Source: Candidatus Paraburkholderia kirkii (lineage in GTDB: Bacteria > Pseudomonadota > Gammaproteobacteria > Burkholderiales > Burkholderiaceae). Taken from it: DNA of 64,000 nt. This document shows, piece after piece, positions 1 to 64,000 of the stretch. The first letter of the stretch is position 1. Every line of letters starts with the position of its first letter. The notes under the pieces are model-generated. The model was not told the DNA's origin. It made no database searches and worked only from the letters and a program-made list of their open reading frames with translations. Made by a program: the position numbers and the translations under genes. The DNA lies in contig LFKV01000001.1 in the NCBI GenBank assembly GCA_001189345.1, forward strand, positions 124,001 through 188,000. The letters are read 5' to 3'.

Positions 1-113
1 GCGAAACGCGCTGGCTCGGGCCGCAACTCGGTGAACATACGGATGAAGTACTTCAAACGCTCGGGTATGATGCCGACGATATTGCGCGGCTGCGGGCGGC
101 AAGGGTGATCTGA
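1..113 (+). CDS. CaiB/BaiF-type CoA-transferase, C-terminal end only (partial)
   Basis: The window opens inside a reading frame that ends at the TGA at 111-113. The last ~36 residues include GPQLGEHTDEVL and DDIARLRAARVI, which resemble the usual C-terminal end of class III (CaiB/BaiF, formyl-CoA-transferase-like) CoA-transferases. The catalytic part lies outside the window, so substrate and integrity cannot be judged. It is followed after 50 bases by a decayed ABC transporter operon on the same strand. The family call rests only on this tail. Confidence 0.5.
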   Translation, partial: ETRWLGPQLGEHTDEVLQTLGYDADDIARLRAARVI

Positions 114-164
114 GCCTCGGACCGGAACCGCGCTGACAACGATAAATCCAGGAGACAGACAACA

Positions 165-1202
165 ATGAAACGCAGAACGTTCATCGCGAGCGGCGCCGTG
201 CTCGCGAGTGGTGCTTGGTCGGCCATGCCGCTCGCGTTCGCGCAGAACAAGCCGGAGCAGGCCAAGGTATCGATCGCGGTCGGCGGCAAGAACCTGTTCT
301 ACTACCTGCCGCTCACCATCGCCGAGTGCCGCAACTACTTCAAGGACGAAGGGCTCGAGGTCGAGATCGCCGATTTCGCGGGCGGCGCGAAGGCGTTGCA
401 GGCGGCGGTCGGCGGCGGCGCGGACGTCGTGTCCGGCGCGTTCGAGCACACGCTGCTTCTGCAGGCGAAGAATCAGTACTTCCGCGAGTTCGTGCTGCAG
501 GGCCGGGCGCCGCAGATCGTGCTGGCCGTGTCGAAGAAGTCGATGCCGAACTACAAGTCGGTCGCGGACCTGAAGGGCAGGAAAATCGGCGTGACCGCGC
601 CGGGCTCGTCGACCTCGATCATGGCGAGCTTCGTGCTCGCGCAGACGGGGCTGAAGGCGACCGACGTGTCTTTCATCGGCGTGGGCGCGGGCGCCGGTGC
701 GATCGCCGCGCTGCAGTCCGGCCAGATCGACGCCATCGCCAACCTCGATCCGGTCATGACCAAGCTCGACCGCGCGGGCGACATCCGCATCGTGTCGGAC
801 ACGCGCACGTTCGCGGACACCAGGACGGTGTTCGGCGGCAACATGCCGGCGGGGTGCCTGTACGCATCGTAGAGCTTCATCACGAAGAACCCGAACACGA
901 CCCAGGCGCTCACCAACGCGATGGTGCGCGCGCTCAAATGGCTGCAGACCGCGTCGGGCAAGGACCTGATCGCGACCGTGCCGGAAAGCTATCTGCTGGG
1001 TGACCGCGCGCTCTACCTGGATTCGTGGCAGCATGTGAAGGAGGCGCTGTCGCCGGACGGCCTGATGCCCGCGGACGGTCCCGCGACCTCGCTCAAGACG
1101 CTGCAGGCCTTCGACGAGACCGTGAAGGGCAAGCCGATCGACCTGTCGAAGACCTGGACCAACGACTTCGTGAAGAAGGCGCTCGCCACCGTCAAGGTCT
1201 GA
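165..1202 (+). pseudogene. NMT1/SsuA-type ABC transporter substrate-binding protein, interrupted by an in-frame TAG
   Basis: Residues 1-27 form a Tat/Sec-like signal peptide (two Arg, then a hydrophobic stretch to AFA). The rest resembles periplasmic binding proteins of the nitrate/sulfonate/taurine (NMT1) family, which deliver small organic anions to an ABC importer. Frame 165 stops at TAG 870-872 after LYAS. The same frame then continues without interruption (SFITKNPNTTQALTNAMVRA) to the TGA at 1200-1202, giving an expected 345 residues. The single nonsense codon removes the C-terminal third. A good purine-rich ribosome site (ggaga) precedes the ATG. It is the first gene of a three-gene operon whose other two members are also broken. 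The ligand is not predictable. Confidence 0.8.
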
Positions 1203-1205
1203 TCG

Positions 1206-2036
1206 ATGAGCGCGCCATCGAAACATGCGCTCGCGCTGGAGGACGTCACCTGCACGTTCGCCTCGCGGGAGAATCGGCGTGACCGCTACACCGCCGTCCG
1301 CAACACGAGCCTCGCGATCGCGCCGGGCGAATTCGTGTCGGTGGTCGGGCCGACCGGCTGCGGCAAGTCCACGCTGCTCAACGTGTCGGCGGGATTGCTC
1401 GAGCCGTCGTCGGGCCGGGTGAAGGTTTTCGGCGACGCGCTGAAGGGCATACCGGCGCGCGGGCTACATGTTCCAGGCGGATGGCCTGATGCCGTGGCGC
1501 TCCGCGCTCGACAACGTGACGGCCGGCCTCGCGTTCCGGGGCATCCCGAAGCACGAAGCCGATGCGCACGGCGAGGCGTGGCTCAAGCGCGTGGGCCTCG
1601 GCGGCTTCGGCGATCGCTATCCGCATCAGCTGTCGGGCGGCATGCGAAAGCGGGTCTCGCGATGGCGCAGACGCTCATCCTCGATCCGGACATCATCCTG
1701 ATGGACGAGCCGTTCTCCGCGCCCGACATCCAGACGCGTCAGCTGATGGAAAACGAGCTGCTCGACCTCTGGGCCGCGAAGTGCAAGGCCGTGCTCTTCA
1801 TCACGCACGATCTGGATGAGGCGATCTCGATGTCCGACCGCGTCGTCGTGCTGGCGGCGGGGCCGGGCACGCATCCGATCGGCGAATTCGCGATCGACCT
1901 GCCGCGTCCGCGCGATGTCGCCGAGATCCGCTCGCATCCGCGCTTCGTCGAGCTGCATGCGCAAATCTGAGGCGTGCTGCGAGAAGAAGTGCTCAAGGGC
2001 TACCAGCAGCAGCTGAAGCCCGCCGCCGCCGAATAA
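1206..2036 (+). pseudogene. ABC importer ATPase (SsuB/TauB type), two frameshifts and a nonsense codon
   Basis: This encoded the nucleotide-binding subunit of the same importer. Walker A (GPTGCGKST) is in the first frame. A frameshift near 1455-1462 moves to the frame carrying the Q-loop region (MFQADGLMPWRSAL) and the signature LSGGMRKR. A second frameshift near 1660 returns to the first frame for Walker B (ILMDEPFSAPD) and the H-loop (FITHDLDEA). The frame then meets TGA at 1968-1970, where the family has Trp. Matching coding continues (GVLREEVLKGYQQQ) to the TAA at 2034-2036. ALD of the D-loop reads APD here. Three independent lesions make function very unlikely. Confidence 0.8.
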
Positions 2037-2051
2037 AAGACCAATACGATC

Positions 2052-2919
2052 ATGTGGAACAAGCTGCGCCCGAATCGCGCGAATCTCATCGTGTGGCAAT
2101 GGCTGTTGCTGCTCGTGTGCTTCGCGCTGTGGTACGTGCTGACGAGCCCGACGCTCCTGCCGCCCTTCTATTTCGACGACGCCAAAAAGGCCGCGTTCTT
2201 CTTCGGCGAGCCGCAGAAGGTGCTCGTGCGCATCTGGGAGTGGTTCACGAGCGGCGAGATCTATCTCCACCTGTGGGTGACGCTGATCGAAACGGTGCTG
2301 GCGTTCGTCATCGGCACCGTGTTCGTGCTTGGGCGTGGGACTATGGTTCGCGCTCGCGCCGACGACGAGCGCGCTCCTCGATCCCTACATCAAGGCCGCC
2401 AACTCGATGCCGCGCGTGATTCTCGCGCCGATCTTCGCGGTCTGGTTCGGGCTCGGCATCTGGTCGAAGGTCGCGCTGGGCGTCACGCTCGTGTTCTTCA
2501 TCGTGTTCTTCAACGTCTATCAGGGCGTGAAGGAAGTGAGCCCGGTCGTGCTCGCCAACGCGCGCATGCTCGGCGCGAACCGCAAGCAACTGCTGCGGCA
2601 CGTCTATCTGCCGAGCGCGACGAGCTGGGTGTTTTCGAGCCTGCACACGTCGGTGGGGCTCGCGTTCGCCGGCTCGGTGGTCGTCGAATATCTCGGCTCG
2701 GCGCGCAGCGTCGGCTATCTGATCCTGCAGGCGGAAGGTACCTTCGACATCAACACCGTGTTCGCCGGCATTCTCGTGCTCACGGCTTTCGCGCTCGTGC
2801 TCGACGGGCTCGTCGCGCTGGTCGAGCGGCGCCTCATGAAGTGGCAGCCCAGGAGCGGGGAAAAACAGAAAAACTGTAGGCCGTCGCGCGAAAAGGCAAT
2901 CGCGCCCGCGTCGCCCTGA
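2052..2919 (+). pseudogene. ABC importer permease (SsuC/TauC type), frameshifted
   Basis: This encoded the membrane permease of the NMT1-type importer. The first ~92 codons (frame of 2052) give an N-terminal transmembrane helix (WQWLLLLVCFALWYVL) and the start of the conserved core (LWVTLIETVLAF). Near 2325-2340 the frame is lost. The remainder, including the EAA-loop region NARMLGANRKQLLRHVYLP and several transmembrane helices, is read in the next frame to 2919. A single indel accounts for this. The gene sits 15 bases after the ATPase and completes the dead operon. The C-terminal tail after MKWQPRSG is low complexity. Confidence 0.75.
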
Positions 2920-2924
2920 CGTGC

Positions 2925-3879
2925 TCACATCTCGATCACGATCTTTCCCGTCACGCGACGATTCATCATGTCGTCGAGCGCGTAGCGCTTCGTGACAACC
3001 GGACGCAGCCTGCCCGCCTTGATCCAGTCGACCATCGTCGCGAACTCCCGGTCGGCGAGCGCATGCTCGCGCTGCATGTGTCCGCCCCAGAACACGCCGA
3101 CGATGCTCGCGCCTTTCAGAAGCGCGAGATTGAGCGGCAGCTTCGGGATTTTGCCGTTGGCGAAGCCGACGACGAGATAGCGCCCGCGCCAGCCGATGCT
3201 GCGAAATGCCGGTTCCGCATACGCGCCGCCGACCGGATCGAAAATGACGTCCGGACCGTTTCCGTCTGTCAGCGCCTTGATGCGCTCGCGCAGATCCTCT
3301 TGCGCCGTAGTCGATGAGCTCGTCCGCGCCATGCTCGCGGCAGAAGGCGAGCTTCTCCGCGCTCGACGCCGCCGCGATCACGCGCGCGTCCATGATCTTG
3401 CCGATCTGGATCGCCGCGAGCCCGACGCCGCCCGCCGCGCCGAGCATGAGCAGCGTGTCGCCCGCTTTCAGTGCGTCGCGGTCGACGAGCGCATGGTAGG
3501 AGGTGCCGTAAGCAAGCGTGAACGCGGCGGCCTCGGCGAGATCGACGTCGTCGGGCAGCGCGATGCAATCCGCCGCCTTCGCGCGCGCCTGTTCGGCGAA
3601 AGCCCCTTGCGCCGTGTAGGCGGCCACGCGCATCCCGGGCGCGAAGCGCGTGACGCCCTCGCCCACTTCGCGCACGATGCCCGCGAATTCGGCGCCTGGC
3701 GTGAACGGCAGCGGCGGCTTGAACTGGTATTTGTTCTGGATGATGAGCACGTCGGGGAAATTCACCGACGCCGCTTTCACGTCGATGACGAGCTCGCCCG
3801 CTTCCGGATGCAGGTCGGGCAGCGTTTCGATGGAAAGCTTGTCGGGCAGTCCGTGTTCGTTGCAGCGTACGGCGCGCAT
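2925..3879 (-). pseudogene. NADPH:quinone-oxidoreductase-like MDR protein, frameshifted
   Basis: This is a medium-chain dehydrogenase/reductase of the zinc-independent quinone oxidoreductase type ([15 protein letters not shown] at the start, [15 protein letters not shown], and the Rossmann motif LGAAGGVGLAAIQIGK). After DELIDYGA, near 3300, the frame shifts. The C-terminal third (DGNGPDVIFDPVGG to TGKIVIEM) is read in another frame and ends at 2925. One small deletion at the tract reading ggcgcaagaggat explains it. The gene diverges from surE, and its start lies ~100 bases from that gene. The substrate is not predictable. Confidence 0.75.
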
Positions 3880-3967
3880 GTCGTCTCCTTTGAAGTGCCC
3901 TCAGTGTAGGGCAGGGACGGCATCGGAAGCGAGCCTGCCAGTCGTCGTCGCGCCATGTTTCCTCGGT

Positions 3968-3973
3968 TACAAT
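3968..3973 (+). promoter_or_regulatory. Candidate sigma-70 -10 element (TACAAT) for surE
   Basis: A TACAAT hexamer ends six bases before the surE ATG. No convincing -35 hexamer is seen at the expected spacing (3945-3950 reads gtcgtc). If used, transcription would begin at or next to the start codon. Confidence 0.35.
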
Positions 3974-3979
3974 CGTCGG

Positions 3980-4738
3980 ATGCGAATCCTACTCAGTAAC
4001 GACGACGGTTATCTGGCGCGCGGCATCAACGTGCTGCACGATGCCCTGCAGCCGCTCGGCGAAGTGACGGTGATGGCGCCCGAGCAGAACTGTAGCGGCT
4101 CGTCCAACTCGCTTACGCTGTCGCGGCCCCTGAGCGTTCACCAGGCGCCCAACGGCTTCAACTTCGTGAACGGCACGCCGACCGACTCCGTGCACATCTC
4201 GCTCACGGGCATGCTCGACCAGCAGCCGGATCTCGTGGTGTCCGGCATCAACAACGGGCAGAACGTCGGCGAGGACACGCTGTATTCTGGCACGGTCGCC
4301 GCCGCCACCGAAGGCTTCATGTTCGGCATTCCGGCGATCGCCTTCTCGCTCGTCGGCCGCGACTGGCTGTATCTGGAAGACGCGGCGCGGGTGGCCGCCG
4401 AGATCGTCGCGCATTTCCTCGACCATCCGATGCCGGGGCATCCGTTGCTCAACGTAAACATCCCGAGCCTCCCTTACGACCAGCTCGGCGAATGGAAAGT
4501 GACGCGCCTCGGCAAGCGCCATCCTTCGCAGCCGGTCATCCGCCAGACTGATCCGCGCGGCAATCCGATCTACTGGATCGGTCCTTCCGGCGACGCGCTC
4601 GACGCGAGCGAAGGCACCGACTTCCACGCGGTCGCGAACGGCTTCGTGTCGATCACGCCGCTGCAGCTCGATCTGACTCACACGAAGCTCATGGCCGAGA
4701 CGCGCGAATGGGCGCGCGCGGGGAGCCGCCGCACATGA
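3980..4738 (+). CDS. surE: 5'/3'-nucleotidase SurE
   Basis: SurE is a metal-dependent nucleoside monophosphate phosphatase linked to stationary-phase survival. The 252-residue product begins [10 protein letters not shown], with the metal-binding NDD motif. It carries the conserved [19 protein letters not shown] segment and [11 protein letters not shown]. The start at 3980 is chosen because the motif begins there. The open frame upstream has no family resemblance. It overlaps the next gene by four bases (ATGA at 4735-4738), so surE and pcm are translationally coupled as in other beta- and gammaproteobacteria. It is intact. Confidence 0.95.
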
Positions 4739-5177
4739 CCGACGAGCGCGCCAAGCGCTTCCCGCTGGCGCTCGCGGATCTGGTTCGCGAGCCGCGCAAG
4801 CCCGCGAACCGCGCGCACGATTCACGCGGCAAACCCGCCGCCTCCGTTGCGCTCAAGTCCGCGTCCGTGCAGCCGGTGCAAGCGGCAAAGCCGGGGCCGT
4901 CGCGCGCGGCGAACGCGACGATGAAGAATCCCGCGACGACGACGGCGTCCGCGAAGCCGGCCACCTCCGTTTTTCCCGCGCGTTCCGGCGCGAAGCCGGC
5001 GGCGAGCGCCGCGCAAACGCATCACGCGTCTCATGCGCCGCGCACCGGCGCATTGCGCGCCGCAGCGCGGCCCGTCGAGCGCAGCCTGAACGCCGCCGCG
5101 ACCGCGACGCGAAAGGGCGCGCCCAATGTCGCGCTGGCCAGCACGCAGACGCTCACGTCGGAACGGGTGCGCGACGC
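4735..5177 (+). pseudogene. N-terminal Ala/Lys/Pro-rich extension of Pcm, now out of frame with the catalytic domain
   Basis: The frame opening at the ATG overlapping the surE stop encodes [20 protein letters not shown] and then a low-complexity Ala/Lys/Pro/Ser/Thr-rich linker of ~130 residues. Burkholderia Pcm proteins carry such an extension fused directly to the methyltransferase domain through SERVRxRMVERLR. Here the junction reads [13 protein letters not shown] and stops at 5206-5208. A single missing C just before the internal ATG at 5178 separates the extension from the catalytic domain. Confidence 0.7.
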
Positions 5178-5792
5178 ATGGTCGAACGTCTGCGGTCGAA
5201 CAGCGTGACCGATCCGCGCGTGCTCAATGCAATGTCGGTCGTGCCGCGCCACATGTTCGTCGATCCGGGGCTTGCCGCGCAGGCTTACGAAGACGCCGCG
5301 TTGCCGATCGGCCATCATCAGACCATCTCGAAGCCGTCCGTCGTGGCGCGCATGATCGAGCTGGTCGCGGCGGGCCGCGCATTGAGCAAGGTGCTGGAAA
5401 TCGGCACCGGCTGCGGCTATCAGGCAGCGGTGCTGTCGCAGGTCGCAACAGAGGTCTATTCGATCGAGCGTGTGCGTCCGCTGTCCGAGCGGGCGAAGCT
5501 CAATCTTCGGCCGCTGCGCGTGCCGAACATCAGACTGCATTACGGCGACGGCCGTCTCGGCTTGTCCGTGGCCGCGCCGTTCGACGCGATCGTGATCGCG
5601 TGCGCGGGGCTCGACGTGCCGCAGGCGCTGCTCGATCAGCTGGCGGTGGGCGGCAGGCTCGTGGCGCCCGTCGGGTCGCAGGCCGCGCAGTCGCAGGTGC
5701 TGACGCTCGTCACGCGCGTCTCGGCCACGCAGTGGCGGGAAGAGCAGCTCGATCGCGGTTTCTTTGTACTCTTAAAATCCGGAGTGATTTGA
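5178..5792 (+). CDS. pcm: Protein-L-isoaspartate O-methyltransferase catalytic domain
   Basis: This repairs isoaspartyl residues in aged proteins by SAM-dependent methylation. The 204-residue frame starting at ATG 5178 (MVERLRSN) is the size of E. coli Pcm. It has [17 protein letters not shown], the SAM-binding motif [15 protein letters not shown] and the late motif GGRLVAPVG. Upstream coding of a genus-typical extension is one base out of frame. The protein can therefore be made only if ribosomes start at this internal ATG, which has only a weak upstream ggaacgg, or re-initiate there. The catalytic domain has no visible lesion. It lies five bases before nlpD. Functionality is an inference. 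Confidence 0.7.
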
Positions 5793-5797
5793 CACCG

Positions 5798-6703
5798 ATG
5801 AGTATCTTGCGTGCTTTGCGAGAAGAAAGTGCGGACCAATGCCCGAGCGCAGCGCAGCGCGGCGTGTGCGTGCTTGCGTTGTCCGTGCTGGCGGCTTGTT
5901 CGACGCGCATGGACATGGCGCCGGTCGTCGACAGAACGGGCGCGCCCATCGGCACGACGGCGGCGCAGACGCCGGACAACGGTCCGCCGCCACCCGGCTA
6001 TTACCACGTGAAACCGGGCGACACCCTATATCGGATCGCACTCGAAAACGGTCAGAATTATCACGACATCGCGGCGTGGAACAACCTGACCAACCCGAAC
6101 CAGATCGAAGTCGGCCAGCTGATGCGCGTGGCGCCTCCGGGCGCGAACGTCGCGACCGCGCCGATCGCCGGCGGCGGCGTGCAGACGCAGCCGCTCAACG
6201 GCGCGAACGCCTACGCGGCGCCGCAGCCGGGCGCGACGGCGCAGCCGCCGTACTACGGTCCGAGCTCGGGCATGGGCGCAACGCCGGGTGCGTCGGGTGT
6301 GCCGGGCGCGGACACGAGCGCGGCGGCGCCCACCGGCCAGCCGGCGTTCATCTGGCCGGCGCGCGGACCGATTCTCGGCACCTTCGACGAAGCGAGGAAC
6401 AAGGGTTTGAACATCGACGGCGCGGCGGGAGATGCGGTCAATGCGTCGGCCGATGGACGAGTGGTTTATTCTGGAAATGGACTACGCGGCTACGGCAATC
6501 TCATTATCATCAAGCACGACGCAACTTTTCTCACAGCGTATGCACACAACCGCGCTTTGATGGTAAAAGAGGGAGACGCGGTGACTAAAGGGCAGAAGAT
6601 CGCTGAGATGGGGAACAGCGATTCGGACCGCGTGATGTTGCATTTCGAAGTTCGCCGGCAGGGAAAACCTGTTGACCCACTGAAGTATTTGCCGTCGCAA
6701 TAA
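5798..6703 (+). CDS. nlpD: Murein hydrolase activator lipoprotein NlpD (LysM + M23)
   Basis: NlpD activates periplasmic amidases for septal peptidoglycan splitting. The 301-residue product has a lipoprotein signal (hydrophobic VCVLALSVLAAC, with Cys near residue 29). A LysM domain follows (YHVKPGDTLYRIALENGQ, ~residues 68-112), then a Pro/Ala/Gly-rich linker. The C-terminal M23-like domain runs from WPARGPILGTFDEARNKGLN to LHFEVRRQGKPVDP. The canonical HxGxD zinc ligands are replaced (N-I-D-G), as in degenerate NlpD-type M23 domains that activate rather than cut. It follows pcm directly and lies 12 bases before rpoS, the usual arrangement in which an rpoS promoter lies within nlpD. Confidence 0.92.
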   Translation: MSILRALREESADQCPSAAQRGVCVLALSVLAACSTRMDMAPVVDRTGAPIGTTAAQTPDNGPPPPGYYHVKPGDTLYRIALENGQNYHDIAAWNNLTNPNQIEVGQLMRVAPPGANVATAPIAGGGVQTQPLNGANAYAAPQPGATAQPPYYGPSSGMGATPGASGVPGADTSAAAPTGQPAFIWPARGPILGTFDEARNKGLNIDGAAGDAVNASADGRVVYSGNGLRGYGNLIIIKHDATFLTAYAHNRALMVKEGDAVTKGQKIAEMGNSDSDRVMLHFEVRRQGKPVDPLKYLPSQ

Positions 6704-6715
6704 AGCAAAACCATC

Positions 6716-7813
6716 ATGCCAAAAACGAAGCGCCGCCTGCCGCAAGCCGAGACTGAGACGATCAGCCGACCTTTGCAAGTGTCGGTGGAAGACGGTGCTT
6801 CGACCCATGATGACGAGATCAAGAACGTCGATGTCGAGATCGATGCTGGCGATGACGCCGGCGGTCGCGGCAAGGACGGCGAAGAAGCGAGCGAAGGCGC
6901 AAACGATTCCGCGCCCGACGCCGACGATTTCCGCTCGCTTCTGCAGGCCGAGCTTACAGCCGACACCATTCAGCATTACCTGAACCGCATCAGCGTGAAG
7001 CCGCTGCTCACTGTCGAGGAAGAGCAGCGCTATTCGCGGCTCGCCAAGGCGGGCGAATTCGAGGCGCGGCAGGTCATGATCGAGCGCAATCTGCGGCTCG
7101 TCGTGAGCATTGCGAAGGGATATCTGAACCGTGGCGTGCCGCTGCTCGATCTGATCGAGGAAGGCAACCTCGGCCTGATGCATGCCATCGAGAAATTCGA
7201 TCCGACGCGCGGCTTTCGTTTTTCGACCTACGCCACCTGGTGGATCCGCCAGAGCATCGAACGCGCGATCATGAATCAGGCGCGCACGGTGCGTCTGCCG
7301 GTGCACGTGATCCGCGAACTCAATCAGGTGTTACGCGCCAAGCGCCATCTGGAAAAAAAATCCGCCAATTCGAACGACGCCGTCGCGCCCGAGCGCCGCG
7401 ATGCGAGCATCGACGACATCGCGTATCTCACCGGCAAGACGCCCGAGGAAGTCACCGACATCCTCGCGCTCAACGAACACACTGCTTCGCTCGACGCGCC
7501 GCTCGACCTCGATCCCGGCAGCAGCCTGCTCGATCTGCTTTCCGACGACCAGAGCCAGTCGCCCGATGCCGAAGTGCAGCACCGCGAGCTCGAATCGCTC
7601 ACGCGGCTGTGGCTGTCGCGTCTGTCCGACAAGCACCGGCATGTGATCGAGCGGCGCTTCGGGCTGAACCATATCGAGCCCGCGACGCTCGAAGAGCTCG
7701 CCGACGAAATGGGCCTCACGCGCGAGCGCGTGCGCCAGATCCAGCAGGAGGCGCTCGTGCGGCTCAAGCGCTTTTTCGCTTCCAACGGCGTTTGCAAGGA
7801 CGCCGTGCTTTAA
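6716..7813 (+). CDS. rpoS: RNA polymerase sigma factor RpoS
   Basis: RpoS is the stationary-phase and general-stress sigma factor. It has 365 residues with an acidic Asp/Glu-rich N-terminus (residues ~20-65). Region 1.2 ([18 protein letters not shown]) follows, then region 2 with [18 protein letters not shown] and the -10 recognition and melting segment [19 protein letters not shown]. Region 3 and region 4.2 helix-turn-helix ([20 protein letters not shown]) complete it. All regions are intact in one frame. This is notable because RpoS is dispensable and many dispensable genes here are broken. It lies 12 bases after nlpD. Confidence 0.95.
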
Positions 7814-7864
7814 CGCTCCCATGCATGAAGCGGCGCCCGCGAGGGCGTTCCGTTCCAGGATTCA

Positions 7865-8641
7865 ATGACACCGATTCTCGTTTTCGACATCGAAACGATC
7901 CCCGATGTCGACGGCATTCGCCGTCTCGAAGATTTGCCCGACGATCTCTCCGATCGCGAAGTCGCCGAACATGCGTTCGAAGCGCGCCGCGAGCGCGTCG
8001 GCAACGATTTTCTGCCGCATCACCTGCAGCGCGTGGCCGCGATCTCCTGCGTGTTTCGCGACAACAACGGTTTTCGCGTGCGCTCGCTCGGCACGCCGGC
8101 CGACGGCGAGGCGGCGCTCATCCAGTCGTTCTATCGCGTGATCGAGAAATACACGCCGCAGCTCGTTTCGTGGAACGGCGGCGGCTTCGATCTGCTCGTG
8201 CTCCACTACCGCGCGCTGGTGCACGGCATCGCGGCGCCGCGCTACTGGGATCTCGGCCAGGAAGATCGCGAGTTCAAGTTCAACAATTACATCAGCCGCT
8301 ATCACATGCGGCACATCGACCTGATGGACGTCCTCGCGATGTACCAGGCGCGTGCCAACGCGCCGCTCGACGCGCTCGCGAAGCTGTGCGGCTTTCCCGG
8401 CAAGCTCGGCATGGACGGCGGGCGAGTCTGGGACGCGTTCTGCGACGGCCACATCGACGAAATCCGCAACTATTGCGAGACCGACGTCGTCAACACGTAT
8501 CTGATGTACTGCCGTTTCCAGATGATGCGCGGCGGGCTCACGCCCGACGAGTACGCCGACGAGATTGGTTTCGTGAAGAACGCGCTCGCGCAGGAGGCGT
8601 CGCCGCATTGGGCGGAGTACCTGGCGGCGTTCGCCAAATGA
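7865..8641 (+). CDS. 3'-5' exonuclease, DEDDy PolB-like family
   Basis: This is a 258-residue stand-alone exonuclease of the family often annotated as predicted 3'-5' exonuclease related to the PolB proofreading domain. Exo I is FDIETIP at residues 6-12, Exo II is SWNGGGFDLLVL near residue 105, and Exo III is YCETDVVNTY near residue 207. The four acidic residues and the Tyr of the DEDDy active site are present. Start ATG 7865 follows ccagga at a suitable distance. Its cellular role is not established. It lies between rpoS and rlmD on the same strand, is intact, and could act on DNA or RNA ends. Confidence 0.85.
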   Translation: MTPILVFDIETIPDVDGIRRLEDLPDDLSDREVAEHAFEARRERVGNDFLPHHLQRVAAISCVFRDNNGFRVRSLGTPADGEAALIQSFYRVIEKYTPQLVSWNGGGFDLLVLHYRALVHGIAAPRYWDLGQEDREFKFNNYISRYHMRHIDLMDVLAMYQARANAPLDALAKLCGFPGKLGMDGGRVWDAFCDGHIDEIRNYCETDVVNTYLMYCRFQMMRGGLTPDEYADEIGFVKNALAQEASPHWAEYLAAFAK

Positions 8642-8699
8642 TGGCGTGACGTTCGTCTACAATCTCGTCTTTGCCATTCGTTAGCCAGGAAGTACGCAG

Positions 8700-10115
8700 G
8701 TGTCTGAAGCCGCTCGAAAAACCCCGCATCGCCGCCGCGCCGCGCCGGCGAAATCCGTCACGCCCGATCCGAACTTCGTCGCGCCCGAGCTCGAAATCGA
8801 TTCGCTCGACATGGAAGCGCGCGGCGTCGGCCGCACGGTCAACGAGGACGGCGAGCCAGGCAAGGTCATCTTCGTCGAGGGCGCGCTGCCGGGCGAACGA
8901 GTGAGCTATTCGAGCTTTCGCAAGAAGCTGAGCTTCGAGCAGGCGCAGGTGGTGAGCGTGCTGCGCGAGAGCATGATCCGCACGAAGCCGAAGTGCCGGT
9001 ATTTCGGCACGTGCGGCGGCTGCTCGATGCAGCATCTCGACGTGCGCGCGCAGATCGCCGTGAAGCAGCGCGTGCTCGAGGATAACCTGCAGCATCTGTC
9101 GAAGCTGCGCGCGGAAACCATGTTCCGGCCGATTCACGGGCCGTCGTGGGGATATCGCTATCGCGCGCGCCTGACCATCCGGCACGTCGAGAAGAAGGAC
9201 GGCGTGCTGGTCGGCTTTCACGAGCGCAAGAGCAGCTATGTCGCCGACATGACGAGCTGCGAAGTGCTGCCGCCGCACGTTTCCGCAATGCTCGTGCCGC
9301 TGCGTCATCTGGTGGCGGGGCTGTCGATCCGCGATCGCATGCCGCAGATCGAGCTGGCGGTGGGTTCGGACGTCACCGCGCTCGTGCTGCGCATCCTCGA
9401 GCCGCTGACCGAAGCCGACGAAGCGCTGATCCGTGCTTTCGCCGACGAGTACGGCGTGCAGTTCTGGCTGCAGCCGAAAGGTCCGGACACGGTCTATCCG
9501 TTCTATCCGCTCGATTGCGAGCTGGCTTACACGCTGCCGGAGTTCGATATCCGCATGCCGTTCAAGCCGACCGATTTCACGCAGGTGAATCACCAGATCA
9601 ATCGCGTGCTGGTGGCGCGCGCGTTGAGCCTGCTCGCGCCGGAAAAAAGCGACCGCGTGCTCGATCTGTTCTGCGGCATCGGCAACTTCACACTGCCGCT
9701 CGCGCGGGTGTCGCGCGAGGTGGTGGGCATCGAAGGCAGCGAAGCGCTGACTGCGCGCGCGCTGGAGAACGCGAAGGCTAATGGCGTCGACGGCCACACG
9801 TCGTTCGTGTGCCGTAATCTCTTCGAAGTCACCGCCGACGATCTGCGCGCCCTCGGCCACTTCGACAAGTTCCTGATCGATCCGCCGCGCGAAGGCGCGC
9901 TCGCGGTGGCGAAGGCGCTGGCGGACATCGCGCAAGGCGGCGACGGGCCACTGCCGACGCGTATCGTCTACGTGTCGTGCAATCCAGCGACGCTCGCGCG
10001 CGACGCCGGGCTGCTCGTGCACGAGGCCGGCTACCGCATGAAAGGCGCCGGCGTGGTGAACATGTTTCCGCACACGTCGCACGTCGAGTCGATCGCCCTG
10101 TTCGAGCGCGACTGA
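8700..10115 (+). CDS. rlmD: 23S rRNA (uracil(1939)-C5)-methyltransferase RlmD
   Basis: RlmD methylates U1939 of 23S rRNA using SAM. The 471-residue product has an N-terminal TRAM domain (~residues 38-95) and a 4Fe-4S cluster motif around [10 protein letters not shown] (~residues 100-110). The SAM fold has [16 protein letters not shown], and the catalytic Cys lies in [12 protein letters not shown] near residue 425. GTG 8700 is taken as the start because it follows aggaagtacgcag and gives the typical MSEAARK-like basic N-terminus. A TACAAT hexamer at 8658-8663 is a possible -10 box. It is intact and ends at a clear terminator. Confidence 0.93.
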
Positions 10116-10141
10116 CGCGCAGTTTCGTTTTCTGCAGACGC

Positions 10142-10171
10142 AAAAAAACCGGCTCGAAAGCCGGTTTTTTT
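10142..10171. terminator. Bidirectional rho-independent terminator between rlmD and the BAX-inhibitor gene
   Basis: A7, then the hairpin ACCGGCT-CGAA-AGCCGGT, then T7. The A and T tracts make it work on both strands for two convergent genes. Confidence 0.9.
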
Positions 10172-10194
10172 GTTTTCGTCGCGCCAAACCCGGG

Positions 10195-10899
10195 TCAGTT
10201 CCGGTTGCCGTCGAAAATGCCGAGCAGCGCCAGCAGGTTCGTAAACACGTTGTACAGGTCGAGATAGATCGCGAGCGTCGCGCTGATGTAGTTCGTCTCG
10301 CCGCCGTTCACCACGCGCTGCACATCGAACAGCATGTACGCCGAGAAGATCACGATGGCGAGCACGGAGATCGTCAGCATCAGCGCCGGCAGCTGCAGGA
10401 AGATGTTCGCGAACGCCGCCAGCAGAATGACGATCACGCCCATGAACAGGAACTTGCCGAGGCCCGAGAAATCGCGCTTGCTGACCGTCGCGATGGTCGC
10501 CATGGCGGCGAAGATCACGCCGGTGCCGCCGAACGCCGTCATGATCAGCTGCGGGCCGTTCGAGAAGCCGAGGATGAAGCTCAGCAGGCGCGAGAGCATC
10601 AGGCCCATGAAGAACGTGAAGCCCAGCAGCACGGCGACGCCGATCCCGCTGTTCTTGGTTTTCTCGATGGCGAACATGAAACCGAACGCGATCGCGAGGA
10701 ACGCGATGAAGCTCATCGCCGGGCTGGACGCCGCGAACAGCGAGAAGCCCGTCGCGACGCCGACCCACGCGCCGAGCACCGTCGGCACCATGGAGAGCGC
10801 CAGTAGCCAGTAGGTATTGCGCAGCACGCGGTTGCGCACCTCGACCGAGGTGATGCTGCCGTTGCGGCCAAAGCCAAAGCTGTAGGGTGATTCGTTCAT
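10195..10899 (-). CDS. BAX inhibitor-1/YccA-family integral membrane protein
   Basis: This is a 234-residue inner-membrane protein with about seven transmembrane helices (for example LAIAFGFMFAI, FMGVIVILLAAFANIFL, LAIVIFSAYMLF). It carries the family tail FDVQRVVNGGETNYISATLAIYLDLYN. Members such as YccA interact with the FtsH/HflKC protease, and others are proposed calcium-leak channels. The start at 10899 has a strong ribosome site (aaggag) seven bases upstream. It is intact, which is of interest because the FtsH modulators hflK and hflC are broken in this window. It is convergent with rlmD. Confidence 0.88.
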   Translation of the reverse strand: MNESPYSFGFGRNGSITSVEVRNRVLRNTYWLLALSMVPTVLGAWVGVATGFSLFAASSPAMSFIAFLAIAFGFMFAIEKTKNSGIGVAVLLGFTFFMGLMLSRLLSFILGFSNGPQLIMTAFGGTGVIFAAMATIATVSKRDFSGLGKFLFMGVIVILLAAFANIFLQLPALMLTISVLAIVIFSAYMLFDVQRVVNGGETNYISATLAIYLDLYNVFTNLLALLGIFDGNRN

Positions 10900-11242
10900 G
10901 GTTTCTCCTTGCTCCAATTGTCTGTCGTTCGGTCTTCCCGCGACATCCGTCATACTCGAATTGATAAGGTGCGCGGACTTAAACTAGTATTAGGACCAGG
11001 TTGGCGCATCGCCCGCGTCGCGCACGCCGGGTTGCAATGCGGCGTTTGGCTCCACAATATGGCCCCGGCGCGCGCCGAATTCTCAATAGTTCGAAAGGCC
11101 GATTCCGGCGTGTTCGCGCTCAAGTCCTCGCCGGGTTTGATTCTTACGGCGCCGTAAGGTTTCAATTGAAATTATACCTTGCTTCGTGCTACAACTGCCG
11201 ATTCGTTTTAATCCGTAAAATGTTCATTTTTTGGAGTTTTTC
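10900..11242. other. Divergent intergenic region upstream of ndk
   Basis: These 343 bases lie between the divergently transcribed BAX-inhibitor gene and ndk. Base composition becomes A/T-richer towards ndk (11155-11242). The ndk ribosome site (ttggag) is at 11231-11236. No convincing gene, RNA or well-spaced promoter pair was recognised. Confidence 0.5.
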
Positions 11243-11668
11243 ATGGCGATCGAGCGCACCCTGTCGATTATCAAGCCGGACGCAGTGGCAAAGAACGTTA
11301 TCGGCCAGATCTACAGCCGTTTCGAGAACGCAGGTCTCAAGATCATTGCGTCGCGCATGGTTCATCTGTCGCGCGCCGACGCGGAAAAGTTCTACGCCGT
11401 GCACGCCGCCCGTCCGTTCTTCAAGGGCCTCGTGGAATTCATGATTTCCGGCCCGGTCGTGATCCAGGTGCTGGAAGGCGAGAACGCGATCGCCAAGAAC
11501 CGCGACCTGATGGGCGCGACCGATCCGAAGAAGGCCGACAAGGGCACGATCCGCGCCGACTTCGCCGACAGCATCGACGCAAACGCCGTGCACGGTTCGG
11601 ACGCTCCGGAAACGGCGCGCCAGGAAATCGCGTTCTTCTTCTCGGAAGTGAACGTCTACTCGCGTTAA
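11243..11668 (+). CDS. ndk: Nucleoside-diphosphate kinase
   Basis: Ndk transfers phosphate between NTPs and NDPs through a phospho-His intermediate. It has 141 residues, the canonical bacterial length, and begins [15 protein letters not shown]. The active-site segment [12 protein letters not shown] contains the catalytic His near residue 117. A ttggag ribosome site precedes the ATG by seven bases. It heads the long conserved Burkholderia housekeeping run (ndk-rlmN-rodZ-ispG-hisS-yfgM-bamB-der-hfq). It is intact. Confidence 0.96.
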
Positions 11669-11824
11669 TCGCAGCGTTGAATGCCGCACCGGCTCATCGA
11701 AGGCCGTCGCGGGCATCGTGCCGCAACGCAGGATTGGCCGCATCGGCAGTACAGGCAGGAATTGGCGCGAACGGTCCCGGACATCACGCTCTGGGCTTCG
11801 CAATCTGAAATGGCAGGACTCGAC

Positions 11825-12967
11825 ATGACGAGTAGCACCACCTTCAACCTTCTCGATCTCGACGCCGCCGGGCTCGTCGCGTATTGCGACAGCCTGGGCG
11901 AGAAGCCGTTTCGCGCCAAGCAATTGCAGCGCTGGATCCACCAGTACGGTGCCGAGGATTTCGACAGCATGACGGATCTCGCGAAATCGCTGCGCGAAAA
12001 ACTCAAGGGCCGCGCCAGCATGGCGATGCCCGACATCATCCGCGACCACGTTTCCTCCGACGGCACCCGCAAGTGGCTGATCGACGTCGGCAACGGCAAC
12101 GCGGTCGAAACCGTGTTCATTCCCGAAGAGACGCGCGGCACGCTGTGCATGTCGTCGCAGGCGGGGTGCGCGGTGAACTGTCATTTTTGTTCTACCGGCA
12201 AGCAGGGCTTTTCACGAAATCTGGCGACGGGCGAGATCATCGGCCAGTTGCGCATGGCGGAATTCGCGCTGCGCAAGTCTCTCGGGCGCGACGTCGGCGG
12301 TCCGGGCAAGGGCGAGCGCGTCGTCACGAACGTCGTGATGATGGGCATGGGCGAGCCGATGCTCAATTACGACGCCGTCGTGCCGGCCATGCGGCTGATG
12401 CTCGACGACAACGCCTACGGCCTGTCGCGCCGGCGCGTGACGCTGTCCACCTCGGGCGTGGTGCCGATGATGGACCGGCTCGCGGCGGATCTGCCCGTGG
12501 CGCTCGCGGTCTCGCTGCACGCGCCGAACGACCCGCTGCGCGACATGCTGGTGCCGTTCAACAAGAAGTACCCGCTGCGCGACTTGATGGCGGCGTGCCA
12601 GCGCTATCTGAAAGTCGCGCCGCGCGGTTTCATCACGTTCGAATATTGCATGCTCGACGGCGTGAACGACACCGAGGCGCACGCGCGCGAACTGCTCGCC
12701 GTGACGCGCGACGTGCCGTGCAAGTTCAACCTCATCCCGTTCAATCCGTTCCCGGAATCGGGGCTGACGCGCTCGAAGAACGAGCAGATCAAGCGTTTCA
12801 CGCAAGTGCTGATCGACGCGGGCATCGTGACGACGGTGCGCAAGACGCGCGGCGACGACATCGACGCCGCGTGCGGCCAGCTCGCGGGCGCCGTGCAGGA
12901 CCGCACGCGTTTGGCGGAGCGCACGAATCGTGCGGGAAACAAGGTGATCGACGTGCGGGCGGTCTAA
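11825..12967 (+). CDS. rlmN: Dual-specificity 23S rRNA/tRNA adenine-C2 methyltransferase RlmN
   Basis: RlmN is a radical-SAM enzyme that methylates A2503 of 23S rRNA and A37 of some tRNAs. It has 380 residues. The N-terminal domain ([19 protein letters not shown]) is followed by the 4Fe-4S motif [15 protein letters not shown] (CX3CX2C) near residues 120-127. The SAM-binding GMGEPMLNY follows, and the catalytic Cys lies in [17 protein letters not shown] near the C-terminus. ATG 11825 ([13 protein letters not shown]) is chosen by family resemblance. An in-frame ATG at 11810 is an alternative. In related genomes a pilF/pilW lipoprotein gene is expected next, but here only 184 bases separate rlmN from rodZ. 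Confidence 0.93.
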
Positions 12968-13151
12968 CGGCCGCCGATAGCCGCGACGGAAGTGCGCGCC
13001 CGCGCCCCTGAAGCGGCCCACGGCGTCACCCGAAGCCGAACATTTTGTTATAAAGCGGTCTGCAATGGCGCCGGAGTTGTATCGTGCAGGTGTTTTTGGA
13101 ACCCGGCGATATGACAGCGCTATATAAAAGAATCGATGCGAGGAATTTGGC

Positions 13152-14249
13152 ATGAGTGAGCCGCAACACCCGACGCCTTTCGGCAGTCACACCGGCAACC
13201 GGTCCGACGGTCACGACGGACAGCCCGGTGCGGAAGGGGCGGCATCGAATGCGAGCCAGGCGAGGACCCTGGACTCGCTACAGGCTGTCGGCGCGCGTCT
13301 CGCGCAGCTCCGGCAGGCGAAAGCATGGTCGATCGACGACGTTTCCGCGCGGCTCAAGGTGTCGCCGCCGAAGCTGCTCGCGCTCGAAGCGGGCGATATC
13401 AGCCAGTTGCCCGATCGCACGTTCGCGGCGGGCATCGTGCGCAGCTACGCGAAAATCCTCGGCGCGGATCCCGCGCCGTTCACGCAGGCGTTCCGGCGCG
13501 AGGGCGGCGGGGTCGAGCTCAATCTGAAAGTGCCGGCGTCGGCGGGCGCGGGTCTGCCGCGCGGGCGCGTTTCGGTGCCGCTCGGCAATTCGTCGGGCCG
13601 CCGGCGCTCGTGGATGTGGGGTGTCCTGGCGGTCATCGTCGTGCTGGCGGCGCTCGTGACGTGGCACACCGGCGGCGATTCGAGCAACTGGCTCGCGCGC
13701 CTGAAGGCGAGCACCGGCGTGGGTACGCCGTCGAGGCCGGAATCGAACGAAACGGTTGCGGCTTCGTCGGTGGCGACGCCCGACGAAGCGGCCGCGGCGA
13801 ACACCGGCGAAGCGTCGCTGCCGGAAGTCGCGGCCGCGCCCGGCGAGCAGCCGATGCCGCGCCCGCTCGGCACGAACGCGCTGCCGGCTTCGTCGTCGAC
13901 GCTTTTCGCGCAGGGCGCGGGCGCGGCGCCGGCTTCCGCAGCGGAGGCCGCGTCGGCTGCGGCGACGGCGGAAGCATCCGCGCCGGCCGTGGCGGGCAGC
14001 GGCTCGAGCGCGGTCGAGCTAAAAGTGAAGGAAGATAGCTGGTTCAGGGTGCACGGCAAGGACGGCAAGGAGTTGTACTCCGGGCTCGTGCGCGCCGGCA
14101 ACACGCAGCGCGTGGAAGGCGAGGCGCCGTTCAAGGTGACCGTCGGCAACGTGAAAGGCGTCGAGTCGCTGTCGGTCGACGACGAGCCGGTGGACGCCAA
14201 GCGGTATTCGTCCGCACGCGGAAACGTCGCGCGTCTCTCGCTGCCCTGA
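13152..14249 (+). CDS. rodZ: RodZ-like cytoskeletal protein (HTH_25, one transmembrane helix, DUF4115)
   Basis: This is a RodZ-family bitopic membrane protein tying MreB-type cell-shape machinery to the envelope. It has 365 residues. A Cro-like helix-turn-helix spans ~residues 42-110 ([35 protein letters not shown]). One transmembrane helix lies at ~154-172 ([18 protein letters not shown]). A long Ala/Ser/Pro-rich periplasmic linker follows, then a C-terminal DUF4115 beta domain (~285-365). Its place between rlmN and ispG is the conserved position of rodZ-like genes. It is intact in one frame. No direct shape phenotype can be read from sequence. Confidence 0.85.
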
Positions 14250-14383
14250 GGGCGCGAGGCCGACTGATTCCGTGCGCGACGGACGGTTCAGGGGCGCCGC
14301 GGTTTCCGCCGCGACGCCCGTTTGAAGTTTCAACAATGCAACGCGCCGCTTCGGCGGCGCCCAGGTTGCCAGAGGGTTTTTCG

Positions 14384-15727
14384 ATGCAATCCGAAGCTCA
14401 ATCCCTGATCAGCAGCAAGATTTGTTCGACCGAGCCGGTTTTCGGCGGTCCGTTGCAGCGTCGCGCCTCACATGCGGTCGATGTGCGCTGGGGCGGCCAG
14501 CTCGTGACGATCGGCGGCGACGCGCCCGTGCGCGTGCAGTCGATGACCAATACCGACACCGCCGACGCCATCGGTACCGCCATCCAGATCAAGGAACTGG
14601 CGCAGGCCGGTTCGGAGCTCGTGCGCATCACGGTGAACACGCCGGAAGCGGCGGTCGCCGTGCCGCATATCCGCGAGCAGCTCGACCGCATGGGCGTGAC
14701 CGTGCCGCTCGTCGGCGACTTCCACTACAACGGCCATCTGCTGCTGCGCGACTATCCGGGCTGCGCGGAGGCGCTGTCGAAGTGCCGCATCAACCCGGGC
14801 AACGTCGGGCAGGGCGCGAAGCGCGACACGCAATTCGCCCAGATGATCGAAGCCGCGATCAAATACGACAAACCGGTGCGCATCGGCGTGAACTGGGGCA
14901 GTCTCGATCAGGAGCTGCTCGCGCGCATGATGGACGAGAACGCCGCGCGCGCGACGCCGTGGGAATTGCAGAGCGTGATGTACGAGGCGCTGATTCAATC
15001 GGCGATCGGCTCGGCGGAACGCGCCGTCGAGCTGGGTCTCGGCCGCGACAGGATCATTCTGTCGTGCAAGGTGAGCGGCGTGCAGGACCTGATCGCCGTG
15101 TACCGCGAACTCGCGAAGCGCTGCAGTTTCGCGCTGCATCTCGGCCTGACGGAAGCGGGCATGGGCTCGAAGGGCATCGTGGCCTCCACGGCGGCGCTCT
15201 CGGTGCTGCTGCAGGAAGGCATCGGCGACACCATTCGCATCTCGCTCACGCCCGAGCCGGGCGGCGCGCGCACGGGCGAGGTCGTCGTCGGCCAGGAAAC
15301 CCTGCAGACGATGGGCCTGCGCTCCTTCACGCCGGTGGTCATCGCGTGCCCGGGCTGCGGCCGCACCACGAGCACGCTGTTCCAGGAGCTCGCCTCGCAG
15401 ATCCAGGCCTACCTGCGCAACTCGATGCCTGAGTGGCGCGAGAAGTTCGCAGGCGTCGAGAAGATGCACGTCGCGGTGATGGGCTGCATCGTCAACGGGC
15501 CGGGCGAATCGAAACACGCGAACATCGGCATCAGCCTGCCGGGTTCGGGCGAGAATCCAGCGGCGCCCGTGTTCATCGACGGCGTGAAGGTGAAGACGCT
15601 GCGCGGCGAGCGCATCGCCGAGGAATTCCAGCAAATCGTCAGCGACTACGTTGAGCGCACGTATGGGCAACAGGCAGGCAAGCGCGAAGAGACGTCCACT
15701 GCAACCCTCTTAAAGACAGATGACTAA
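14384..15727 (+). CDS. ispG: 4-hydroxy-3-methylbut-2-enyl-diphosphate synthase (flavodoxin)
   Basis: IspG is the penultimate MEP-pathway enzyme. It uses a 4Fe-4S cluster to convert MEcPP to HMBPP for isoprenoids. It has 447 residues with the long beta/gammaproteobacterial-type sequence [19 protein letters not shown] and [15 protein letters not shown]. The cluster-ligand region has [13 protein letters not shown], then [19 protein letters not shown] 14384 follows an agaggg ribosome site. An in-frame ATG at 14336 would add 16 unusual residues. Its last codons overlap hisS by eight bases. It is intact and expected to be essential. Confidence 0.95.
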
Positions 15728-17069
15728 ACAGAAGAAACGGCTCGAGAAGCTGAGCGGCGTGAAGGGCATGAACGACATCCTACCGCAGGATGCCGCGTTG
15801 TGGGACTTCTTCGAAACCACCGTCAAGTCGATGCTGCGCGCGTACGGCTATCAGAACATCCGCACGCCGATCGTCGAGCACACGCAGTTGTTCACGCGCG
15901 GTATCGGTGAAGTGACCGATATCGTCGAAAATGAAATGTACAGCTTCACCGATGCGCTCAACGGCGAGCATCTGACGATGCGCCCGGAGAACACGGCGGC
16001 CGTTGTGCGCGCGACCATCGAGCACAACCTGCTGTACGATGGCCCGAAGCGTCTGTGGTACATCGGCCCGATGTTCCGTCACGAGCGTCCGCAGCGCGGG
16101 CGTTATCGCCAGTTTCATCAGGTGGGCGTGGAAGCGCTCGGCTTCGCGGGTCCGGACACGGACGCCGAAATCATCATGATGTGCCAGCGCCTGTGGGACG
16201 ACCTCGGGCTCACCGGCATCCGCCTCGAACTGAACTCGCTCGGTCAGGCGGACGAGCGCGCGGCGCATCGCAAGGAACTGATCGCGTATCTGGAGAAGCA
16301 TGCCGACGCGCTCGACGAGGAAGCGCAGCGCCGCCTCTACACGAATCCGCTGCGCGTGCTCGACACGAAGAATCCGGCGATGCAGGAAATCGCGCAGAAC
16401 GCGCCGAAGCTGGTCGATTTTCTCGGCGACGAATCGCGCCGGCATTTCGAAGGCGTGCAGCGTCTGCTCAAGGCGAACAACATTCCGTTCACGATCAATC
16501 CGCGTCTCGTGCGCGGCCTCGACTACTACAACCTGACCGTGTTCGAGTGGGTCACGGACAAGCTCGGCGCGCAGGGCACGGTCGCGGGCGGCGGGCGCTA
16601 CGATCCGCTCATCGAGCAGCTCGGCGGCAAGCCGACGGCCGCGTGTGGCTGGGCGATGGGCGTCGAGCGCATTCTCGAGCTGCTGAAGGAAGAGCAGCTC
16701 GTTCCCGAAGCCGAGGGCACGGACGTGTACGTCGTGCATCAGGGCGAGGCCGCGGCGGAGCAGGCGTTCATCGTGGCCGAGCGTCTGCGCGACACGGGTC
16801 TCGACGTCATCCTGCACTGCAGCCCAGACGGCGCGACGGCCAGCTTCAAGTCGCAGATGAAGAAGGCCGACGCGAGCGGCGCGGCGTTCGCCGTGGTGCT
16901 CGGCGAGGACGAGCTCGCGCAGGGCATGATCGGCGTCAAGCCGCTGCGCCGCTCGGGCGGTGAAACGTCCGAGGGCCAAAAGAACGAGCAAGTGAACGTT
17001 CCGGCGCAAGACTTGACCGAATACCTAATCAATGCGATGGTTGCAACCGCCGATGACGAGGCTGCCTGA
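15720..17069 (+). CDS. hisS: Histidyl-tRNA synthetase
   Basis: HisS charges tRNA-His. It has 449 residues, class II architecture, and begins with [14 protein letters not shown]. Motif 2 is [18 protein letters not shown], the HisA motif is RGLDYYN, and motif 3 contains [17 protein letters not shown]-terminal anticodon-binding domain follows. It is translationally coupled to ispG by an eight-base overlap. All motifs are intact. It is essential and unlesioned, in contrast to hflK/hflC 6 kb downstream. Confidence 0.96.
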
Positions 17070-17172
17070 TTTTTGGGCACTTCGACCGCGCGCATCGGCC
17101 GGGATCCGAAGACCCGGCATCGCGCGCGGCGCTCGTTGAGGGTAATGAAACGCAGGAAGGAATAGCTGGACG

Positions 17173-17802
17173 ATGAGCTATCACGACGAACAAGAATCGA
17201 TTGAAAGCGTAAAGGCCTGGTGGGCCAAATGGGGCAACGCCACGACCTGGATCGTGCTCGTGGCGCTCGTCATCGCGGCCGGCTACAACGGCTGGAATTT
17301 CTGGCAGCGCCGTCAGGTGGCCGAGGCCTCCGTGCTGTACGACCACCTTCAGCAAGCCGTGAACGGCAACGACCAGGCGCTGGTCTTGCGCGTCGCAGCG
17401 GACATGGAAGACAAGTTCGGCGGCACTGCCTATGCGCAGATGAGCGCGCTCGCGGCGGCGAAGTCGCTATATATGGCGGGCAATGCCGCCGGCGCGAAGG
17501 CCCAGCTGCAATGGGCGATCGACCACGCGAAGGACGACGAGTACAAGCAGATCGCAAAGCTGCGCCTCGCGCTCGTTCTGCTCGACGAGAAGAACTACGA
17601 TGCGGGTCTCAAGCTTCTTGCGGATGTACCTCTTGAGGCGTTCAAGGGTGTCATCGCGGATCGCCGTGGCGACTTGCTCGCCGCGCAAGGCAAGCACGAC
17701 GACGCGCGCGCGGCCTACAAGGTGGCGCTCGATACCGCTGCCCGCGACGACACGTCCGCGCGTCAGCTGATCCAGTTCAAGCTCGATGCGCTGGGCGGCT
17801 GA
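17173..17802 (+). CDS. yfgM: YfgM-type ancillary SecYEG/BAM-associated TPR protein
   Basis: The YfgM family has an inner-membrane anchor and a periplasmic TPR domain. It associates with SecYEG and PpiD and is thought to pass clients to periplasmic chaperones. It has 209 residues: a cytoplasmic N-terminus (SYHDEQESIESVKAWW), a transmembrane helix ~24-44 (TWIVLVALVIAAGYNGWNFW), then TPR-like helices to RQLIQFKLDALGG. A strong aggaagga ribosome site precedes the ATG. It lies between hisS and bamB, as in E. coli and Burkholderia. It is intact. Confidence 0.9.
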   Translation: MSYHDEQESIESVKAWWAKWGNATTWIVLVALVIAAGYNGWNFWQRRQVAEASVLYDHLQQAVNGNDQALVLRVAADMEDKFGGTAYAQMSALAAAKSLYMAGNAAGAKAQLQWAIDHAKDDEYKQIAKLRLALVLLDEKNYDAGLKLLADVPLEAFKGVIADRRGDLLAAQGKHDDARAAYKVALDTAARDDTSARQLIQFKLDALGG

Positions 17803-17924
17803 TCCGCATCGTCGTCTTGCCGATACAGTCATAGCCCAATCAAGCCGCCGCGCCGAAACGTCGTTCATGCGACGCGGCGCGCGCACCGATCAACCGATTC
17901 CAACCATCCATGTTGCGTCCACCG

Positions 17925-19070
17925 ATGACTCTTTTGAAACGCTATGCTGTACCGCTCGCCTGCGCGATGACCGTCTTGTTGGCCGCTTGCTCGTCGACTA
18001 AGGATGAACGCCGCGTGCCGGTGCCGCTCGCGGAATTCAAGCCGGTGCTGAACGTCAATCAGGCGTGGAAGTCGAGCGTCGGCAAGGCCGGCCGTTATCT
18101 GTTCTCGCCGGTCGCGGCGGGCGATTACGTCTACGCCGCCGGCGCGAACGGCTCCGTCGCGAAGATCGACGCGAAGACCGGCCAGAATGTCTGGCGCACC
18201 AAGCTCAAGGACGACCTCTCGGCGGGCGTCGGCAGCGACGGCAATCTCACGGCCGTGGGCGGACTGAAAGGACAGGTCGACGTGCTCGGGCCCGACGGCA
18301 AGCTGCTGTGGACGGCCACGGCGCCGGGCGAGATCATCTCGCCGCCGCTCGTCGGCAACGATCTCGTGATCGTGCGCACGATCGACGGCAAGGTCATCGC
18401 CTTCAACGCGCAGACCGGCGAGCAGAAGTGGGTCTTCCAGCTGCGCGCGGTGCCGCTGAATCTGCGCGTGTCGGCGGGCATGACCTTCGCCGGCAACCAG
18501 GCGGTGCTCGCGGGCTTCCCGGGCGGCGCCTTCGCCGCGATCAACCTGCAGACGGGCGACGCCTACTGGCAGGCGCCGGTGTCGTATCCGAAGGGCGTGA
18601 CCGAAGTCGAGCGCATCAACGACGTGACCGGCGTGCCGGGTCTCGTCACCGCGCAGACCTGCGCGGTGACGTTCCAGGGACGCATCGGCTGCTTCGACGC
18701 CAACACGGGCCAGCCGGTATGGGAGAAGAACTTCTCGAGCGACAGTGGCCTCGCGCAGAGCGAGCAGGTGGTCGCGGCGGGCGACGACTGGTCGGTCGTC
18801 AACGCGTTCCGCGCATCCGACGGCTCGCCGCTCTGGAAGACGGAGGTGCTCAAGAACCGCAACGTCAGCGTGCCCTTCATCCTCGGCCGCGCCGTCGTGG
18901 TGGGCGACTACAAGGGCTTCGTGCATTTCCTCAACACGGAGAACGGCGAGATGATCGGCCGCGCGCCGACCGACGGCAGCGCGATCACCGCGGCGCCCGT
19001 GTTGGCGGGCGATACGCTCGTCGTGCAGACGCATGACGGCGATCTCTACGGCTTCCGTCCGAGCAACTGA
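17925..19070 (+). CDS. bamB: Outer-membrane assembly lipoprotein BamB
   Basis: BamB is the beta-propeller lipoprotein of the BAM complex that inserts outer-membrane proteins. It has 381 residues from the ATG at 17925 (MTLLKRYAVPLACAM), with an in-frame alternative ATG at 17910. The lipobox VLLAAC is followed by SSTKDERR. Repeated propeller strands (PQQ-like) follow, such as YVYAAGANGSVAKIDAKTG, VIAFNAQTGEQKWVF and IGCFDANTGQPVWEK. It is in the conserved order yfgM-bamB-der. It is intact with no frameshift. Confidence 0.93.
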   Translation: MTLLKRYAVPLACAMTVLLAACSSTKDERRVPVPLAEFKPVLNVNQAWKSSVGKAGRYLFSPVAAGDYVYAAGANGSVAKIDAKTGQNVWRTKLKDDLSAGVGSDGNLTAVGGLKGQVDVLGPDGKLLWTATAPGEIISPPLVGNDLVIVRTIDGKVIAFNAQTGEQKWVFQLRAVPLNLRVSAGMTFAGNQAVLAGFPGGAFAAINLQTGDAYWQAPVSYPKGVTEVERINDVTGVPGLVTAQTCAVTFQGRIGCFDANTGQPVWEKNFSSDSGLAQSEQVVAAGDDWSVVNAFRASDGSPLWKTEVLKNRNVSVPFILGRAVVVGDYKGFVHFLNTENGEMIGRAPTDGSAITAAPVLAGDTLVVQTHDGDLYGFRPSN

Positions 19071-19456
19071 TGCCGAACCCGGCCGGGAGAGGCGTCAGGC
19101 TTTTCCCGGCCATCGAGTTGCAAGCGCGCCGTCGTTCGGCGGCGCGGCAGGCTCGCCCCGACGAGCCGCACGAGAAAGAAGCGGTGCGCCGCGCGGCGCG
19201 CCCGACAGAACCCGCATGCAAAAGCAGGGTCGCAAGAACGAAGCGCGCGATATCGCCGCGCGACAAACGGCCTCCGAAGAGGCAAAATCGGCGAACGAAC
19301 GCCCAAGGCCTGGTCCACCGACGCGCCTCGCGTGCGGCAAGCCGAATCCATGCTAATTTTCGACAAGCGCAGCTTTGCGCGGCGTAGCGGAACGCAACGA
19401 GACGTTTGAACCACGCGTACCGCGTCCGCCTTGCGTTCAACCTTGAACAACATCAG
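19071..19456. other. Intergenic stretch between bamB and der
   Basis: These 386 bases carry no gene I can support. Short open frames have no recognisable similarity and Arg-rich composition typical of chance frames in high-GC DNA. No clear terminator hairpin or promoter was found. The der leader begins within the last ~50 bases. Confidence 0.45.
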
Positions 19457-20794
19457 ATGAAACCCGTGATTGCCCTCGTCGGGCGCCCCAATGTGGGGAA
19501 ATCGACTCTTTTCAACCGGCTCACGCGCTCGCGTGACGCGCTCGTCGCCGACCTGCCGGGCCTGACGCGCGACCGCCACTACGGTGACCGCGTCGGTGGT
19601 GAGCGCCCGTATCTCGTGGTGGACACGGGCGGCTTCGAGCCGGTCGCGAAGGACGGCATCCTGCACGAGATGGCGCGCCAGACGCGCCAGGCCGTCGAGG
19701 AGGCCGACGTGGTTGTGTTCATCGTCGACGGACGCAACGGTCTGGCCCCGCAAGACAAGTCGATCGCCGACTATCTGCGCAAGACCGGCCGGCCGCTCTT
19801 TCTCGTCGTGAACAAGGCCGAGGGCATGAAGTACACGGCGGTTGCGTCGGACTTCTATGAGCTCGGCCTGGGCGACCCGCGCGCGATCTCGGCCGCGCAC
19901 GGCGACGGCGTGCTCGAGATGATCAACGACGCGCTCGACATCGCCTATGCCGATCAGCCGGAGGAGAGCGAGGAAGAGAAGGCGCAGCACGGCATCAAGA
20001 TCGCGATCGTCGGGCGTCCGAACGTCGGCAAGTCGACGCTCGTGAACGCGCTGATCGGCGAGGAGCGCGTGATCGCGTTCGACATGCCCGGCACGACGCG
20101 CGATTCGATCTATGTTGATTTCGAGCGCCAAGGCCGCAAATACACTCTGATCGATACCGCCGGCCTGCGCCGGCGCGGCAAGGTGTTCGAGGCGATCGAG
20201 AAGTTCTCGGTAGTGAAGACGCTGCAGTCGATCGCGGACGCGAACGTCGTGATCCTCCTGCTCGACGCGCAGCAGGACATCTCGGAGCAGGACGCGCACA
20301 TCGCGGGCTTCGTGGTCGAGCAGGGCCGCGCACTCGTGGTCGGCGTGAACAAGTGGGACGGGCTGGATTCGCATGTGCGCGAACGCACCAAGGCCGATCT
20401 CACGCGCAAGCTCAAGTTTTTGGACTTTGCTAAATTCCATTACGTCTCGGCGCTGGAGAAGACCGGCATCGGCGCGTTGATGAAATCGGTCGACGAAGCC
20501 TACGCGGCCGCGATGGCCAAGCTGCCGACGCCGAAGCTCACGCGCGCGCTGATCGATGCCGTGGAATTCCAGCAGCCGCGCCGCCGCGGTCCGGTGCGAC
20601 CGAAGCTGCGCTACGCGCACCAGGGCGGGCAGAATCCGCCGATCATCGTCGTGCACGGCAATGCGCTCGACGCGGTCACGGATACCTACAAACGTTATCT
20701 GGAAGGGCGCTTTCGGGAAACTTTTGGACTCGTCGGCACTCCACTGCGCATAGAGTTCCGGTCGAGCCGGAACCCTTATGCGGACAAGGAATGA
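19457..20794 (+). CDS. der: Ribosome biogenesis GTPase Der (EngA)
   Basis: Der is an essential double-GTPase needed for 50S subunit maturation. It has 445 residues with two G domains, each with a perfect G1 motif GRPNVGKST (residues ~8-16 and ~185-193). G3 is DTGGF and DTAGL. G4 is NKAE and NKWD. A KH-like C-terminal domain ([20 protein letters not shown]) completes it. ATG 19457 ([12 protein letters not shown]) is chosen by family length. A longer upstream frame is unsupported. It is intact. Confidence 0.96.
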
Positions 20795-20967
20795 GAGCCG
20801 CGTGAAACCCGGCGTTCCGGCGCCGCGGGCCCGTTGTTTACCCATTGGGCCGAACTGGTGCCGAAAACTTAAAACAGCGAAAATCAGCTATAGTGTAGCG
20901 ATTCTCGGCGGATCTCTTTTTCTTCGTCCACAATACTTCCAACCTGCAAAAAAACACGGAGTTTGCT

Positions 20968-21204
20968 ATGAGCAACAAAGGGCAATTGTTACAAGACCCG
21001 TTTTTGAACGCACTGCGTAAAGAGCACGTGCCGGTGTCGATCTATTTGGTCAACGGCATCAAGCTTCAAGGGAACATCGAATCGTTCGACCAGTACGTCG
21101 TGTTGCTCCGAAATACGGTCACACAAATGGTCTACAAGCACGCCATTTCGACGGTCGTGCCTGCCCGTCCGGTGAATTTCCACCCGGACGCCGAATCGTC
21201 CTAA
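20968..21204 (+). CDS. hfq: RNA chaperone Hfq
   Basis: Hfq is the Sm-like hexameric RNA chaperone for small-RNA pairing. It has 78 residues, normal for Burkholderia. The Sm1 motif is in [20 protein letters not shown] and the Sm2 motif is [14 protein letters not shown]. It begins [18 protein letters not shown]. The 173-base spacer after der contains an A/T-rich segment with tatagt at about 20889, which could be a -10 box. I could not place a -35 with confidence. It is followed by hflX. Confidence 0.97.
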
Positions 21205-21288
21205 ACTTCGTCGCGGCCGGCGCGTTTTTGCCATTCCTAAGCAAACATTAAGCAACTCGCCGGTCGCTTCAAAAACCAACACATCAAT

Positions 21289-22506
21289 TTGATCAACGCA
21301 GCGCTCGTCGGCATCGACTTCGGCAAGATCGATTTCGAAGCCAGTCTGGAAGAACTCAGTCTGCTCGCACAAAGTGCGGGCGCCCATCCCGCCGTCACGC
21401 TCACCGGCCGCCGCTCGAGCCCCGATGCCAAGATGTTCATCGGCAGCGGCAAGGTCGAGGAACTGCGCCTGCAGTGCGAAGCGAACAACGTCGAACTCGT
21501 CATCTTCAATCATGCGCTCGCGCCCGCGCAGCAGCGCAATCTCGAGATGGCGCTGAATCGCCGCGTGGTCGATCGCACGAGCCTCATTCTCGATATCTTC
21601 GCGCAGCGCGCCCGCAGCCACGAAGGCAAGCTGCAGGTCGAGCTCGCGCAACTGCAATATCTGTCGACGCGCCTCATTCGCGCGTGGACTCACCTCGAAC
21701 GTCAGAAGGGCGGTATCGGCCTGCGCGGCCCGGGCGAAACGCAACTCGAAACCGACCGCCGTCTGATCGGCGAGCGCATCAAGGCGCTCAAGACACGGCT
21801 CGACAAGCTGCGCCGCCAGCACGGCACGCAGCGGCGTCAGCGCGCGCGCAACCGCACGATGTCGGTGTCGCTGGTCGGCTATACGAACGCGGGCAAGTCC
21901 ACGCTCTTCAACGCGCTCACGAAGGCGCAGGCGTACGCCGCGGACCAGTTGTTCGCGACGCTCGATACCACCTCGCGCCGCGTGTTCCTCGGTGAGGAAG
22001 CGGGGCACGTGGTCGTGTCGGATACCGTCGGGTTCATTCGCGAATTGCCGCACCAGCTCGTCGCGGCGTTCCGCGCGACGCTCGAGGAAACCATTCACGC
22101 CGACCTGCTGCTGCACGTCGTCGACGCGTCGAGCGCCGTGCGCCTCGATCAGATCGATCAAGTGAACGAGGTTTTGCGCGGCATCGGCGCGGATTCGATC
22201 CGCCAGATTCTCGTCTTAAACAAGATCGATGCGGTGCCCGAGCTCGCGGCCCGCGGCGAGGCGGTTGAAAGGGACGAGTATGGTAATATTTCGCGCGTCT
22301 TTCTGAGCGCTCGCACGGGTCAGGGGCTCGATGCGCTGCGCGCTGCCATCGCCGAAACCGCCGCGGCGGACACCGAAGAAACCGATGCGGGCCTACCCAG
22401 CGTGCTCGCCGGATTCGCGGAGCTGCACGAGACGTCAGAAGCCAAGCAATCCACGCAGTCCGGGTCAAACGCCCTACACGACACGCACGCGCAGCTCGAG
22501 GACTAG
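21289..22506 (+). CDS. hflX: Ribosome-dissociating GTPase HflX
   Basis: HflX is a GTPase that splits stalled or heat-damaged ribosomes. It has an N-terminal HflX domain (LTGRRSSPDAKMFIGSGK), the conserved GGIGLRGPGETQLETDRR linker and a G domain with Walker A GYTNAGKST, SDTVGFIRELPHQLV and NKID. It has 405 residues if started at TTG 21289 (reading INAALVGIDFGK). No ATG occurs at the conserved beginning. The TTG start or a slightly upstream non-ATG start is therefore the best guess. It is intact. The hfq-hflX-hflK-hflC order is conserved, but the last two genes are broken. Confidence 0.9.
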   Translation: MINAALVGIDFGKIDFEASLEELSLLAQSAGAHPAVTLTGRRSSPDAKMFIGSGKVEELRLQCEANNVELVIFNHALAPAQQRNLEMALNRRVVDRTSLILDIFAQRARSHEGKLQVELAQLQYLSTRLIRAWTHLERQKGGIGLRGPGETQLETDRRLIGERIKALKTRLDKLRRQHGTQRRQRARNRTMSVSLVGYTNAGKSTLFNALTKAQAYAADQLFATLDTTSRRVFLGEEAGHVVVSDTVGFIRELPHQLVAAFRATLEETIHADLLLHVVDASSAVRLDQIDQVNEVLRGIGADSIRQILVLNKIDAVPELAARGEAVERDEYGNISRVFLSARTGQGLDALRAAIAETAAADTEETDAGLPSVLAGFAELHETSEAKQSTQSGSNALHDTHAQLED

Positions 22507-22609
22507 CGGCCTGCCGTCGAACGTGACGATCACAAGGTTCCCGAGCACGGACACTGATCCGTCCGGAATCGAATCGGCCCGCATCGATCCGTATTGACCC
22601 GGCTGCCTA

Positions 22610-23920
22610 ATGGTAAATCACCGAGTGAACGACTACAACGAGCGGACTAACCGGCAACGCGAACATGCCGTCTTTTCGATCAACGATCTGCACTGGGGGC
22701 GGGGCGATGGCAATGGCGTGAAGAACGACACGAAGCGTCCGCAGGACCGCAAGCGTCCCAACGGCAAGGACGAAGGTCCGCCCGATCTCGACGAGATGTG
22801 GCGCGAATTCAACCGCCGCATCGCCGGCGTGTTCGGGCGCAAGCCCGGCAACGGCGCGCCCCGCGACAACGGCCGCGGCACCAGGATCGGCCTCGGGATC
22901 ATCATCGGCGTGCTGATCGCCATTTATCTCGGCAGCGGCGTGTTCGTCGTGCAGGACGGTCATGTCGGCGTCATCTCGCAGTTCGGCAAGTATCGTCAGA
23001 CGGTCGCGCAGGGCATTCACTGGCGTCTGCCGTATCCGTTCCAGTCGGGCGAAATCGTCGATACCTCGCAGATCCGCTCGGTCGAAGTGGGGCGCGGCAC
23101 GGCGCTCTCGCAGGGCAACGTGCGCGATGCGTCGCTTCTCACGAGCGAGGCGGACATCATCGACGTGCAATACCAGATCAAATCGCCGACCGACTTCCTG
23201 TTCTGCAATCTCGACCCCGACCAGAGCGTCGTGCAGGCCGCGCAAGCCGCGATTCGCGAGATCGCTGGCAGCCTCAAGACGGACGACATGCTCTACAAGG
23301 ACCGCGAGGCGTTGTGTTCGCGCTTGGCCGAGTCGATTCAGCGCTCGCTCGACACCTATCGCACCGGCCTGCAGGTGACGGGCGTCGCGGTGCAGAGCGT
23401 GCAGGTGCCGCAGCAGGTGCAGTCAGCGTTCGAGGAAGCGTCGCGCGTGCGCCACAGGCCAGGATAACGAACGCGCCCGCGATGATACCGCGCAGGCCTA
23501 TGTCGATCAGCTGCTTCCGCGCGCGAAGGCCGACGCGGCCAGGATAATCGACGAGGCCACGGCCTACGCAATCGCGAGGTCACGCAGGCGCAAGGGCGAC
23601 GCGGAGCGCTTCAAGGAGGTCTACGCCGAATACTCGAAGGCGCCCGCGGTCATCCGTCAACGCATGTATCCTGGACACGATGCAGCAGATCTATTCGCGC
23701 ACCACGAAGGTTTTCGTGGACAGCAAGGCCGGCAACAACGTAGTGTATCTGCCGCTCGACAAGCTCGTCGAAGCGAATCGTCAGCAGGCGAAGGACGCGG
23801 CCGAGGGTTCGGCGGCGCGAGCGGCACGGTCGCCGCGGGCCGAGCGCGAATGCCGGCGGCGATCCGCTGCGCTTGCGGGACGCGTTCCGCTCCCGCAACC
23901 GTCAAGACGATCTGCAATAA
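22610..23920 (+). pseudogene. hflK: hflK, FtsH-protease modulator subunit, multiply frameshifted
   Basis: HflK with HflC forms the SPFH-domain cage around FtsH. The first ~280 codons are good: cytoplasmic Gly/Asn-rich N-terminus, transmembrane helix IGLGIIIGVLIAIYL, and an SPFH domain to QVQSAFEEASR. The frame is lost near 23450 (ends HRPG at 23467). The remaining HflK sequence is scattered over other frames: AQAYVDQLLPRAKADAARII, ERFKEVYAEYSKAPAVI, then MQQIYSRTTKVFVDSKAGNN. It ends with RNRQDDLQ before TAA 23918-23920. At least four to five separate indels are needed, for example an extra G near 23593 and an extra C near 23670. It is not functional. Confidence 0.88.
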
Positions 23921-23931
23921 GGGGCGCGAAC

Positions 23932-24807
23932 ATGAATCGAATCATTGCGCTCGTCGTCGCGGTCGTCATCGTGCTGTTCATCGGCTCCTCGATGATCTTC
24001 ACCGTCGATGAAAGACATGCCGCGGTCGTGGCCGCTCACGGCGAAGGCAGCCCGCGGCTCGAAGGTCCCGGCCTGTCTTCAAGCTGCCGCCGCCGTTCCA
24101 GACGCTCACGCTCATCGACACGCGCACGCTCACCATCGACGAATCCGGCGCCGACCGTTTCTCGACGGAGGACAAAGAACGAAGTGCTGGTGAACACGGT
24201 GATATCGCGTCGCCGACCCGCTCAAGCTCTTCGAGAGCAACGAGAAGAACACGCAGACGGCCAGCGCATCATCGCGCTGGCGAGCGGCTTCGCGAAGCGC
24301 TCGCTCACCGACGCGCTCGGCAATCAGCAGGCGCTCGCGAGCGAGGCGCAGAAGAGCGTGGAAGACGCGGCCGCGGCGTTCGGCGTGCAGCTCGTCGACC
24401 TGCAGATGACGCGCATCGACTTTTCGTCGGCGGTGGCCGATTCGGTCTACAAGCGCATGATCGCGGCGCGCCAGCAGGCGGCGGCCAACGAGCGCGCGAA
24501 GGGCACGGCGGAAGCGGACAAGATCAAGGCGAACGCGGAACGCGAGCAGCAGCAGATTCTCGTCGACGCCTACAGCCAGGCGCAGTCCATCAAGGGCGAA
24601 GGAGACAGCAAGGCGGCGGCCATAGCGGCCGATACGTACGGACGCGATCCGCAGCTCTACCAGTTCTATCAGAGCCTCGAAGCGTATAAGAAGACGTTCA
24701 AGCCGGGCGACGTGATCGTCGTCGACCCGAGCAGCAAATTCTTCCGCTTCATGAAAAGCCCGAATGGCGGCGCGCCGGACACGCCGCCCGCCGCCGCGAA
24801 GCACTGA
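23932..24807 (+). pseudogene. hflC: hflC, FtsH-protease modulator subunit, frameshifted and internally deleted
   Basis: It begins correctly with MNRIIALVVAVVIVLFIGSS and FTVDERHAAVVAAHGEG. It loses frame near 24075, where LPPPFQTLTLIDTRTLTIDE and RFSTEDKNEVLVNTVI are in shifted frames. The frame of the start recovers only from QRIIALASGFAKRSLTDALG onward to the normal end FFRFMKSPNGG. The segment around 24205-24300 is also short relative to the family. Indels and a deletion in the SPFH domain make it non-functional. It is partner of the equally destroyed hflK. Confidence 0.85.
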
Positions 24808-24867
24808 TCCTGCCCGCGCGGCGCGTCGGAATTCATCCGGACGCGCCGCGCTTTCATTCCCTTGGAC

Positions 24868-25053
24868 ATGGCCGAGACGTTACTGCTCGCTCTTGCGTTG
24901 ATGCTGATCATCGAAGGCATGTTTCCCTTCGTGTTTCCGATCGCGTGGCGCAATACCTTTCGCCGCATCGCGGAGCGGCCGATCCACCACATTCGCATCG
25001 GCGGACTGATCGCGATGGCGCTCGGCCTGATTCTGCTTCTGATCGCGACATGA
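24868..25053 (+). CDS. DUF2065 small inner-membrane protein (YjeT-like)
   Basis: A 61-residue protein with two transmembrane helices (LLLALALMLIIEGMFPFVF and GGLIAMALGLILLLIA). It is typical of DUF2065 proteins found between hflC and hisZ/purA in Proteobacteria. Function is unknown. ATG 24868 is chosen over the TTG six bases upstream. It remains intact although the two preceding genes are broken. Confidence 0.85.
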   Translation: MAETLLLALALMLIIEGMFPFVFPIAWRNTFRRIAERPIHHIRIGGLIAMALGLILLLIAT

Positions 25054-25178
25054 TCGAAACGCCCGGCAGCGCGGCATCATTTCGCCTATCTTGTCCTTAT
25101 TCTTTCGTCCCTGACCGTTGAAGTCCGCGAGCGCCGCGCCGCAAGCGCAACGCGCCGCGTCCCGTAGGAAACGTATCG

Positions 25179-26330
25179 ATGTCCACCTGGTTACTTCCCG
25201 AGAATATCGCCGACGTATTGCCGTCGGAAGCCCGCAAGATCGAAGAGCTGCGCCGCCGCCTGCTCGACCGTTTCCGTTCGTACGGCTACGAACTCGTGAT
25301 GCCGCCGATGCTCGAGTATCTCGAATCGCTCCTGACGAGCGGCGGAAGCGACCTCGATCTGCGCACCTTCAAGCTCGTCGACCAATTGTCCGGGCGCACG
25401 CTCGGCCTGCGCGCGGACATCACGCCGCAGGTCTCGCGCATCGACGCGCACCTGCTGAACCGTCAGGGCGTGACGCGCCTGTGCTACGCCGGGGTCGTGC
25501 AGCACACGCGCCCGCGTGGGCTGCACGCGACGCGCGAGCAGATTCAGATCGGCGCGGAAATCTACGGCCATGCGGGGCTCGAGGCGGATCTCGAGATCCA
25601 GCAGCTAATGCTGGATTCGCTGCATCTGGCCGGTCTGACGAAAGTGCGCCTCGATCTGTGCCACGCGGGCGTGCTCGCCGCGCTTCTGGAGCTGGAGCCC
25701 GCCGCGGCATCGCTCGGCGAGGCGCTCTACGACGCGCTCGCGAGCAAGGACGTGCCGCGCCTGCATGAACTCACGGCACATCTCGGCCAGGTGCCGCGCG
25801 AGGCGCTGCGCGCGCTGCCCTCGCTCTACGGCGATGCGTCGGCGCTGCAGATCGCGCGCGGCCGCCTGCCGAACCTGCCGGTGATCGCCCGCGCGCTCGA
25901 CGATCTCGCATTCCTCGCGGGCCAGGTCGAAAGCGCGGAGCTGATGATCGACCTCGCGGACCTGCGCGGCTATGCCTATCACAGCGGCGTGATGTTCTCG
26001 GCCTACGTGGACGGCGTGCCGAATGCGGTCGCGCGCGGCGGCCGTTACGACGACGTGGGCCTCGCATACGGCCGGGCGCGGCCCGCGACGGGTTTCTCGC
26101 TCGATCTGCGCGAAGTGGCGCGCATTTCGCCCGTCGACGCGCGTGGCAGCGCAGTCCTCGCGCCGTGGAAGCATGACGAGCCGCTGCGCGCGGCGATCTC
26201 GGCGCTGCGCGACGCGGGTGAAGTGGTCATCCAGGCGCTGCCCGGCCACGAGCACGATCTGGACGAATTCGCGTTCGACCGCGTGCTCGTCGAGCGCGGC
26301 GGCAGGTGGACGGTCGAGCCGCGCGCCTGA
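25179..26330 (+). CDS. hisZ: ATP phosphoribosyltransferase regulatory subunit HisZ
   Basis: HisZ is a class II aaRS-like paralogue without synthetase activity that pairs with short HisG for the first step of histidine synthesis. It has 383 residues, begins [20 protein letters not shown], and carries [21 protein letters not shown] and [11 protein letters not shown]. An aggaa ribosome site precedes ATG 25179. It is intact. An IS630 copy begins about 42 bases after the stop. In related genomes the next gene is purA in the same direction. Confidence 0.93.
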
Positions 26331-26373
26331 CCGGAAAGGATACAGCTGCTTGATCGGCAAGGGATTTTCACTA

Positions 26374-27487
26374 TTGCGCTGCGTCATTGAATTAGCACCC
26401 TGTCTGTGTTCAGATACAGGTCATGGGTCAAAATGAACCTGACAGATATCGAACGTGAGCAACTGTTGTCGGCGGCGCGCAGCCGAACGGTGCGTGCGGC
26501 GGACGTGCGACGCGCAAAGTTGATCCTGATGCTCGAGGACGGCGAATCGCGCGACAGTATCATGCGCACACTGGGTTGCGATTCGCGCTTCATCGCACGC
26601 TGGTCGGGGCGCTTCCTCAGCGAGCGACTAGCCGGCATGTACGCCCGGCACCGCGGGCGGGCGCCTACGCAGCCACCGGCCAAACTGGAAGCGCGGGTGC
26701 TCAAGTGCACCCTCAAGCACAAACCCGCCGACGGTTCGACACACTGGAGTAGCTACAAGCTCGCAGCAGAACTCGGCGACGTATCGGTCTCGGCCGTGCA
26801 GCGCATCTGGCGCAAGCACGGCATCAAGCCGCAGCAGTTGGAGCGGCACATGGTCTCCAACGACCCGGACTTCGAGACCAAGGCAGCCGACGTGATCGGG
26901 CTGTACCTGAACCCGCCGGCGCACGCAGCGGTGTTCTGCGTGGACGAGAAGACCGCGATCCAGGCACTCGATCGCAAGGACCGTATGCTGCCGCTGTCGC
27001 CCGGGCGCGCCGAGAGTCACGGCTTCGAGTACAAGCGCAACGGCACGCTCAGCCTGTTCGCGGCGTTCAATACTGCCACCGGCGAGGTGCTGGGCAAGAC
27101 GGTGGCGCGCCACACCAGCGAGCAGTTCGTGGCCTTCCTGACCGACGTCGTCGCCAGCCAGCCCAAACGCCGGGAAATCCACGCGATCTGCGACAACGTC
27201 AGCAGCCATAAGACGCAGCGGGTTGCCGACTTCCTTGATGCGCAGCGCAACGTGCACCTGCACTTCACGCCGACCTACTCGTCGTGGCTCAACCAGGTGG
27301 AGAACTGGTTCTCGCGCATTCAGCGTGAAGTGATCGCTCGCGGCATCTTCACTTCGGTGAAGGATTGGGATCGCAAACTGATGCCGATACATCCGCGAAC
27401 ACAACAAGAACCCGAAACCGATCAAGTGGAAATATGACGATCCTTCGCGCCGGATTCGACCAGTGCCAATTCAATGACGCAATGGAG
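26374..27487 (+). mobile_element. IS630-family insertion sequence, copy 1
   Basis: This is a 1114-base element between presumed TA dinucleotides (26372-26373 and 27488-27489), the IS630 target. The ends share the imperfect inverted repeat TGCGTCATTGAATTRGCAC. The left end matches poorly over its outermost ~10 bases. It carries one transposase gene, and the same element occurs inverted at 32210-33323 with identical length. Exact outer boundaries are inferred from the TA rule. Confidence 0.85.
26433..27437 (+). CDS. IS630-family transposase, copy 1 (C-terminus frameshifted)
   Basis: A Tc1/mariner-like DDE transposase. Helix-turn-helix domains lie in the N-terminal third (SIMRTLGCDSRFIARWSGRF, SVSAVQRIWRKHGIKP). 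The catalytic core has CVDEKTAIQAL, ICDNVSSHKTQRV and FTPTYSSWLNQVENWF, providing D, D and E. ATG 26433 (MNLTDIEREQ) is preferred over GTG 26406. After DRKLM the frame reads PIHPRTQQEPETDQVEI. The next frame reads RYIREHNKNPKPIKWKYDD, the expected ending, so there is one extra C near 27383. The catalytic residues precede the shift. Whether the altered tail is active is unknown. The identical change is in copy 2. Confidence 0.85.
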   Translation: MNLTDIEREQLLSAARSRTVRAADVRRAKLILMLEDGESRDSIMRTLGCDSRFIARWSGRFLSERLAGMYARHRGRAPTQPPAKLEARVLKCTLKHKPADGSTHWSSYKLAAELGDVSVSAVQRIWRKHGIKPQQLERHMVSNDPDFETKAADVIGLYLNPPAHAAVFCVDEKTAIQALDRKDRMLPLSPGRAESHGFEYKRNGTLSLFAAFNTATGEVLGKTVARHTSEQFVAFLTDVVASQPKRREIHAICDNVSSHKTQRVADFLDAQRNVHLHFTPTYSSWLNQVENWFSRIQREVIARGIFTSVKDWDRKLMPIHPRTQQEPETDQVEI

Positions 27488-27565
27488 TAGGCTTAAAACA
27501 TAGGCAGAAGACTACCTCAAAATTTAAGCGTTACCGCATGTCCGGCTTTTGCGGGGGACGGCCCA
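27488..27565 (+). repeat. ~78-base repeat unit, copy A (between IS630 copy 1 and tex remnant)
   Basis: It starts TAGGCTTAAAACATAGGC and ends GGACGGCCCA. It is nearly identical to 33324-33400. It also contains a short internal inverted repeat (GCTTAAA / TTTAAGC). It joins directly to tex coding sequence at 27566, so it marks the point where the tex gene is cut. It is probably an IS or MITE end. Confidence 0.8.
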
Positions 27566-27867
27566 AGGACGGCCTCGTGCACGTCTCGGCGATGTCCACG
27601 AAGTTCATCAAGGATCCGCACGAAGTGGTGAAGACCGGTCAGGTCGTCAAGGTGAAGGTGCTGGAGACGGACGTGAAACGCCAGCGCATCTCGCTCACCA
27701 TGCGTCTCGACGACGACTTCGCACTGGCCTCGTCCGGCGGCGCAGGCGCGCAGCGCGGCGGCCAGGACCGCCGTTCGGGCGGCGAGCGCGATGCTCGCGG
27801 CAATCAGCGCCGCGAGCCGGAACCGGCGGGCGCAATGGCGGCGGCGTTCGCAAAACTGAAACGCTGA
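27566..27867 (+). pseudogene. tex: tex, 3' remnant (S1 RNA-binding domain and C-terminal tail)
   Basis: Tex is a ~780-residue nucleic-acid-binding protein. Only the last ~100 residues remain: the second half of the S1 domain ([40 protein letters not shown]) and the Gly/Arg/Gln-rich tail ending [11 protein letters not shown]. The 5' side is replaced by the 78-base repeat and the IS630 copy. There is no start signal belonging to tex. The missing 5' part is not elsewhere in the window. It remains convergent with kup across a shared terminator, an arrangement likely ancestral. Confidence 0.85.
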
Positions 27868-27884
27868 AGTCGTACGCTTCAAGC

Positions 27885-27923
27885 AAGAACCCCCCACGCC
27901 TTCGGCGTGGGGGGTTCTTTTTT
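27885..27923. terminator. Bidirectional terminator between tex remnant and kup
   Basis: AAGAACCCCCCACGCC-TTCG-GCGTGGGGGGTTCTT followed by T's. This is a very strong GC-rich hairpin with A/T flanks on both sides, serving two convergent genes. Confidence 0.93.
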
Positions 27924-27943
27924 CACGACTGCTTCGATCGGCG

Positions 27944-29836
27944 TCAGATCTCGATCTTCGTTCCGAGCTCGACGACGCGATTCGCCGGAATGCTGAAGAA
28001 GTCGGTCGACTTGGCCGCGTTCTGGTGCATCCAGGCGAACACGCGCTCGCGCCACACCGACATGCCCGGCAACTCCGTCGGCACGACCGTCTCGCGCGCC
28101 ATGAAGAAGGACGTGTCCATCAGCTCGAAAGTCATCGCGTGCGTGCGCGTGATCTGCTCGAGCACGGCCTTCACGTCCGGCGTCTCGTTGAAGCCATACG
28201 CCGCCTTGACGAGGAAGAGCCCGCCGCCGATGTCCTTCACTTCGAGACGATGGGCGTCGTCGACGTAAGGAATGTCGCGCGTGGCGAAGTTCATGAAGAT
28301 GGTGCGCTCGTGCAGCACCTTGTTGTGCTTCAGGTTGTGCAGGAGACTCACGGGCACGAGCGAATCGCTGCCGGTGAGATAGATCGCCGTGCCCGACACG
28401 CGATGCGGCGGATGCGCGAGCAGGCCCTGCAGGAACGGCATCAGCGGAATGCCGTCCGCGGCCGTGCGGTCCTTCACGATCATGCGGCCCTTGTACCATG
28501 TCATCAGCAGGAAGAAGAGCGCCCCGCCGATGCACAAAGGCAGCCAGCCGCCCTGCTCGACCTTGAGCAGGCTGGCGCCGAAGAAGCCAATGTCGATCGC
28601 GAGAAACACCGCGATCATTCCGCCGACGAGAAAGCGGTTCCAGCCCCACAGGTTCACCATCACCACCGACACGAGGATGGTGGTCGTGAGCATGGTGGCG
28701 GTCACGGCGAGGCCGTACGCGGCCGCCAGATTCTCCGAGCTCTTGAAGCCCACCACGATGCACAGGATGATGAACAGCAGCATCCAGTTGACGAGCGGAA
28801 TATAGATCTGCCCGATCGCGAGATCCGACGTGTGCAGGATCTTCATGCGCGGCACGTAGCCGAGCTGGATCGCCTGGCTGGTCAGCGAATAGGCGCCCGA
28901 GATCACGGCCTGCGAGGCGATCACCGTGGCGACCGTCGAGAGGATCACGAGCGACAGCAGGGCCCAGTCGGGCGCGAGCAGGAAGAACGGACTCTCGATG
29001 GCCTTGGGCGAATGCATCAGCAACGCGCCCTGACCGAAGTAGTTCAGCAGCAGCGACGGCATCACGAGGCCGTACCAGCCGCAACGAATCGGCTTCGCGC
29101 CGAAGTGGCCCATGTCGGCGTAGAGCGCTTCCGCGCCGGTCAGCACCAGCACCACCGATCCGAGCACGATATACGCCTGCAGCACATGCTGGGCCATGAA
29201 GGAAATGGCGTAGTAAGGATTGAGCGCGGCGATGATGCGCGGCTCCATCACGATGTGCACGACGCCCAGCACGGCGAGCGTCACGAACCACACAAGCATG
29301 ATCGGACCGAAGAGCTTGCCGACCACCGCCGTGCCGTGGCGCTGAATCCAGAACAGCGCGATGAGGATGACCATCGTGATCGGCAGCACGTAGGGCGAGA
29401 GCTTGGGCGCCGCGATCTCGAGACCCTCGACCGCCGAGATCACCGACATCGCCGGCGTGATGACCGCGTCGCCGTAGAACATGCACGCGCCGAAGATGCC
29501 GAGCATCATCAGGACGCCCGAAACCTTGCCCGACTCCTTCACGCTGCGCAGCGCGAGCGTCGTCATGGCAAACACGCCGCCTTCGCCGTTGTTGTCGGCG
29601 CGCATGACGAACAGCACGTACTTGACGGCGACCACCATGACGATCGCCCAGAAGAGCAGGGAAATGACGCCGAGGATCGACGCTTCGGAAAGACCGATGC
29701 CGTACGATGGGCTAAAGGCTTCCTTCAATGAATAGAGAGGACTCGTGCCGATGTCGCCGAATACGACGCCGATGGCCGCGAGCGCAAGCGAGGGCAATGG
29801 CTGTTTATGCTCGTGCGCGTGAGTCGTGTTAGTCAT
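27944..29836 (-). CDS. kup: Low-affinity potassium uptake protein Kup
   Basis: Kup is a proton-coupled K+ importer of the KUP/HAK/KT family. It has 630 residues. The N-terminal membrane part has ~12 helices, beginning with the family motif [37 protein letters not shown] and [21 protein letters not shown]-terminal cytoplasmic domain follows (~residues 460-630). It is intact with no lesion. It lies in the segment bracketed by the inverted IS630 pair, transcribed in the same direction as PRT and purA. Confidence 0.94.
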
Positions 29837-30021
29837 AAAAGCGAAATATCCGTCCAGGGCGGAAAAAAACGAACGCTATTCTATCTAACGTCGCACGCAG
29901 GGGCGCTTTCTCGCATGTTGCTCGGACACTCCGAGAGACGCGAGTGAGAGTTTAGCATCGCGCCCGGATGCGTCGGCGGCCACGCGCGCGACGTTTCGTT
30001 GCGCGCGCCCGTCAGGCCGGC

Positions 30022-30068
30022 AAAAACAAAACGCCGTTGCATCCGGCGTCGTGCTAGGCGAACGGCGT
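30022..30068 (-). terminator. Rho-independent terminator downstream of the phosphoribosyltransferase gene
   Basis: On the minus strand, ACGCCGTT and AACGGCGT pair around a 22-base loop that itself contains a small hairpin. TTTTGTTTTT follows. It lies 17 bases after the PRT stop. Confidence 0.75.
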
Positions 30069-30084
30069 ATGTCCGACGAAACGA

Positions 30085-30648
30085 TCAGACCTCGCGGGTC
30101 AATCGCGTGAGTTCTGCATGCCGCGCTTGATCCATGCGCCGAGGGTTGTGCGGACGCACGGTGTCCCACTCCTCGAAAGGCTGATGAATCCACGGGTTCG
30201 TTTCAAGGTATTGAACGTGATAGTCGGGCTTCACCTTGGAACACGCCTTGTACCACAGCACCGCGGAGCGCACCGCGGTTATGCCCGGATAACGATCCTT
30301 CAGATGTTCCTGCACGCGCGCGAGCGTCACGCCGGAATCGACCAGCAGCACGTTGCCGGAGAGATCGCCGCGCGTCATCGTGATGTACTGCGCGATGTCG
30401 AGCTCGCCCTGCTCCGTGCCCGCTGCCTCGCGATACGAGCTCGTCGCGAGAATGGCGAACGGCAGGTCGTAGATGCGCGAGAGCTGATCGCCGACGCGCA
30501 GGCCGCCGCGCGCGAGGCACAGGGTCTTGTCGAACTTCCAGCCCGAATCGTGCACCTTCAGCGCGAGGAGTTCGATCAGCCGGTGGTATTCATCCCAGCC
30601 GCCCCAGAGGTTCTTGTCGTCGTTGCGCGGGTCCGTCATCGCGATCAT
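30085..30648 (-). CDS. Phosphoribosyltransferase-domain protein with a deleted PRPP-binding motif
   Basis: This is a type I PRTase-fold protein of the hypoxanthine/guanine or xanthine class, normally found between purA and kup in Burkholderia. It has 187 residues with KFDKTLCLARGGLRVGDQLS, ITMTRGDLSGNVLLV and TNPWIHQPFEEWD. The signature PRPP loop should read roughly VLLVDDLVDSGVTL, with two adjacent acidic residues. Here it reads VLLVDSGVTL, four residues short. A 12-base in-frame deletion between short gtcga-like repeats would explain this. The frame is open, but loss of the acidic pair predicts little or no PRPP binding. The start may be 30648 or the in-frame ATG at 30639. Confidence 0.8.
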   Translation of the reverse strand: MIAMTDPRNDDKNLWGGWDEYHRLIELLALKVHDSGWKFDKTLCLARGGLRVGDQLSRIYDLPFAILATSSYREAAGTEQGELDIAQYITMTRGDLSGNVLLVDSGVTLARVQEHLKDRYPGITAVRSAVLWYKACSKVKPDYHVQYLETNPWIHQPFEEWDTVRPHNPRRMDQARHAELTRLTREV

Positions 30649-30683
30649 CGTGAGGCTCTTTCAAATGCTTAGGTTATATACGA

Positions 30684-30710
30684 AATGTGGCCGCAGGAGG
30701 CGGCCACATT
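30684..30710 (-). terminator. Hairpin downstream of purA, possible terminator
   Basis: A perfect 11-base stem AATGTGGCCGC / GCGGCCACATT with a five-base loop. Only a weak T-run follows on the minus strand, so it could attenuate between purA and the downstream PRT gene. Confidence 0.5.
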
Positions 30711-30751
30711 CTTTACAGCGTCCGGTTCTCGGGTCGAAGCTCAGTCGAGGC

Positions 30752-32107
<1,356 letters not shown>

Positions 32108-32209
32108 TTAGCTGGTTAAAAACGTATTTTACCTATGTTCGCGAAAGGTTCTGAGTTTTTCGGGATGCGTTTCGCGTTTCCGTCACGCTTGCACGATTGG
32201 CATGGTCTA

Positions 32210-33323
32210 TTCCATTGCGTCATTGAATTGGCACTGGTCGAATCCGGCGCGAAGGATCGTCATATTTCCACTTGATCGGTTTCGGGTTCTTGTTGTGTTC
32301 GCGGATGTATCGGCATCAGTTTGCGATCCCAATCCTTCACCGAAGTGAAGATGCCGCGAGCGATCACTTCACGCTGAATGCGCGAGAACCAGTTCTCCAC
32401 CTGGTTGAGCCACGACGAGTAGGTCGGCGTGAAGTGCAGGTGCACGTTGCGCTGCGCATCAAGGAAGTCGGCAACCCGCTGCGTCTTATGGCTGCTGACG
32501 TTGTCGCAGATCGCGTGGATTTCCCGGCGTTTGGGCTGGCTGGCGACGACGTCGGTCAGGAAGGCCACGAACTGCTCGCTGGTGTGGCGCGCCACCGTCT
32601 TGCCCAGCACCTCGCCGGTGGCAGTATTGAACGCCGCGAACAGGCTGAGCGTGCCGTTGCGCTTGTACTCGAAGCCGTGACTCTCGGCGCGCCCGGGCGA
32701 CAGCGGCAGCATACGGTCCTTGCGATCGAGTGCCTGGATCGCGGTCTTCTCGTCCACGCAGAACACCGCTGCGTGCGCCGGCGGGTTCAGGTACAGCCCG
32801 ATCACGTCGGCTGCCTTGGTCTCGAAGTCCGGGTCGTTGGAGACCATGTGCCGCTCCAACTGCTGCGGCTTGATGCCGTGCTTGCGCCAGATGCGCTGCA
32901 CGGCCGAGACCGATACGTCGCCGAGTTCTGCTGCGAGCTTGTAGCTACTCCAGTGTGTCGAACCGTCGGCGGGTTTGTGCTTGAGGGTGCACTTGAGCAC
33001 CCGCGCTTCCAGTTTGGCCGGTGGCTGCGTAGGCGCCCGCCCGCGGTGCCGGGCGTACATGCCGGCTAGTCGCTCGCTGAGGAAGCGCCCCGACCAGCGT
33101 GCGATGAAGCGCGAATCGCAACCCAGTGTGCGCATGATACTGTCGCGCGATTCGCCGTCCTCGAGCATCAGGATCAACTTTGCGCGTCGCACGTCCGCCG
33201 CACGCACCGTTCGGCTGCGCGCCGCCGACAACAGTTGCTCACGTTCGATATCTGTCAGGTTCATTTTGACCCATGACCTGTATCTGAACACAGACAGGGT
33301 GCTAATTCAATAACGCAATGGAC
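32210..33323 (-). mobile_element. IS630-family insertion sequence, copy 2 (inverted)
   Basis: A 1114-base element bounded by TA at 32208-32209 and 33324-33325. It has inverted ends CCATTGCGTCATTGAATTGGCAC (left) and the imperfect partner (right, GCGTTATTGAATTAGCAC on the minus strand). Orientation is opposite to copy 1. The coding region gives the same protein residue for residue, including the C-terminal frameshift. Confidence 0.88.
32260..33264 (-). CDS. IS630-family transposase, copy 2 (C-terminus frameshifted)
   Basis: The product is identical to that of copy 1: MNLTDIEREQ start, helix-turn-helix region, and the DDE core with CVDEKTAIQAL, ICDNVSSHKTQRV and NQVENWF. It ends early at the same place because of the same extra C after DRKLM. 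Identity of both copies, including the lesion, points to recent duplication of an already shifted element or to gene conversion between the copies. Confidence 0.85.
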   Translation of the reverse strand: MNLTDIEREQLLSAARSRTVRAADVRRAKLILMLEDGESRDSIMRTLGCDSRFIARWSGRFLSERLAGMYARHRGRAPTQPPAKLEARVLKCTLKHKPADGSTHWSSYKLAAELGDVSVSAVQRIWRKHGIKPQQLERHMVSNDPDFETKAADVIGLYLNPPAHAAVFCVDEKTAIQALDRKDRMLPLSPGRAESHGFEYKRNGTLSLFAAFNTATGEVLGKTVARHTSEQFVAFLTDVVASQPKRREIHAICDNVSSHKTQRVADFLDAQRNVHLHFTPTYSSWLNQVENWFSRIQREVIARGIFTSVKDWDRKLMPIHPRTQQEPETDQVEI

Positions 33324-33400
33324 TAGGCTTAAACATAGGCAGAAGACTACCTCAAAATTTAAGCGTCACCGCATGTCCGGCTTTTGCGGGAGACGGCCCA
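33324..33400 (+). repeat. ~77-base repeat unit, copy B
   Basis: TAGGCTTAAACATAGGC to AGACGGCCCA. It differs from copy A (27488-27565) at only a few positions. It joins a truncated IS630-type transposase at 33401. Before the proposed inversion the two copies would have faced each other around IS630 copy 2. Confidence 0.8.
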
Positions 33401-33615
33401 GTCACTTCCACTTCACCCCGCTGCACGCGAGTTGGGTCAATCAGATCGAACTGTGGTTTGCCCGCTATACGCGGTGGGTGCTACGCCATGCCAATCATAC
33501 CAGCACGGCGCATCTGCGCGAGCGCACCGAGCAGTTTATGCACGAGCATAATCAGGCAGCACGCCCCTACACATGAACTTTCCGGGGCTATCCGTTGCAA
33601 ACGGGCACATCGTAA
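33401..33615 (+). pseudogene. Remnant of a second, different IS630-type transposase (C-terminal piece)
   Basis: The frame encodes FHFTPLHASWVNQIELWF and LRHANHTSTAHLRERTEQF, the end of an IS630 DDE domain with the last catalytic Glu. It then reads PYT and a TGA at 33574-33576, where relatives have Trp. The same frame continues FRGYPLQTGTS to TAA 33613-33615. The 5' two-thirds is missing, cut at the 77-base repeat. Distinct from the two complete IS630 copies. Confidence 0.75.
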
Positions 33616-33628
33616 TCGAGAGACAGAC

Positions 33629-33928
33629 ATGCCAGCCATACCCACTAAGCATTACGCGACTGAACTCCAGCGTCAACTGCGCAGCTTGCTCGGCCATGAG
33701 CAGATCGTCACACAAACCTACGGGCGGCACCTGCTGATCAAACGTCTCGACGATGACGAACCGACTGTTGTGGCGCGCCTTACCGAGCTCGCCCGGAATC
33801 GTTATAGTGCAGCCTTTCGCAGCCAAACCGGCCGATGGGAACCGCTGCCGGGCACAGGTTCGCTCCACGAGATGGCCGAGATCGTCGTCACGCTCCTACA
33901 GCCATATTTGCAGCGCGATAATTATTAA
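33629..33928 (+). CDS. Small protein of unknown function
   Basis: A 99-residue open frame starting at ATG 33629 with agagacagac upstream. It begins MPAIPTKHYATELQRQLRSL and ends LQPYLQRDNY. It has a plausible soluble alpha/beta composition with no transmembrane segment or known motif. I do not recognise the family. It lies 14 bases after the IS630 remnant on the same strand, so it could be an accessory gene of that element or a host gene exposed by it. Codon usage looks less GC-extreme than neighbours. Confidence 0.6.
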   Translation: MPAIPTKHYATELQRQLRSLLGHEQIVTQTYGRHLLIKRLDDDEPTVVARLTELARNRYSAAFRSQTGRWEPLPGTGSLHEMAEIVVTLLQPYLQRDNY

Positions 33929-34167
33929 AGCCATTTAAGGGATATTGTACTAGCGGATTGATTTGCCGATGTTTTCGGGGAGCCGCGATAGTGCGCTGCG
34001 GCAAGAGCGCGCAGGCGCGTTCGCGACAATCGACCGCACTGTTTCGAGGACCGCGCGCAAGATTCCGGAACAACTTTTACGATGCGTCGTCGCAAGTCCT
34101 TCGATGCGCGCGGGTACCATAATGGCTCTTGAGCACGCGCGCTGCGCGGACACGAAGGAGAAGCATC

Positions 34168-35036
34168 ATGCGCCTCGATGACGAAGCGGAAAGCCAGAAC
34201 GTCGAAGACCGGCGCGGCGGGGACGGCTTTCGGGTCGGCGGCGGATCGATCGGCATCGGCACGATCATCATCGCGCTCGCGGCGTCGTATTTCTTCGGCA
34301 TCAATCCGATGACCATCATCAACGGCGCGCAGGTTCTGCAGGGCAGCGCGCCGCAGCACCAGGCGGCGCCCGCCAATGCGCCGCCCGCCAACGATCCCAG
34401 CGCCGTGTTCGTGCGCCGCGTGCTCGGCAACACGGAGCGCACCTGGCAGCACATCTTCCGCACGCAGTTCAATCAGGACTATCCGCCGCCGAAGCTCGTG
34501 CTCCTTACCGGCGGCATGCAGACCGCGTGCGGCATGGGACAGACGGCGATGGGCCCGTTCTACTGTCCCGCGGACCGCAAGGTCTACATCGATCTCTCCT
34601 TCTATCGCGAGTTGCGCGACCGCTTCGGCGCGGGCGGTGACTTCGCGCAGGCCTACGTGATCGCGCACGAGGTCGGTCATCACGTGCAGAACGTGCTCGG
34701 CATCTCGGACAAGGTCGATCGCGCGCGCGGATGTCGCCCGAGCAGGCGAATGCGCTGTCGGTGCGCGTCGAGTTGCAGGCGGACTGCTTCGCGGGCGTGT
34801 GGGCCGCGGTCGCGCAGCGCGACAACGCCAAGCTGATCGAGCCCGGCGACTTCGAGCAGGGGCTGAACGCGGCGGGGGCCATCGGCGACGACCGACTGCA
34901 GCAGCAGTCGCAGGGGCGCGTCGTGCCCGAGGCGTTTACGCACGGCACGAGCGCTCAGCGCCAGCGCTGGCTGCGCCGCGGCCTGGCGAGCGGCGACGTG
35001 AGCCAGTGCGACACGTTCTCGGCTCGCTCGCTCTGA
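34168..35036 (+). pseudogene. YpfJ-type neutral zinc metallopeptidase, frameshifted
   Basis: This is a membrane-anchored predicted zinc peptidase. It begins MRLDDEAESQNVEDRRGG with a transmembrane helix (IGTIIIALAASYFF), then GMGQTAMGPFYCPADRKVY and the zinc motif [10 protein letters not shown]. After SDKVDRAR (~34722) the frame is lost. The third-ligand region ([19 protein letters not shown]) and C-terminus are in another frame ending at 35036. One indel separates the HEVGHH helix from its Glu/Asp ligand. Start ATG 34168 has a strong aaggag. Confidence 0.82.
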
Positions 35037-35259
35037 GCCTCCGAGACGGCCGGCGCTCCGCACCTCGAATTGGACTATGCTGAATGATCGCCGCGGCAGC
35101 CGGCGGGCCGTGCCTAAGTCCCGTGCTTACAAACACTGACAGTGCCGTCGCCTCAATTTCATTAGAATCACTGTTTTTCCGGGGGCGGCCAGCCGTGCCG
35201 CGTGTCGTGGCGCCGACCGTATGGATCGGTACGCGGACCGGAGCACTCACGTATCTTTC

Positions 35260-36273
35260 ATGAAGCGAATTCTGATCGTCAAAGTCACGTCGCTCGGCGA
35301 TATCGTCGAGACACTACCGGTCGTCTCCGACTTGCGGCGCGCGTTTCCTTCCGCGAAAGTCGACTGGGCCGCCGACGCCGCCTTTGTCGACATCATCCGC
35401 TGGAATCCCGGCGTCGACCGCGTGCTGAGCGCGCCGCTGCGCAAGTTCAAGAAGGCGCGCAACTGGAACGATCTGAAGGAAATCGCCGGATCGATCAGCG
35501 AGTTGCGCGCCGAGAAGTACAACGTGATCGTCGATATTCACGGCGTCTACAAGAGCGCGATCATCGCGTTCATCGCACGGGGAAAACTCCGCTTCGGCTA
35601 TCTGAACCAGGATCTCGGGGAGCGCGGCGCGGCCTTCGCGTACAACGCACGCTTCGGCCCGCGCCCGCATACCGACGCATGGCGCGGCATGCGCGTGAGC
35701 GTCGCCGAGGCGCTCGGCTACGCGTTCGACGAGACGCCCGACTACAACGTGCGCCTGCCGGCGCTCGCGCGTAGCCTGGATATCCCGCGCGGCGTGCCCA
35801 TCGCGATGCTGTTCCATGCGACTTCCGCGGACATCAAGAAGTGGCCCAAGGAGCATTGGGGCGAAGTGGGGCGCTGGCTCGTCGCGCGCGGTTATTCGAT
35901 CGCCTTGCCTTGGGGCACGGAAGGCGAGCGCGGGGAAGCGCAGGCCATCGCCGCGCTCGTGCCGGGCGCCCTGGTGCTGCCGAAACTGAGCGTCGAGGAG
36001 TGCGCGCACTGGATCGAAGCGTCGGAACTGGTCGTCGGCGCCGATACCGGGCTTGTTCACCTCGCGCATGCATTGCAGCGCCGCACGGTGATGTTGTTCG
36101 CGGTGACATCGCGCGAGCATTTCGGCGTGAACGCGCCGGGGCGTTCGGTCTCCGTCGGCGATCAAGGTGCGCCGCCCAACGTGCCGCAGGTTCTGGCGGC
36201 GATCGAGAGCGTGATGGGCGCGCCCTCGCAGGCGGTTCCCGGTTCGGCTGAAACGGGCGCAATGGTTCGCTAG
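35260..36273 (+). CDS. waaC: Lipopolysaccharide heptosyltransferase I
   Basis: WaaC adds the first L-glycero-D-manno-heptose to Kdo2-lipid A in the LPS inner core. It is a GT9 glycosyltransferase of 337 residues beginning MKRILIVKVTSLGDIVETLP. It has IKKWPKEHWGEVGRWL, the nucleotide-sugar site LVVGADTGLVHLAHAL and SREHFGVNAPG. The ATG at 35260 is chosen because upstream codons are not family-like. It is intact, consistent with retention of the LPS core while surrounding genes decay. Confidence 0.92.
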   Translation: MKRILIVKVTSLGDIVETLPVVSDLRRAFPSAKVDWAADAAFVDIIRWNPGVDRVLSAPLRKFKKARNWNDLKEIAGSISELRAEKYNVIVDIHGVYKSAIIAFIARGKLRFGYLNQDLGERGAAFAYNARFGPRPHTDAWRGMRVSVAEALGYAFDETPDYNVRLPALARSLDIPRGVPIAMLFHATSADIKKWPKEHWGEVGRWLVARGYSIALPWGTEGERGEAQAIAALVPGALVLPKLSVEECAHWIEASELVVGADTGLVHLAHALQRRTVMLFAVTSREHFGVNAPGRSVSVGDQGAPPNVPQVLAAIESVMGAPSQAVPGSAETGAMVR

Positions 36274-36310
36274 GCGCGTCCCGCGTTAAAACTTTTATGC
36301 GCATAAAACT

Positions 36311-36358
36311 TTTTTAGCCGGACCGGCGCGGTAGGAACGGCCACGCTTCGGCTAAAAA
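36311..36358. repeat. Inverted repeat TTTTTAGCCG / CGGCTAAAAA downstream of waaC
   Basis: Ten-base arms at 36311-36320 and 36349-36358 with a 28-base GC-rich loop. They are preceded by a 16-base perfect palindrome TTTTATGCGCATAAAA at 36293-36308. It could form a terminator-like structure for waaC, or be a protein-binding site. Confidence 0.45.
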
Positions 36359-36452
36359 ATCAGCGCGCCAACGTAAAACTTGCCGCACGGCACTTGACGG
36401 CAGCGTGGTCAGGTACGACGATTATGAAAATACTTGAGAATCGTCCTACAAG

Positions 36453-37362
36453 ATGGCCGAAGAAACCGTTCTGGAAGCGCACCCGTCGCTGGTTCGGCTG
36501 AACGCTTCCGACATTCCGTTGAATGCATCGCTCGAATGGCCGATCGTCGCCGCCGACGGCTCGCCGCTGTTCGATGCGGGTGACGTCGTGCCGGACGCCG
36601 CCGTGCGCGATTTCATGTTTCGGCACTTCGAGCCGCATCGGGTGATTCCGCAGCCGGCGCCGGACGTTCGTTAGAACGAAGCGGACGAGGAACAGCCGCT
36701 GACTTTCGAAGATATCGGCCTCTCCATCGGTGCGCGTGTCGGCTTGCGCGGCACCGGCGGCACCGGGTCTGCCATGTATGCAAGCCGCGTGATCGGTTTT
36801 TCGGCTCCGCGCCGCAACGGCGAGCGATCGTTGTTCGTCACCCAACCGCTGATGGCGGGCTTCGACCCGCTGGAGCTCGTGGTCGGCGAGCAGGTGGATC
36901 TGGTCGCGCTCACGGGGTGCGGCGTGTTCCGTTTCGCGTGCACGGTCGATGCGACCTGTCGCGAGCCATTCAACATTCAACTATGTGGTGCTGTCGGCGC
37001 CGGGCGCGATCCGCAAGCTGCGCACGCGCAAATTTGCCCGCATGCCCACGCGCCTTGCCGCGCATTTTTCCGCCAGCGGCAAAGAGGACGATGTCCGGCA
37101 ACTGGGCCGTGTGAGCGACATCAGTCCTTACGGTATGTCGCTGACGGTCATGCAGCCGAGCGCGCGCGTCGGCGACCATCTGGATCTCTCGTTTCGATTC
37201 ACTACCGATGGCGCCGACGTCAGGATCGACACCATCGCGATCGTGCGCCACGTCGGCATGCCGGACCCGGCCGATCACAGCGCGGCTTACGGGCTCGAGT
37301 TCGGGTCGCTCGAGCCGTCGCAGCGTATCGCGCTGAAGTCGTTCATGGCGGAACACAGCTAG
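36453..37362 (+). pseudogene. YcgR-like PilZ-domain flagellar brake protein, nonsense codon and frameshift
   Basis: This was a c-di-GMP effector with an N-terminal YcgR/PilZN domain and a C-terminal PilZ domain. The frame from ATG 36453 stops at TAG 36672-36674 (after PAPDVR), then continues in frame (ADEEQPLTFEDIGLSIGARV) to about 36970. There a frameshift moves the PilZ part (RKFARMPTRLAAHFSASG, GRVSDISPYGMSLTV) to another frame ending at 37362. The conserved RxxxR and D/NxSxxG motifs are still visible. Two lesions make it dead. Its loss fits reduced flagellar control. Confidence 0.8.
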
Positions 37363-37407
37363 GATCGAGCGGCGCCCGCCAGGCTTCGGGCGGACGGGGG
37401 ACGCGGC

Positions 37408-38064
37408 TCAGCTTCCCGGAAAGCCGTCCGGGAAAAGGCGCTCGACCGCCGCCTCGAAATGCTGGACCGGCGCGGCGCCGCGCAAGGCGATCGGCGGCGG
37501 CGGTTCCTGGCCAGGCGCGGCTTCACGCGACAGCACTGCGAACGGCACGCCGCTCACGCCGAGTTTCTTCGCGAATTCCTCATCTTCGATCACGAGATCG
37601 GTGTAGGTGCCCTCATCGAGCGCCTCTTCGAGCAGCTCCGGATCGACGCCGCACGTCGCCGAGATGTCGAGCAGCGCATCGGTATCCCCGATGTCGATGT
37701 CTTCCTCGAAGTACGCCTTGAAGATCGCGCGATGCACGACGTCGAAGCGGCCGGACTCGCGCGCGAACATCGCCGTCTCGAAAGCCTTGCGGCTGTGCGG
37801 CGCGACGGGCGGCAGACGCATCGACACGCCGCGCTCCTCGGCGAGCGGCCGGACCGAGTTTTCCCAGGCGTCGAGAATTTTTTCGCTATTGGGATCGAGC
37901 AGGGGTGTCGGTTCGGGACGCAACTCGAACGCGTGCCAGCGGATCTCGACCGCATCGCCGTATGCGTTGCGGAACTGATCGAGCACGGGCGTCTCCAGAT
38001 AGCAGAACGGACAGACGAAGTCCGACCAGACGTCGATAATATACAGAACAGGCGTGGATGCCAT
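37408..38064 (-). CDS. DsbA-family (FrnE/2-hydroxychromene-2-carboxylate-isomerase-like) dithiol oxidoreductase
   Basis: This is a cytoplasmic thioredoxin-fold protein of the FrnE group. It has 218 residues with the active site CPFC in VWSDFVCPFCYLETPVLDQF. A helical insertion follows (ERGVSMRLPPVAPHSRKAF, IFKAYFEEDIDIGD), then the cis-Pro loop GVSGVPFAV. ATG 38064 is the first start giving the family N-terminus (MASTPVLYIIDVW). It is intact. The substrate is unknown. It may take part in thiol-disulfide exchange or glutathione-linked stress response. Confidence 0.85.
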   Translation of the reverse strand: MASTPVLYIIDVWSDFVCPFCYLETPVLDQFRNAYGDAVEIRWHAFELRPEPTPLLDPNSEKILDAWENSVRPLAEERGVSMRLPPVAPHSRKAFETAMFARESGRFDVVHRAIFKAYFEEDIDIGDTDALLDISATCGVDPELLEEALDEGTYTDLVIEDEEFAKKLGVSGVPFAVLSREAAPGQEPPPPIALRGAAPVQHFEAAVERLFPDGFPGS

Positions 38065-38210
38065 GTAAGCCTCAGGAGCGAACGGCGCGCAAGGCGCCGT
38101 TGAACGAGATTCGGCGAACGCCGCGAGCGAGGGGCGACCGCAAATCGGTATGTTAGCGCGAGCCGCCTCCGGGCGCGCGGCTTTGCCTTCAGCGCGCTCA
38201 TTGCGCAGCG

Positions 38211-39548
38211 TCAGAAGCCGCCGTCGATTTCGATCCTGCTGCCGTCGAAGAAGTGCGACAGATGAAACGCGCGCGGATCGACGAGGGGCGGCGCGTCGTT
38301 CGCGACGAGGTCGGCCATCAGCCTGCCCGCGCCCGGCCCAATGCCGAACCGTGGCCCGAAAAACCCGTCGCGATGAACAGCCCCGGCAGGCGCTCGACAC
38401 CGGAGATGGCCGGCACGGCATCGGGCGTCACGTCGATGTAGCCGGCTCATGCCTGTTCCACGCGCAGTTGAGCGAGCGTCGGGAAGATCGAGCGGAACTC
38501 GGCGAGCGCCGCTGCGTTGAAGGCTTGGTTCGGCGCGGGGTCGAGCGTGCGTACCGTCTCGAAGACGGTCGGCCGGTCGAGCGGCCAGCGCCGCGGCCGT
38601 CGCAGCTCCTCGAAGAAACGCGCATTCAGACCGAGCTTGAGCGAACCGATCTGGCTCTTGAGCGCGGGCAGGAACCGGGCGAAGAGGCGGATGTTGTCCG
38701 GCGTGAGGTCGTGGTAGCTGCGAAACGCGTTGGCGATGGTGTAGCCGCCGTCGAGCCGCTTGCGATAACCCATGTCCTGATTGCACGCGCTCACGTCGGG
38801 GCCGCCCTCGACGGGCGAAATGCGCATGACGGACGAGCGCACCATGAGCTGCAGCACGTCGACGCCGAGATTGCCCGCGAAGTATCGCGTCAATGCGCCG
38901 CCCGCCACGACCACGCTCGCGCAGCCGATGCGCCTCGGTGACCAAGCCGCTCACCGCGCCGCCGCTCGTCTCGATGCCGCGCACCGCGCAGGGCGTCAGC
39001 ACTTTCACGCCGCGTTCGCGGACGGCGGCGGCCATCGCGGGGAAGGCGCGTTGCGGCTTGGCGCGGCCGTCGCCCGGCGTATAGATGCCGCCCGCGAAGC
39101 GCCGCGCGGAGCCGGGCATGAGCGCGGCGGTCTCGTCCGGCGAGACGATGCGCGAGTCCAGCGCGTCGCGGCCCACGCGCGCCAGCGCGCGTTCGAGCCA
39201 TGCTTCGTGATCGGCGAGGGCTTTGGCGTCATCGGCGGCGTAAAGGATGCCGCACTCCCGAAACCCGGTGTCGATGCCGAGCTCGGCATCGATGCGCCGC
39301 CAGAGCTTCTGGCTTTCCAGGCTCAGTTCGAGTTCGCGCAGATCGCGATGCGTGGCGCGGCACCAGCCCCAGTTGCGGCTCGACTGCTCGCCGGCGACAT
39401 GGCCTTTTTCGCATACGGCGACCGAAAGGCCCTTTTCGGCGAGAGCGCGCGCCGTGCTGATGCCGATGACGCCACCGCCCACGATAACCACGTCGACGCG
39501 CTCCGGAAGCGTGCGGTCGTCGGCGATGCGTTCGGTGGGTGGGCCCAT
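38211..39548 (-). pseudogene. DadA-type FAD-dependent amino-acid/amine oxidoreductase, several lesions
   Basis: This is an FAD-binding Rossmann N-terminus (VDVVIVGGGVIGISTARALA), then SRNWGWCRATHRDL and VSPDETAALMPG. A frameshift near 38935 puts the substrate domain (VVAGGALTRYFAGNLGVDVL, GYTIANAFRSYHDLTPDN) in a second frame. That frame stops at TGA (plus strand 38447-38449), where relatives have Trp in QAWAGYIDVTPDAVP. Another shift near 38365 disrupts GFxGHGFGIGPG. At least three lesions. Its start is two to three bases after the HEPN-gene stop. Confidence 0.8.
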
Positions 39549-39550
39549 GT

Positions 39551-39832
39551 TTATAAAGTGCTCCTGAGGATGGTTGCCGCGAGTTCGGCGGATTGCGCCG
39601 CGAGCGCCTGGTCCGTATGACGAGGGCGACTCAATTGCGCGATCAGTTGTTCATGCAGGCCGCGCGCCTGCCCCACTGTACCGGGAACGGACAGCCGCCG
39701 ACGAAAAGCGGGCGCCGCATGGAACGCAACGTCATACGCGCGGCTGCGAACGGCCCGCGACCGAGGTTCGCCGACCGCATCGCGGAGCAGCGCGGTCTCG
39801 CCTTCGACGAATTCCCGTGCCGTGCCGCTCAT
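39551..39832 (-). CDS. Probable HEPN-domain protein (possibly truncated)
   Basis: A 93-residue product, MSGTAREFVEGETALLRDAV and so on. The segment SRAYDVAFHAAPAF matches the HEPN-type pattern R-x6-H (RAYDVAFH) with the preceding helix. It is followed by GTVGQARGLHEQLIAQL as in bacterial HEPN proteins of ~120-130 residues. HEPN proteins are often ribonuclease toxins or nucleotidyltransferase-controlled partners. The start ATG overlaps the stop of the upstream gene (ATGA), so it is coupled to it. The C-terminal ~20 residues do not resemble the family, so it may be truncated. The call is by eye from motif only. Confidence 0.5.
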   Translation of the reverse strand: MSGTAREFVEGETALLRDAVGEPRSRAVRSRAYDVAFHAAPAFRRRLSVPGTVGQARGLHEQLIAQLSRPRHTDQALAAQSAELAATILRSTL

Positions 39833-40593
39833 GCATGGGCTCTCTCGAAGTGAACGTCGAACGCGACGTCCATCACGTTATCCGCCTCGACATCTTCCAG
39901 CACGAGTTCGAAGTTCATGTCGTGCGCCTGCTCGAACGAAACGGGCACGTTCAGCACGTACGTGAGCCGCTAAAGACGCCTTCCCCGGAGCTCACGTGCG
40001 GAACGACCGAGGCCCGCAAACGGTGCCTCCGTAACACCGCGCCGGCAGTATCGAGATGCCGCGCGATCTGCTCGTCCGGGAAATGAGCGGCGATCAGGAT
40101 CGAATCCGCTTCCATCACCCGTCGCGTCGTTTCGTCGTCCCATTCGACGACGGCCGCACGTGCGCGTTCGATCAATCGCGCCGTGCGTCCGATCGCCCCT
40201 GCAAGCACGCCATACCGGGCGATTGCCGTGAGATCCGCGGTCCGCGGCTCCGTGAGCTCGCGATAGATCTCATGCGCCGCCGAGAACAACCCCGAGATTC
40301 AACCGCGTGATCATCCAGTTCTCGCGGCTCACGTTCGACTGTCCCAACGCGCTGCTGTTCCTGAACGCCGCTTCCGCGCCCTCGACATCGTTGAGCCCGT
40401 GCCACGAGCCTCTCAGTTCCCACGCGGCGCACGCGTCCGCGTGCATCAGCCGATCGATCTCGTGACGGATCGCGCGCCATTCGCGCGAGAGCGGGGAGAT
40501 TTCGGATGCGTCGATGAAGCGGGGCGGCGCGGCTTGCAGCGCGTTGATGCGATCGACGATCCGATGCGTGTTCGGTTGCGGTATGGCGTTCAT
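39830..40593 (-). pseudogene. Upstream partner of the HEPN gene: helical protein with distinctive C-terminal domain, two frameshifts
   Basis: It starts MNAIPQPNTHRIVDRINALQ (ATG at 40593) and reads through LRGSWHGLNDVEGAEAAF, a TPR-like helical region. A one-base G insertion near 40297 shifts frame. The next frame gives AAHEIYRELTEPRTADLTAI and DSILIAAHFPDEQIARHLD. A second shift near 39972 leads to TYVLNVPVSFEQAHDMNFEL and DNVMDVAFDVHFERAHA, ending at 39830. About 254 residues originally. I do not recognise the family. It overlaps the HEPN gene by four bases, which suggests a two-gene functional unit. Confidence 0.6.
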
Positions 40594-41054
40594 TTCTTTT
40601 TGCCGGTGACACGAAAAGCGATGACCCCGCGACACGCCATGCGCGATTCGCGCATCGTCGAATCGACGGGTGAAGGCATGCTAAGTGAATCGTTCGCTTT
40701 TGACCATACGAATGAAATTGCTTTCCTGCAGCAAGCGCTCCGCGGCTCACCTCGATTCGCGGGAAACCGGCGTCACGCAAGGCGTTCGGGCCGGCATAGG
40801 CCGATTGTCATAAGCCGATTCGCAGGTCCGCTGCGCATGCTCGCGCGATCCGCTACGATGCAGAACGACGCGCTTGCCGACACTGACACTGTTTGCGCCA
40901 TCGGATAGAGCCGGCATCGCGCCGAATTGCAACCGTCATCGGGCGCGCCCGGCCAGGCACGGCGCGTGCGGATCGCCACGGCATGCGTGCTTCGCGCTCC
41001 GGATTCGCACGGGGCCGTTCATCACAATTCCACCTCATCTTCCGGAGAACTCTC
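40594..41054. other. Intergenic region between the HEPN pair and the OsmC gene
   Basis: These 461 bases separate divergent genes. There is an A/T-richer stretch around 40678-40730 (ttcgcttttgaccatacg) and a possible OsmC ribosome site (ccggagaact) just before 41055. No supported gene, RNA or obvious terminator. Confidence 0.45.
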
Positions 41055-41486
41055 GTGCAAAAGACAGCATCGGCGAAATGGAGCGGCGGCATCAAGGACG
41101 GCAAGGGTTTCATCTCGACGCAGACCGGCGTGCTCAACGAAGCGCCGTACGGCTTCAAGTCGCGCTTCGAGGAAGGTCCGGGCACGAATCCGGAAGAGCT
41201 GATCGGCGCGGCGCACGCGGGCTGCTTCACAATGGCGCTTTCTCTGCAGCTCGAACTGGCGGGCATAAAGGCCGAGAGCCTCGAAACGAACTCGACGGTC
41301 ACGCTGGAGAAGGACGGCGACGGCTTCACGATCACCGCATGCCAGCTCGATCTGAAGGCGAAGATTCCCGGCGCGGACAAGGCCGCCTTCGACCGGGCCG
41401 CGCAGTCGGCAAAGGAAGGCTGTCCGGTGTCCAAGCTCTTCGCGGGCAACACGAAGATCACGCTGAACGCCGAATTGGTTTCCTGA
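41055..41486 (+). CDS. osmC: OsmC-family peroxiredoxin-like protein
   Basis: This is an OsmC/Ohr-fold thiol peroxidase detoxifying organic hydroperoxides. It has 143 residues and begins QKTASAKWSGGIKDGKG. The peroxidatic Cys is in GAAHAGCFTMALSLQLEL (~residue 58) and the resolving Cys is in AKEGCPVSKLF (~residue 122). GTG 41055, downstream of a ggag, is chosen because it begins where family members start. A longer upstream frame has no similarity. It is intact. It lies between divergently placed pseudogenes. Confidence 0.9.
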   Translation: MQKTASAKWSGGIKDGKGFISTQTGVLNEAPYGFKSRFEEGPGTNPEELIGAAHAGCFTMALSLQLELAGIKAESLETNSTVTLEKDGDGFTITACQLDLKAKIPGADKAAFDRAAQSAKEGCPVSKLFAGNTKITLNAELVS

Positions 41487-41523
41487 GCGCGCCCTGCGTG
41501 GTCGGGCTACGCGGACGGGCGGC

Positions 41524-42285
41524 TCACCTGTCCGCGGTTTTCTGGCGCGTGAGTTCCTCGAGCGCGAGCCGGGCCGGCGCCGGCAGCGCCACGCCTTTTC
41601 GCGTCACGACGCCGTACGGCTCCGTCCGCGAGCGCACCGCGATGGCAAGCCGCTTCGCGAGTCCGTGTCCGGCGAGGAACGTCGCCATGTCGAGCGGCAT
41701 CATCGCGACGAGCGTCGGGTCGCTTTGCAGCAGCAGGACGGTCGTGATGGTCGAGGCCGTCTCGACTGGATGCAGGGGCAGCGGCAGCCGCTTCCTTGAA
41801 CTCCCGCTCGTAGAGGCTGCGGATGGCATGATGCTGGGATAGACGATCCATCGGCTCGACGCGAGTTCGGCCAGCTCCATGCGCGGCGCATCGACGAGCA
41901 CGCCCGACACCGCGCCCGTGATCGCGCCGATCGCGAGTCGCCCGCCCGTGCCTTGCAGTATTCCCGCCATCTCCTCGCGCAAGTGCGCGACGTCCATGTG
42001 AATCAGCCGCGCATAGCGGATCACGCAGCGCCCCAACTCGTTGGGCTGGATGCCCTGCGCGGAGCGCGTGAAGAGCGTCACGCCCAGGGTGGCTTCGATC
42101 TCGCGCAGCGCCTTGGTCGCGCCGGGTTGCGTGAGCGCCATCTCGTCGGCGGCGCGATGCAGCGAGCCGTGATCGTCGAGCGGGATGAGCAGACGCAGTT
42201 GCTTGAGCCGCAGGCGCGCGGCGATCGAATCGGCATTCGGCAGCATGAGCAGGCAGGCGCGTGGAGCAGAAATCAGGGAGAACAC
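41524..42285 (-). pseudogene. LysR-type regulator (GbpR/GalR-like) with internal deletion
   Basis: The open frame codes 253 residues, but LysR regulators have ~300. The N-terminal winged helix is good (ARLRLKQLRLLIPLDDHGSL, ALTQPGATKALREIE). The effector domain starts (LAIGAITGAVSGVLVDAP) and then jumps to LASSRWIVYPSIMP, missing roughly 60-70 residues. The next stretch (PSAASTSGSSRKRL) is out of frame relative to SLYEREFKEA seen in an alternative frame. Frame is then regained at PLPLHPVETASTITTV. Although no stop interrupts it, the ligand-binding domain is destroyed. It diverges from the FAH-SDR-MFS cluster it probably controlled. Confidence 0.7.
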
Positions 42286-42391
42286 GAAGATAACCCAAAG
42301 TTATCGCCCCCGGCGCAGCTTTCATTATTCAAGCGCGAACGCGTTGTCTACATTGTGGGCTTTCGTCCAACCATCGAGGAAACACCGACTT

Positions 42392-43236
42392 ATGAAGCTT
42401 CTGCGATACGGCGCGCTCGGCCGCGAAAAACCCGGCCTGCTCACTCCACCGGCACGATTCGCGACCTCTCCGGCGTCGTCGGCGATATCGCGGGCGATGC
42501 GCTCCTGCCCGAATCGCTCGCGCGTCTCGCGAAGCTCGATCCGTCGACGCTGCCGGCCGTGCCCGCGGGCGAGCGCATCGGGCCCTGTGTCGGGCGCATC
42601 GGCAAGTTCGTCTGCATCGGCCTGAACTATGCCGATCACGCGGCGGGATCGAACCTGCCGGTGCCAGGCGAGCCGGTCGTGTTCAACAAGTGGCTGTCGG
42701 CGGTGGTCGGCCCGAACGACGACGTGCGCGTTCCGCGCGGCTCGAAAAAGACCGACTGGGAAGTCGAGCTGGGCGTGGTGATCGGCAAGGGCGGCGCGTA
42801 TATCGACGAAGCCGATGCGATGAGCCACGTCGCAGGCTATTGCGTGATCAACGACGTGTCCGAGCGCGAATACCAGATCGAGCGCGGCGGCACCTGGGAC
42901 AAGGGCAAGGGCTGCGATACCTTCGGCCCGATCGGCCCGTGGCTCGTCACCGCCGACGAAGTGCCCGATCCGCACAGGCTGCCGCTCTGGCTCGAGGTGG
43001 ACGGCAAGCGCTATCAGAACGGCAACACGAGCACGATGATCTTCAAGGCCGGCGAAATCGTCTCGTACCTGAGCCGCTTCATGAGCCTGCAACCCGGCGA
43101 CGTCATCTCGACGGGCACGCCGCCGGGCGTCGGCATGGGGCAGAAGCCGGAGCCGGTCTATCTGCGCGCGGGGCAGGTGATACGCCTCGGCATCGAAGGG
43201 CTGGGCGAACAACGGCAACGCACGGTCGACGCATGA
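42392..43236 (+). pseudogene. Fumarylacetoacetate-hydrolase-family enzyme, one-base frameshift near the start
   Basis: It starts MKLLRYGALGREKPGLL from ATG 42392. A missing G near 42441 shifts frame. The rest of the protein (STGTIRDLSGVVGDIAGDAL, CIGLNYADHAAGSN, WEVELGVVIGKGG, GTPPGVGMGQKPEP) is perfect in the next frame to 43236. The family (ureidoglycolate lyase-like, 2,4-diketo-3-deoxy-sugar-acid hydrolases) cleaves C-C bonds with Mg2+ bound by Glu/Asp residues. The gene overlaps the following SDR by four bases (ATGA). Apart from this single base it looks whole, so it may be a recent inactivation or an error. Confidence 0.75.
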
Positions 43237-43982
43237 ACCGATACGACTTCACGAATCGCGCTGCCGTCGTGACCGGCGGGGCGCAGGGCATCGGCCATGC
43301 GGTGGCGGAGCGTCTGCTCGATGGCGGCGCGCGCGTCGCGCTGTGGGATCGCGACGAGGCGGCGCTGGCGTCCGCGCGTGCGTCGCTTGCCAAAGCCGGC
43401 GACGTGGATACCGTGCTCGTCGATCTGACCGATCGCGATGCCGTCGCGCAAGCCACCTCCGTCACGCTTGCGCGCCTCGAGAAAATCGACGTGCCGTGCA
43501 CAGCGCGGGCATCGCGGGCGCGAACGCGACGGTCGCCGACTACGCGCCGGACGAATGGGCGCGCGTGATCGACGTCGATCTGAACGCGGCCTTCCACGTG
43601 AACCAGGCGGTCGTCCGGACGATGATCGCGCGGCTACGGACGCATCGTCAATATCGCGTCGATCGCGGGCAAGGAAGGCAATCCGAACGCGTCGGCGTAC
43701 AGCGCGGTGAAGGCGGGCGTGATCGCGCTGACCAAGAGCCTCGGCAAGAAAACCGCGGGGCTCGACATCGCGGTGAACGCCGTGACGCCCGCCGCCGCGC
43801 GCACGAAGATCTTCGAGCAGATGAAGCAGGAGCACATCGACTACATGCTGTCGAAGATTCCGCGCGGGCGCTTCGTCGAAGTGCGGGAGATCGCGGCGAT
43901 GGTCGCGTGGCTCGTGTCGTCGGAGAACTCGTTTACGACCGGCGCGGTGTTCGATCTTTCGGGAGGACGCGCGACCTACTGA
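43233..43982 (+). pseudogene. Short-chain dehydrogenase/reductase, two frameshifts
   Basis: This is an NAD(P)-dependent SDR: Rossmann TGGAQGIGHAVAERLL, then LARLEKIDV. A deletion near 43493 shifts frame to VHSAGIAGANATVADYAPDE and DLNAAFHVNQAVVRTMIARL. A second indel near 43634 restores the first frame with the catalytic SAYSAVKAGVIALTKSL (YxxxK). It ends FDLSGGRATY. It is paired with the FAH gene and an MFS gene, typical of L-fucose/sugar-acid-type oxidative pathways in Burkholderia. Pathway assignment is inference. Confidence 0.75.
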
Positions 43983-44079
43983 CCATCGCCGGCCGGGCAA
44001 AGCAATAACAACTCAAGCCATACATGGAGCCGAGGCAGCCGCCGATCCGCCTGCCTTGACCGACCAGGAGACAAACGAC

Positions 44080-45178
44080 GTGAATGCCGATTCTCTCGCC
44101 GCCCGCGCGACGCGACGCACGACGACGCCCGGATCTACCGCAAGGTGTTCTGGCGCTTCGTGCCGCTCTTCGTCGCGTGCTTCGTGTTTTCGTACCTCGA
44201 CCGCATCAACATCAGCTTCGCGAAGCTGCAGATGCAGAGCGAACTCGGCTTCTCCGACGCGATGTACGGCTTCGGCGCAAGCGTGTTCTTCGTCGGCTAT
44301 TTCCTGTTCGAGGTGCCGAGCAACGTGTTCCTGCATCGCGTCGGCGCGAAGCGCTGGATCGCGCGCATCATGATTACGTGGGGCATCGCGTCGGCGTGCA
44401 TGATGTTCGTGCGCACCGAGACGTGGTTCTACGTGCTGCGCTTCCTGATCGGCGCGCTCGAGGCGGGCTTCGTGCCGAGCGCGCTGTACTTCTTCACCAA
44501 GTAGTTTCCCTCGTCGCGGCGCGGGCGCATTAATTCGTTCTTCATGGCGTCGATCGCCCTGTGCGGCATCGTCGGCAGCCCGCTGTCGGGCGCGATCATG
44601 AAATTCTGCGACGGTCTCCACGGCATGCCCGGCTGGCAATGGCTCCTTCTGCTCGAAGGCATTCCGTCGGTGGTGCTCGGGTTCGTCGTGCTCGCCTTCG
44701 TCGATGACGAGATCGATCACGCGAAATGGCTCGACGCGGGCGAGAAGCGCGCGCTGAAGGAGCAGCTCGCGCACGATCCCAAAGTGGGCGAGGTGCATTC
44801 GCTGAAGGCCGCGTTCAGCGAACCCGTCACCCTCGTGATGGCGCTCATCTATCTCTTTCTCGCGATGGGCATCTACGGCCTCATCTTCTGGATGCCGTAA
44901 CTCGTGAAGACCGCGGGCACGAGCGATCCGTTCATGATCGGCCTGATCTCGATGCTGCCTTACGCCGTCGCGAGCCTCGGCATAATCCTGATCGGCAGGA
45001 ACTCGGACCGCACCGGCGAGCGCCGCTGGCACCTGGGCGCGTGCGCGCTCGCGGGCGCGGCAGGGTAAGTGCTGTGCGGCCTGTTTCCGAACCACACGGT
45101 GATGCTCGTGATCGGCCTCACGGTTGCGGCGACCGGCATCATCACCTCGCCGCTGTCCGCATTGCGGCAGTGGCTGCC
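44080..45178 (+). pseudogene. MFS sugar-acid/anion:cation symporter (ACS family), multiple lesions and 3' end lost to an IS
   Basis: From GTG 44080 the frame is lost near 44120. The good frame then gives VPLFVACFVFSYLDRINISF and GYFLFEVPSNVFLHRVGAKR, an ACS-family pattern. It stops at TAG 44502-44504 (FFTK, then FPSSRRGR), TAA 44898-44900 (IFWMP, then LVKTAGTSD) and TAA 45066-45068. The coding similarity ends at LSALRQWLPV around 45178. There a DUF6431/DDE-type mobile element begins. The final helices are absent from the window. It was the transporter of the dead FAH-SDR cluster. Confidence 0.8.
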
Positions 45179-45196
45179 TGTGGTGTCACGGCTGTT

Positions 45197-45598
45197 ATGG
45201 GTGCAGCGGATCGCAGCGCCGACGGCGCGCTCAATCCGGTGCCTGTGCCGCGTTTCCGTTGCCCGTCATGCACGCGGACCTGTTCACGTCTGCCGCTGTG
45301 CATCTGTCCGCATCGATGGTATGGCTGGTCGTTGCAGCAGAACGTGCTGCAATTGCTGATCGCGGGCGCCTTGCTACGCCGTACGGCAAACGTCTTCGCG
45401 TTGGCGTATCACACCGTGCGGCGCTGGTGGCGATCGTTGGTGGCGGCCCACGGGACGTTCACCTTCCACCTGTGTAGCCGTTTTGCTGAGCTCGGCCGCA
45501 GTGCCGCTCGCCACGACTTCTGGCTGGCCTGCCTGCATCGCATGCCGCTATGCGAAGCGATGGCGTGGCTGGATCACGACGGCATAGCTGTCCCATGA
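45197..45598 (+). pseudogene. DUF6431-type IS accessory protein, N-terminally truncated
   Basis: The frame encodes PVPVPRFRCPSCTRTCSRLP, with a zinc-ribbon-like CxxC followed by CICPHRWYGWSLQQNVLQLL. It also has AYHTVRRWWRSLVAAH and CEAMAWLDHDGIAVP at the C-terminus. Such proteins accompany a DDE transposase in some Burkholderia elements. The usual N-terminal Cys-rich start is missing, replaced by the MFS junction. The function of DUF6431 is unknown. Confidence 0.55.
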
Positions 45599-45728
45599 TC
45601 GACTGGTTCCTGATCGCCATGCGACGGCGCTGACCGAACTGCAGCGGGGACTCCACACAGTCTGCTCACTGCCGCGCGCCGACGATCAGCGCTTTGATGG
45701 TGGTTCCTTCACTTCGACAGGGACCTCC

Positions 45729-46216
45729 ATGAACGATATCGATCCGAAGGCGCTGTTCCGCCTGTCGGTGCTCGGCCCGCTGGTCAGCCGCGAGCGCTTG
45801 AGTCGCGGCGAACTGCAGCAGATCGTGCGGCAGCTCGCGCAGCAGGAATACGCCATTTCCGGTTCACGCCGGCGCCACATCAGCGAGAAGACCCTGCAGA
45901 CGTGGTATTACGCGTGGCGCCGCAATGGACTGGCTGGCCTGTCCGATGCGCCCCGTACCGATACTGGCCGCTCGAAGCTGCCCGAGCCGGTGCAGGTCGC
46001 GGTGCTCGCGGCCAAACGTGAGAACCCGCGTCGCTCAATCCGCCAGATCCGCCTGCTGCTGGAAGCCGCCGGCCTGGTGCCGCGTAACACGCTCTCGCGC
46101 TGCACCGTACATCGCCTGCTCAAGGCTCACGGCATCTCACGCATTGCCGGACCGGATGTCGTGCCCGAGAAGAAGCGCAGCTTCGCGGCCGAACACGCCG
46201 GCTCGATCTGGTTGGA
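45729..46216 (+). pseudogene. Helix-turn-helix/DDE transposase, 5' part only
   Basis: It starts MNDIDPKALFRLSVLGPLVS with a strong setting (ATG 45729). It has the helix-turn-helix SEKTLQTWYYAWRRNGLAGL, then RRSIRQIRLLLEAAGLV and FAAEHAGSIW. There, just before the catalytic DDE core, the similarity ends and the frame runs into antisense recombinase sequence (stop at 46253). It resembles IS481/Mu-type transposases, but the family is not certain. Confidence 0.65.
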
Positions 46217-47613
46217 AATAAACCGCTTGCCCCAGCCGGAGGCGCGCCCCTGACGATTAAGCTGCTCTGTCGTTTCACTCTCGGTGTACTCGTTGAGAAG
46301 CCGGTCCATTTCGGCGATGACTGCGCGAGGGGTTTGCCGTAATATCCACGCTGGCTTGGACAGCGGCACATGTAGCGTATGCGTGGCGCCGCCATTAAAG
46401 CGGACCTGAACGCAAATGTCTGCACCCTTGAGCAAAGTCACATCAGCAATGAGCAGCCGCGCCATGCGCTTTCGCTCGCAATCAGGTGTGCGCGGATCGT
46501 TCCAGAGACGAGGGAAGTCTCTCGCGAGCGTCATGATGCTTGCGCGCTGTTTATCGTTAAGTCCTGCGCGATCAGCTTCGCGCTGCTTTTCGTAGTGATC
46601 CTGAGCTTCGGTGAGAGCACGTAGCGCCTGATTCCATTCCGATTCAAGCGAATCCGCGACCAGCCGATTCGCGGGATCCACCTGCATATAGCGGCGCCAC
46701 GCCAGATCGGCCTCGTAGCGTGCTCGTTCAAACTCCTGGCGGTGCAGTCGGTCGCGCTCGTCAGAGCGGTTCTCAAGTTCTTCCTGTACTGCAAGCGCGA
46801 CCCCAAGTGTGACTGGCGTGACAGTTTCCACGAGCAACCTGCCGACGGCCTCGTCAAGCTCTCCACCGCGAACATGCTGGCACACCGGCCGCCCAAGTTT
46901 GATGCTGTGGCGCTGGCACATGTAGTCCGGTATCCTGCGTGTACCTTGGACGTGATAGCGCACTGTCATCCGCTCACCGCATTGGCACATATCGCGAGGC
47001 CTTGCAACAGCGCCGGCCCCTCACGCGGCGCTCCCTTTTCCCGATCCATGCCCAGTGCGTGGGCATTCTCCCGCAACACCTGAACATTCTGTTCGAACTC
47101 TTCCTAGCTTACATAGGCCTCGTGGGCGTCGGGGATCAGCGATACCCATTCCTCAGAGGGCAGCCGGGCGCAGACCTTCTGCCCGTCGGGATGATTGCGA
47201 TAGCGCGTGCGCCCGAAGCAGTACGCACCTGCGTACCGCGGTGATGCAGAACCCACAGTACGCGTGAGTGCTCGAGCTCGCTCCACAGCACATCATCTTT
47301 GCGTCCTCCGTGGTGGACCCGATGCGGGAACAGAAGGCCCTGCTTACGGAAGGCCTTGACAGTTGCTGTGGCCGAACCGGTGCGCCGAAACGTGCGGAAG
47401 AGATGCCGGATGCTGTGCGTCGGAATCCAGACGCACGCGCGATTCCGTGTCGTAGACAAAGCCGATGGGCAACCGCATCTCCAGCTCTCCTCGACGTGCC
47501 TTATTGAGGATGCCGCCGCGCAGTCGTGCCCGCATGACGTGCAACTCGGCCTTGCTCATCGTGCCCTTCAGGCCGAGCAGCAATCGATCATTCGACCGAG
47601 TTTCATAATGCAT
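46217..47613 (-). pseudogene. Large serine recombinase remnant 1 (catalytic N-terminus missing)
   Basis: Large serine recombinases carry an N-terminal resolvase domain, a recombinase domain, a zinc ribbon and a coiled coil. Here pieces in several frames give LKGTMSKAELHVMRARLRGG, ATVKAFRKQGLLFPHRVHHG and VCARLPSEEWVSLIPDAHEA. A TAG at plus-strand 47104-47106 follows, where relatives have Trp. The zinc ribbon (CQCGERM, CQRHSIK) and coiled coil to LHVPLSKPAWILRQTP close it. The resolvase domain is absent at the right end (~47613). The left end is fused to the truncated DDE transposase. Multiple frameshifts; dead. Confidence 0.75.
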
Positions 47614-47621
47614 CTCTCCCG

Positions 47622-49724
47622 TTAGAATCCTGGTAGTCTCAACGTCTTCTCGTCTTGCAGCGCCTCGAAGTTCCGTGGCCTTCTCTCAATCACACTTCGC
47701 ACGCCTATCTGCACGGCGTCAGAATCCAGCGACGCCACCGGTATCTGCCACGGGGCACACGGCATGAGCTGTGAGGCGGGCAAGATCCCTTCATCAATGA
47801 GACGGTGAACGGAGCCAACGCAGATCTGCAGGCGCCGTGCAGTTTCCTCGACGCTAATCAATTCGCCGTCGTTAGATGCTGGATCGAAGGCTGCTATTCC
47901 CAGTCTCTCGCGCAGCTCCCGTACCCTAACGGTCGTCCACGTCTTGCCGTCGGAGGGTTTACAGCGCATCCGGTTCATTGTCACGGCCAAGTCGCGATCC
48001 GGTCATTTACCACCGAGTTTGCGCATGACCTCCACCGACCCGTATTGCGTCTGTGCTTCGGTATCGGGATAGCGGCCGCCGCGTATCCGCGCGATACGCA
48101 CCTCGGTATGTCGCCCTCCGGTTCAATGGATTGCAAGCACAGCTTCATTGGAAGAGTCGTCCAGATCGATCACCACTTCCTGGATAAGAACCCGTACTAT
48201 TCGTTGCTTGGTTCTCGGGGTGGCGCCTGATGCGTTCCACGCAGTCGGCAAGTCGTGTGCGAGCGACATCAGTCGCCCCCCCGGTCAACTTCCGGATTGG
48301 CAAGAACCTTCGTATCAAGAGATTCGATGCGAATCTGGAGTTCAGCAACACGCTCAAGTGCAGCGTTCCATCGCGCTTCCAGTTCACGTGCGACCAGTCG
48401 CTTGCCAGGATCAACTGCCTCGTAGCGGCGCTCTGCCAGCGAGGCTTCATAGCGCGCTTCTTCCGCTTCGCGCGCCAATGCTTTTCGCACCTCATCATCC
48501 TTGTGGGACCGCGTTTCACTCGCTCTTATTGCGGCGTCTACTGCATATGTCGAAACCACTTCCAGTAGTTGAGTTGCTATGGCCTTGTCGACACGTACGC
48601 CGCCGATGCCGATGCAAAGTCCGGCGCCAACGTGACTGTCGTCGCCCCGGCACTGGTAGCGGTGCGCTTGCCCCGATCTCATCCCATAGAAGACCCGCAT
48701 CATCCGGCCGCATCGGCCACATCTTACAAGGCCGCCCAACAACGCGCGGCCACCTCGCGCAGATTTGCGAGACATTCGCTTTTGCATATGCGCATTCTCG
48801 GCAATCATCCGCTGATTTTCCTCGAATTCATTCCAGGTGATATAGCCTGGATGGTGATCTTTCAGTAAGACGTTCCACGACTGCATGGGCTTACTGCGAG
48901 CACTACCTTTTCTCGCTCTCCCATCAACAACATGAGTCTCAGAACTCTTCCTGCCAAATACATAAGCTCCAGCGTAGACCGGATGCTGCAATAGCTTGAT
49001 TACGTTGTGATAGGCAGGTGACTGCCACGCAATCCGGTTGCCAACCGCGCTCTGCCTCAGAACGGGCAATTGGAGCTTCTCCAGCTTGGCCCACAGGAAC
49101 ACCTGACGGGCGCTTCCTAGCTCTCGAAACCGACGGAACACGAGGTGGATTGTTTCCGTGACGCGTTCATCCGGGTCCAGTTCAATTTTCCCCAACTCAT
49201 TCCAGCAGTATCCTGGCGGCAATGAGAATCGAAGTTCCCCTCGTGCAGCTTTCGCATCGCGTGCAGCAATTCCACGCTCACGTAACAGACTCAGCTCATA
49301 CTCCGACATTGATCCCTTCAGGTCCAGTAAAAGGCGATCGTTCGTGAGCCGCGGATCGTGTACGCCATCGGGATCAATAATTAGCGTACCAGTCAAGGCG
49401 CACAGGTCGACGAGATGATGCCGGTCACGGCCGTTGCGCGCAAGTCGCGATGCCTCGATACAGAATACCGCACCAACCGTACCGCCGCATATTGCAGCCA
49501 CGAGTTTCTGAAATCCGGGCCGCTCCGTAAGCCCAGACCCTGAACGACCCAGGTCATCGTCTATGACGGTAACGTTGGCGAAAACCGGTCTTGCGCGCGG
49601 ACTCGGCAAGATCGTACTGACGTCGCTTGCTTTCCGTGTGGTTATGCACCTGACCAGGTGACGATTGACGAACGTATACGACGGCGTCGCGACCCAGATG
49701 CGCGGAACTGATTTTAGAATTCAT
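47622..49724 (-). pseudogene. Large serine recombinase 2, full-length but broken
   Basis: Starting at ATG 49724: MNSKISSAHLGRDAVVYVRQ, with the catalytic Ser in VRQSSPGQ. A frameshift near 49590 follows. The main frame then carries VIDDDLGRSGSGLTERPGF, SRLARNGRDRHHLVDLCALT, the recombinase domain and the zinc ribbon CGRCGRMMR. A lost G in a G-tract (48273-48279) ends it at 48269. Beyond this, coding resumes in another frame with TGA codons at plus-strand 48123-48125 and 48003-48005, both replacing Trp. It ends with an excisionase-like helix-turn-helix (SVEETARRLQICVGSVHRL) and TLRLPGF. Four lesions in an otherwise complete gene. Confidence 0.8.
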
Positions 49725-49902
49725 CGCCGGCCTCCCGCGCCTGATCCACGTTCTCCACGGAGGTGCCTAGCGCTTCCAGAAGAAGGTCTGCTACGGCCTG
49801 TATCAGTTCTTCGCGCGTTGGCGCCGGGAGGAGAAGCACCGGCTCTTCCCGGTCTAGTAATAGAGTCAGTTGCTTCCTTGGGGTCATCGACGATGGTCTC
49901 AT
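49714..49902 (-). CDS. Small ORF overlapping the serine recombinase start
   Basis: A 62-residue protein, MRPSSMTPRKQLTLLLDREE and so on, with an amphipathic helical stretch (TREELIQAVADLLLEALG). It overlaps the first codons of recombinase 2 (start at 49724). It seems to be the middle gene of a DUF5372-like / small ORF / recombinase trio. Role unknown. Possible regulator or accessory of the recombinase. Confidence 0.6.
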   Translation of the reverse strand: MRPSSMTPRKQLTLLLDREEPVLLLPAPTREELIQAVADLLLEALGTSVENVDQAREAGDEF

Positions 49903-50251
49903 CTGAATTACTTTCCCGTTTTCGAATCAAGGAAGACAATGATCCCCCATCGGGCGACAGCGTCGTCTCGCACGCGAGGACGTCTCGCAGTTCCATCAAT
50001 GCGTTCAGGGCAACTTCTGGAGAACCCAACGACATCGTGTCGCACCGCGCCTTGTCAAACATCCGTCCTGGCAGTTCCCGCGATAGCCCGTTGCGGACTT
50101 CTACATGAATCACTTCTGCGGCGCCGCGTCCCTTACGACGAACCACCTGAAGTTGCTGCCCGTGCAATGGATGCCATGGATACTCCATCGTGACAAACTT
50201 CAATCGGTATGCTGAATGTTGCTTGGTCCCATGGGCCTGATGACGCTTGCC
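49721..50251 (-). pseudogene. DUF5372-like protein, 5' end cut by IS21
   Basis: The frame reads YRLKFVTMEYPWHPLHGQQL, the HPLHG hallmark of DUF5372-like proteins encoded beside recombinases. It continues to MRELRDVLACETTLSPDG-type sequence. (The actual text near 49975 is ALMELRDVLACETTLSPD.) The frame then overlaps the 62-residue ORF in another phase, so its true stop has probably been lost. Upstream it is interrupted by the IS21 left end at ~50252. Function unknown. Confidence 0.5.
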
Positions 50252-50430
50252 GCGCGTCAAACAAGGTGAGAGCAGCGCGTCAATCAGGATGAGAGTACTG
50301 GCGTTGTGGCAGCGGCTCCGGGCTACGCCCTCCACCGCTGCCGCAACGCCGCGCCGAAGAGTCCGTCCCGCTGCCGGGGTGCCTTGTCGGTGGTCGCGGT
50401 AAATCGGGTATGAACAGCTCTTCCATGTAG

Positions 50431-51570
<1,140 letters not shown>

Positions 51571-51575
51571 ATGGT

Positions 51576-52421
51576 CTCGACATCAACGCCACCCGCCTGT
51601 CGCTGCTGCTCAACGATTTGCGGCTGCCCGCCATCAAGCAGATCTGGTCCAGCTTTGCTGAGCGCTCCGACACGGAAGGATGGCCGGCAGCGCGCCTGCC
51701 GATGGCGCTGGCCGAACACGAGATCGCCGAGCGCGATCGACGCCGAATCGAACGTCACCTCAGGGACGCAAAGCTGCTGCCGGGCAAGACACTGGAGAAC
51801 TTCAATTTCGACGCGGTGCCAATGGTGTCGCGCGCGCACGTCTCGGCGCTTTGCGCGGGCGACGGCTGGTTGCGTAACGGCACCAACCTGATTCTTCTAG
51901 GGCCTAGCGGAGGGGGCAAATCGTACCTGTCGTCGGCGATCGGACTGAGCCTGCTGGAGAAGGGCTGGAAGGTCTTCTTCGCTCGCACTACCGACCTCGT
52001 GCAACGGTTGCAGGTCGCGCGCCGCGAGCTCGCGCTGGAGTCCGCCGTCAACCGGCTGGATCGCTTCGACCTGGTCATCCTGGACGATTTCGCATATGTC
52101 AGCAAGGATCAGGCAGAGACGTCGGTGCTGTTCGAGCTCATCAGCGCCAGGTATGAGCGCCGTTCCCTTTGCATAACGGCCAACCAGCCGTTTGGCGAAT
52201 GGGACAAGGTTTTCCCCGACCGGGCCATGACGGTGGCCGCCGTCGACCGGCTGGTCCACCACTCGACCATCTTTGAGCTGAACGTCGAAAGCTACCGTCG
52301 CCGTACTGCCCTGCAGCCCAAGCAGCAGGGACCGGGACGCCCGGCCAGTAGAGCGACACCAAAGAACGTTGGTGTGCCACCGACACAGGAGCATCAGCAC
52401 GGCATCGACCTCACCGAATGA
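51576..52421 (+). CDS. istB: IstB AAA+ ATPase of IS21 (start disrupted)
   Basis: The helper ATPase for IstA. It has LILLGPSGGGKSYLSSAIGL (Walker A), LVILDDFAYV (Walker B) and SLCITANQPFGEWDKVF. The expected N-terminus (DINATRLSLLLNDLRLPAIK) is in frame from 51576, but the preceding ATG GTC TC is one base out of frame. No normal start therefore remains. TTG 51618 is the first alternative. The rest (~268 residues) is uninterrupted to 52421. Confidence 0.75.
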   Translation, partial: LDINATRLSLLLNDLRLPAIKQIWSSFAERSDTEGWPAARLPMALAEHEIAERDRRRIERHLRDAKLLPGKTLENFNFDAVPMVSRAHVSALCAGDGWLRNGTNLILLGPSGGGKSYLSSAIGLSLLEKGWKVFFARTTDLVQRLQVARRELALESAVNRLDRFDLVILDDFAYVSKDQAETSVLFELISARYERRSLCITANQPFGEWDKVFPDRAMTVAAVDRLVHHSTIFELNVESYRRRTALQPKQQGPGRPASRATPKNVGVPPTQEHQHGIDLTE

Positions 52422-52437
52422 TCCGCTGTTCTCGTCC

Positions 52438-52644
52438 TGATTGACGCGCGGCTCGCAGGCAAAGCTAGCCGCGTCAATCAACCGCAGCATCACCTTCCCG
52501 CCACCACATTCTCATCTTGATTGTCGCGCAACACCCACTCGCCCGCGTCAATCAACTCCGCGCGTCAATCAATAAACGCTTGCCAGCGTCAATCAACATC
52601 GGCATCAGCATTTCTGCCGCGACATTCTCAACTTGATTGTCGCG
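52438..52644. repeat. Cluster of seven IS21 terminal-repeat units
   Basis: The core CGCGTCAATCA or its complement (with a TTGATTGTCGCG variant) occurs at 52438, 52470, 52517, 52544, 52561, 52585 and 52633 in mixed orientation. Two longer units of ~60 bases each end ACATTCTCA-(T/A)-CTTGATTGTCGCGC. This is more than the two or three repeats expected at one IS21 end. Confidence 0.75.
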
Positions 52645-52649
52645 CCACA

Positions 52650-52885
52650 GTGGGCAGCGAGACACCTATCCGAACATTGCCAGGCGGGCTCGTGAGCAGA
52701 AGGTGGACATCTTTTTCTGGGACGAATCGGGCTTCCGTGCTGACTCGGTGCATGGCAGGACGTGGGCGCCGCGCGGTGAAACGCCGGTGGTCGAGCGGCC
52801 CGGCGAACGTCACAGCATGGGCGCCGCGTCCGCCGTTAATTCGAAGGGAGCTTTCTGGTTTGCGACGTATGAAGGGGCACTAAGA
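52650..52885 (+). pseudogene. IS630-type transposase internal fragment
   Basis: An open piece from ~52650 reads DIFFWDESGFRADSVHGRTW, GETPVVERPGERHSMGAASA and KGAFWFATYEGAL, the middle of an IS630 DDE domain with the first catalytic Asp. Both ends are missing: the left end abuts IS21 repeats, the right end an IS5 end (gagacggtttcata). Different from the complete IS630 copies at 26-33 kb. Confidence 0.75.
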
Positions 52886-53123
52886 GACGGTTTCATAAAG
52901 GCTGTTGAGATTGCCGAAGAGTGTTCCAGCAGATCAAGCAACAACCGAGTTTGAGGAACGCTTCATGAATGTCCGCACGACGTTCGAAGCGAGTACGTAG
53001 ACGGCGGAAGTTATGCAACCAGGCATGTGTACGTTCGACGACCCAACGGACTTTCCCAAGGCCGCTACCGTGCGGGTGACCGCGCCGCTCGTTTTCGTTC
53101 GTGCTCCGCTTCTTTCCGATCAA
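52883..53123 (-). pseudogene. IS5-family transposase 3' fragment with terminal repeat
   Basis: On the minus strand the frame reads GSGLGKVRWVVERTHAWLHN and RRLRTRFERRADIHEAFLKL, then CCLICWNTL. This is the C-terminus of an IS5 (IS1031/ISL2-like) transposase with the last catalytic Glu. The outer end carries gagacggtttcata, typical of IS5-group inverted repeats. The 5' part is missing, and the fragment abuts a permease gene at ~53125. Confidence 0.75.
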
Positions 53124-53835
53124 CGAAAGACGATGGAGGCGCCTCTTGTTCCTGCACGGCTTCGCTCCGCTCTTCTGGGCGGGCGCAAAGGAGACGCTCG
53201 CGCTCGCGGTGCTGTCTCTCGCGGTATCGGTGCTGCTCGGTCTTCTGGGCGCATCCTCGAAACTCTCGCGTCACGGGCCCTTGCGCGGCCTCGCGACCGT
53301 CTACACGACGCTCATCCGCTCGGTGCCCGATCTCGTCCTGATGCTGTTGCTGTTCTACAGCATCCAGATCGCGGTGAACCACCTGACCGACGCGTTTGGC
53401 TGGGATCATTTCGACATCGATCCGTTCACGGCGGGCATGCTCACGCTCGGCTTCATCTACGGCACGTACTTCACCGAAACCTTTCGCGGCGCGTTTCTCG
53501 CCGTGCCGCGCGAGCAGCTTGAGGCGGGCACCGCGTACGGCATGAGCGGCCTGCGCGTGTTCGGTCGCATTCTCTTTCCGCAGATGATGCGCTTCGCGCT
53601 GCCGGGCATCGGCAACAACTGGCAGGTGCTGGTGAAGGCGACGGCGCTCGTGTCGATCATCGGTCTCACGGACGTCGTGAGGGTCGCGCAGGACGCGGGC
53701 AAGAGCACGTTCAACATGTTCTTCTTCATCCTGATCGCGGCGCTTATCTATCTCGCGGTCACAAGCGCGTCGAACCTCGTGCTGATGGCGCTCGAGCGCC
53801 GCTACTCCATCGGTGTGCGGCACGCCGAACTCTGA
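53101..53835 (+). CDS. hisQ: Basic-amino-acid ABC transporter permease (HisQ/ArtQ type), 5' end replaced by IS5 fragment
   Basis: The permease core is whole: GFAPLFWAGAKETLALAVLS, the transmembrane helices, RSVPDLVLMLLLFYSIQI, and the EAA loop EQLEAGTAYGMSGLRVFGRI. It ends RYSIGVRHAEL. The first ~15 codons (LRFFPINERRWRRL) come from IS5 antisense sequence. The native start is therefore gone, and translation would need GTG 53101 or TTG 53146. Downstream hisM is broken. It would transport histidine/arginine/ornithine with HisM, HisP and HisJ. Expression is doubtful. Confidence 0.7.
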   Translation: MLRFFPINERRWRRLLFLHGFAPLFWAGAKETLALAVLSLAVSVLLGLLGASSKLSRHGPLRGLATVYTTLIRSVPDLVLMLLLFYSIQIAVNHLTDAFGWDHFDIDPFTAGMLTLGFIYGTYFTETFRGAFLAVPREQLEAGTAYGMSGLRVFGRILFPQMMRFALPGIGNNWQVLVKATALVSIIGLTDVVRVAQDAGKSTFNMFFFILIAALIYLAVTSASNLVLMALERRYSIGVRHAEL

Positions 53836-53858
53836 TCCCCCGCAAGCGAGCGAAAGCC

Positions 53859-54595
53859 ATAATCCAGATCTTCGCCGAATACTGGCGCCCGTTCCTGTAC
53901 TCCGACCGCATGCGCGCGTCGGGCCTCGTCGTCACCTTGTGGCTGCTCGCGGCCTCGATCGCGCTGGGCTTCTGCGCGGCGGTGCCGCTCGCGTGCGCGC
54001 GCGTCTCGAGAAACCGCTGGCTTTCGACGCCCGTGCGCATCTACACCTACTTGTTCCGCGACACGCCGCTCTACCTGCAGCTGCTGTTGCTCTACACGGG
54101 CATGTACAGCCTCGAATTCGTGCGCATGCAGTCGCTGCTGGAGGCGTTCTTTCGCAGCGGTTTCAACTGCGCGATCCTGGCCTTCGCGCTGAACACCTGC
54201 GCCTACACGACGGAAATCTTCGCCGGCGCGATCCGCGCGATTCCCCACGGCGAGGTGGAAGCCGCGCGCCTACGGCATGAGCACGTTTACGATGTACCGC
54301 CGCGTGATCCTGCCGTCCGCGCTGCGCCGCGCCTTGCCTTTGGCCTTTGTACAGCAACGAAGTGATCCTGATGCTGCACGCGACGACCGTCGCCTTCACC
54401 GCGACCGTGCCGGACATCCTGAAGGTCGCGCGCGATGCGAACTCCGCGACCTATCAGCCGTTCGAATCGTTCGGCATCGCGGCGCTCCTGTATCTGGCGA
54501 TCTCGTTCGCGCTCGTCGCGGCGTTCCGGCGCGCGGAGCGGCACTGGCTCGCGTACCTGCGGCCCGCGGGCGCGGCGCGTCCGGGCCGCGCGTGA
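53859..54595 (+). pseudogene. hisM: Basic-amino-acid ABC transporter permease HisM, start lost and frameshifted
   Basis: The expected start region reads ATA ATC CAG ATC (53859), so the normal ATG seems changed to ATA. The coding then gives IFAEYWRPFLYSDRMRASGL, YLFRDTPLYLQLLLLYTGMY and AYTTEIFAGAIRAIPHGEVE. A frameshift near 54265 moves YGMSTFTMYRRVILPSALRR to another frame. A second near 54345 moves SNEVILMLHATTVAFTATVP to a third frame, ending LAYLRPAGAARPGRA at 54595. Three lesions. Confidence 0.82.
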
Positions 54596-54616
54596 CGAGC
54601 GGTAGAATTCGAACCC

Positions 54617-55444
54617 ATGGATCAGATCCTGTCATCACCCGAGGAGAAAGCGTTGGAGCCAACCGCCAAGAACGTCGCGACCAAGCTCGTCGCAGAGGAC
54701 ATTCACAAACGCTACGGCGACAACGAAGTGCTGAAGGGCGTCTCCCTCGCGGCGAAGGCCGGCGACGTGATCAGCATCATCGGCGCGAGCGGCTCCGGCA
54801 AGAGCACGTTTCTGCGCTGCATCAACTTTCTCGAGCGGCCCAACGCGGGGCAGATCATCGTCGACGGCGAAACCGTGCGGACCAAGACCGACAAGTCCGG
54901 CAATCTCGAAGTCGCGGATCACAAGCAGCTGCAGCGCGTGCGCACCAAGCTCGCGATGGTGTTCCAGCACTTCAATCTGTGGTCGCACATGACGGCCATC
55001 GAGAACGTGATGGAAGCGCCCATCCACGTGCTCGGCATCCCGAAGAAGGAAGCGGAGGACCGCGCGCGCGAGTACCTGGAGAAGGTGGGGCTGCCGCCGC
55101 GCGTGGAGAAGCAGTATCCGTCGCATCTATCGGGCGGTCAGCAGCAGCGCGTGGCCATCGCGCGCGCCCTCGCGATGCATCCCGACGTTATGCTCTTCGA
55201 CGAACCGACTTCCGCGCTCGACCCCGAACTCGTCGGCGAAGTGCTGAAGGTGATGCAGCGTCTCGCGGAAGAAGGTCGCACGATGATCGTCGTCACGCAC
55301 GAGATGGGCTTCGCGCGCAACGTGTCGAATCACGTGATGTTCCTGCATCAGGGACGCACGGAAGAAGAGGGCGCGCCTTCGGAGGTGCTCACGGCGCCGA
55401 AGAGCGAGCGCCTGCGCCAGTTCCTGTCGGGAAGCCTGAAATAA
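54617..55444 (+). CDS. hisP: Basic-amino-acid ABC transporter ATPase HisP
   Basis: The nucleotide-binding subunit for histidine/arginine import. It has 275 residues: Walker [11 protein letters not shown]-loop VFQHFNLW, signature HLSGGQQQR, Walker [13 protein letters not shown] and H-loop VVTHEMG. A short N-terminal extension precedes [27 protein letters not shown] hexamer at 54602-54607 could be a -10 box. It is intact, but one permease partner is dead and the other has lost its native start. Confidence 0.9.
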
Positions 55445-55445
55445 C

Positions 55446-56463
55446 GTGGCGGGTGCGCCGCTGCAGGTGGCGATTGTCGCGCTGCCGCCGGTCTCGATGA
55501 GCGACATCGGGCCGATCGTTGACAGTCTTTCGCTCGCCAACGAGATCGACGGGCATCGCCTCTAGAGTGGCGCATCTGCTCGTGGGACGGCCGTCCCGTG
55601 CCGCTCTTGGGCGGCGCGCAGCTTCCCGCCGACTGCGCGTTCAACGACGCCGTGCGCTGCGACTGGCTCATCGTCGTTTCCGAGCGCTATCAGCAATTCG
55701 CCGACTATCGCCCCTTTCTCGCGAGTCTCGCGCGTGTGGCGCCGCGCACGCCGCTCGTCTCGGGCATCCATCACGGCGTGTGGTGGCTCGCGATGGCCGG
55801 GCAGCTCTCGCAGTACCGCGTCGCGGTGAACTGGGAGACATATCAGCAGTTCACCGAGCAATTCGAGCGTGCGATCGTCAGCCAGCAAATCTTCGAGATC
55901 GACCGCGACCGCGCCACGTGTTCCGGCGGGCAGGCGGGCATCGATTTCATGCTCGCGATGATCCGACCATGGGCAGGATCTTGCGGAACGCATCGCGGAT
56001 TCGCTCGGCATCGGCGTCCTGCGCGCGGGCACGGAGCGCCAGCGCATCCCGTTCGTCACCGCGCCCGGCGAGCGGCATCCGCGCCTGAACGACGCGCTCC
56101 AGCTGATGGAGGCGAACATCGAAGACCCGCTCGCCACCGACGAGATCGCGAGTCTCGTCGGCATGTCGCGACGGCAGCTGGAGCGGCTGTTTCGCCAGTA
56201 CCTCGGCGCGATGCCGTCGAAGTATTACCTCAATCTGCGGCTCACCAAGGCGCGCACGCAATTGCAGCGCACGAGCAAGTCGGTCGTGCAGATCAGCCTC
56301 GCGTGCGGGGTTTTTTTTGTCGGCGGCGCATTTTTCGAATGCGTATCGCGACCGCTTCGGCGTGACGCCGCGCGAGGAGCGCCGCAACTGGATCGAAAAG
56401 CAGCGGGGCGCCATCGACGAGCCGCGCGGCGGCGCGCTGATCGAGCCGCCGGATGCACGCTGA
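55446..56463 (+). pseudogene. GlxA/ArgR-like AraC-family regulator of arginine uptake and catabolism, frameshifted
   Basis: GTG 55446 opens AGAPLQVAIVALPPVSMSDI, a DJ-1/PfpI-like sensory domain. Frame is lost near 55563, then continues WLIVVSERYQQFADYRPFLA, RTPLVSGIHHGVWWLAMAGQ and FSGGQAGIDFMLAMI-like sequence (actual CSGGQAGIDFMLAMI). A second shift near 55965 leads to the AraC DNA-binding domain (NIEDPLATDEIASLVGMSRR, YLGAMPSKYYLNLRLTKART). A third near 56305 puts NAYRDRFGVTPREERRNW in another frame. In pseudomonads and burkholderias such a gene follows the arginine/histidine transporter and activates ast genes. Confidence 0.72.
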
Positions 56464-56587
56464 AACGGCGCCGGACGGCACGAGGCGGCGCGAAAAGCCC
56501 ATCGAAGCAGTCGCGAACGCGCAAGACGGAACGCCTGCGAAAAGCCTAATATCGAACACAATGCACGAACCTGACGAGGAGTGGCTC

Positions 56588-57817
56588 ATGACCGACATCA
56601 ATGTGAATCGCGGTACGTTCGACGAGGTAATGGTTCCGGTGTTCGCGCCGGCCAATTTCGTGCCTGACCGGGGCCGCGGCTCGCGCGTGTGGGACACCGA
56701 AGGGCGGGACTATGTCGATTTCGCCGGCGGCATCGCGGTGACGGCCCTGGGTCACGGACATCCCGAATTGTTGAAGGTGCTGCACGAGCAGGGCGACAAG
56801 CTGTGGCACATCGGCAACGGCTACACCAACGCGCCGGTGTTGCGCCTCGCGAAACGCCTGACGGACCTGACCTTCGCCGACCGCGCGTTCTTCGCGAATT
56901 CGGGCGCGGAGGCGAACGAAGCGGCGCTGAAGCTCGCGCGCCGGTATGCGATCGACAATCACGGTCCGGACAAGATCGAGATCATCTCGTTTACGCAGTC
57001 GTTCCACGGCCGCACGTTCTTCACGGTGAGCGTCGGCGGCCAGCCGAAGTACGCCGAAGGCTTCGGGCCGCAGCCGGAAGGCATCCGTCATCTGCCGTAC
57101 AACGACCTGCCGAAGGCGCTGGAGGCGATCGGCCCGAAGACCTGCGCGGTGATCGTCGAGCCGGTGCAGGGCGAGGGCGGCGTGCTGCCCGCCGATCCAG
57201 CGTTCCTGAAAGGCCTGCGCGAAGCGTGCGACAGGCACGGCGCGCTGCTCATCTTCGACGAGGTGCAGACGGGCGTCGGCCGCACGGGCACGTTCTACGC
57301 CTACATGCAGTACGGCGTGACGCCCGACATCCTGACGAGCGCGAAGGCGCTCGGCAACGGCTTCCCGATCGGCGCGATGCTCACGACCAACGAGATCGCC
57401 GCGCACTTCAAGGTCGGCGTTCACGGCACGACTTACGGCGGCAATTCGCTGGGCGCGTCGATCGCAGAAAAGGTCGTCGAGCTCATCAGCGACCCGAAGC
57501 TGCTCGAAGGCGTGAACGAACGCAGCAACGCGATCAAGGCGCATCTCGAGCGCATCAACGAGCGTTCCGGCCTGTTCAAGGAGATTCGCGGCCGCGGCCT
57601 GCTGATCGGCGTGGAGCTGAACGACGCCTACAAGGACCGCGCGAAGGACGTGCTGAACGCGGCGGCGGCCAACGGCGTCATCATGCTGATCGCGGGGCCG
57701 AACGTGCTGCGCTTCGCGCCGTCGCTCATCATGCCGATGGCCGATCTCGACGAAGGCTTCGCGCGCATTGGGAAGTCGATCGAGCAGGTCGTCGGCGCCA
57801 GCGCCGTCGCGCGTTGA
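56588..57817 (+). CDS. astC: Succinylornithine/acetylornithine transaminase AstC
   Basis: A PLP-dependent class III aminotransferase, third step of the arginine succinyltransferase pathway; it can also act as acetylornithine transaminase. It has 409 residues: [55 protein letters not shown], and the PLP Lys in [17 protein letters not shown] 56588 is preferred to an upstream in-frame ATG. The gene is intact although both following astA genes are broken. It may be kept for arginine or lysine biosynthesis. Confidence 0.88.
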
Positions 57818-57840
57818 TCTTTCGCCAACAGGAACCGACG

Positions 57841-58588
57841 ATGCGCTTCGTTCGTCCCGCAAGACTCTCCGACCTCGACGAGCTGCAACGGATGGCGCGC
57901 GCGGCGCAGCCCGTGCTGCACTGCTGCCGCACGACCGGCGCGCGCTGGAAACCTGCGTCGCGCTTTCGGAAGACTCGTTTCGCGCCGAAGTGGAATTTTC
58001 CGGCGAGGAGTTCTATCTCTTCGTGCTCGAGGATGCGGAGACGGGCCGGTTGCTCGGCACGTCGAGCATCGTCGCGTCGGCGGGTTATTCCGAGCCGTTC
58101 TATGCGTTCTGCAACGACGCGCTGATTCACGCGTCGCGCGAACTCAAGGTGAACCGCAAGATTCACGCGCTCACGATGTTGCACGAGCTGACGGCCAAGA
58201 GCCGCCTGACGGGCTTCTATGTCGATCCGTCCCTGCGCACCGGCGATGGCGAAGCGGCGGCGCATCTGCTGTCGCGCGCATGATCTACATCGCCGCGAAC
58301 CGCAAGCGCTTCTCGAGCGAGGTCTTTTCGCTGATGCTCGGCGTCACCGACGATTCCGGCGCGTCGCCGTTCTGGGAAGCCGTCGGCCGCAAGTTCTTCG
58401 GCCGCGATTTCGAGCAAGTGGAGCTCGAATCGGGCGGCCGTAGCCGCACGTTCATCGCCGAGGTCATGCCGAGCTATCCGCTCTACGTGCCGCTGCTGCC
58501 CGGCGAGGCGCAGCGCGTGCTCGGCGTCCAGGAGAAGGACACGGTGCGCTGTGTGCCGCTGCATCAAGCTTCGGGAGAATTGCAATGA
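57841..58588 (+). pseudogene. astA: Arginine N-succinyltransferase alpha subunit, frameshifted and shortened
   Basis: Begins MRFVRPARLSDLDELQRMAR. A deletion near 57919 shifts frame to RALETCVALSEDSFRAEVEF, EPFYAFCNDALIHASRELKV and TGFYVDPSLRTGDGEAAAHL. Another deletion near 58276 shifts to MIYIAANRKRFSSEVFSLML and SPFWEAVGRKFFGRDFEQVE. About 90 residues before the C-terminal KDTVRCVPLHQ are missing. Overlaps the next gene by four bases (ATGA). First enzyme of the AST pathway; dead. Confidence 0.78.
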
Positions 58589-59057
58589 TCGTCGTGCGCT
58601 GCACGCAGCCGGGAGACGTCGACGTGCTCGTCGCGCTCGCCCAGGAAACGGGTCCGGGGCTCACCACGTTCAAGCCGGATCGCGCGCCGCACGCTCAGCG
58701 GCGACGCCGAGCCCTTCGAGGCGAGCTATTTCTTCGTGATGGAAGACACCGCAACCGGCGACATCGCGGGCGTGTGCGGCATCGAAACGCAGGTGGGTCT
58801 CGAGCAGCCGTTCTACAACTATCGCGTGTCGACGGTCGTGCATGCGAGCAAGGACATGGGCGTGTGGACGCGCATGTCGCTGCTCAACATCTCGCACGAT
58901 CTGACGGGCTATGCGGAAGTGTGCTCGCTGTTTCTGAGCCCGCGCTATCGCACGGCGGGCGTGGGCGGGCTGCTGTCGCGCTCGCGCTTCATGTTCATCC
59001 GCAGTTCACGGATCGCTTTCCGCAGCGCCTGTGCGCGGAATTGCGCGGCCACTTCGA
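58585..59057 (+). pseudogene. astA: Arginine N-succinyltransferase beta subunit, frameshifted and 3'-truncated
   Basis: ATG 58585: [20 protein letters not shown], then [15 protein letters not shown] frameshift near 58685 leads to [40 protein letters not shown] and [20 protein letters not shown]. Another indel lies near 59005 ([18 protein letters not shown] in a different frame). Similarity ends at about 59057, where sequence of a different gene follows. The C-terminal half is gone. Confidence 0.75.
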
Positions 59058-59185
59058 CCTACCGCTATCGCGTGTCGCACGACGAAGAGCGCATCGTGTT
59101 CCCGAATCCGAAGGTAAAGCCCGGCCTGCGCACCAGCCTGATGGTCGTCGATACGACCGACGCAACGCTCGGATCGCTCGGCTGA
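59058..59185 (+). pseudogene. astE: 3' remnant resembling succinylglutamate desuccinylase AstE
   Basis: The frame reads [20 protein letters not shown] and [11 protein letters not shown] before TGA 59183-59185. The ERIVFPNP-x-V-x-PGLR pattern resembles the C-terminal end of AstE, the last enzyme of the AST pathway. Directly after astA-beta one would expect astD and astB. Both are absent, so a deletion from within astA-beta to the end of astE would explain the join. The identification rests on one motif. Confidence 0.45.
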
Positions 59186-59322
59186 AACGCGCTTCATCCG
59201 CTCATGCGAGTCGCGGACTTGCATGAGCGCGACATCGGTTTGCCAAATCGCTTCCTCGGTTCGTTGCCGCGCGGCGGCTTCGCGTTCGTCGCGCTTTCCG
59301 CGTGGCGCGGGCTCACGCGCGC

Positions 59323-59328
59323 TACAAT
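59323..59328 (+). promoter_or_regulatory. Candidate -10 element (TACAAT) upstream of hisJ
   Basis: TACAAT lies 138 bases before the hisJ start in a gene-free stretch (59186-59465). No clear -35 hexamer at the right spacing. Confidence 0.3.
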
Positions 59329-59465
59329 CGCGCCCCGGTGTTTGATGCGACGCACCAATTCGCGGCCGCTGGTTTAAGCGTGGATTTTTGTGCCGCGATG
59401 CTTTTCGGCTGCGATGAGCCGCATCAGGACACGTGTATCGAACTGCAAATGGAAGGAGATGGAAG

Positions 59466-60281
59466 TTGACGAATTCGCATAGGATCAGCCGCAAGCTCGC
59501 CGCATTCGCGGTGCTGGGCGCCACTGTTGCCGCGGGCATCGCCACGCTGAACGCGCGGGCGGCCGACACCACGAAGGAACTGCGCTTCGGCGTCGAGGCG
59601 TCTTACGCGCCGTTCGAATCGAAGTCGCCGAGCGGCGAGCTGATGGGCTTCGACATCGACATCGGCAACGCGGTGTGCGCGAAGCTGAAAGTAAAGTGCG
59701 TGTGGGTCGAGAACTCGTTCGACGGGCTGATTCCCGCCCTGCAGGCGCGCAAGTTCGACGGCATCAACTCGGACATGACGATCACCGACAAGCGCAAGCT
59801 CGCCATCAATTTCACCGATCCGATCTATACGATCCCCAATCAGCTGATCGCAAAGAAGGGCAGCACGGTCCAGCCGACCGTCGACGGGCTGAAGGGCAAG
59901 CGCGTGGGCGTGCTGCAGAGCTCGATCCAGGAGACGTACACGAAGGCGAAGTGGGCGCCCACGGGCATCGACGTCGAGTCGTATCAGGCGCAGGACCAGA
60001 TCTACGCGGATCTGGCGTCGGGCCGTCTGGATGCGGCGTTTCAGGATGCCGAGGTGGCGTCGAAGGGGTTTCTGAAGCAGCCGCAAGGCGCGGGTTTCGC
60101 GTTCGCGGGTCCGGCCGTCACGGACGACAAGCTGCTCGGCTCCGGCGTGGGCTTCGGCGTGCGCAAGAACGACAAGGCGCTCAAGGAAGCGCTCAATCGC
60201 GCGCTGAAGGAGTTGAAGGACGACAGGACCATCGATCGCTTCGCCGCGAAGTACTTCGACGTGAAAGTGGTGCTGAAATAA
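59466..60281 (+). CDS. hisJ: Basic-amino-acid ABC transporter substrate-binding protein (HisJ/ArgT type)
   Basis: The periplasmic receptor for histidine/lysine/arginine/ornithine. It has 271 residues from TTG 59466, which follows a strong aaggag. GTG 59433 is a less likely alternative. The signal peptide is KLAAFAVLGATVAAGIATLN-ARA. Mature protein: LRFGVEASYAPFESKSPSGE, MGFDIDIGNAVCAKLK and DGLIPALQARKFDGINSDMT, typical of family 3 solute-binding proteins. It is intact. Its cognate permease HisM is dead, so uptake through this system should be lost unless another permease substitutes. Confidence 0.88.
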   Translation: MTNSHRISRKLAAFAVLGATVAAGIATLNARAADTTKELRFGVEASYAPFESKSPSGELMGFDIDIGNAVCAKLKVKCVWVENSFDGLIPALQARKFDGINSDMTITDKRKLAINFTDPIYTIPNQLIAKKGSTVQPTVDGLKGKRVGVLQSSIQETYTKAKWAPTGIDVESYQAQDQIYADLASGRLDAAFQDAEVASKGFLKQPQGAGFAFAGPAVTDDKLLGSGVGFGVRKNDKALKEALNRALKELKDDRTIDRFAAKYFDVKVVLK

Positions 60282-60360
60282 CGTCGCGGATGCGCTGGGC
60301 CGGCCCGCTTTGGCGCAAGCCGAGGCGGGCGCGGCCCGTGCGCGTGTTGAAGCGAGGCGC

Positions 60361-60606
60361 TCACTGGTCCGGCGGCGGGGATTCGTCCTGGACGAACAGC
60401 ATCGAAATATAGAGAACGGTCGATATGGCGATTATCCCGACGCCCACCAGGACTTTCGTCCGATTGAATTCCAGGCCGCCGTTGATCGCGATGCCGATTC
60501 CGACGCAGGCGGCCAGCGTCCCGGCGGCGGCAAGCGCGACGTTTGCCTTGCTGAGGAACAGCCGGCGCCGTCTGCGGCCCGCTTCGCTGAACGGTCCTCG
60601 TTTCAT
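60361..60606 (-). CDS. Small two-helix membrane protein of unknown function
   Basis: An 81-residue protein with a basic N-terminus (MKRGPFSEAGRRRRRLF). Two transmembrane helices follow (VALAAAGTLAACVGIGIAI and LVGVGIIAISTVLYISMLFV), with a short acidic Pro tail. No family recognised. It has no close operon partner: hisJ is convergent, and the minus-strand MFS pseudogene lies upstream. ATG 60606 is preceded by cggaggatgcga, giving a reasonable ribosome site. Confidence 0.65.
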   Translation of the reverse strand: MKRGPFSEAGRRRRRLFLSKANVALAAAGTLAACVGIGIAINGGLEFNRTKVLVGVGIIAISTVLYISMLFVQDESPPPDQ

Positions 60607-60721
60607 CGCATCCTCCGCTTGAGTCAGCCGCGTTCAGGGCCACCTGGCTTTGCATCGCCGATATCATAATTGCGATCGCCGTTCCCGGGCGCCGGTCGCA
60701 AATGCTTCAGACGTCGGCGCG

Positions 60722-62239
60722 TCAGGTATCGGCCGCGGTACTCCCGACCCTTCCCGTCGCGCCGAACACGATGAAACTCATTGCCGCGAGCGTCCACACC
60801 GCGGCGACGCCGTAGAGCAGGACCCAGCCGAAGCCATGCACAAGCGCATCGCGCGCCACGGCATGATCGAGCGCGACGGCGCGCCCGGCGGCAATCGCCT
60901 CGCCGAGCGCATGGCGTTGCGCCGCATCGCGCCCGCCCGCAGGCGTGCGCATCAGAAACGCCTCGATGCCTGCCCCGAGAATGAACCCCATCAGCGCGAT
61001 GTTGATGGCGAGGGCGATCATTCTCGCGCTCATGTCGATGCCCGGGGCCATGCTCGCCCGCGCGCTCGACACGGCGCCCGTCGTCGTGTTCGTGACGGTC
61101 GTGTTGGTGAGGCCGAGCCCGATTCCCGCGACGATGCAGCCGGGCAGCATCGTCAGCCAGCTGGCGTGTTCGGCGCCGCTGCCCGCGTGCATCAGAAAGA
61201 AGCCCAGCCCGATGGTGAACAGTCCGCCCAGTATGACATAGCCGGGGCGATAGCGATGCGCGAGCCGCTTCGCCACGGGCGGCACGATCAGTGCCGGCAG
61301 CGTATAGGCGAGCAGCGCGAGACCCGCGCCGACCTCGCCGTAGCCGAGCGCCTCGTGGAAGTACGCGGGCAGATAGATCATGAACGGCCAGAAGCTGAAG
61401 TTCATCGCCGCCGATCCGATCAGCGCGCCCGAAAAATTGCGGATGCGGAATACGGAAAAGTCGAACATCGGATGGGGGGTTCAGGTTCTCGGCGATGACG
61501 AACGCGCCCAGGCAGAGCGCGCTCGCGGCGACGATGCCCAGCGCCGCCGGGCTGGCAAAGCCCAGATCCGGGCCTTGCGCGATGTAGAAGGCCAGGCCGA
61601 ACACGGCAAGCGACAAGGTCACGACGCCCATGCATCGAGTCTCCGCGCGTGCGGATCGCGCGATTCGCCGACGCCCGGGATCGCGAACGCGAGTGTCGCC
61701 AGCGCGAGCGGTGCATGCACGAGAAAGACCCATTGCCAGCCGGCGAGCGCGGCCGTCGCGCCGCCGATGATCGGGCCGAATCCGAGCCCGATGCCGAAAA
61801 TGATCCCCCACGCGGCGAACGCCCTGACGCGCGCATGTCCCTGCCGAAACTGATGCGACAGCACGGCCACCTGGCAGATCAGCATCGCCCCGCCGCTCGT
61901 GCCTTGCAGGGCACGGCCGGCAATCAGCACGGGCATGGTCGAAGCCAGTCCGCACAGCAGCGAGGTGATGCCGAACAGGGCGATGCTGATCACGAACACG
62001 CGCCTGTGGCCGAAGCGGTCGGCGAACGTGCCCGTCGCCATCAGGACGGTGGTGCAGGCGATCGTATAGGCGTTCATGACCCACTGGATGTCCCTGAAGC
62101 CGCCGTGCAATACTTGTGCGAGCGCCGGCAGGATGGCGGGGACGCTGGATATCTCGAGACCGAACATCAGGGACGACAGACAGGCGCCCAGCAGGGCAAG
62201 CGTGTTCTTGCGCGGATGAGGGAAGGGCATGTCGGCCAA
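60722..62239 (-). pseudogene. DHA2-type (EmrB/QacA) drug-efflux MFS transporter, two frameshifts
   Basis: The start is good: LALLGACLSSLMFGLEISSV, the motif A-like TGTFADRFGHRRVFVISIAL and RALQGTSGGAMLICQVAVLS. The frame ends at 61619 after DAWAS. A middle piece (VVTLSLAVFGLAFYIAQGPD, FVIAENLNPPSD) is in another frame. A shift in a run of G/C near 61477 leads to a third piece (MFDFSVFRIRNFSGALIGSA and onward) ending at 60722. About 14 helices originally. With the neighbouring LysR and HlyD pseudogenes it formed an efflux locus. Confidence 0.8.
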
Positions 62240-62342
62240 GCGCGAAACGAGGAAGAGCGCTTAATATATCGGGAATGAGAGTCCCGATTGGCGAGCTGGA
62301 TTCGGATGAATGTGTCCTTTATGGAACCAATGAGGCAGCGCA

Positions 62343-63247
62343 ATGAATGAGCGACTGAACGGCGTGGAGACGTTCGTGCAGGTCGTGGAGGCGGGCAGCT
62401 TCGCGCTGGCCGCCGACCGGCGGAACCTGACGCGTTCCGCCGTCGGAAAGATCATTGCGCGCCTGGAGACGCGCCTGGGCGTGCGCCTGATTCATCGCAC
62501 GACGCGCAGCCAGAGCCTCACGGAGGACGGTGTCGCGTACTACGAGCGCTGCGTGCGCGCGCTGACCGAACTCGACGCGCCGAGGTCGAGCTCGACGGCG
62601 GTCGGCGCACGCCGCGCGGACGCCTGCGGGTGAGTCTGCCGCTCGCCGTCGGCTAGTTGTGCGCCGCGCCCGTGCTGATGGATCTGGTGCAGGCGCATCC
62701 GCAATTGCAGATCGACATGTCGTTTACTGACCGGATGGTCGATCTCGTCGACGAGGGCTTCGATCTCGCCGTTCGCATCGGCGAACGGCGAGACAGCGCG
62801 AGCCTCGCGGCGCGGCGCCTCGGCGTGCAGCACACCTGCATCTGCGCGTCGCCGGCGTATCTGGTGCGTCATGGCGCGCCGGCTTCGCTCGACGACCTGA
62901 ACGGCCATGCCGGCATCGCGTATGCGTGCGCGGGCGTGCCCCTGCCGTGGGACCTGCGCGACGACGAAGGACAGGTGAAGCGCGTCGAGATTCGCGCGCG
63001 GGTGAGCCTGGACGACGTGCAGGCAATCACTTCGGCCGCCGTCGCGGGCTTCGGGCTCGCGCGCATTCCGTCATGGCTGCTCGCGCGCTATCTGAGCACC
63101 GGCGAGCTCGTGCTGGTCCGCGGCCAGTGCAGTCTGCCGCCGCAGGAGATCAACGTCGTCTGGCCACAGACGCGCTACATGCCCTCGAAAACGCGTTGCG
63201 CGATCGATGCGCTCATCGCCGGAATTCCCGCGTCGATCGATGTCTGA
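62343..63247 (+). pseudogene. LysR-type regulator of the efflux locus, frameshift and nonsense codon
   Basis: Winged-helix start MNERLNGVETFVQVVEAGSF, RSAVGKIIARLETRLGVRL. A frameshift near 62578 (after LTELDA) moves GRLRVSLPLAVG to another frame. That frame meets TAG at 62654-62656, where relatives have Gln, then continues LCAAPVLMDLVQAHPQLQID to the end at 63247. The effector domain is otherwise complete. Divergent from the MFS pseudogene and ends close to the HlyD gene. Confidence 0.8.
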
Positions 63248-63257
63248 ACCCGCGCGG

Positions 63258-64000
63258 CTACATCGACGGCGCGATCACCACGGTCGCCGTCGTGCCCGCG
63301 CTCAGCAGCACGCCGTCCGGCACCTGGTCGATATGCACCCGCACCGGCACGCGCTGCGCGAGCCGCACCCAGTTGAACGTCGGGTTCACGTCCGCGAGCA
63401 GCTCGCGACTTTGCGGATTGTCGCGGTCATAGATGCCGCGCGAAATGCTCTTCACGTGCCCCTTCAGCTCGCCGCCGCTCATCAGCCGGATCAACGCCTT
63501 GTCGCCCACGCGCACGTGCGGCAGCTTGGTTTCCTCGAAGTAGCCGTACACCCAGAACGAGTGACTGTCGACGATCGCGAGCTTGGCCGCGCCCGCCGTC
63601 GCGTAGTCGCCGCGAAACACGTTCAGGTTGGTCACGTAGCCGTCCACCGGCGAGTACACCTTCGTGCGCTCGAGGTTGAGCTTCGCGGCATCGAGTGCCG
63701 CCTGCGCCTGCTGCAGCTACGCATCTGCGGTCGATGCGGTCTGCATCGCGTTCTCGCGCGCTTCCTTCGACACGACGAGACTGTCCATGTCGGCGCGCCG
63801 CGCGGCGTCCGCGCGACGCATGCGCAGCTCGGCCGCGCGCGCCGCGACGTTTGCCTGCGCCTGCTCGATCGCGATCCGATAGTGTGACGGATCGATTTCC
63901 ATCAGCAGGTCGCCCTTCTTCACGAGCTGATTGTCGCGCACCGGCAACTGCACGACCGCGCCCGAGACGTCCGGCGCCACGTTGACGACGTCCGTGTGCA
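63258..64000 (-). pseudogene. HlyD/AaeA-type membrane-fusion protein, nonsense codon; 5' end outside the window
   Basis: The periplasmic adaptor of a tripartite efflux pump. The visible frame runs from DVVNVAPDVSGAVVQLPVRD and KGDLLMEIDPSHYRIAIEQA (lipoyl/hairpin part) to a TAG at plus-strand 63717-63719, where Gln is expected. It then continues in the same frame with LERTKVYSPVDGYVTNLNVF, SFWVYGYFEETKLPHVRVGD and VPDGVLLSAGTTATVVI. It ends at 63258. Apart from the single stop it is well preserved. The N-terminal membrane anchor lies beyond the window edge. Confidence 0.8.

Follow-up and report, generated by a model that had tools for sequence, protein, structure and literature searches.

Why are some genes spared in a stretch of DNA where broken and undamaged genes stand side by side? 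The window considered here is the whole 64,000-nucleotide stretch of a Candidatus Paraburkholderia kirkii contig (its genome is labeled G000), which the initial annotation read as the product of ongoing erosion that spares essential genes. The genes of G011, a free-living reference, were each aligned to the window, and integrity was taken as the fraction of reference codons in phase inside one stop-free stretch (intact >=0.90; broken <0.80), with G001, the free-living sister of G000, and G012 as controls. At bamB, hflX and pcm, incorrect automatic gene models were replaced by hand-set ones, and several models were omitted before counting (g18, g21, g22, g34, g35, g38-g40; the unreliable flank models g0-g3, g13 and g121; g129, without a match in its own stretches; and the cut gene g48). 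A measure based on the longest open frame was dropped because long wrong-frame ORFs at this G+C disguised broken genes as whole. The features are collected in Table 1.

Table 1. Features of the window, with integrity score and basis of assignment where available.
Feature	Position	Strand	Integrity and basis
CaiB-like CoA-transferase gene, 3' end, broken	1-113	+	0.53 (whole gene incl. flank); controls 0.99-1.00
SsuABC-like substrate-binding gene, broken	165-1202	+	0.68; controls 0.99-1.00; family match
SsuABC-like ATPase gene, broken	1206-2028	+	0.67; controls 0.99-1.00; family match
SsuABC-like permease gene, broken	2052-2875	+	0.64; controls 0.99-1.00; family match
Presumably quinone-oxidoreductase-like gene, broken	2925..3879	-	0.59
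Core block, almost all intact: surE, pcm, nlpD-position gene, rpoS, exonuclease-like, rlmD, yccA, ndk, rlmN, rodZ, ispG, hisS, yfgM, bamB, der, hfq, hflX	3956..22506	+ (yccA -)	0.95-1.00 except pcm
pcm, N-terminal part broken	4735-5792	+	0.58; named partly from gene order
nlpD-position gene	within 3956..22506	+	named partly from gene order
hflK, broken by several indels	22610-23920	+	0.59; TIGR01933 on reference protein
hflC, broken by several indels	23932-24807	+	0.79; TIGR01932 on reference protein
hisZ, intact	25179..26330	+	1.00; NF008935
IS630-family element copy 1, left of inverted block	26372..27490	+	NF033545
Inverted block kup - phosphoribosyltransferase - purA; purA, kup intact	27566..32209	-	order vs three references
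IS630-family element copy 2, opposite orientation, right of inverted block	32207..33325	-	NF033545
Segment with orthologues on a different, smaller reference contig than those of neighbouring segments	33951..45150	.	
Zinc metallopeptidase, broken	34168-35027		
waaC, intact	35221-36273		
PilZ/YcgR-like gene, broken	36453-37362		
FAD oxidoreductase, broken	38211-39548		
LysR gene, broken	41545-42246		
FAH-like gene, one 5' frameshift	42392-43236		
SDR gene, broken	43233-43982		
MFS transporter, broken	44089-45150		
Large serine recombinase, open frame	48269..49609	-	NF041201 below cut-off; Resolvase + Recombinase domains
IS21-family element, transposase part broken, IstB helper open	50446..52421	+	near relatives known
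Amino-acid ABC transporter and regulator adjoining ast operon	53146..56456	+	
HisQ-like permease, intact	53146-53835	+	1.00
Second permease, broken	53859-54591	+	0.55; named by position
ATPase, intact	54617-55444	+	1.00; named by position
GbdR-like regulator, broken	55459-56456	+	0.40
astC (succinyl/acetylornithine aminotransferase), intact	56588..57817	+	1.00; TIGR03246 above cut-off
Remnants of astA (two subunits) and astE; astD, astB absent	57841..59180	+	
HisJ/ArgT-like lysine/arginine/ornithine binding protein, intact	59466..60280	+	1.00; family match
EmrB-like MFS fragment, decayed	60722-61468		
LysR-like fragment, decayed	about 62337-63247		
AaeA-like adaptor, decayed, runs on into flank	63263-64000		0.53

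A free-living reference exists for 51 genes of the window: 28 of these are intact and 20 broken, two (astD, astB) are absent relative to G011 and one, the phosphoribosyltransferase at 0.90, is ambiguous. With 22 flank genes included, 27 of 73 are broken and two absent, and every one of the 73 scores at least 0.90 in one or both controls. Counting also the gene cut at the inversion (g48), the broken IS21 transposase and the EmrB-like and LysR-like fragments, the earlier figure of roughly 25 damaged genes is a fair one. The nine genes then named as clean (ndk, ispG, hisS, bamB, der, hfq, purA, waaC, hisZ) score 0.98-1.00, and the FAH-like gene, suspected at the time of a single-base change, carries a single frameshift close to its 5' end (0.94). 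The low score of pcm is relative to a 354-aa reference model; the methyltransferase domain is still encoded by an open frame of 204 aa, which passes the cut-off of its family, and the pcm product may still be functional.

The lesions are genuine, ongoing gene decay and not base-calling noise. They are clustered: 86 private lesions fall in 69 genes (without the junk alignments g109 and g112), leaving 35 genes untouched where 22.7 would be expected if lesions were spread by length, a value reached in one of 200,000 simulations. The noise level of the method is given by G001, which by the same rule and over the same 70 genes has 15 private lesions, in 8 genes, against 102 for G000. That most lesions are instead errors of a noisy long-read consensus is scarcely credible, even though 20 of the 46 private frame-breaking indels (caiB, g48, g109 and g112 left aside) are of one base and the complete IS copies within contigs point to long reads. 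Only one of those 20 lies inside a homopolymer run of three or more, 16 of the 46 span 4-37 bp, and there are larger losses, namely of whole genes and of 106 bp from argD. Furthermore, 1.25 lesions per kb would leave only 28% of 1.03-kb IS copies clean, whereas of the 114 IS630 matches 87 are nearly complete and free of stops, although joint polishing of repeats might flatter this control. Clustering, indel sizes, homopolymer context and the unbroken IS630 copies thus bear out the original preference for erosion over sequencing error.

IS elements have multiplied in this lineage, as had been noted. Of the 87 near-complete IS630 copies 67 are identical in protein, and the other 27 matches are partial or contain stops, some at contig ends; sister G001 has no IS630 match at E<=1e-20. 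Matches to rve transposases number 74 in G000 and one in G001. Relative to three references, the kup-purA block is inverted between two IS630 copies that are 99.8% identical over 1111 nt. G000 (3.91 Mb, 97.3% complete) is smaller than its free-living sister (7.0 Mb), placed as such by a two-gene tree, and it combines this reduction with IS proliferation, rearrangement and many pseudogenes with independent lesions. In the comparison with free-living orthologues that had been proposed, broken genes have an own-branch dN/dS (without absent genes, g109, g112 and caiB) of 0.159 and a sister-branch value of 0.108; for intact genes the two values are 0.120 and 0.093. Because dN/dS is only slightly raised and G+C is not lowered (0.650 over 144 kb, compared with 0.639-0.655 in references), the pseudogenes are judged to be young. 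The A+T shift of old symbionts was not seen in these 144 kb, as expected at an early stage.

Reduction is plain in what had been called a symbiont-like genome, and its host association is suggested by two open cyclitol-cyclase-like genes on one 75-kb contig. Both are additional to aroB, scoring below the aroB cut-off, and their best PDB match is 4p53 'Cyclase', which we take to be EEVS; extra cyclase copies were not seen in five of the eight other small genomes, which speaks against host association. These genes point to a leaf-nodule symbiont. Candidatus Burkholderia (Caballeronia) kirkii, a Psychotria leaf-nodule symbiont, is described as having eroded massively when it became an obligate leaf symbiont and as having an accessory replicon that carries cyclitol (EEVS) genes (PMC8599487, in part); G000 resembles it in size (about 3.9 Mb), broken genes, IS expansion and the two EEVS-like cyclases. 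We consider it probable that G000 represents a Caballeronia lineage in early, still active, host-linked genome reduction, most likely of the leaf-nodule plant symbiont type, in which selection spares what each module needs, counted after redundancy.

Essentiality alone, with essential genes clean and dispensable ones decaying at random, is an unlikely account of which genes survive. All five genes that we take to be Keio-essential (rho, dnaX, ispG, hisS, der) are unbroken, as are 39 of the 68 others (Fisher p = 0.07, with five essential genes), so the proposed sparing of essential genes has the right direction without reaching significance, and all nine genes named for it are clean. Of these nine, however, we take only ispG, hisS and der to be Keio-essential in E. 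coli, and numerous non-essential genes are intact (rpoS, surE, rlmD, rlmN, kup and hflX included). Conservation in small relatives, used as a substitute label, did not discriminate gene state in G000 across the 18 genes compared (intact are 10 of 12 always-kept and five of six variable genes). In the main texts of two Burkholderia transposon papers (PMC5729917, PMC4993015), none of the six gene names sought in each was present. Two further observations stand against essentiality alone: hflK and hflC are broken in G000 and in no other genome compared, and a clean astC sits in a dead operon. The latter is explained by loss of its redundant partner argD, not by a list of essential genes.

astC is the only intact gene of the G000 ast operon, and argD, located elsewhere, is a pseudogene. 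All nine small eroding Caballeronia genomes, and G015, which is larger, keep exactly one of the two, while both are present in the other 47 of the 57 genomes with any match. astC is intact and argD lost in G000 and G034 (argD broken) and in G038 (argD absent); the opposite holds in G048, G066, G032, G060, G042, G061 and G015, where argD is intact and astC is broken or absent. The count excludes G003 (2.4 Mb, 60% complete), with neither gene at E<=1e-50, and G063. The argD losers lie apart on the tree: G034 is beside the argD-keeper G032 (support 1.000), G038 adjoins the argD-keeper G066 (0.858) and G000 adjoins free-living G001 (0.941), indicating three independent losses of argD. In G000 and G034 the direction of loss can be read from broken remnants of the missing partner, and in all three losers, within the contigs fetched, an intact astC stands where astA, B, D and E are broken or absent.

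Coincidence or shared ancestry is an improbable source of this reciprocal pattern. The sample is small, with a chance of a perfect split of 1/84 for the nine genomes or 1/120 for ten (fixed margins, ignoring relatedness); G063 (5.1 Mb, 3 contigs) keeps both genes and was not counted as eroding, and G015 was added since its astC is broken. The scatter of the three losers, the remnants of the lost partner and the ruined operon around each intact astC argue the other way. Because argD is a pseudogene in G000, AstC would there have taken over arginine biosynthesis, perhaps diaminopimelate synthesis too. Possible, but rather doubtful, is that AstC was kept for diaminopimelate/lysine synthesis, a task common to both enzymes, and not for arginine: the E. 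coli enzyme reportedly has this dual role, and a search for argH in 12 genomes matched 11, the exception being G038, where AstC may be retained for another task. Against it, both G000 and G034 have open argC and argH genes; argC was matched in all 12 genomes, each time with a score under the cut-off curated for the family. In favour of the take-over, AstC of E. coli can make up for a deleted argD (PMC3590144, in part).

AstC (catabolic) and ArgD (anabolic) thus probably form a toggle of which each eroding lineage loses exactly one, the catabolic enzyme having been turned into the only biosynthetic one on at least three separate occasions, twice where the closest sampled relative kept ArgD. In the process we propose, a burst of IS elements, IS630 among them, plus many small indels, would inactivate genes that selection no longer protects, while module needs, counted after redundancy, would still be guarded; the translation, envelope and nucleotide core is clean, and catabolic, motility-linked and transport genes decay. 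Where two genes serve one job, the first loss would render the other indispensable, and with argD, the usual biosynthetic acylornithine aminotransferase, dead, astC alone would be preserved in its operon. If true, gene survival in decaying genomes would be predictable from redundancy. Erosion in leaf symbionts is known, and which genes fall is usually argued genome by genome; in one genus, several young erosions that arose independently, with free-living sisters as controls, supply repeated outcomes for the same redundant pair. The statement 'selection spares what is needed' thereby becomes a prediction open to scoring on further gene pairs and to testing in the laboratory.

The hflK and hflC genes had been called dispensable as well as broken by several indels each. 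They are so broken, but dispensability fits poorly: of 58 genomes searched, 56 have a full-length hflC, the exceptions being G000 and one 60%-complete genome, and all eight other small genomes retain both genes. The G000 lineage alone has probably lost this otherwise universal HflKC regulator of FtsH. A loss of genes that the other small genomes all retain also counts against an account based on need.

The erosion is of a known kind, and the reciprocal astC/argD retention is the new, testable part; the literature searched, with most subscription journals outside its coverage, holds no report of it in Caballeronia or Burkholderia. The nearest likeness is Serratia symbiotica, where argD is a pseudogene and the proposed substitute is SerC or, in two of three culturable strains, astC; unlike in Caballeronia, the portions consulted of that account describe no reciprocal choice across lineages (PMC8275996). 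Strain SCt has both argD and astC as pseudogenes (PMC4122931, in part), and the one-of-two rule is accordingly not universal. Caballeronia sp. BR6202001591004 (G061), a leaf endophyte of Empogona congesta (PMC10405798, in part), has, like G000, a small genome (3.8 Mb) with broken genes; unlike G000, it lies on another tree branch, has argD and no astC, and keeps hflK and hflC.

Each gene was scored for integrity as the share of the codons of its counterpart in the free-living reference G011 lying in phase within a single stop-free stretch (intact, at least 0.90; broken, below 0.80). The 51 window genes comprise 28 intact, 20 broken, 2 absent and 1 ambiguous, and the 22 flank genes 14 intact, 7 broken and 1 ambiguous (dnaX, with an open frame of 846 codons); all 73 reach 0.90 or more in one or both of two controls, the 7.0-Mb free-living sister G001 and G012. 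The catalytic domain of pcm, scored as broken, is still open. Private lesions in window genes number 7 in intact genes (26.5 kb) versus 51 in broken ones, leaving out g109 and g112 with their junk alignments, and a single lesion rule applied to 70 genes gives 102 lesions private to the Ca. P. kirkii genome versus 15, in 8 genes, private to G001.

The initial annotation attributed this damage to genome erosion rather than sequencing noise, and indel sizes, homopolymer context, IS630 copies and the uneven distribution of lesions across genes all bear it out. Frame-breaking indels private to this genome number 46 across the window genes (20 of 1 bp, 10 of 2 bp and 16 of 4-37 bp), and just 1 of the 20 single-base events falls within a run of three or more. 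IS630 copies serve as an internal control on base-calling errors: of 114 matches in the genome, 67 are identical across all 343 residues, 18 more are full length at 99% and 2 are near full length, making 87 stop-free copies, with the other 27 partial, diverged or carrying stops. At the host-gene lesion rate ~28% of copies of this size would be expected clean, in a comparison that shared repeat polishing may flatter.

Own-branch dN/dS is 0.159 [0.133-0.191] for broken genes (n = 24) and 0.120 [0.094-0.155] for others (n = 44); the same sets give 0.108 and 0.093 on the G001 branch. By our arithmetic this small rise corresponds to an absence of constraint on the broken genes for roughly 6% of the branch. 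G+C has not dropped. At E<=1e-20 no IS630 was found in G001, G012 or the small genomes G034 and G038, and there are at least 74 rve transposases here, compared with 1 in G001, 2 in G012 and 27 in G011, although the relatives' fragmented short-read assemblies may conceal IS copies.

The genome comprises 3,914,712 bases in 48 contigs (completeness 97.3%, contamination 0.62%), and the window spans 124001-188000 on contig 1. Members of its genus found by an initial search for relatives are mostly 5.5-10.1 Mb, one of them having 2.4 Mb at 60% completeness (G003). The closest named matches of ispG are from Caballeronia, and a tree of two genes, ispG and hisS, places the genome sister to G001 (support 0.941) with the other small genomes elsewhere; G060 was left out because its fetched contig stops within hfq. 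Compared with three references, the window has a mosaic layout. The two IS630 copies bounding its inverted block lie in opposite orientation with 99.8% identity across 1111 nt, and we infer that the inversion arose via recombination between them.

Coordinates of features (window positions unless a contig, C, is given)
Feature	Location	Observation
Segment	1-26370	collinear with one region of largest reference contig
hflK, hflC	22610-24807	broken; yccA, FtsH modulator, intact
Inverted block with IS630 copies	26372-33325	carries purA-kup
Segment	27566-32209	next block, inverted, between two IS630 copies
Segment	33951-45150	matches smaller reference contig
Large serine recombinase	48269-49609	open; segment without counterpart in reference stretches, possibly remains of mobile element
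Segment	from 53100 on	matches different part of largest reference contig
Third IS630 copy	102526	right flank, counted on the window scale
argD pseudogene region	C48:79980-82283	
aroB-like matches	C41:24275-24613; C5:10773-11111	open frames: one shorter (189 aa), one 375 aa

It had further been proposed that damage spares essential genes. The nine genes named as clean (ndk, ispG, hisS, bamB, der, hfq, purA, waaC, hisZ) are all clean by integrity score, and with genes labelled by the Keio set 5/5 essential genes are unbroken versus 39/68 others (p = 0.07). The general idea that constraint shapes decay stands, but a better rule is module-level need: gene survival tracks it once redundancy is counted, with lineage-specific exceptions such as hflKC. 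Of 18 compared genes, twelve are kept in every small relative where scorable; hflK and hflC among these are broken here and the other 10 intact, as are 5 of the 6 variable genes. Because both hfl genes score 0.85-0.99 in all eight other small genomes, their loss appears confined to this lineage; a search of 58 genomes gave a full-length hflC in 56, all except this one and the 60%-complete G003, where no match was found. Separately, purA scores just 0.58 in the small genome G042, where it may be broken or misaligned.

One redundant pair is astC and argD (NF002985, above cut-off), which share 38-39% identity and can replace each other in E. coli (PMC3590144). Here astC is the sole intact gene of the window's ast operon (astA and astE are remnants, astD and astB absent), and argD is a pseudogene that has lost ~106 bp among six intact adjacent genes. 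An IS630 copy lies ~200 bp upstream of its start, and one may conjecture that this insertion triggered the loss. G034 likewise keeps astC (0.99) with argD broken, and G038 keeps astC (0.98), a search for argD there finding none; conversely, astC is broken (0.41-0.72) and argD intact in G048, G066, G032, G060 and G042, and G061 has argD with astC absent. So perfect a one-of-two split among nine genomes has a chance of 1/84, relatedness ignored. From positions in the ispG and hisS tree, the three argD losses appear independent. The 6.2-Mb G015 has a broken astC (0.73) and a full-length argD (protein level only), the remaining 47 of 57 genomes with any match have argD together with an astC-like gene without stops, and neither was seen in G003. 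The remainder of the arginine pathway, as sampled in 12 genomes, appears to persist: argC has matches in all 12, below the family cut-off, and argH in 11 (two partial), not being found in G038.

Beyond its aroB-like genes the genome carries two open cyclase genes (top PDB match 4p53) on contig 43, a pair reminiscent of the Ca. B. kirkii cyclitol plasmid; such genes mark cyclitol-making leaf-nodule symbionts (PMC8599487). Extra cyclase matches occur in three of the eight other small genomes (G034, G042, G066) and were not found in the other five, and the three free-living references have one match apiece. Judged from gene content, a leaf-nodule life is likely. On the 75-kb contig 43 both sugar-phosphate-cyclase genes are divergent and open.
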